Shown one piece after another: positions 1-23,799 of a stretch of DNA of 23,799 nucleotides. Source of the DNA: a virus. Location: positions 1-23,799 of IMG/VR virus record IMGVR_UViG_3300032309_001176; one strand, written 5' to 3'. The translations under genes were made by a program, and so were the position numbers. How positions within the stretch are numbered: the first letter of the stretch is position 1; every line of letters starts with the position of its first letter. Below the pieces are notes generated by a model. That model saw only the letters and a list, made by a program, of their open reading frames with translations, had not been told where the DNA came from and did not search any database.

Positions 1-2
1 TA

Positions 3-134
3 TCTCCTTTGATGTATCTAATCAACTATTCAATTCAAACGAATACCTCAGGTTATGAATTAATGACTCAAGTCGCATTCATGCCTTATGAATTTCAATA
101 TACCTTCGCTAAACATTTCATCAAAAGAAAATAA
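3..134 (+). CDS. 3' end of an unidentified gene, truncated by the window edge
   Basis: A frame open from the left edge ends at TAA 132-134. The 43 visible residues look like a genuine protein end, with mixed hydrophobic and polar residues and a basic tail (FAKHFIKRK). The frame ends 7 bases before the ATG of the next gene, the same tight packing seen between the later small genes. I do not recognise the product. An internal Met codon lies at 12, so a very short complete gene cannot be excluded, but a gene beginning outside the window is more likely. Confidence 0.5.
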   Translation, partial: SPLMYLINYSIQTNTSGYELMTQVAFMPYEFQYTFAKHFIKRK

Positions 135-141
135 TAAAACA

Positions 142-414
142 ATGGAAAAAATTACATTCGTTCAAAGAGTAGAAAAAGCACAATACATCACAATTGAAAT
201 CCCTGATGTTGAGTTATTCAAACAAAAAACAAAAGAGTTTGTTGAAGAAGAAGGTTCATTGAACTTTTGGAATCTTGAAGATGACCTATCTGATTATTGT
301 AAAGTAGTTTATGGTAAAGAGTATTCAGAAGAAGAAACTGATGGTCTCTTTGATGAATTAGATAAGATTGGAGTTGTATGGAATGACGAACAACTTTTGG
401 TAGAATCAGAATAA
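142..414 (+). CDS. small acidic protein, unknown function
   Basis: This gene encodes about 90 residues beginning MEKITFVQ. An upstream in-frame ATG at 88 exists, but I prefer 142: the extension overlaps the end of the preceding gene, and 142 follows an A-rich stretch like the leaders of the next three genes. The protein is strongly acidic, with Glu/Asp-rich stretches around residues 30-75, and shows no signal peptide, membrane segment or catalytic motif. It ends LVESE, a tail shared in near-identical form with the next two genes because those codons also form a promoter. It weakly resembles the product at 1497-1730 (beta-like N-terminus, then an acidic helix), which could mean distant paralogy. 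Function is unknown; a small early or accessory protein is likely. Confidence 0.75.
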   Translation: MEKITFVQRVEKAQYITIEIPDVELFKQKTKEFVEEEGSLNFWNLEDDLSDYCKVVYGKEYSEEETDGLFDELDKIGVVWNDEQLLVESE

Positions 415-427
415 CTCCTTATCTTTG
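395..427 (+). promoter_or_regulatory. Bacteroidota-type promoter P1 for the gene at 442
   Basis: TTTG at 396-399 (within TTTTGG) and TATCTTTG at 420-427 are separated by 20 bp, matching the Bacteroidota -33/-7 pattern (TTTG, TAnnTTTG). The upstream half is inside the end of the preceding gene, whose stop is at 412-414. The spacer contains GTAGAATCA (400-408), repeated in P2 and P3. Transcription should start a few bases downstream, giving a leader of roughly 10 A-rich bases. Confidence 0.8.
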
Positions 428-441
428 TAAAAATTAAAAAT

Positions 442-660
442 ATGAATCAAGAACAAGTAATAACTTATCTAAAGAGTTTAGACATCAATGAATTAGGTGA
501 CCTTCTTATTGAAGTAGGTGCCTTTAGAAATTCGGAAGTTTGTAAATCAGAAGTTGAAGACCAAAACGGTATTGAACTATACTATGATGAATATCAAGGT
601 GTAGATTATTGTGATGTCTTTATATTCCCAAGACAAAATAATTTTGTAGAATCAGAATAA
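442..660 (+). CDS. small acidic protein, unknown function
   Basis: This gene encodes 72 residues (MNQEQVITYL...). The start follows an A-rich leader just downstream of P1, so the gene has its own promoter. The N-terminus reads as an amphipathic helix (about residues 1-27). The rest is acidic and aromatic (ELYYDEYQGVDYCDVF) and looks beta-stranded. Two Cys residues are present but no recognised metal-binding pattern. The tail FVESE is written by the promoter P2 sequence. I recognise no family. Confidence 0.75.
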   Translation: MNQEQVITYLKSLDINELGDLLIEVGAFRNSEVCKSEVEDQNGIELYYDEYQGVDYCDVFIFPRQNNFVESE

Positions 661-673
661 ATCCTTATCTTTG
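642..673 (+). promoter_or_regulatory. Bacteroidota-type promoter P2 for the gene at 699
   Basis: TTTG at 643-646 and TATCTTTG at 666-673 are 19 bp apart. The GTAGAATCA element (646-654) is conserved with P1 and P3. The preceding gene's stop is at 658-660. The downstream leader 669-691 is identical over 23 bases to 932-954 in P3, so promoter and 5' untranslated region are repeated as one unit. Confidence 0.8.
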
Positions 674-698
674 TTCCTCACAATTAAAAAAACACACT

Positions 699-923
699 AT
701 GGACAAAATCAATCTAACAAGAACAGAATTAACTGAATTATTTTCAGAAATCCAAAAATTTTCTCTTGATGAAATCAATGAACACAATTCAGATGATAAC
801 TATAGCATTGAAGAAAAAAGATGGAATGAACAATATATGAGAGGTTTATCACACGGTGCTGAACTTTTAGCTAAAAATATTTTATCAACTATCAAGTATA
901 AAAATTTGGTAGAATCAAAATAA
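699..923 (+). CDS. small helical protein, unknown function
   Basis: This gene encodes 74 residues (MDKINLTRTELTEL...), transcribed from P2. It appears largely alpha-helical: a first helix around residues 6-27, an acidic Asn/Asp-rich turn at 28-36, and a second helix around 37-66 including a small Gly/Ala-rich stretch (RGLSHGAELLA). No enzyme motif or membrane segment is visible. The tail LVESK is encoded by the P3 promoter sequence. Unknown function. Confidence 0.75.
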   Translation: MDKINLTRTELTELFSEIQKFSLDEINEHNSDDNYSIEEKRWNEQYMRGLSHGAELLAKNILSTIKYKNLVESK

Positions 924-936
924 CTAATTACCTTTG
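905..936 (+). promoter_or_regulatory. Bacteroidota-type promoter P3 for the four-gene run starting at 963
   Basis: TTTG at 905-908 and TACCTTTG at 929-936 are 20 bp apart. GTAGAATCA is at 909-917. The preceding stop codon is at 921-923. The leader shares 23 identical bases with P2 (932-954 versus 669-691). No further copy is seen downstream, so P3 probably drives the tightly spaced genes from 963 to 1971. Confidence 0.8.
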
Positions 937-962
937 TTCCTCACAATTAAAAAATAAACATT

Positions 963-1199
963 ATGAAATTCTCTCAACTTAGTTACCAAGAAATCTTTGA
1001 CTCAATTGAAAAATTCGCAGACGAGTATGGTTCATTTATTGACCTTGACTGTGCTGACGAAATCATAGAAAAGTTCTATGAAGATTGGTCTAATGTATCT
1101 TTATCAGGAATGTCTAAGGACGAAGCCTTTATGTTCAACTCTATGTTGGAAGCTATGGTTAAAAATTATATTAACTTAACCCTTGTAAACGCCGACTAA
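963..1199 (+). CDS. small acidic helical protein, unknown function
   Basis: This gene encodes 78 residues (MKFSQLSYQEIFDSIEKF...). It is acidic and mostly helical, with two likely helices (about 8-22 and 51-73) flanking an acidic aromatic centre. It lacks the VESE-type tail because no promoter follows it. Its stop overlaps the next start (TAATG at 1197-1201), indicating translational coupling with the gene at 1199. Unknown function. Confidence 0.75.
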   Translation: MKFSQLSYQEIFDSIEKFADEYGSFIDLDCADEIIEKFYEDWSNVSLSGMSKDEAFMFNSMLEAMVKNYINLTLVNAD

Positions 1200-1495
1200 T
1201 GAGAAACCTAAATCAGAAACAACAGAAATGGGTATTAGAGAATACCCCAATTGGTAAAGTATTACACAAAGGACGCTACAATGCTAAGATTATTGGTCAC
1301 GAGCAGGGATATGTTATTATTGAAACAACAATCACAACAGAAGCCTTAGAGGAAAATTACAATATGGGATTGATTACCAAAGAAGAATTTTTAGGTGGTA
1401 TATCAAAAGTTTCAACTCGTATGAATGAAATTTTATACAGCAGTCCTATTTGGCACAACTATTTTCCTGAACTTAAAAATATTAAATCAAAGTAA
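1199..1495 (+). CDS. small basic protein, unknown function
   Basis: This gene encodes 98 residues (MRNLNQKQQKWVLENTPIGK...). Unlike most of its neighbours it is basic at both ends. The centre (about 28-46, AKIIGHEQGYVIIETTITT) looks like a beta hairpin and is followed by a helix. The start overlaps the previous stop and the next gene begins one base after this stop, so it sits inside a coupled run. No family is recognised. Confidence 0.72.
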   Translation: MRNLNQKQQKWVLENTPIGKVLHKGRYNAKIIGHEQGYVIIETTITTEALEENYNMGLITKEEFLGGISKVSTRMNEILYSSPIWHNYFPELKNIKSK

Positions 1496-1496
1496 G

Positions 1497-1730
1497 ATGA
1501 AAGAAATAACAATTACATCTACCGTTTATTGTGAACAAATACAGAACTTTCAAGTTACCGACGAGGTATATGAAAAGTATGTTTCACGACTTGAAAAATT
1601 AGAGATTGAAGATAATCAAGAAGAGCTAATTCAGTTGTATCTTGAACTTGAAGAAGACGCAGAAATGGTTGATGACTACATGCTTTCACAACTTGATGCT
1701 CCTGAAGTTATTAACAATATAGATTTTTAA
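1497..1730 (+). CDS. small, very acidic protein, unknown function
   Basis: I start this gene at the ATG at 1497, giving 77 residues. The longer in-frame start at 1425 would overlap the preceding gene by about 70 bases and is unlikely. The N-terminal third (KEITITSTVYCEQIQNFQV) looks beta-stranded. The rest is a strongly acidic helix with EE, ED and DD clusters. Such charge is seen in phage DNA-mimic inhibitors, but also in many small proteins of no known role, so I assign no function. It weakly resembles the product at 142-414. Confidence 0.72.
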   Translation: MKEITITSTVYCEQIQNFQVTDEVYEKYVSRLEKLEIEDNQEELIQLYLELEEDAEMVDDYMLSQLDAPEVINNIDF

Positions 1731-1731
1731 T

Positions 1732-1971
1732 ATGAGACAGTATATTGGTGGGGTGTATAAGGTTTCAATCATAGTTGATAACTACAACTCGTTTGAATAC
1801 CCATCAGAATCATTTAGACCCATCAAATTACCCGTTTATAAGATTGGGTATGATAAGTTAGGGAAAAGATATCAGAAGGTCACCAGAAGTCCTAAAATGA
1901 GAAATAAGATACTCAGAGAATTAAAGGTTGAACCTACTATGTTGAAGGACCTCCTGCTGATTGAGTTCTAA
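1732..1971 (+). CDS. small basic protein, unknown function, overlapping the convergent late operon
   Basis: This gene encodes 79 residues starting one base after the previous stop. The first half looks beta-rich (GGVYKVSIIVDNYNSFEYP). The second half is Lys/Arg-rich (about 41-66), suggesting nucleic-acid or acidic-protein contact, which is inference only. It is the last gene of the + strand run. Its final 35 bases overlap the end of the minus-strand connector gene, so the two transcripts are antisense to each other there. Confidence 0.7.
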   Translation: MRQYIGGVYKVSIIVDNYNSFEYPSESFRPIKLPVYKIGYDKLGKRYQKVTRSPKMRNKILRELKVEPTMLKDLLLIEF

Positions 1972-2518
1972 CAGTTACAGGTCCATACCAACTTGGGTAG
2001 AAAGAACGACCAGCTCCCATAGCCATCGCATTTCTAAAAGCAGAATCTCTTTGTGGTAACAACTTACCGATTTCAACTGTGTTGTATTTCGGAAAGTTTG
2101 ATGCGAAGGCACATAGGTATCTTCTCATATTGTTATCGTAGAACTCAGCAGTTGAACGAGCATTGTTCTTTAAGAATTGGAATGTCTTAAAATCTATATT
2201 AGACCCTTGTTCGGTTCTATTAGCAACCAACCCAACATTCATCCACTTAACAAAGAAGTTGTCTAATCCGTGATAATAAGACCACGCAATAGTGGTTGGA
2301 ACAATGTAGTTGTCCAATAGAAACTTGTTATCACCAGCGATTGTGTTACCACTAACTTCCCTAAGAATCTGTTCATACAAAGCTTGACCAAGAGTTTCTT
2401 GGATATTCAAATTTTGGGCAGTTTGAATACAAAATCTTAACTCACCTGAGTCAACATTGTCGTTAATTGCCGTCCTATTTTTAAGGACCTCCTCAGAAAT
2501 AAAATATACATCAGTCAT
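1937..2518 (-). CDS. putative head-tail connector (adaptor/neck) protein
   Basis: This gene encodes 193 residues and starts on the base where the portal gene ends, so the pair is translationally coupled. The protein looks mainly helical. It has an opening ISEEVLKNRTAI segment, a central LGQALYEQILREV helix (about 43-55), a Trp/Tyr-rich helix near 78-95 and a helix near 112-135. Small helical adaptors beside portals, and the Bacteroidota phage proteins with this type of ISE...L..T opening, are generally connector or neck components. I infer the same from the look of the sequence and its position; no catalytic motif is visible. The last 12 codons overlap the convergent + strand gene. It is the last gene of the late operon. 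Confidence 0.55.
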   Translation of the reverse strand: MTDVYFISEEVLKNRTAINDNVDSGELRFCIQTAQNLNIQETLGQALYEQILREVSGNTIAGDNKFLLDNYIVPTTIAWSYYHGLDNFFVKWMNVGLVANRTEQGSNIDFKTFQFLKNNARSTAEFYDNNMRRYLCAFASNFPKYNTVEIGKLLPQRDSAFRNAMAMGAGRSFYPSWYGPVTVRTQSAGGPST

Positions 2519-3594
2519 TATAATGCGGTATTTTGTATGATTTCAAGTTTAACATCAACACCAGGGTTCACAAGTTCAATCAAAGGTTTTAACTCTCTAA
2601 TCAAAAACTTCTGTGTTGGAATAATTGATGTATTCAAAAATAACTTTTGAGCTGTCTCCAACATCTCAGCACTTGAGTTGAACCCCGTCGGGGCTGGAAG
2701 CCCGATAAGGCTTCCATCTGGAATTTTATGTCCTGATAGTATCTGTCTTTGAACAAGCTCAAAGACCTCTTGGTAAAATCCTTGTTGAAGGTTTGATGAA
2801 ATCTGTGTGATTTCGGGCTTTCCTTCGCTACCTTCTGAATAGCTTACGGTAACTTTTCCTGCGTTTTTAGCACCACCATATCTCTCTTCTATTCTTTGTA
2901 AGATGGTTCTTTCCTCTGTCTCTGACTGAGGGAATCCATCACTAAAGTGAACCCATAAAGATGGATTAGCTCCGTTGATAAGATTAGCTAAGTTGTATAC
3001 GGTTATCTCGTGGTTCAATCTAATGTCGTTTATCACACTCAAATATTGAGGTGACCCATAAGCCCAATAAGCAGGATTCCTGTCTCTAATGTGGACTATT
3101 TGTCTATCTGTGAAGTTTCTTGGGTCAAACTGATTGAACTCAATAACACCAGCTTTTTTATACATCAACCAATCTCTACAATAAAAATATTTCTTAACTT
3201 CCAACTCAGCATTTTCAGGGACACCTACTCTCATATACTTTGATGGGATGTAATGTAAACCTGCTAATCCTTGAGACCTATCTTGTTTCCATACCACTTC
3301 CAAGAATAGATTACCTGTGATGATATAATCAAATACCATATCTCTGAACACATCGTTCAAAGTTTCTTTGTCTGTAAGTTTGTAGTCAGTAACAAAACCT
3401 TGACCAACGATATTATCAATCTTACTTCTTACACACGCATTATGAATTGGGGAGAAATCTAAAAGGTCATACAAACCATTTACGAAATGGTTCTCAACAC
3501 CCCAAGACACCCACGGCTGATTTCTTACAACTCTTTCTTCAAATTTTGTAATGGTATCAATGCTGAATCCGATATTTTGAATTATTTTTCTCAT
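2518..3594 (-). CDS. phage portal protein
   Basis: This gene encodes 358 residues that would form the dodecameric ring at the capsid vertex used for DNA packaging and neck attachment. Visible features are the N-terminal entry (NHFVNGLYDLLDF, about 35-47), the CVRSKIDNIVGQGF segment (54-67), the wing-like core IVHIRDRNP..WAYGSPQYLSVINDI (about 166-191), the long helix that follows, and the GLPAPTGFNSSAEML segment (298-312). These match PBSX/HK97-like portal proteins of Bacteroidota phages, and the length is normal to slightly short. Its start overlaps the stop of the 144-aa gene by one base. The oddity is location: portal genes usually open the head module, but here this gene is next to last in the operon. 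Confidence 0.85.
   Translation of the reverse strand: MRKIIQNIGFSIDTITKFEERVVRNQPWVSWGVENHFVNGLYDLLDFSPIHNACVRSKIDNIVGQGFVTDYKLTDKETLNDVFRDMVFDYIITGNLFLEVVWKQDRSQGLAGLHYIPSKYMRVGVPENAELEVKKYFYCRDWLMYKKAGVIEFNQFDPRNFTDRQIVHIRDRNPAYWAYGSPQYLSVINDIRLNHEITVYNLANLINGANPSLWVHFSDGFPQSETEERTILQRIEERYGGAKNAGKVTVSYSEGSEGKPEITQISSNLQQGFYQEVFELVQRQILSGHKIPDGSLIGLPAPTGFNSSAEMLETAQKLFLNTSIIPTQKFLIRELKPLIELVNPGVDVKLEIIQNTAL
2683..2715 (-). other. two adjacent GC-rich inverted repeats inside the portal gene
   Basis: CCCCGTCGGGG (2683-2693) can fold as a short stem. Three bases later GGAAGCC (2696-2702) pairs perfectly with GGCTTCC (2709-2715) around the loop CGATAA. They lie in codons of the conserved portal segment GLPAPTGF, so protein constraint may explain them. 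Confidence 0.3.
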
Positions 3595-4028
3595 TAGTTT
3601 TGGTATACAATAAATACATCGTTCGTTCCACTATATGAAATCTCTTGGATAGGGTCTTCTGATTTGATGACCACCATTCCTTCATACACATAGTCATACG
3701 ATAATGCTGGGTTTAGATTAGTTGTTGAAACTTGTTCGTATATTTTCAAATAATACTCACCAGGTATGAAATGTAAATTAACACAATTTGATGAACTAGT
3801 TCCGATATAGTTTTCAGCTTGTGATAAATTGATATTGATATCAAACAAATCATAAGCAGGCTCATAACCAACCGTAATGGATGGGTCTCTATAAGGTATA
3901 AATTGCCAAGCTTGATTGGACAACTTATGTCTCATAGTCCATAAGAATGTAACATTACCTGTAAGATTTTTATTTCTTGAACAGGTAGCTATCGCTCTTC
4001 CAAATTGTCCTTGTTGTAGTATTATCAT
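3594..4028 (-). CDS. small virion-associated protein, unknown function
   Basis: This gene encodes 144 residues, starts 13 bases after the 246-aa gene ends, and overlaps the portal start by one base. The sequence looks all-beta with many aromatics. It begins MIILQQGQFGRAIATCSRNKNLTG and alternates strand-like stretches (VTFLWTM, ITVGYEPAYDLFDINI, NLHFIPGEYYLKIYEQ). There is no signal peptide, membrane segment or PT linker. Its place between fibre-like genes and the portal, and its beta character, suggest a structural or assembly protein; I infer this from context only. Confidence 0.6.
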   Translation of the reverse strand: MIILQQGQFGRAIATCSRNKNLTGNVTFLWTMRHKLSNQAWQFIPYRDPSITVGYEPAYDLFDININLSQAENYIGTSSSNCVNLHFIPGEYYLKIYEQVSTTNLNPALSYDYVYEGMVVIKSEDPIQEISYSGTNDVFIVYQN

Positions 4029-4041
4029 AGCTTTCTAAAGT

Positions 4042-4782
4042 TTAACATCCCGTGCTCCCATCAACGGTTATGTATAATGATTGTATTCCACTTCCAACAT
4101 AGTTGTATACTTGACTACATGCGAATCCTGAGTTAGGACAATTTGAATTATCTTGAGCTAAGATATATCCACCAATGGTATCAAAATACAGAACATCACC
4201 ATTGTTTAACCCTGTGATTGTTGTATAATAATTACAAGTTAAAGCATCAATATTTCCCACACTCACAGTTCCACCATAGTTTACTTGGTATTGTAAATAC
4301 GCTTCTTGAGTTCTGAATTTAGCATAAATTAAAAGTGAACCAGCAGAAGCAGTTCTACTTGGAGTTGGTGTTAATGTCGGTGTTTTAGTAGGCGTTGATG
4401 TGTTAGTAGGAGTGACTCCAATCGTTCCAGTTTGGCTTGGTGTAACCGTCGGAGTTCTTGTTTGAGTTGCGGTAACACTCGGTGTAACACTTGGGGTTAC
4501 ATTAGGTGTTCTTGTAGGGCTAGGTGTGTTCGTTGCGGTCGGAGTAAAAGTTGGAAGACCAACAATATCTAAATTGATAAAGTTGATACACTCACCATCA
4601 GATTTTACTTTGATGATTGTTGTTCCATAAGGTAATGATGTTGTATAATAACCGTATGTAAATGCGGATACAGGTAAGTTGGTTTCAAATGGCGTTGTGT
4701 AACCATCCAAGTTTGAATATAAATCAAATGGTCCAACTAGTGCTCCTAAATCCGTTAATGTTATTAATACTCCGTATGCCAT
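4042..4782 (-). CDS. PT-linker virion protein with two small beta modules
   Basis: This gene encodes 246 residues in three parts. Residues 1-75 form a beta-like module (TDLGALVGPFDLYSNLDG..., with TTIIKVKSDGECINF). Residues 76-147 are a Pro/Thr-rich linker of the TPSVTP/TPTNTS type. Residues 148-246 form a second beta-like module with four Cys before a C-terminal Cys (DGSTGC). The first module resembles short beta modules common in Bacteroidota phage structural proteins. The gene follows the 760-aa linker protein by 5 bases. The likely role is an exposed fibre or decoration protein binding host surface or glycans. No enzymatic motif is visible. Confidence 0.65.
   Translation of the reverse strand: MAYGVLITLTDLGALVGPFDLYSNLDGYTTPFETNLPVSAFTYGYYTTSLPYGTTIIKVKSDGECINFINLDIVGLPTFTPTATNTPSPTRTPNVTPSVTPSVTATQTRTPTVTPSQTGTIGVTPTNTSTPTKTPTLTPTPSRTASAGSLLIYAKFRTQEAYLQYQVNYGGTVSVGNIDALTCNYYTTITGLNNGDVLYFDTIGGYILAQDNSNCPNSGFACSQVYNYVGSGIQSLYITVDGSTGC
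4342..4557 (-). repeat. PT-linker tract of the 246-aa protein
   Basis: This stretch encodes residues 76-147, built from imperfect hexapeptides such as TPSVTP, TPTNTS and TPTLTP, giving an 18-base periodicity. The coding strand is C+A-rich with few G. A short non-repeat island (TGTIGV) interrupts it near residue 120. Confidence 0.85.
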
Positions 4783-4787
4783 AATTT

Positions 4788-7070
4788 TTAAGGTGTTGGT
4801 GGGATATGATATGGTTCTATTCTACATGCTAAAGCTCTTGAGAAACTAGCACCTGAAGGAACTCCTGTTGAACCACTCCAAGAAATACCATCATAAGAAT
4901 AGAAAGATTTAGCTCCATTATTAGCGGATACAACATAAGTTGTTCCATTATAAACAATTGTTTCAGGTGTTGTAAATGCTGATTGAGTTATACCTGTCCA
5001 AGAAATACCGTTTGTTGAATGTGCCAATTGGAATGTTGGTCCAGTTCCAATCGCTAACCATTTAGTTCCATCCCAAGTAATATTTGTAACCTCAGTAGTT
5101 ATTGGTGATGTTGTTCCTGTCCAATTTATACCATCATAAGAATAACCTAAAGTATTTGGTGATACTTGTCCGCCAGCAACCCACATGCTTCCATTATACC
5201 ATACATCTCTAATATTACCAGGTGTGAAATTTGTGGTTGTAGTTGCTGACCAAGTTGTTCCACTGTTATCAGAATATTTTAAATCACTATTACCACCCGC
5301 AACAATTCTGCTTCCATTGTAACCAAATGTTCTTATTAAAAAGTTAGCCGTTGATTTATAAGTCCAACTTATACCATTTGTAGATGTGTAAGCACTACTT
5401 CCAATACCTGCTAACCAAAAATCACCAAAGAAATATACATCTTTAGCACTGAAACCACTTGTTGTAGAATCAAACGCTGTTGACCAATCAATACCATTAT
5501 TTGATGAATATAATATTTGAGTTTTATTAGGAAGTTGGTTATCTGCTGTAGCAACCCAAACATTATTTCCATAAGCAATCTCTTGAACTGTTACTCCTGT
5601 GAAATTAGAATTGGTTGAGACATAAGATAATCCATTATTATCAGAATAGTAGATTGTGTTATCAGCTCCAATTAGAAATCTTATACTTCCAATGTTTGGT
5701 GTTTGGCTAGGAGTATTAGTTTGAGTTACACTAGGTGTCGGGGTGAAAGTTTGAGTCGGAGTCGGGGTGGGAGTCGGACAAATTAAAGGATAAGATATTG
5801 ACCTTGTTGTTAAATAAACACCTGGACTTGGATATGAAATTCCTGATGATAATGTTGTGCCAGTTCCAATAACAACTGCTGTGGAAGGAGGGACTCTTGA
5901 AATCCAATAATTTGGACCAGCAACAAAACCAATAGTATAAATATCATTTTGAAATAATTGATATGATGTTCCACTTAATGAACCATCAATCAATGGACCA
6001 GTCGCTCCTGAAAAATATCCAATAGTAGTTGCCGAATATGTTCCATTAACTCCACTGTATGTCCCCGTTACACCACTTAAAATAACTTGAGAAGGACATA
6101 TAAAAGTCGGAGTAGAAGACGGGGTAACACTAGGAGTTTGTGTTGCGGTATTAGATTGAGTCATTGTATTGGTCGGAGTCATTGTATTGGTCTGGGTTAC
6201 GGTCTGAGTAGGAGTCATTGTATTTGTCGGAGTTACACTTGGTGTTTGTGTGGCAGTGTTAGTTGGTGTGTTTGTCTGAGTTTGTGTTTGTGTGTTTGTC
6301 TGAGTTTGTGTTTGTGTCTGAGTAGGAGAGCTTGTTTGAGTTAAAGTGGGGGTGGGCGTAGGACAACTTACAGGATATGTAATATAATAATTATTATTAT
6401 TATCAAATCCTGGACTTGGATATTTTATATTACTGATTGTGCTCAAAGTAAAATCAAGAACAATTGTTAAACCAGGAGTTAAACCAACAACATAATTATC
6501 TGTTCTTTTAGTTATACCATAACCATTTATAGAAGGATTAGATTGGGTTATCGCATATATTGTATAATAATTTGTTCCATCAAATCTTCCATAAGCAATA
6601 CCATAATTTCCATCTGAACCTGGTGTATCAAATACCCAGTTTGATATAGTTGAGAAGAATACATAATTAAATGTTCCGCCAGACCAACTCGTCAATCTTG
6701 TATAAGTTCCATTGTATTCTGTTAAACCTGAATTCGTTGAATTGATTGTAATTTCTTGAGGACAAACGGGATTCGGAGTGGGTGTAGGGCTAGGAGTTTT
6801 AGTTTGTGTTTGTGACGGAGTTTGTGTTTGTGTTTGTGTTTGTGTCTGTGTTTGTGTCTGTGTTTGACTGGCAGTATTTGTCGGAGTAACTGTATTAGTA
6901 GGAGTTACCGTCGGAGTCTGGGTTGAAGTGGGGGTCGGTGGGAAATCTTGATACTGAGCGCTACCTGAGAAAGCACAACCAGGTTCTACTCCTTTAACTT
7001 TGATATCCCATATCGGTCTTAGTTCACCAAGATATGTTGACCATTTTGTTTGTAAAAATTGACTACCCAT
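4788..7070 (-). CDS. large fibre-like protein: two paralogous beta modules and an Asp-box propeller on PT linkers
   Basis: This gene encodes 760 residues. Residues 1-43 are a unique N-terminus that may be the virion anchor. PT/QT-rich linkers occupy about 44-102, 237-322 and 432-459. Modules A (about 103-236) and B (about 323-431) are diverged copies of each other, sharing a Cys-Pro start, an NGTY segment, an I.YPSPG segment and a Cys-Pro exit. Residues 460-750 contain seven repeats of the form YS.(D/N)G..W (near 475, 521, 561, 599, 643, 684 and 724), consistent with a seven-bladed propeller with Asp-box motifs as in sialidase/BNR-like folds. I see no sialidase catalytic Arg triad, so binding is more likely than hydrolysis. 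The protein ends PPTP, like the stub of another linker. The likely role is receptor or glycan binding. Confidence 0.75.
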   Translation of the reverse strand: MGSQFLQTKWSTYLGELRPIWDIKVKGVEPGCAFSGSAQYQDFPPTPTSTQTPTVTPTNTVTPTNTASQTQTQTQTQTQTQTQTPSQTQTKTPSPTPTPNPVCPQEITINSTNSGLTEYNGTYTRLTSWSGGTFNYVFFSTISNWVFDTPGSDGNYGIAYGRFDGTNYYTIYAITQSNPSINGYGITKRTDNYVVGLTPGLTIVLDFTLSTISNIKYPSPGFDNNNNYYITYPVSCPTPTPTLTQTSSPTQTQTQTQTNTQTQTQTNTPTNTATQTPSVTPTNTMTPTQTVTQTNTMTPTNTMTQSNTATQTPSVTPSSTPTFICPSQVILSGVTGTYSGVNGTYSATTIGYFSGATGPLIDGSLSGTSYQLFQNDIYTIGFVAGPNYWISRVPPSTAVVIGTGTTLSSGISYPSPGVYLTTRSISYPLICPTPTPTPTQTFTPTPSVTQTNTPSQTPNIGSIRFLIGADNTIYYSDNNGLSYVSTNSNFTGVTVQEIAYGNNVWVATADNQLPNKTQILYSSNNGIDWSTAFDSTTSGFSAKDVYFFGDFWLAGIGSSAYTSTNGISWTYKSTANFLIRTFGYNGSRIVAGGNSDLKYSDNSGTTWSATTTTNFTPGNIRDVWYNGSMWVAGGQVSPNTLGYSYDGINWTGTTSPITTEVTNITWDGTKWLAIGTGPTFQLAHSTNGISWTGITQSAFTTPETIVYNGTTYVVSANNGAKSFYSYDGISWSGSTGVPSGASFSRALACRIEPYHIPPTP
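5694..5780 (-). repeat. PT-linker tract 3 of the 760-aa protein
   Basis: This stretch encodes residues 431-459, from the closing Cys of module B to the start of the propeller domain. It consists of TPTPTPTQ and TPSVTQ type units. Confidence 0.85.
6105..6365 (-). repeat. PT/QT-linker tract 2 of the 760-aa protein
   Basis: This is the longest linker, encoding residues 236-322. It combines QT dipeptide runs (hexanucleotide-like DNA, about 6271-6321) with TPTNTM and QTPSVT units in 18-base steps. Part of it (6248-6287) is nearly identical to linker DNA in the 622-aa gene (8695-8734, 36 of 40 bases). Confidence 0.88.
6765..6941 (-). repeat. PT/QT-linker tract 1 of the 760-aa protein
   Basis: This stretch encodes residues 44-102. 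Its centre (about 6821-6866) is an almost pure hexanucleotide array, TTTGTG on the + strand, encoding alternating Gln-Thr. Gain or loss of units would preserve the reading frame. Confidence 0.88.
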
Positions 7071-7084
7071 TAATTAATTTTAAT

Positions 7085-8953
7085 TTACCAACCTGAATAA
7101 ACATATTTTGTTTTAAGATAGTTTACAACATTGTTATGTTCTGTTGTAGTTAATTCTCTGTTATAATATAACCACTCAAACATATAAACATTTTGTGTGT
7201 AATTATCAGGACCATCACTGCTGATAAGATATCTACTTAATGTTGTTCCTGTATAAGAACCTGATGTTCCACTTGTTGAGAAAGAACCATTTATTGTTCC
7301 ATACATATTAGAACTATTTCCTGAAGAAATTAACAGTGATGCTGTATTTATCGGAGAAAAATTGATAGTTCCTTTATAGTTAGCGACACTACTAGCACTA
7401 CTAGTTTGACCATAACCAAATGAATAGGATGTTCCAGATGCTAATGAAATATACCAACCTGCTGGAGTAGGAGTCACAGGTTTATAAACCATATATTGTG
7501 TATGTGCTGTTACTGATGTATTTGATGTTGAACCAGTATATCCAATACTTGGTTTTACAAATCTAACTGCTGTTCCTGTAAATCCAGTTCCAAGTGTTAT
7601 TCCTGATTCTATTGATGGTTGTTGAATAGCAACTGATTGAGTTGCTGAACCACCTAATAAACCATAGTTAGTCCAAGATGAAGTAGTTGCTCCACTATTA
7701 GACATAAACCATAATTGTAGGTTTGTTACACCTGATGGACTGAAAACAGTTGGCGTTGAGCTCGGAGTTGGTGTGACTGTATTAGTTGGAGAAGAAGTGA
7801 TACTCGGAGTTATACTAGGAGTTGGTGTCGGAACAGGAGAAGCCCACTCATCATATCTCCATTTATCACGAAGATAATTCTGAACTGCTACTCTTTGTTG
7901 ATAGGTAAGTTCTCTTGTATAAATCATTACCTCCGCTAATTCCATACCAGCATTTTGTGCTGTTAAAGTTCCACCTGAAACCACAGATGCTCCAATAATA
8001 AACGAGTTAAATGTTGTTACTGGTGTTCCTGTAATTGCTGTTGTGTTTGTTGCTCCTGATTGGTTGATTTCCAAATATTGATTACCCGTTGGATAAGGTG
8101 CTGCTAATGTAAGTAAGAACTTATCATTCAAGTTGGTAGCACTATATGAATAACTGTAAGCGTTTGTTATTCCGCTATTTTGGAGTATGAAAGAAGAAGA
8201 GTTTAAACCAGCACCGAAATTATTATTGAATACTCTTGGTGGCTGATTTATCAATGGTGTTATTGGTGTGAATCCACCGTTTGTTGTGTTACCTGAATAT
8301 AAGTAGAATTGAGCACCAAATCCATTCGCATTTGTTGTTCCTGAATAGTTATAACCCGCAGTAGTCATAACATAGAATGCGGTAATACCTGCTCCTGTAA
8401 TAACTGTGCTATCAAATCTTTGTGTTAAGAATTCTCTTAAACCAGCTGTAGCACTCTTGGTAAATCTAACAATCTTTGGATTACCAGGTAATGATGTTGA
8501 ACCCGACCACTGAGGCATTGTATCAGTTGTAGTCCCTGTTAAAGTTTTACTATAAGTTCCAATACTTCTCCATGCTGAAACATAATCAGTTCCACCTGAA
8601 GTAATATAATCTATTGAACCTATATTGGTTGAGTCATACCATAAGTCAGGTGTTGATGGTAAAATATAAGGAGTTGAAGAAGGTGTTAAAGTCGGTGTGG
8701 CAGTATTAGTTGGTGTGTTCGTTTGTGTTTGTGTCGGAGTGAAAGTTGGGGTCACACTAGGAGTCGGAGTAACATCAGGTGTCGTTCCACCTTCTTCAGC
8801 TGGCACGGCATTGATAACATAACCAGTCAGAACTGCTGAACCCAATTTTGTCTTTTGGGACAATGGTTTCATCAATTCATTAATATCATCCTTCTCAACC
8901 TTGATAAAATTTGTTACTGGTCTGTATGACCTACCGTTCCATACTAATCTCAT
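7085..8953 (-). CDS. fibre-like protein with two LamG/concanavalin-type modules on PT linkers
   Basis: This gene encodes 622 residues. Residues 1-56 form a unique N-terminus (MRLVWNGRSYRPVTNFIKVE...), possibly the virion anchor. PT linkers occupy about 57-97 and 374-402. Each large module starts with a L.LW(Y/F) type strand (about 103 and 412) and ends with the same signature: a strand, then Y.REL plus a helix ending NYL..K (338-367 and 590-619). That ending is typical of LamG/concanavalin A-like domains, where the strand is followed by a short capping helix. Such domains usually bind glycans or proteins. The gene follows the capsid and tube-like genes after a strong hairpin, suggesting lower expression as a decoration or fibre. 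Head versus tail location cannot be told from sequence. Confidence 0.72.
   Translation of the reverse strand: MRLVWNGRSYRPVTNFIKVEKDDINELMKPLSQKTKLGSAVLTGYVINAVPAEEGGTTPDVTPTPSVTPTFTPTQTQTNTPTNTATPTLTPSSTPYILPSTPDLWYDSTNIGSIDYITSGGTDYVSAWRSIGTYSKTLTGTTTDTMPQWSGSTSLPGNPKIVRFTKSATAGLREFLTQRFDSTVITGAGITAFYVMTTAGYNYSGTTNANGFGAQFYLYSGNTTNGGFTPITPLINQPPRVFNNNFGAGLNSSSFILQNSGITNAYSYSYSATNLNDKFLLTLAAPYPTGNQYLEINQSGATNTTAITGTPVTTFNSFIIGASVVSGGTLTAQNAGMELAEVMIYTRELTYQQRVAVQNYLRDKWRYDEWASPVPTPTPSITPSITSSPTNTVTPTPSSTPTVFSPSGVTNLQLWFMSNSGATTSSWTNYGLLGGSATQSVAIQQPSIESGITLGTGFTGTAVRFVKPSIGYTGSTSNTSVTAHTQYMVYKPVTPTPAGWYISLASGTSYSFGYGQTSSASSVANYKGTINFSPINTASLLISSGNSSNMYGTINGSFSTSGTSGSYTGTTLSRYLISSDGPDNYTQNVYMFEWLYYNRELTTTEHNNVVNYLKTKYVYSGW
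7748..7837 (-). repeat. PT-linker tract 2 of the 622-aa protein
   Basis: This stretch encodes residues 373-402 between the two LamG-like modules. It is shorter than the others and Ser-richer (TPSITPSITSSP). Confidence 0.82.
8648..8785 (-). repeat. PT-linker tract 1 of the 622-aa protein
   Basis: This stretch encodes residues 57-102, separating the N-terminal anchor from the first LamG-like module. It contains TPTPSVTPTFTP and TQTQTNTP units. Bases 8695-8734 are close to 6248-6287 in the 760-aa gene. Confidence 0.85.
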
Positions 8954-8976
8954 ATTATAAAAATGTGGCTAAATAA

Positions 8977-8995
8977 TGGGGGACAAAGTCCCCCA
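8977..8995 (-). terminator. strong hairpin between capsid-region and fibre genes, probable terminator or attenuator
   Basis: A perfect 8-bp stem (TGGGGGAC 8977-8984 with GTCCCCCA 8988-8995) encloses a 3-base loop. It lies in the 60-base gap after the 180-aa gene, the widest gap in the late operon. On the minus strand it is followed by TTATTT, a modest U-rich tail. I read it as an intrinsic terminator or attenuator reducing transcription of the fibre genes relative to capsid genes. It could also protect mRNA 3' ends. Confidence 0.65.
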
Positions 8996-9013
8996 CTAAT
9001 ATTATTCAATCAA

Positions 9014-9556
9014 TTAAGATTGGAATGTGAACTGAGGAGCAACTGCTGCTAAAGTAGTTGTTACTAAGATTTCTCTTGAAGCGTCAGGTTCACCACCACT
9101 GATTGTAAGAGTTACCCCGTTCAAATCATTGTAGTTTTGTCCTGTGCTCATGCTACCCGCAGAAACAAGTCCGCCGTTAGCTAAGAATACCATCCAATAT
9201 CTTTCGTTATTGTCTTTAACAATAGCGTTGATTTCGTTTTGTTTAACTAAGTCAAAGAATAAATTTCTTAATGACTGGTCTAATTTTGGAAGAGAGATTA
9301 CAAGTGAAGGTGCGAATGTAACAGATTGTGCTACATCGTTAACTTGTATTTCTTCCGTGAAAGAGCTGGATTGCTTTACCAATTCAAAATTAAACCAAGT
9401 TCCTTTACCAGAAAATGATGTAATTTGTTCTGAAGCGTTTTCAGTATAACCAGAAATAGTATTTCCGCTTGTTCCCAAAATCCACATCTCTTTGATACCT
9501 CCGATTGAAGCATTTCTACAATCTAAAGTATATCCGTCTGAAATATAACAACTCAT
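9014..9556 (-). CDS. virion structural protein, possibly tail tube
   Basis: This gene encodes 180 residues. Recognisable features are the N-terminal YTLDCRN..IGGIKEMWIL (about 8-27), the central FTEEIQVND strand (66-74), the LRNLFFDLVKQNEINAIVKDNNERYW segment (about 96-121) and the C-terminal GVTLTISGGEPDASREI strand (about 147-163). This arrangement is widespread in Bacteroidota phages downstream of the capsid gene. The all-beta layout with one central helix fits a tail-tube-like fold, but I infer this without structural support; a head decoration role is the alternative. It starts 30 bases after the capsid gene behind an A-rich leader, so high expression is likely. The hairpin at 8977-8995 follows it. 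Confidence 0.6.
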   Translation of the reverse strand: MSCYISDGYTLDCRNASIGGIKEMWILGTSGNTISGYTENASEQITSFSGKGTWFNFELVKQSSSFTEEIQVNDVAQSVTFAPSLVISLPKLDQSLRNLFFDLVKQNEINAIVKDNNERYWMVFLANGGLVSAGSMSTGQNYNDLNGVTLTISGGEPDASREILVTTTLAAVAPQFTFQS

Positions 9557-9586
9557 ATTATTATGTTTTTGTTTTTTTTTGGTTTA

Positions 9587-10537
9587 TTATCTAGCGATTA
9601 CAAATGAATCTATAGAGAATACTCCAAGACCATATACTAATCTAGCGAAGATTTTAACGATATCTTCATACGGGTCATACATACCTTTAATTTCAATACC
9701 ACCGTTATCTGTAGCATTCATACCAACCATAAAGTAAGAAGCTGGACCAGCTACTACTCTTGATTGACCATCCAAACCTTGTGTAGGGATGATTCTTACA
9801 TTTGTTCCTGGTAACATTACTGACCACTCTTGACCTTGAGCTGCTGATTTATCATCAAAAGAGAATAAGTTCACATAAGAACTGTTTCTCATTGAAGCAA
9901 CTAAAGCTCTATAATCAGAGTAAGAACAGAACATAGCTAAGTCATTTCTGTGTAATACATTCGCAGGGATATTTTGATAATAAGTTGAGAATACAGTTAA
10001 ACCGTTTGTAGAAGTAGCCGCAGTGTAAGTTACTTGTGTAGCACCATTACCTGAAGTGATTAAAGCTAAAGCTCCGTTAAAACATTGGTTGTTATATTCA
10101 GTAGCACCTGTTGCTGTTGTGTTTCTCCATAATTGTTTTTCTACAGTATCAGCGATTCTGTTAGAAATATCTTGGATTACTAACTCTTCAAAAGGAACTG
10201 ACTCTTGGAAGTTTGAGTTAGATAATCTTTGACTTAAGAAATAGTCATAAAGGTCGTAAGCACAAAGTGATTGGTTAACCTTTTTATTACAAGTTTCAAT
10301 TGTTACTTGGTCAATATTTGTTTGTCCTGAAGCATTGAAACCACAAGAACCGTCTTGTAAGTAGATATCGTTTGTTAAAAACCCTACTTGTTGTGTCCCT
10401 TTAATATTTGGACGAATTGTAGCGTAACGAGGTAACACCTCACCTAATATACTTTTGATAAGCATATCAGTTGCGTTTTGGTCAATCCAAACATCAAGTT
10501 GAGAAAGATTGTATGCGAATTTTTCGTTCTTTTTCAT
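9587..10537 (-). CDS. major capsid protein
   Basis: This gene encodes 316 residues expected to form the icosahedral shell. Support comes from context (directly after protease and scaffold-like genes) and from sequence. There is an N-terminal helix with D..ATDMLIKSILGEVLPRYATI (about 20-39), a long helix rich in acidic and Gln residues (PFEELVIQDISNRIADTVEKQLW, about 116-138) like the HK97 spine helix region, and a C-terminal half of alternating strands ending YDPYEDIVKIFARLVYGLGVFSIDSF. The length suits an HK97-fold capsid protein without a delta domain. The 28-base gap upstream is A-rich on the coding strand, the favoured translation leader in Bacteroidota, consistent with very high expression. 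Confidence 0.8.
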   Translation of the reverse strand: MKKNEKFAYNLSQLDVWIDQNATDMLIKSILGEVLPRYATIRPNIKGTQQVGFLTNDIYLQDGSCGFNASGQTNIDQVTIETCNKKVNQSLCAYDLYDYFLSQRLSNSNFQESVPFEELVIQDISNRIADTVEKQLWRNTTATGATEYNNQCFNGALALITSGNGATQVTYTAATSTNGLTVFSTYYQNIPANVLHRNDLAMFCSYSDYRALVASMRNSSYVNLFSFDDKSAAQGQEWSVMLPGTNVRIIPTQGLDGQSRVVAGPASYFMVGMNATDNGGIEIKGMYDPYEDIVKIFARLVYGLGVFSIDSFVIAR

Positions 10538-10565
10538 ATCTTTTAATTTGTTTTTTGTTTTTTAT

Positions 10566-11336
10566 TTATTTGTTTCTTAGTTCTTTAAGAACATCAATTC
10601 TGAAATCTTGAAAAGTTTCTTTGAAGTCAGCTCTCTTTTCAAGAGGCTTTCTTTCAGGAGCATTTTTGAATGTTTCAAAATCGTTTTTAATAGAACTTAT
10701 TTCTGTTTTGAACTTACCGTTCATTGAGTCAACAACTTCTAAAAGTTGACTGATACCCAATTTGATTTCCTCCAATTGTGAAGTGAAATCTGTAGACATG
10801 CCTTCTACATTTTCTCTTTGGACAATTTTACCATCCACTGTTTGAATTCTGATTTTAACCTCTTTACCCTCAGTATCTTTTAATACTACTTGGTGTTCAC
10901 CGTTTGGTGCGGGGGTCTTTTCTCCGTCAGCACCAACAACATATACTTCTTCACCCACATCAAATGTTGGTGATTCTAATGTTTGTCCTTGAGCGTCTTT
11001 AGCTTCAGTCATTTTGATTTTAGAGTTTTCCACTTCAACTTCGTCTTCAACAACTTGTTGTTCAGCTTCTTTTACATCTTCTTCAATCTTCGTGATTGTA
11101 GATTCCTCATCAACTGTAAGGACTAATCCTTCTCTTGTTGTGTGGACTCCAAATGGAGCAGGGGTTAATGTTGAATCGCCAACAACATATAATGTCTGAC
11201 CAATTCCAAAATCACTATCTAAGTTGTTAGTGACTTTAGTTTGACCATCCATTAATACCGTAGCGAAAAAACTTTCTTTCTTGAATTTCAAACCGAGTAA
11301 TTGGACAATTTTGTCTATTGCTTGTGTAGCATTCAT
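10566..11336 (-). CDS. scaffold-like head assembly protein with duplicated small domain
   Basis: This gene encodes 256 residues between protease and capsid genes, the classic scaffold position. Residues 24-84 and 108-173 are two copies of one beta domain, each with a YVVG...TPAP.G.H core. They are separated by a very acidic stretch (85-104). Residues 183-225 read as a coiled coil, and the C-terminus is a basic helix (RIDVLKELRNK). Coiled-coil scaffold with a basic C-terminal end that contacts the capsid protein is the known design in tailed phages. Similar duplicated TPAP-type domains occur in Bacteroidota phage proteins at this position. The start lies 2 bases after the protease stop. It may be cleaved during maturation. 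Confidence 0.65.
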   Translation of the reverse strand: MNATQAIDKIVQLLGLKFKKESFFATVLMDGQTKVTNNLDSDFGIGQTLYVVGDSTLTPAPFGVHTTREGLVLTVDEESTITKIEEDVKEAEQQVVEDEVEVENSKIKMTEAKDAQGQTLESPTFDVGEEVYVVGADGEKTPAPNGEHQVVLKDTEGKEVKIRIQTVDGKIVQRENVEGMSTDFTSQLEEIKLGISQLLEVVDSMNGKFKTEISSIKNDFETFKNAPERKPLEKRADFKETFQDFRIDVLKELRNK

Positions 11337-11338
11337 AA

Positions 11339-13957
11339 TTACTGATTTATTTGATTTAGAATGTTTATTATTTCTTCCAATAAATAGTCATCATTATTGG
11401 ATGAAGAGAACTTATATTCAAAATTCCCTTCTATTGAAATTCCTTTTACTTGTCCTTGTTTAATCATATCCCAAACTTCTTGATTATCAATACGAAATCC
11501 TACCATCCAGGTCCCAACAGGAACTTGTTCAGGTGTGTAACCTAATGAGTAAGCTTTGTCTTGTTGACCGTTAACAATCCAAGATTCAACTAAATACACA
11601 TCTTCAAACTTAACATCTGAATGTTCGTAGTTAGTTTTGTTTGTTCTACCCTCAATTAAAAATCTTTGAGCCATACGCTCAATCGTTTCTGGTTTGAATG
11701 TAACAAAATATTTCTCTCTTGTTACCTCATCCAATCTTGGAATAAGAATACCAGGTTTCATTGCTGGTGAATATATCATTCTCTTTTCCTCGTCTAACGA
11801 GAATTGAGTGGACATCTTTTGTTTCTTTAATGAACATGCTTGGAACATTCCCTCACCCAAATAATCTACTGGCTCATATGAACCACCACATCCACATCCG
11901 AATGACCACTCCTTGGCATCTTCTTTATTTTTGAATATTGCTAATCCCTGTAAGAAACCAGCAGGTAAAGCTTTAAGTGATGTTGGATTTTTAACATTGA
12001 TACCCAATTCTGAATAAGCTCTTCTAGCATCAGCTGAATTATCAATTGCTTCAGAAATCATATATCCCTTTTTCTTCAACTCTTCAGCTTTGTATTTCTT
12101 AAACGCATTTCCTGCGTTAGGTCCTTGTGGGAAATCTGATAAATAAATCTCATCCCATTTGAGACCAATTCTATCTAACTCTCTTTCTGTTTCTCCTGTT
12201 CTTGATTTCTGTCTAGCTGATACAATTACGATTCTATGGTCTTCCCATTTTCTATTCACATAATCTACCGTCTTCTGAATTGGTGAGTTACCTCTAACCA
12301 ATGTATCATCAACATCAACAATGATTACTCTTGACTCTGAACTTCCAAATTCTTCTTTGGACATACCAACTGATTGTGGACTCCTTGAACCATAATCAAC
12401 AGGAGGGTTAACCATGCCAGCCATATTTGGTGCGGGGATTTGATAATCAGCATCCTCTTTCATCCTTCTGGCGTTATTTGTAATCTTTGTTTGTTCTGTT
12501 TGTTCTGAGGTAATACCTGCGATACCTGGTGAGAACACAAGTTGTAACCAATAATGTCTACAATTAGCTCCCATTTTATATTGAAAACAATCTACAGATG
12601 TTCCTTTAGGTCTTGGAACTAATTTATATGAATTAGGTGCTGCTTCAAGTGCTGAAGATAAAGCAACAATGTCTTCATATCTGAAAACAAATTGTCTACC
12701 ACCTAACATCCTTCTACACATTTCTCTTGATGTTTCAATAAGTTCTGAACCAAAACCAACCATATAGACATATCTAAATCTTTTGTTACCTAAATCTTGT
12801 GATGAGGCTTCACCAGGTGTTGTAATAATTTGAACGAATTGTTCTGGTTTCATTTTGTTGAATTTCTGACCCATCTCTTTTCTAATCTTGTCTGCGTCAA
12901 CTTCATTAACCTCATCAATTACCCAACCTTGTTTTAATAGCTCTTCTAATTCAACACCTCTATCTTCAATATATTTTTGAATTTCTGGTGATGTCTCTTG
13001 ATTGATTTCAGGGTTATGAACATCACAAGGCATGTAAACAACTTTACCATCTACCATATGTTCGTGTGAACCATTACAACCAATAACTTGTGCGTAAGTC
13101 GCAGCTTCATCAGCTGACTCAAACACTGGCATTCCGTTAATCATTGTTGTGCCAAAATATAAACCATCGGTATCAATTGTTCCATCAGAACAACCACATC
13201 CACAACCATCCACTTCAGCGAAATGTGAATCCCACATCCCATAACATTTTCCAGCTGCTTCTTCAGCTGACTTACCTTCGTTTCTAACATACGCAATACA
13301 TCTACTAATATATGATTCTTTATCTTCACCTGAATTAGGTTTAACAAATGTTTCCTCTGTCTTTGTGAATCCTTCTATTGGAACGCAATTAGGCACCATT
13401 TTTCCGTCTTTCTCCTTCATGCCTATCATCTCATACCCATCGTAACAAGGCTCCTTAAATTCGGTTGTTCCTGAAGTTTGTGACCAAGGCGTTAATGAAC
13501 CAACATCATATCCCATTTCTTCTTCAATTCTTTGAAGGTATTTTTCTGACCAGTCAAGAGCTTCAACACCTCCCCAAGAATCATATGCGAGCAATCCGCA
13601 CGAACCTTCATAACTCTTTGATGTCTCCAAATCTTTTTTGTGACGAGCTAGATAAGAATACATTCTTCTAATCGTTTCAATTGAGATGGGTTCACCCTTA
13701 GCCAGTTGATTCAATCTGTTCTTTCCTACAGGAGTCATACAACTACCGTATCCGTTCTCATCTACATACTTCTTGGCTCTTTGAGCGTTATCAATGATAT
13801 ACTGAGGATAGTCATTTACCGTCTCCTCAAATCCTTCTTTAGAGAACCACATAAACTCTGTCTCAATAGCAGGTTGTAATACCAATGCGATTTCTTCAAC
13901 TCTGGTATCACCACTTAATGCTTCATCAATATCTAATTCAATTACTCTTAGTGCCAT
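11339..13957 (-). CDS. multidomain head maturation protein: minor-head-like region, HAD phosphatase-like domain, XkdF-type protease
   Basis: This gene encodes 872 residues. Residues about 62-145 carry a Cys/Gly-containing helical domain (GSCMTPVGKNRLNQLAKG, then SYLARHKK and SWGG). About 170-245 is a Cys-containing segment with SRCIAYV...AAGKCYGMW. At 250-258 lies a CGCGC cluster. About 325-480 ends with a CRHYW motif (466-470), typical of minor-head-like regions in Bacteroidota phages. Residues 543-655 form a HAD-like domain: DVDDTLV (nucleophile Asp548, acid Asp550), Ser580 and Asp639 as motif candidates. A second Cys cluster is at 687-690. Residues about 715-850 match XkdF-type prohead protease: H779, the VESWIV strand, VGTWMVGFRI, and GISIEG with Ser841 as candidate nucleophile. 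The size is far above a lone protease. Adjacent scaffold and capsid genes fit a maturation role. Confidence 0.75.
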   Translation of the reverse strand: MALRVIELDIDEALSGDTRVEEIALVLQPAIETEFMWFSKEGFEETVNDYPQYIIDNAQRAKKYVDENGYGSCMTPVGKNRLNQLAKGEPISIETIRRMYSYLARHKKDLETSKSYEGSCGLLAYDSWGGVEALDWSEKYLQRIEEEMGYDVGSLTPWSQTSGTTEFKEPCYDGYEMIGMKEKDGKMVPNCVPIEGFTKTEETFVKPNSGEDKESYISRCIAYVRNEGKSAEEAAGKCYGMWDSHFAEVDGCGCGCSDGTIDTDGLYFGTTMINGMPVFESADEAATYAQVIGCNGSHEHMVDGKVVYMPCDVHNPEINQETSPEIQKYIEDRGVELEELLKQGWVIDEVNEVDADKIRKEMGQKFNKMKPEQFVQIITTPGEASSQDLGNKRFRYVYMVGFGSELIETSREMCRRMLGGRQFVFRYEDIVALSSALEAAPNSYKLVPRPKGTSVDCFQYKMGANCRHYWLQLVFSPGIAGITSEQTEQTKITNNARRMKEDADYQIPAPNMAGMVNPPVDYGSRSPQSVGMSKEEFGSSESRVIIVDVDDTLVRGNSPIQKTVDYVNRKWEDHRIVIVSARQKSRTGETERELDRIGLKWDEIYLSDFPQGPNAGNAFKKYKAEELKKKGYMISEAIDNSADARRAYSELGINVKNPTSLKALPAGFLQGLAIFKNKEDAKEWSFGCGCGGSYEPVDYLGEGMFQACSLKKQKMSTQFSLDEEKRMIYSPAMKPGILIPRLDEVTREKYFVTFKPETIERMAQRFLIEGRTNKTNYEHSDVKFEDVYLVESWIVNGQQDKAYSLGYTPEQVPVGTWMVGFRIDNQEVWDMIKQGQVKGISIEGNFEYKFSSSNNDDYLLEEIINILNQINQ

Positions 13958-13961
13958 AATA

Positions 13962-16900
13962 TTATATTTTACTTAAATCGTCTAATCTTTTGGAAATAGC
14001 TTGTTCATTTGTGATTTCACTTTGAAGAACATAAGCTCTTAATGGTTTTTGTTTTTGTGAAGCTATCGCTTCAACTATTCTTGAATCATCAAAATTATTT
14101 ACAACTAATGGTCTACCACCACCTGATTGGTTAATTGTAGATAACAAATCTCTAAAGTTAATTGTGGATTGTCTATTGATGATTGCTTCTTGTCCTTCAG
14201 CGATAACTCCCATTTGAGCCAAAGGAATTCCACCTTGTTCGTGACTTGGACCAGACAATAACATTCCACCCTGAGCCTTAACAAAACCACCTCTTCTCAT
14301 CGCTTGTGCGTTGGATATTTGGTCGTTAATTATAACTACCTGAGCCAATGTTAATGCGGCGTTTACACCCGCTAGAATCGGTCCTAAAATCGGTCCAAAC
14401 TCAGCTAACGCTTTAACGAATGCTTGAGCACCATTAGCGATAGCTTGAACCAATGAAAACTTTAATGAATCAATTCTAGCTTTCTTCTCAATCTCTTTAG
14501 CTTTCTGTTCATACTCAGTTTGTATTTCTAATCTCTTAGCTGCGGCAGCTTCACTATCACCCACAACTAATTCCAATGTTTTCTTTTGAGCAATCTTTAA
14601 TCCTTCTAAATCTGTTTGAACTCTTTCTCTTGATAGAGCTGAAATCTGATTAAGGGTTGAACTGAATACTTCAATTCCTTTTACAATGTCGTTATAAGTT
14701 TGTTGTTGTGCGTCTTTCTTTTCCTTCTCAGCTTGTTTGGTTACCTCAACTTCTTTTTTCTTGTAAGCTTGATATGAAGCTAGTAATTGTGCGTTGGTAG
14801 TATTGGAAACATCTATACCTTGTTTTTCTAAATCTATTCTGAACTGAGCTAAACCTTTCACATCGTTCTTGGTTTCATCAATTAACTTTTTCTCTTGTTT
14901 CTGTTGAACTGTTCTAGCCCCGATAATTGTCTGACTAATTGCGTCTATGTTCTGAAAGATAACACCACCAATAGCTTCACCTAATTGAGCACCTGATAAT
15001 GTCTTTGTTAACTTTCCAACCTCTTCATTGATTCCAATTACATCTTGTTCTACTTTAACAAGACCATCTGAAAACTTGGTTAAAGCTGATATATTATCTT
15101 CAACAGTTTTGGTTGCCTCAGGAGATATGATAAACTTATTGTTACCTGCGTTTTTAAGATTCTCGTCAATTTTAGCAATCTGACCATTTAACTTTGATAT
15201 CTCAACCTCAGCTTTGTTATATTCTTCTGAACCAATCTTGGCACTCTTCTTAAAACCTTCTTGAATTGAAATCTGTTTTTGTAAGATTTCTTTTTGAGCT
15301 TTATCAAGAGCTACTTGTGTTGGTATCAATAAACTCGTTCTAAGGGTATTTAGGAACGCATCTGCGGATGCTTTGGTCTGAGCGGGGTCAAACCCTAAGT
15401 CACCAGCTAAACCTCCTTCAAACTCCTTTTTGTAGTTACCATAAACAGCCAAGACATCTCCTAACAAATATTGGAATGCGTCAAATCCACTTCTTAGTGT
15501 TGGGGCTAAACCAGATGCTAGTTCTCTTTGGTCATCAAAAGCAACATTGATATCTTTCAATCCTGTAACAAAATCTTTAAGACCTGGTTTGTTCTCAATG
15601 AATTGGAATAACTTACCATAAGCTTCAGCTAAATTATCAACCACATTTCTTTGTTGTTGAGTTAAATCAGTATCACCAAATGCTGTTTTAATTGCGTCTC
15701 TGAAATTCTTACCACCTTTACTTAATTCTTTTTCCAATAGTTCTCTATATTTTTGGAATGAATTAATGAAGTTATCTGTTGGAACATTTGATATCTTCTC
15801 AATTGTTTTGATGTATTCATTACCCGCTTTATTCAAAGCTTCAATGTTTGATTTTCTCAAGTCACCAATCTCTTTAAGTTGTTCTAATATCTTAGCCTCA
15901 AATTTTCCTTGTCCTATTCTTTGTAATACCTCATCAAGTTTTTTATTCTCTTCTGTGTATTTGGCTAAAGCATCTGTATAATTTGTTAGAGCTCTTAGTC
16001 CTTGATTGTATGCGTCAGCAACAGCCTTTCTTTGGTCAGCAGCATTTTTAGTTGCTTCTTGAGCTCTCTCTTCTGTTTTAACTTGTAAATCTAATGTCTG
16101 TTGATATTTAGCTAACTGACCTTGAACTGTATCTGTTTCAGTATAAATCTTGGTAAGTGCTGCTTCCCATTTACCACTCTCAGCAGTAATTTCTTTTACC
16201 GCTGTAACTTGGTTTTGAATTCCTGTTTGTAAATTAGCAATAGTTAAAGCACTTAGGTTACCACCTGTCTTGATTGTGTTCCATGCTTTTTCCCAAAAAC
16301 TTACTTGTTCTACAATTCCCTTATTCTCAATTTCTAAAATCTTTAAGTTGTTTTCAGAAAGCTTTTGGATAACCAATTTAGCTCTAGATTCCAACTCATA
16401 AGATTTAATTTTTAACTTGATAAAATTAACACCTTCTTGAGTAAGTTTGTTTTCTTTATCAATAAATGCGTTGAATCCTGGATATTGTTTTTTAAGGTCT
16501 TCTAATGTCGTCTTCTGTAAGTTTCTTAAACCATTCAATTGTGTTAAGATAACCAATTGTTGTTTTAACTTATCAGCTTCTTGTGATTGGGCTTGTGATA
16601 ATTCTGCGGTAACATTAACGGCTTTCTTTGTCTCACCTGTAAACGCAACCAACGCTCCAACTATTAAACCAACAACAGCTAAGATTGCTCCGTATGGATT
16701 AGCAGCCAGTGTTGCGTATAAAGCTTTTGTAGCGGTATTAGCGGCAGTAGCTGCGGCAGCAGAAGCGACTGTTGCGATATTAGCCGCAACGGTTCTTACA
16801 GCAACGACACCTTCAGCGGCTGAACGAGCAGCCAATGCGATTGTTAAAAGTCCTTGAGCTTGAGCGGCAGCTTTGGCTACATCCTCACTCTCAGTTCCGA

Positions 16901-17195
16901 ATAACGCAATTGCGGCTTGAGCACCAGCGAATGACGCAGTAATCCCTTCACCAACCTTAGCGAAGGCACCAACTCTCTTTTCTAATTCCTGTCCTTTAAT
17001 TGAATCTTGGAAATCTTCAAGGATACCCTTAGCACTTTTTACTTGTGATGAAAAGTCAGTGAATTGTTTTGTTCCAATCTCTATACCTTTTAATGCTTCT
17101 TCCGCATCCTTCACAGCCTTCTCAAGTTGAGTGATGTTTGTGATACTTTGTTTTACACCGTTGATGGTGAGGTTCAGTGCGATATTTTTAGCCAT
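13962..17195 (-). CDS. tail tape measure protein
   Basis: This gene encodes 1077 residues that set tail length and are held inside the tube before infection. The N-terminus is short beta then coiled coil (about 1-75). An Ala-rich hydrophobic zone spans about 85-190 with a membrane-like segment at 166-185. Long Lys/Glu/Gln-rich coiled coils fill the middle. A second hydrophobic stretch lies near 915-955. The C-terminus has the GGF..A.GGML.GPSHEQGG signature and EGQEAIINR, common in tape measure proteins. At roughly 1.5 angstroms per residue, the usual rule, it suggests a tail of around 150 nm if the full length is used; this is inference. The tail-assembly chaperone that normally precedes it is not adjacent: the 859-aa tail protein lies immediately upstream. 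Confidence 0.88.
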   Translation of the reverse strand: MAKNIALNLTINGVKQSITNITQLEKAVKDAEEALKGIEIGTKQFTDFSSQVKSAKGILEDFQDSIKGQELEKRVGAFAKVGEGITASFAGAQAAIALFGTESEDVAKAAAQAQGLLTIALAARSAAEGVVAVRTVAANIATVASAAAATAANTATKALYATLAANPYGAILAVVGLIVGALVAFTGETKKAVNVTAELSQAQSQEADKLKQQLVILTQLNGLRNLQKTTLEDLKKQYPGFNAFIDKENKLTQEGVNFIKLKIKSYELESRAKLVIQKLSENNLKILEIENKGIVEQVSFWEKAWNTIKTGGNLSALTIANLQTGIQNQVTAVKEITAESGKWEAALTKIYTETDTVQGQLAKYQQTLDLQVKTEERAQEATKNAADQRKAVADAYNQGLRALTNYTDALAKYTEENKKLDEVLQRIGQGKFEAKILEQLKEIGDLRKSNIEALNKAGNEYIKTIEKISNVPTDNFINSFQKYRELLEKELSKGGKNFRDAIKTAFGDTDLTQQQRNVVDNLAEAYGKLFQFIENKPGLKDFVTGLKDINVAFDDQRELASGLAPTLRSGFDAFQYLLGDVLAVYGNYKKEFEGGLAGDLGFDPAQTKASADAFLNTLRTSLLIPTQVALDKAQKEILQKQISIQEGFKKSAKIGSEEYNKAEVEISKLNGQIAKIDENLKNAGNNKFIISPEATKTVEDNISALTKFSDGLVKVEQDVIGINEEVGKLTKTLSGAQLGEAIGGVIFQNIDAISQTIIGARTVQQKQEKKLIDETKNDVKGLAQFRIDLEKQGIDVSNTTNAQLLASYQAYKKKEVEVTKQAEKEKKDAQQQTYNDIVKGIEVFSSTLNQISALSRERVQTDLEGLKIAQKKTLELVVGDSEAAAAKRLEIQTEYEQKAKEIEKKARIDSLKFSLVQAIANGAQAFVKALAEFGPILGPILAGVNAALTLAQVVIINDQISNAQAMRRGGFVKAQGGMLLSGPSHEQGGIPLAQMGVIAEGQEAIINRQSTINFRDLLSTINQSGGGRPLVVNNFDDSRIVEAIASQKQKPLRAYVLQSEITNEQAISKRLDDLSKI

Positions 17196-17223
17196 ATCAA
17201 TAAATAGTTAAATCCTTATATCA

Positions 17224-19803
17224 TCAGCAGTCGTTCTCTACTACTTGACCTAAATTGTTTATAGTTGAAAAAGTCATTCCTGTTAATGTTTGTTTTAAGT
17301 AGTGTCCTGTTGTATAAGGAGCTACAGTGCTTCCTGAACTAGTGTAGACATAACTTAATTCTTGTAATGAAGGTGTTGAACAATAGAATGTTGTAGTTCC
17401 TGTAATCAAACCAGAACACAATGAGAATTGGTCGTCTGTTACATAACCTGTTAATGTGAATGTCCCCGCTGTTGATGGGTATGGTTGATTCGGTAATATG
17501 TTATGACTCGGTGCTGGTGGAACAACTTTATTGTAAGGTGCGACAATCTTAATCAAAGACACATCTGTAAGTTTCCAATTCACAAGGTCAGCCTCGTTAA
17601 TCTTTTCAATGTTGTAGTATGCGTCCTTAAGAAATATCTTATCTGTTAAATTAATTCTAGCGATATCAATCGGATTAAATAATACTTTACCACTAACTCT
17701 TCTTACTTCAGGAGAATACAAATTTGTGAAGTAATCACCATACCATAACTGATAAAGGTTATAAGATGTGAACTGTTGAATCACAGTATTATCATCACCA
17801 AAGAAATCAAAGTTCTTATCAAAGTTTAAGTCAGATATTCTTTCAGGGTCTTGACTATCCAATGTTGATAGATGTGATATACAAGGATAAGTTGTTTGAG
17901 CTATCGGTGTTCCTCCTGAAGTCATATACCATCTTAATGGTTGAGTATTACCTGATTGACCATAGAAATATCTATTACCTGTCCAAAAGAACAGATGGTT
18001 CTTAGTTGAATAAGCAACTTCTTTTCTTGTTGGAATATCAAATCTGTATACCATTGGTATAATGATGTTCGTTGACCCACTGATAACTTCAGTTGGGGTT
18101 GCTCTGAACGGAAACTCAATTGTTTCTTCACCTGTTAAGATATCAGAATTAGCTGTAAACTTTTTTGTTCCATAAGGTAAGACATACTCATCTTCCCATT
18201 GTTTGTTTAGATGTTCTTCTTCACCACTTAGGTATTGGAAGTTATATGCTTTCTTTAATTGGAAGTTAACAGGTTCAATCTTTGTTGGACTGCTTGTGTC
18301 CCATATCTGAGTCCAATCAACTTCGTTGGCGAAGTTCTGAGCATAATACCAAGGCAATGGCTCCATCCTCAATACTTTAACACCTGGCTCTTGAACGATA
18401 ACAAGGTTAAACATTTTGATTATTGATTTGATATAATCTAAACAACTCGTATCAGGGAATTGTAGTTTCATATCAACCAAGTTATTGGCGACAAATGTTG
18501 GGGAGTTGTATAAATCCCAACGAGCACCAAATCCTAACCAATCAGTTGGACCAACCCATAAACCAGCATCTCTGTAAGATGATGAAGATGGATTAAATCT
18601 TATGAATAGACCAACATAATCACCAGCGTTTAACTGGATATTGTTCATAAAAATTCTCTGATTATTTGAACTGGAATAATTGAATGCTCTGAATGAATCA
18701 ACCGTTCCTCCGACTGCTGTTCTTGTTGCTGCGTTTCTTAATCTTTCAGGTGATGATGCTTTGAATAAACTAAGCCCCCAATATGTGGACACATAGTTAT
18801 TGGCGTATCTCTGATTTACTTTACCCTTAAACTCAAACGAGTATAAACCTGAATAAGGTATCTGATAACAACTATTAACTTGGTCAAAGTTACCTGTGGG
18901 GTCATAACCATCTGTTGATGATATTCTACCAAAGTTAATTTGTTGTGTTACACCTTGTGAATATTGAAAGTATTGTGCGTTCGGTAATGCGTTACCGTAT
19001 GTTCTAAAGATGTTTTGGTTTGTTCTACCTGAAACTGTTTCAACTCCAAGTTTTCCGTTCACACCAATATCCATATAGATGGACTTAAAATAAGCTGAAT
19101 CAAAGAAGTTTGATTTAATCTCATAACCACTCGTGCTAAAAATCAAATCTATGACCTCTTTTAACCTTATGGCTGGTTTGAAATATGTTGGCGTGATAGA
19201 ATTACCACTAAAGTTTAATCCCGTGTTTCCTGAGGTGCTAATTGAGAAATTGAAAGCAGCGGTTGTTGCTGTCGCTGACTGATAATCTAAACCCCAATTC
19301 ACCATTGGATAAATTATCTTTCCACCAAACAATCCTTGTGTGTCTCCACTGTTGGCATACCACGATTGAAATACCGTATCGTAGTTTTGAATATGATTAA
19401 GATAGTTCCAATCAAGTTCCTTTAATGTCTTATCCGCAACCAATGAACTAAAATCTGTTACCTCTGATAAGATATAAACTTCATAATCAATTTGAGAACC
19501 AGTCCTTACAACAGAATTCAATCTTAAGAATCCTTTGAAGATATCTGTCCCTCTACATTGAACGACACATTGTCTTCTTGTTAGTGGGTCAAATCCTGTT
19601 CCATTAACCAAATAGAAATGCTCAAAGTAATCGTTGTTAACTTTTGTTCCTGGTAATCCGAATGTTTTGGAGTATGGACTTCTTCTTGTTTCAATGTCTG
19701 TTATATCCGTTTCTTGAATGATAACATTGATTGATAGGTCTTCAAATAGGTCAAGCTCCTGCCACTCGTTATTGTAGTTTAAGACAAGTAATGTTGTGTT
19801 CAT
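17224..19803 (-). CDS. large tail protein, probably distal tail or baseplate component
   Basis: This gene encodes 859 residues. The N-terminus carries QETDITDIETRRSPYSKTF.LPGTK.NN..F, an opening I associate with Bacteroidota phage tail proteins located beside the tape measure gene. The body is rich in aromatic, Asn and Ser residues with many predicted strands, resembling distal-tail/baseplate assemblies. The last 80 or so residues (from about 780) form a separate Cys-containing module (C..... YC) ending in Cys. No PT linker joins it, only a short Pro-containing stretch (NILPNQPYPS). No enzymatic motif is visible. It starts one base after the 750-aa gene and is followed after 28 bases by the tape measure gene. 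Hub versus distal-tail assignment is uncertain. Confidence 0.62.
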   Translation of the reverse strand: MNTTLLVLNYNNEWQELDLFEDLSINVIIQETDITDIETRRSPYSKTFGLPGTKVNNDYFEHFYLVNGTGFDPLTRRQCVVQCRGTDIFKGFLRLNSVVRTGSQIDYEVYILSEVTDFSSLVADKTLKELDWNYLNHIQNYDTVFQSWYANSGDTQGLFGGKIIYPMVNWGLDYQSATATTAAFNFSISTSGNTGLNFSGNSITPTYFKPAIRLKEVIDLIFSTSGYEIKSNFFDSAYFKSIYMDIGVNGKLGVETVSGRTNQNIFRTYGNALPNAQYFQYSQGVTQQINFGRISSTDGYDPTGNFDQVNSCYQIPYSGLYSFEFKGKVNQRYANNYVSTYWGLSLFKASSPERLRNAATRTAVGGTVDSFRAFNYSSSNNQRIFMNNIQLNAGDYVGLFIRFNPSSSSYRDAGLWVGPTDWLGFGARWDLYNSPTFVANNLVDMKLQFPDTSCLDYIKSIIKMFNLVIVQEPGVKVLRMEPLPWYYAQNFANEVDWTQIWDTSSPTKIEPVNFQLKKAYNFQYLSGEEEHLNKQWEDEYVLPYGTKKFTANSDILTGEETIEFPFRATPTEVISGSTNIIIPMVYRFDIPTRKEVAYSTKNHLFFWTGNRYFYGQSGNTQPLRWYMTSGGTPIAQTTYPCISHLSTLDSQDPERISDLNFDKNFDFFGDDNTVIQQFTSYNLYQLWYGDYFTNLYSPEVRRVSGKVLFNPIDIARINLTDKIFLKDAYYNIEKINEADLVNWKLTDVSLIKIVAPYNKVVPPAPSHNILPNQPYPSTAGTFTLTGYVTDDQFSLCSGLITGTTTFYCSTPSLQELSYVYTSSGSTVAPYTTGHYLKQTLTGMTFSTINNLGQVVENDC

Positions 19804-19804
19804 A

Positions 19805-22057
19805 TTAGCTATTCAATAATTTAATATTATTTGAGTAAACATAAGTCAATTCAACATTTGTGATAGACCTGTTACCTTTTGTTTTTCTTACGAAATCATT
19901 TCCGATAATATTGATTGGGAATAATGAACCATCTTCGTTTATAAGATATGCGTCATTAGTTGTATACAATTCTTCCAAGTATACAAAGTCAGGGTCGTTT
20001 ATAAAACCTGAGTTTACAATATGTGTTTCAACAATCTGAGTTTGATAATCAGTTGTTCCTCTTGAATATGTTGTCTTGATTGGATTAGATGAACCCCATG
20101 CGATATTCCATTGTCCATAAGTTTGTCTATCAATACCGATACCTTCACTTCTATACTTTTGAAATCTAAAGTAATCCCATGCTCCGTAACGATTCTTAAA
20201 CATAATTTGTGGGTTCAAGAAGTAGTCACAATTTGGAACAACATTAAATTGGAATATTTCAGACACTGCGGTATATCCTGATACACAAGGACCAGTTCCA
20301 CCTGAGGGTGAGATTGTGGATGGTTGAACATCAGGTTTTAATGTCGTAGGTCTTAGTGGTTCGTTCTCACAAGGAAAGTTAGCTTTACACTCATTACAAT
20401 TGATGTAAGTAGCAGCTCCAAGATAGTTTCCGTTTGAACCGTCACCACCATAAGCCACAACCTCGTAACATTGTGAGTCAATGATAATAACATCACCGAT
20501 GTTTAATACTGCGTCAACGATAACTTGATATTCGGTGCCAGCACAACATCCTCTTACTAAAACATTTCTACTTACAGCAGGAGTGTTACTCGGAGTGGGG
20601 GTCGGTGTGACTGAAGGATTTACACAAGGGTTACCACAGTTAACAATTGTGAAAGCTGCTAAATCTGCGAAAGGAAAACCTGGTCCGAATGTATTACAAT
20701 TCAAACATCCACTAAACGATAATGTTCCAAGTGCTGTTGCGTTGTAGTAAACTGAGTTACCATTACAATCATTATATTTTAACCATCCTGTATTTGTAAT
20801 ATTCAATGTCGCTCCTGATACACAACTTCCAACTGAAGGAGTTGAGCTTGGAGTCGGACTCACATTAGGAGTGGGGGTTGGTTGAACACTACAAGCACCT
20901 AAGTCAGTAAAGGTTATACCAGGTTGTGCTTCATAACTTCTAAGACAAACATTATATGATTCAAAAGGAGCTGCGAAGAATCCAACAGTAAATCCATAAC
21001 AATCAATGTAGAATACCTCAGTGTAAAAATCAAAGTTATTAGTTATCTGATAAGACCTACAAGTAGTTGATGTTGATGACGGAGTAATACTCGGAGTGGG
21101 TGTGGGCGATAATCCTGGTGTTTTAGTCGGAGTCTGGCTCGGAGTTATAGATGGAGTCGGGGTGGGAGTCGGTTGGATTCCTTTACCGAATAATTGAACT
21201 TGATAATAGTCAGTATCTGACGGAAAGTCATATATGTTTTTTGGACCGACACCAATATTCAAAATGTTATAAAGTGATTCACCTGTAAAAGTTGTGTTCA
21301 AATAGTTCTGAGAACATGCTGTTGCTGGTCCTCCACCATTACTTACAATATTTGAGTAAGTTTTCTCTTCAATGAAATAACCATTTCTATCGTAGAAAGT
21401 ATACTTGGCATAATAAGGTTCAGACAAATAGTCACCTCCTAAATCACCATTGGTAAATGATAATGTAAAATATTCTTGTGTTGATATCTCTCTAATTCTT
21501 GGTGAGTTAGTTAAGAACAAACAATTCTGTGTTTCTGGAAATGCTGGTTGTGGACTACCTGATAATGTGAATTGACCGATATTGAAGTATGGTAAGTTAG
21601 CGTTTCTATTGACTCCCATTGTCCCCAAGAAACACTTAAAAGTTTCAGATGGAACACCAGGTTGTCCCACTTGTGTTCCGTTCCCTGTGAACCCTGTAAT
21701 GTTGGATATGAAGGTATCAGCATATTCTTCACCAACTTGAATGTAGTAATCAATTACTTCATTTGAGTATGGTCTTGAAAATGGAGTTGTTTGGTGGGCA
21801 TAGATAACAGTTTCATCTTGGTAAGCAATAGGATAGTTTTGTAGATAAGAATCTAATACTCTTGATAAATCAATGATACCAAGACCATAAGGGTTTGGGG
21901 TTGCTTTACCTTGAAATACCAATGCTCCTTCAGCGTAGACATTGTATACAAATCTAAACTTTGGTTTCGTTGCTGTGTCTGCGGACACTGTGAAATAAAT
22001 CCCATCAGATTTTGATGGTTGAAAATACTCAGGGTTTCTTACTATTACTGTGCTCAT
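19805..22057 (-). CDS. tail protein interrupted by three PT-linked Cys-rich cassettes
   Basis: This gene encodes 750 residues. Residues 1-293 and about 591-750 look like two halves of one conserved tail protein, the second containing FKNRYGAWDYFRFQKY (620-635). Between them lie three cassettes. Cassette 1 (332-390) and cassette 2 (410-478) share a pattern of Cys, ITN, a strand, then CYG or CNG, and later Cys, so they appear paralogous. Cassette 3 (496-563) differs (GCCAGTEYQV, GDVIIIDSQCYEV, INCNECKANFPC). PT linkers occupy 295-330, 391-408 and 481-495, and a Pro/Ser/Thr stretch (569-590) closes the insert. The gene lies one base from its neighbours on both sides. The likely role is a tail-side structural protein displaying surface-binding loops; the split reading is inference. 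Confidence 0.65.
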   Translation of the reverse strand: MSTVIVRNPEYFQPSKSDGIYFTVSADTATKPKFRFVYNVYAEGALVFQGKATPNPYGLGIIDLSRVLDSYLQNYPIAYQDETVIYAHQTTPFSRPYSNEVIDYYIQVGEEYADTFISNITGFTGNGTQVGQPGVPSETFKCFLGTMGVNRNANLPYFNIGQFTLSGSPQPAFPETQNCLFLTNSPRIREISTQEYFTLSFTNGDLGGDYLSEPYYAKYTFYDRNGYFIEEKTYSNIVSNGGGPATACSQNYLNTTFTGESLYNILNIGVGPKNIYDFPSDTDYYQVQLFGKGIQPTPTPTPSITPSQTPTKTPGLSPTPTPSITPSSTSTTCRSYQITNNFDFYTEVFYIDCYGFTVGFFAAPFESYNVCLRSYEAQPGITFTDLGACSVQPTPTPNVSPTPSSTPSVGSCVSGATLNITNTGWLKYNDCNGNSVYYNATALGTLSFSGCLNCNTFGPGFPFADLAAFTIVNCGNPCVNPSVTPTPTPSNTPAVSRNVLVRGCCAGTEYQVIVDAVLNIGDVIIIDSQCYEVVAYGGDGSNGNYLGAATYINCNECKANFPCENEPLRPTTLKPDVQPSTISPSGGTGPCVSGYTAVSEIFQFNVVPNCDYFLNPQIMFKNRYGAWDYFRFQKYRSEGIGIDRQTYGQWNIAWGSSNPIKTTYSRGTTDYQTQIVETHIVNSGFINDPDFVYLEELYTTNDAYLINEDGSLFPINIIGNDFVRKTKGNRSITNVELTYVYSNNIKLLNS
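20573..20617 (-). repeat. PT-linker tract 3 of the 750-aa protein
   Basis: This short linker encodes residues 481-495 between Cys-rich cassettes 2 and 3 (TPTPTPSNTP). Confidence 0.78.
20834..20887 (-). repeat. PT-linker tract 2 of the 750-aa protein
   Basis: This linker encodes residues 391-408 between the two paralogous Cys-rich cassettes (QPTPTPNVSPTPSSTP). Confidence 0.78.
21068..21175 (-). repeat. PT-linker tract 1 of the 750-aa protein
   Basis: This linker encodes residues 295-330 at the junction between the conserved N-terminal half and the first cassette. Two TPTPSITPS units flank a TKTPGLS stretch. Confidence 0.82.
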
Positions 22058-22058
22058 A

Positions 22059-22598
22059 CTATCCTATTAAATTTACAAGACCATCATCAATTAAGTTTTG
22101 GAAGTATACCGCCATTGCTTCTTCTCCCAACTCTGTTAATTGTGTTATAACCTGGTCTTCGGCTTTGGTTAAAAAGTTGATACCCTTGTAACCTTTTTCT
22201 TTAATGCTTCTGGCAATCAAAAATGCTTTTGAATCTAATGATTGTCTTTTGAATCTACCTTGTTCATCTCTCCAATAAACTGGCTTAATTTTAATCCATC
22301 TTTTTATAGCTTCAAGTGGGGGATATGATAATGATGGTTTTCTTCCTTCATCAATCATATCGGGTAAGAACGATGGTTGAACCGTTGGAAATGATACAGC
22401 CAACATTGGGTCACCCTGTTCAATGTCTACAACCCACTCTACGGTCAAATCTCTGAGTAATGAACCCGAAGCCTTTCTTGGACTATTACCTCTCTTAAAA
22501 CCACCGTAATAACCTTGAGAACGATATGGTGTAAGGAGTTGTCTTCTAACTGCCTCATACAATAACACTCTCATTTGTTCCATCTGTTCTGGATTCAT
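22059..22598 (-). CDS. putative head-tail joining protein, HK97 gp10-like
   Basis: This gene encodes 179 residues. The middle is beta-like with Pro- and Arg-rich loops (DEGRKPSLSYPPLEAIKRWIKIK, about 83-105). The segment SKAFLIARSIKEKGYKGINFL (about 123-143) matches the pattern in HK97 gp10-like neck proteins, where an A..IAR.I...G....FL motif is followed by a C-terminal helix. These proteins join the connector to the tail. Here the C-terminal helix is acidic (QVITQLTELGEEAMAVYFQNLI). The gene sits between the tail-completion-like gene (10-base gap) and the 750-aa tail gene (1-base gap), consistent with a neck role. The assignment is by pattern and context. Confidence 0.6.
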   Translation of the reverse strand: MNPEQMEQMRVLLYEAVRRQLLTPYRSQGYYGGFKRGNSPRKASGSLLRDLTVEWVVDIEQGDPMLAVSFPTVQPSFLPDMIDEGRKPSLSYPPLEAIKRWIKIKPVYWRDEQGRFKRQSLDSKAFLIARSIKEKGYKGINFLTKAEDQVITQLTELGEEAMAVYFQNLIDDGLVNLIG

Positions 22599-22608
22599 AA
22601 CTTACATT

Positions 22609-23481
22609 TTAACAAGATTGATATCCCGCTGGTTGTGGCATTCCATTTACCAAATTCCAAGTAGAGTTTGTTAGAGCATACTTAGCGAAGTATGTCCCTG
22701 CTGGTATCGTTAATCCTGTGTTTAGATATAAAGTATCTGATGGATTGTAATCAAACCAGAATTGTTTATTACCGTATAATATCACATTGATTGTTGAACT
22801 ACTACATGCGTTAGGTTGAGTAGAACCTGTTGATACAGCGAAAGCATAAACACCTGGAGGTAAACCACCACTAGGACTAATAGTTGGAGTGTTCGTATTA
22901 GTTGGTGTGATTGTCGGAGTTGCGGTATTAGTCGGAGTAACATTAGGTGTTCTTGTAATTGTCGGTGTGACTGTAGGAGTGCTTGTCTGACTTGGTGTCG
23001 GTTGATTCGGTGTTGAGCTCGGAGTCGGGGTTGGGTATTGAGGACATGCGTTGATGTCTTCATAAACAATGATGTTGGCATCCAAAGCAACACCAGCAAC
23101 ATTATCATTAAATCTTTCAAGGAAAGGTTGAGCTGATTGTGGCAATGTGATATCAAAATAATCTTGAAGATTACCTCGTCTTATTTCCGATAAGAAGTTT
23201 CTGGCATTTAATGATGAGTCAGAAATACAATCAACTTCATTGTCCAAGTTATCGTTTAATCTATCTGCGAAGATTAGAGTTACTTGGTATGTTGTTGTGT
23301 TCTCATCATAAGTTATTGATAAAGGAACAACGAATAGAAATGGATATACCACAGTTGAACCTGAGACATTCTTACCGAAGTCAACAAGGTTACCATATCC
23401 AAATGAATTAATCATTGGATTACCTTCTTGATACTCTTGAAGAAGGCTTATTATCTTATGAAAGGTTATGTATGTTTCCAT
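22609..23481 (-). CDS. putative tail completion/terminator protein with PT-linked C-terminal module
   Basis: This gene encodes 290 residues. Residues 1-146 form a compact domain (an N-terminal helix, NSFGYGNLVDF, then strands YPFLFVVPLSITYDENTTTYQVTLIFADRL in two parts, then a helix with LNARNFLSEI) resembling tail terminator or completion proteins of Bacteroidota phages. Residues 148-204 are a PT linker (TPTNTATPTITPTNTNTPT type). Residues about 205-290 form a small beta module with a Pro/Gly turn (IPAGTYFAKYAL) and a terminal Cys. The known family is normally only about the length of the first domain, so linker and module look like an added appendage. The start overlaps the preceding stop (TAATG). 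Likely located at the neck, displaying the extra module; this is inference. Confidence 0.6.
   Translation of the reverse strand: METYITFHKIISLLQEYQEGNPMINSFGYGNLVDFGKNVSGSTVVYPFLFVVPLSITYDENTTTYQVTLIFADRLNDNLDNEVDCISDSSLNARNFLSEIRRGNLQDYFDITLPQSAQPFLERFNDNVAGVALDANIIVYEDINACPQYPTPTPSSTPNQPTPSQTSTPTVTPTITRTPNVTPTNTATPTITPTNTNTPTISPSGGLPPGVYAFAVSTGSTQPNACSSSTINVILYGNKQFWFDYNPSDTLYLNTGLTIPAGTYFAKYALTNSTWNLVNGMPQPAGYQSC
22870..23043 (-). repeat. PT-linker tract of the 290-aa protein
   Basis: This linker encodes residues 147-204 with regular hexapeptides (TPTNTA, TPTITP, TNTNTP), linking a neck-type domain to a small C-terminal module. Confidence 0.83.
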
Positions 23482-23799
23482 TAATACTTCTTGTTTTTCA
23501 GTTTTTCCAACTCTCTTCTCTCAGCGTCTCTTATGTCTTTATTTCTAGCTAAAGTTGATAAACATAAATAGATGGGTAGTTTATCTATATGACTCATTTT
23601 GGTTATATCGTTTTTACAGAGTTCAAGTGACGCTGTAAAATAGAATCTAGCCGTAGCTTCTTTTGGAGCCATTTGGGGAACAGATTCTTCCCTGTCTCCA
23701 TCAGACGATAGGTCTTCATCTGGAACTCCATAGTATTCTTTATATTGTTTATGTATTTGTTGCTTATGAAAAAAAAAAGTTGCGACGAACCAAACCAAA
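23481..23799 (-). CDS. C-terminal part of a small late protein, truncated by the window edge
   Basis: The frame is open to the right edge (first codon TTG at 23798) and ends at 23481, overlapping the next gene by one base. About 105 residues are visible. There is a helical, acidic Asp/Ser/Glu-rich segment (PDEDLSSDGDREE, about 27-39) and a helix-rich C-terminus (MSHIDKLPIYLCLSTLARNK, then a Lys/Glu-rich end). Ten consecutive T on the coding strand (23778-23769) lie near the start of the visible part. The alternative frame here is also open, so the true N-terminus cannot be decided. I do not recognise the family; position before neck genes suggests a tail or neck assembly protein. Confidence 0.5.
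   Translation of the reverse strand, partial: LVWFVATFFFHKQQIHKQYKEYYGVPDEDLSSDGDREESVPQMAPKEATARFYFTASLELCKNDITKMSHIDKLPIYLCLSTLARNKDIRDAERRELEKLKNKKY

Follow-up and report, generated by a model that had tools for sequence, protein, structure and literature searches.

The early region of this tailed phage of Bacteroidota is probably built from small genes and copies of one promoter, which supply the C-terminal tails of the genes before them and serve as joints at which genes are exchanged. Small genes would be preceded by copies of a strong host-type promoter, whose −33 box and spacer form an extended conserved block (TTTGGTAGwATCArAATAA, followed by 4–5 nt and TAtCTTTGT), and by a short A-rich leader. 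The genes are tightly packed, so that a preceding gene would often run into the promoter. The promoter-leader unit would then act as a joint, where a new gene enters on the 3' side while the unit still terminates the gene on the 5' side. As active early promoters the units would be read, spacer included, by the host RNA polymerase, and genes would be exchanged by homologous recombination between units. The promoters themselves are ordinary; their position is unusual and its consequence is orderly.

The repeated promoter in the window

The window is the whole virus record, 23,799 bases. Small plus-strand genes occupy 88–1971, and the remainder is mostly on the minus strand, where a portal protein and a protein matching proteases are encoded. 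A single reading frame of 872 aa at 11339–13957 is matched in different stretches by portal-family, polynucleotide-kinase-like and head-protease profiles, and is a predicted multi-domain fusion. In several structural-region proteins on the minus strand (4042–8953 and 19805–23481), domains are joined by long linkers of Thr/Pro-rich repeats (TPTPTPS and similar).

Gene 1 (142–414, plus strand, as are the features that follow) ends LVESE, and the upstream half of promoter 1 (396–427) forms its final codons. In this promoter the −33 TTTG lies at 396–399, the stop codon of gene 1 at 412–414 within the spacer, and the −7 box TATCTTTG at 420–427 (weight-matrix score 38). A short, A-rich leader (428–441) leads into gene 2 (442–660), which ends FVESE in promoter 2 (643–673; TTTG 643–646, stop 658–660 within the spacer, TATCTTTG 666–673, score 36). 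Gene 3 (699–923), with its leader at 674–698, ends LVESK in promoter 3 (905–936; TTTG 905–908, stop 921–923 within the spacer, −7 box TACCTTTG 929–936, score 39). The leader of gene 4 (937–962) is a copy of the gene 3 leader, and positions 669–691 and 932–954 agree at 23/23 positions, as the first-pass annotation had reported. Genes 4–7 (963–1971), of which gene 4 ends LVNAD, form a closely spaced run, and no further promoter copy was found between these four plus-strand genes.

The promoters lie in three 55-nt repeats (391–445, 637–691 and 900–954), each containing TTTG, GTAGAATCA(G/A)AATAA and TANCTTTG. The TAA stops of genes 1–3 inside the spacers are part of the repeat itself. The composite pattern GTAGAATCANAATAAN{5,8}TANNTTTG matched the window only at 400–427, 646–673 and 909–936, and had 0 matches in 100 dinucleotide shuffles of the window. 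The 9-mer GTAGAATCA alone, with at most one mismatch, was not enriched in the window (9 seen vs 8.3 expected), and the signal is therefore the composite. The spacing from the −33 to the −7 box is 20, 19 and 20 bp for promoters 1, 2 and 3, and all three copies have the Bacteroidota primary-sigma arrangement of TTTG and TAnnTTTG at 19–20 bp. The earlier description of a repeated Bacteroidota-type promoter with a stop codon inside its spacer is thereby confirmed.

The same annotation held that the three consecutive proteins are unrelated apart from their ends. This is borne out by tblastn, in which seven window genes served as queries for all loci plus the window itself (E up to 0.01) and the proteins of genes 1–3 gave no mutual matches. 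Gene duplication is ruled out as a source of the tails, since the window genes show no cross-matches.

Extent in other phages

Portal-related loci were fetched (the best 80 of 109), together with 9 and 33 stretches found by exact pattern, which are partly overlapping sets, and parts of five named phage records. A weight matrix was trained on the portal-selected loci plus the window. At >16 bits it gave 97 matches in 37 of the portal-selected loci and window, and 0 in reversed sequence. At >20 bits there were 208 matches in 114 phage loci (1,062,854 bases), a density that is not a rate because part of the sample was selected by motif; the reversed control (0 matches) shows specificity. Removal of same-context repeats left 164 units. 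The counts of units, families and genes leave out copies of the window (L001–L003) and of other loci (L107, L108, L112, L113), the host loci L093–L099 and L123–L141, and L167 and L168, which were fetched later. Genes were called by script as simple ATG open reading frames of at least 40 codons, without a trained gene finder.

Carriers of the extended block include Flavobacterium, Elizabethkingia, Bacteroides and crAss-like phages. A microvirus (5.4 kb, 8 annotated genes) has it too, directly adjoining the stop codon of its replication gene. Window positions 1–2520 had no DNA match in the phages collection. Among named phages, the best matches of the portal were Nonlabens P12024 phages (25% identity), then P2-like and others.

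Why unrelated proteins share a tail

The element GTAGAATCAGAATAA contains an in-frame TAA, and its frame reads V-E-S-E-stop (in the promoter, L-V-E/V-S-E/K-stop). Unrelated proteins end alike because the promoter carries this stretch. Among 1401 distinct called genes, the ending V(E/V)S(E/K) occurs in 15, and 15/15 have a promoter in their end, as the first-pass annotation's proposal that the promoter imposes the tail leads one to expect; since the sample was partly selected by motif and the tail codons lie within the matrix, the calls of promoter and tail are not fully independent. The tail occurred in 0/1351 genes without a promoter in their end.

The stop of the preceding gene (at least 45 codons) falls at offset 17 in 26 of the 164 units, giving LVESE, LVVSK and similar ends. 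It falls at offset 11 in 12 units (LAD, LVD and similar), while in 28 the gene stands flush before the −33 box (offsets −2 and −3). For 26/164 units no preceding gene of at least 45 codons was found. Overlap was seen in 53 cases from 46 families; 38 families are in the frame of these TAA stops, 3 in the frame of the TAG in GGTAG and 5 in the third frame. A stop is on offer in 112/164 units in the TAA frame and in 96/164 in the frame of GGTAG's TAG. Stop usage in 605 genes on the same strands was TAA in 482 and TAG in 62, and the bias toward one frame can therefore be accounted for by TAA preference. An account of the bias by protein function is unneeded.

Homologs with and without a following promoter provide natural tests of whether the tail depends on it. 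Five loci (L053, L050, L054, L058 and L057) have homologs of gene 1 with no following promoter, and these end FGEE or FDAE. Family 35 ends LVVSK inside a promoter in L101 and FIHN just before a promoter in L106, runs through the promoter in L105, and has neither promoter nor tail in L035. With AAGAA in place of AATAA, families 42 and 73 read on to LVVSKELVSL. Against such a dependence, family 28 ends DLID both with and without a called promoter. A tail in homologs that lack a downstream promoter, which the first-pass annotation had named as evidence to the contrary, was absent from the five gene 1 homologs and present in one weakened case, a homolog of gene 4 in L025 that ends IESE. The sequence under this IESE resembles the unit, scores −1.2 and has no −7 box, and looks like a decayed promoter. 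On these sequences the shared tail is a by-product of DNA overlap and not a sign of protein kinship, and the view that the promoter imposes it is well supported.

Promoter-gene units and gene exchange

In the relatives, gene order in the array is a mosaic of pieces, each consisting of a promoter and one or a few genes. Fifty-two families adjoin a promoter in at least two loci. More than one neighbour on a side was found for 20/52, and the neighbours of the other 32/52 are unchanged, many because the contigs are near-identical. In families 33, 35, 37, 42 and 60 every member is preceded by a promoter. L101 and L106 have a common gene followed by an identical promoter and leader, and diverge at the next start codon into unrelated genes. 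L060 and L062 are near-identical and differ mainly in a promoter block between two common genes. In such relatives the unit coincides, judged by sequence, with a boundary of gene exchange.

Agreement between leaders is higher inside a locus, at 0.545 over 370 pairs, than across loci, at 0.429 with a permutation maximum of 0.459, and the 4-nt gap before the −7 box behaves likewise (0.588 vs 0.389). An exact 21-nt copy of the window's leader was found in a single further viral contig, L167 (portal identity 28%). L167 has two further copies with two mismatches, and all of its copies precede genes unrelated to those of the window. By contrast L013, the nearest locus by portal (97%; among the best 80 of 109), lacks genes 1–6 and lacks the motif; the region therefore turns over fast. 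The early region of L013 (10402–12884) is wholly different from that of the window except for a homolog of gene 7. In the window, the convergent genes at 1732–1971 (plus) and 1937–2518 (minus) overlap by 35 bp (1937–1971), and a similar overlap is present in L013 (10402–10439).

The spread of a gene-plus-promoter cassette, proposed from the window sequence, thus holds in part. For the phage family it is likely, given the changing neighbours and the L101/L106 pair. At the window itself it is plausible, and support there is confined to the repeated leader and the exact L167 copy of it, because single-protein searches of viral_contigs with genes 1, 2 and 3 found no relatives; the homologs of gene 1 came instead from the portal-selected loci.

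The spacer

In the parts of the published work considered here, the host consensus of Bacteroidota consists only of TTTG and TAnnTTTG, and the −33 box is weak in F. johnsoniae (PMC6847099, PMC7366714). Transcription is described as starting 4–5 nt past the −7 box (PMC6847099). The window-type promoter has an additional conserved block in its spacer, GTAGwATCArAATAA. A strict pattern gave 7 matches in genomes, 6 of them in records titled Prevotella. A looser pattern matched 29/60 genomes from a single genus, that of G001 (whose record is titled Prevotella), with 63 matches vs 2 in the control; G001 and G002, which are within these 60, had been reached via the motif. Among 395 genomes of the same phylum, matches occurred in only 3, one of them G001 (control 1).

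Of the genus sites fetched, 17/20 have a long reading frame downstream, and 10 that were scanned belong to unrelated families. A cobalamin riboswitch directly follows 4 of the strict matches (6 of 7 loci scanned). The block is thus found in Prevotella chromosomes (L093, L094, L096, L099 and genomes of the G001 genus), for example directly before such riboswitches, and these sites are possibly a strong-promoter subclass of that genus. L097, from a record titled as a Staphylococcus MAG, has a perfect Bacteroidota-type promoter (3276–3308) before an S15-like gene identified by eye; this assembly may be mislabelled. A role of the canonical spacer as a hairpin or dyad was ruled out, as its pairing is at the permuted level.

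Alternative explanations

The tail might itself be under selection as a signal for stability, degradation or targeting, with the likeness to a promoter secondary. The same tail on many unrelated proteins and the strong preference for one frame (38/46 families) would fit, but the preference follows from TAA usage, promoter-less homologs have no tail, and genes without a promoter in their end lack it throughout. A tail kept for the sake of the protein would also be expected with synonymous codons; these are absent, which argues against selection on the protein. We regard this explanation as highly improbable. Compaction is a more serious competitor, though still an unlikely one. Here promoters would have been placed one by one close to gene ends, with the overlap due to chance and to selection for small size, and there would be no cassettes. 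Stops flush with or inside promoters at many offsets, a frame bias explained by TAA preference, and gene turnover in L013 without the motif all agree with it. Against it, the differences between L101 and L106 and between L060 and L062 coincide with the promoter-leader unit, families retain their promoter while changing neighbours, and an exact 21-nt leader is common to a phage with a 28% identical portal.

The conserved spacer had also been suggested to be an operator, at which a phage- or host-encoded regulator would bind GTAGwATCA in all these promoters and switch the early genes together. In favour, conservation of the spacer goes well beyond the host consensus given in the parts of the two reports cited above, and most of the phylum's genomes lack a match to it (3/395 with one). 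However, it recurs in unrelated phages, among them a microvirus of 5.4 kb with 8 annotated genes, and in 29/60 genomes of the Prevotella genus before unrelated gene families (10 scanned), and it has no covarying dyad. The operator is not supported by these occurrences and seems improbable to us. Such recurrence is a better fit for an extended core promoter, presumably read by the host RNA polymerase.

Promoters that overlap gene ends explain how unrelated small phage proteins come to have a common C-terminus, and they warn against reading such tails as homology or function. With the promoter as a mark, early-gene arrays can be searched for in uncultured phages of Bacteroidota, and its extended block might be of use as a strong promoter for genetic work in these bacteria. 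The question of how a phage ensures that a newly inserted gene is expressed as well as terminated becomes testable. More tentatively, and with somewhat less than even confidence, the unit may be a standard joint of 50–70 bp that gives a stop and a C-terminus on its 5' side, a strong host promoter and leader on its 3' side, and homology for recombination, forming a plug-in early array across unrelated phages of the phylum. If so, any gene dropped between two units would be both terminated and expressed.

Comparison with known systems

We recognised no description of such a promoter array in Bacteroidota phages among the titles, abstract openings and passages considered, which is weak evidence of novelty. 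The promoter-early stem-loops (PeSLs) of T4-type phages are reportedly treated by Arbiol (2010) and Comeau (2014). In the portions of two accounts used here, PeSLs are repeated intergenic units with an early-type promoter at sites of gene shuffling (PMC4503421, PMC3950731). The units of this study are likewise repeated, carry an early-type promoter (by consensus) and are dense in a gene-rich variable region; they also stand at joints of gene shuffling, seen here in the relatives. In contrast to the PeSLs as described there, the window units have no stem-loop joined to the promoter (−1.7 to −2.7 kcal/mol, z about 0), their promoter is the host promoter of Bacteroidota type in a phage that is not T4-type, and the unit reaches into the preceding gene to supply its last codons and stop.

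In the relatives, 10/164 units carry a strong hairpin that spans the −33 box or the spacer (z below −5, with energies of −12.8 to −18.8 kcal/mol). These lie at L042:− 6661, L102:+ 5190 and 6939, L110:− 11461, 12009 and 12388, L143:+ 4485, L054:− 1393, L103:− 10373 and L008:− 4166 (0-based, on the named strand). They are candidate terminator-promoter composites, some of them with a T run behind the hairpin. Some phages therefore seem to combine a terminator with a promoter, which is the PeSL design, in a minority of units. Because the stem-loop is missing, we do not file the window system as a PeSL; it works like PeSLs.

Start-associated sequences (SAS) of Cluster K mycobacteriophages are described, in the part of the report used, as a 13-bp repeat, GGGATAGGAGCCC, a few bp from the start codon (PMC3203893). 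Like the present units they precede many small non-structural genes, and preceding stops can fall inside the repeat (PMC3203893). However, SAS lie at the ribosome binding site with a proposed translational role, whereas here the repeat comprises promoter and leader and begins upstream of the leader. The 17-bp repeats of Cluster O mycobacteriophages, as far as the passages used describe them, are also at gene boundaries, with indels explained by recombination between copies, but they are palindromic and mostly away from promoters (PMC4351075). With the Bacteroidota primary-sigma promoters, in the published portions compared, the units have in common both boxes and their spacing (PMC6847099, PMC7366714), and differ from them in the extra spacer block and the conserved leader.

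Follow-up and report, generated by a model that had tools for sequence, protein, structure and literature searches.

Five late-operon proteins of a virus contig, of 246, 760, 622, 750 and 290 aa, are each composed of a base, Pro/Thr-rich linkers and exchangeable compact modules, with the linkers probably acting as the joints of phage surface proteins. We compared the window, that is the whole 23.8-kb contig (a virus record, whose genome is incomplete), with over 100 related IMG/VR contigs. On the whole, the comparison shows that the bases are conserved and the modules exchanged, that the junctions lie mostly in the linkers, and that modules are transferred from slot to slot as well as from lineage to lineage. 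On balance we favour the existence of a common module pool, in which dozens of families are pluggable via one joint type into several slots of five or more late-operon proteins, and which circulates between lineages with cores about 25-30% identical.

All five ORFs lie on the minus strand, where the initial annotation had placed them (Table 1). In a 20-residue composition test the Pro/Thr tracts are confined to exactly these five products, and none is found in the tape measure, the capsid, the portal or the scaffold-like protein of 256 aa, as had been claimed, nor in the proteins of 872 and 859 aa or the others tested. With a slightly looser cut ten tracts are counted, the number reported before, while 1000 shuffles of the residues within each protein yield an average of 1.9 and never more than 7, a severe null because the five proteins are Thr-rich. 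The tracts consist of 34% Thr, 20.5% Pro, 11% Ser and 8% Gln. The near absence of Asp noted earlier is reproduced (2 of 482 residues), and the motif D-S/T-(A,I,L,V,M,T) occurs seven times outside the tracts and never inside them. The linkers vary widely in length, some of them contain units of 6, 18, 24 and 30 bp repeated in tandem, and their composition recurs despite differing synonymous codons. The idea that they are recent DNA copies of each other was rejected, codon identity being only modestly above expectation. Different linkers within one contig match exactly over a median of 11 bp, and over at least 31 bp in only 2 of 459 pairs, and recombination by DNA homology between linkers was rejected on account of such short exact matches. 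In addition, the Pro codon CCG is over-used in the window linkers (36% inside vs 7% elsewhere), for example in those at 22855-23043 and 6084-6383; over all loci it reaches 20% in linkers vs 6% outside, and is higher inside in 61 of 71 loci.

Table 1. Positions of the five linker-bearing proteins and their parts in the window, and of group I introns in related contigs
Feature	Position	Strand	Remark
622-aa protein, slot A	7085-8953	-	five-protein set
622 base peptide, residues 1-55	8789..8953	-	family M0; dN/dS 0.11
622 linker 1	8648..8788	-	by composition
622 LamG-like module 1, residues 103-370	7844..8647	-	fold weakly supported
622 linker 2	7715..7843	-	by composition
622 LamG-like module 2, residues 414-622	7085..7714	-	family M1
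760-aa protein, slot B	4788-7070	-	five-protein set
760 base peptide, residues 1-34	6969..7070	-	family M2
760 linker 1	6747..6968	-	by composition
760 beta module 1	6384..6746	-	family M9
760 linker 2	6084..6383	-	by composition
760 beta module 2	5796..6083	-	homologous to module 1
760 linker 3	5679..5795	-	by composition
760 beta-propeller module	4788..5678	-	confident model and Foldseek matches
246-aa protein, slot C	4042-4782	-	five-protein set
246 base, residues 1-74	4561..4782	-	family M4; 88% identical to L006; dN/dS 0.07
246 linker	4342..4560	-	by composition; M12 inserted here in L009, L013, L032, L033
246 terminal module	4042..4341	-	family M6; about 35-40% identical in relatives
290-aa protein	22609-23481	-	five-protein set
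290 base, residues 1-146	23044..23481	-	98% identical to L045; dN/dS 0.022
290 Pro/Thr linker, residues 147-209	22855..23043	-	L045 DNA similarity ends within
290 exchangeable terminal module, residues 210-290	22609..22854	-	replaced in L045
750-aa protein	19805-22057	-	five-protein set
750 N-terminal core, residues 1-290	21188..22057	-	86% identical to L045; dN/dS 0.08
750 array of Pro/Thr linkers and Cys-rich cassettes, about residues 291-575	20333..21187	-	varies in relatives
750 C-terminal core	19805..20332	-	87% identical to L045; dN/dS 0.075
Group I introns in capsid genes of relatives	L031 642-887; L032 406-651; L033 356-609; L034 1667-1927; L038 8120-8371

The boundaries between base and module in Table 1 are approximate, most so in the 750-aa protein. 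Among the module folds that had been proposed, the propeller of the 760-aa protein is confirmed by a model with pLDDT 79.5 and pTM 0.82, which Foldseek matches to propellers including a 7-bladed design at TM 0.74, and the two beta modules of the same protein, described as a pair, prove to be homologues (hhalign probability 96, E 4.9e-9). The LamG-like domains of the 622-aa protein fared less well: Foldseek returns concanavalin-like lectin domains, but the AlphaFold model of the whole protein is poor (pLDDT 43.5), so that these matches are used at fold level only, and the fold that they name is a jelly roll, which is widespread among unrelated proteins and uninformative on toxicity. That the 622 modules are LamG-like or lectin-type jelly rolls is thus weakly supported. 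None of the five proteins has a Pfam match, Ig-like domains included, and searches of PDB profiles with the 622, propeller and 859 alignments found nothing. In relatives, the modules include DUF285 (BspA-type), Lcl_C, DUF5122 propeller and glycine-rich domains. The largest slot B protein seen, with 1912 aa in L082 (5946-11684), has DUF285, glycine-rich and propeller modules strung on one base. The dN/dS values are 0.02-0.11 for bases vs 0.13-0.65 for modules; the bases are under strong constraint, and the modules evolve faster yet remain constrained (dN/dS <1).

The comparison loci are metagenome contigs except for one cultured-phage record, and about 100 of them entered the clustering, in which module families are pieces cut at the linkers and grouped by BLAST with fixed cut-offs; because many contigs are near-duplicates, the counts of architectures and junctions below are not counts of independent events. 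The base families M0 (57 copies), M2 (45), M4 (15), M8 (11) and M11 (8) are always N-terminal, while after the base the modules differ in kind, number and order even where capsid and portal are 96-99% identical. The modular exchange first proposed is therefore a property of the parts after the base, the N-terminal bases staying fixed within the group. Two or more base labels precede 17 of the 30 recurrent module families, in a few instances by way of truncated ORFs. Slot B holds M9-M40-propeller in the window vs LamG-M5 in L005 and L006; family M1 of slot A is also found in slot B of relatives and gives way to M3 in L005, and the 760 propeller family takes other positions in L017, L025, L030, L082 and L095. 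One base is followed by three different module strings in L073, L083 and L092, and fewer Cys-rich cassettes are present in the 750-homologue array of L048 and L050. Behind the 290 base, L045 has an unrelated module of 231 residues vs the 81-residue terminal module of the window, and the similarity of DNA, lost within the linker, resumes at the next gene. In the pair L016/L033, M12 and a linker are inserted into a linker with flanks 97-99% identical. The variation observed is replacement of whole cassettes, and the same architectures reappear in different samples (e.g. in contigs L018, L019 and L020). The relatives were checked for modules fixed in place, and exchange was found instead.

Versions of the same loci with no modules are also present. 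Slots A-C are absent in some relatives, and the 180-aa and 144-aa genes are separated by a slot that measures 412 bp when empty and up to 6.9 kb otherwise, being 412-414 bp with one small gene in ten contigs and 6883 bp in L082. In L042, with a capsid 33% identical, no Pro/Thr tract is found in the homologues of the 290-aa protein (161 aa) and the 750-aa protein (464 aa), the latter having no cassette array either. Because L042 and the slots of about 412 bp are empty versions, the modules are taken as add-ons to a self-sufficient core.

As to where the exchanges break, 98 of 108 ends of DNA similarity (74 gene pairs with the same base and different architecture) fall in linkers, which account for 23% of the length of these genes; when neighbouring junction positions are collapsed, the figure is 38 of 46. 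Pairs with the same architecture also have 85 of 136 homology ends (62%) in linkers, so part of the enrichment is due to linker length variation, and it should be read alongside clear single cases such as the M12 insertion in L016/L033. The claim that the linkers are common joints holds in that most junctions lie in them; they are not obligatory, since the propeller is fused directly to the base in L017 and L095.

Exchange reaches very distant phages as well. In the strongest case, L127, the portal and the 144-homologue are 29% and 33% identical to those of the window, yet this contig carries the 622 LamG-like cassette (module 1) at 77% protein identity, above the 48% found for this module in the sister L006, and the 290 terminal module at 82%. 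In L127 the latter is joined by a Pro/Thr linker to the 144-homologue, whereas the 144-aa protein of the window has no linker. At the DNA level, a block at 7815-8698 is 79% identical and has both ends in the linkers flanking the LamG-like cassette, and another at 22621-22863 is 83% identical and extends from the end of the linker almost to the stop; a further short match lies inside the 290 linker, and no 31-mer is common to the window and L127. Similarly, 760 beta module 1 is 66% identical in L106 vs 23% for the 859-homologue. Linkers and modules are carried by the 144- and 859-aa homologues in other lineages, the window's own copies having none, and one Cys-rich cassette of the 750 type is appended to the 859-aa homologues in L106, L107 and L128. 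The system of five proteins that had been described is therefore right for the window and too narrow for the relatives, and the exchange of modules that had been suggested is seen from one slot to another and among phages both nearly identical and very distant. With domains swapped and most junctions in linkers, the latter resemble general-purpose joints on which the phage surface can be swapped.

In its neighbourhood, the window encodes a portal of PBSX/HK97 type, a tape measure of 1077 aa (a weak match), a capsid candidate of 316 aa (gene 9587-10537), a tail-type protein of 859 aa, and a protein of 872 aa (11339-13957) in which an XkdF-like protease is fused to further parts, among them a HAD-type phosphatase region; the proteins of 316, 180 and 859 aa are named from position and appearance. 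The homologues of the 872-aa protein have a variable middle and total lengths of 739-1095 aa. Group I introns (RF00028, 55-58 bits) interrupt the capsid gene of several relatives after residue 118 (Table 1), and the window capsid gene has none. For the capsid protein, IMG/VR contains 268 relatives, of which the best 80 were kept, and no relative was found among cultured phages; neither this protein nor one 760 module has a relative in GTDB genome contigs, so no prophage or host was identified there. Nor do the 622-, 760- and 750-aa proteins and an L106 linker protein match any cultured-phage protein. The terminase of a close relative is nearest to Bacteroidota-type phages (Flavobacterium and Bacteroides phages) at about 36%, and the Bacteroidota promoter form TTTG-n20-TAnnTTTG (PMC10309648) fits three early window sites; judging by these sequences, the host of the phage group is likely to belong to Bacteroidota. 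A 55-bp repeat with three window copies (391-445, 637-691 and 900-954) fits the promoter form TTTG-n19/20-TAnnTTTG and overlaps the ends of small plus-strand genes, which is why three small plus-strand proteins have the common C-terminus VES(E/K). The cultured-phage record, L126, is the flavobacterial Nonlabens phage P12024L, with a protease match of 31% and a similar gene order of protease, capsid-size gene, 182-aa gene, two small genes only, and portal.

Gene position, the module folds and the analogy with T5 pb10 and T4 Hoc suggest display and binding. A tailed-phage particle would carry the five proteins as surface proteins, to which the base would dock as a short peptide (622- and 760-aa proteins), a small domain (246-aa) or core domains (290- and 750-aa), and the extended Pro/Thr linkers would keep the modules off the particle. 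The outward modules, presumably lectin-like jelly rolls, a propeller, and small beta and Cys-rich modules, may bind host-surface or environmental glycans and aid adsorption; by analogy, binding of host or other glycans is probable. As universal joints in evolution, the linkers would tolerate breaks and length changes, so that cassette exchange there would be harmless to both base and module. Nonhomologous recombination may then insert, lose, duplicate or replace whole cassettes, and a single cassette could be usable in several slots and several phage lineages.

The same proteins could be structural and not adhesive, namely head or tail decorations that stabilise or space the particles with modules as interchangeable bulk. 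The similarly built T5 pb10 does stabilise its capsid (PMC5292684), and slots A-C, which can be absent in relatives, are therefore not essential everywhere; however, fast cassette turnover on a conserved core fits recognition of varying outside targets better, as do lectin-like, propeller and BspA-type folds, and we hold a purely structural role to be unlikely. Quite improbable in our judgement is ordinary divergence in fast-evolving tail genes, where the tracts would be slippage-prone low-complexity DNA and the linkers would take no part in exchange. The tandem repeats and variable lengths of linkers agree with it, but it is contradicted by L045, where unrelated modules adjoin 98% identical bases, and it fits neither the high identity of the L127 cassettes despite the distant portal nor the recurrence of linker composition over differing synonymous codons.

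Since the tracts are very Thr-rich, they might also be mucin-like sites of glycan attachment, the sugar coat and not the modules being the function. Cytoplasmic phage or host enzymes may act in this way, whereas the known Bacteroidota O-glycosylation requires D-S/T-x, missing from the tracts, and acts on noncytoplasmic proteins (PMC12871550), while phage proteins are made in the cytoplasm; we give this reading hardly any credit. It is also very improbable that the exchanges are assembly chimeras made at repetitive linkers, although the relatives were assembled from metagenomes and the linkers have repetitive amino-acid sequences, as the little exact DNA common to linkers, within a contig or between the window and L127, argues against chimeras, and the architectures recur across samples. 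Exchangeable modules on linker joints are thus the reading that we retain.

Pro/Thr-rich linkers also join binding modules that recombine in bacterial cellulases, which are secreted enzymes, whereas here they belong to phage proteins without a recognised catalytic domain. T5 pb10 is alike in architecture only, having a conserved N-terminal capsid-binding domain, an extended poly-proline linker and an exposed, variable C-terminal domain (PMC5292684). It is a single protein in which a short PPAPPAPP linker bears one Ig-like domain, while here there are five proteins with long Pro/Thr linkers, many folds, exchange across slots and lineages, and a docking that is presumed; neither pb10 homology nor an Ig-like C-terminal domain was found, by Pfam for all five and among cultured phages for the three largest. 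T4 Hoc and Hoc-like fibres likewise combine a conserved particle-binding part with an outward string of domains varying between phages, but these are mostly Ig-like and joined by short linkers, and the anchor is usually C-terminal (PMC10385173); no Ig-like string with a capsid-binding domain is detected by Pfam here, and propeller and jelly-roll-like modules stand instead. Mosaic receptor-binding and tail proteins show ongoing domain shuffling across distant lineages (Smug et al. 2023, PMC10684548), as here, and the five proteins appear to share with mosaic adhesins a conserved attachment part and exchangeable distal domains. The word "linker" is unused in that survey, while here one linker type is the joint common to several proteins of one phage. 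The Ig-like, BACON and PKD adhesins of gut Bacteroidota phages are also modular, with binding domains variously arranged; they differ in their domains and gut habitat, and the available text of the reports mentions no PT linker joints (PMC13370021, PMC6949934). Our literature search brought up no description of phages that use Pro/Thr linkers as common joints. Domain shuffling in phages is already established (PMC10684548), and what is seen here is a single joint type across many late-operon proteins.

Close relatives catch the swaps with their boundaries in the joints, and rapid change of the phage surface becomes a directly testable question. The finding also gives a rule for picking candidate adhesion modules in uncultured phages, namely late-operon sequence after a Pro/Thr linker, and it gathers the bases, linkers and modules of phages that probably infect Bacteroidota into a natural catalogue.
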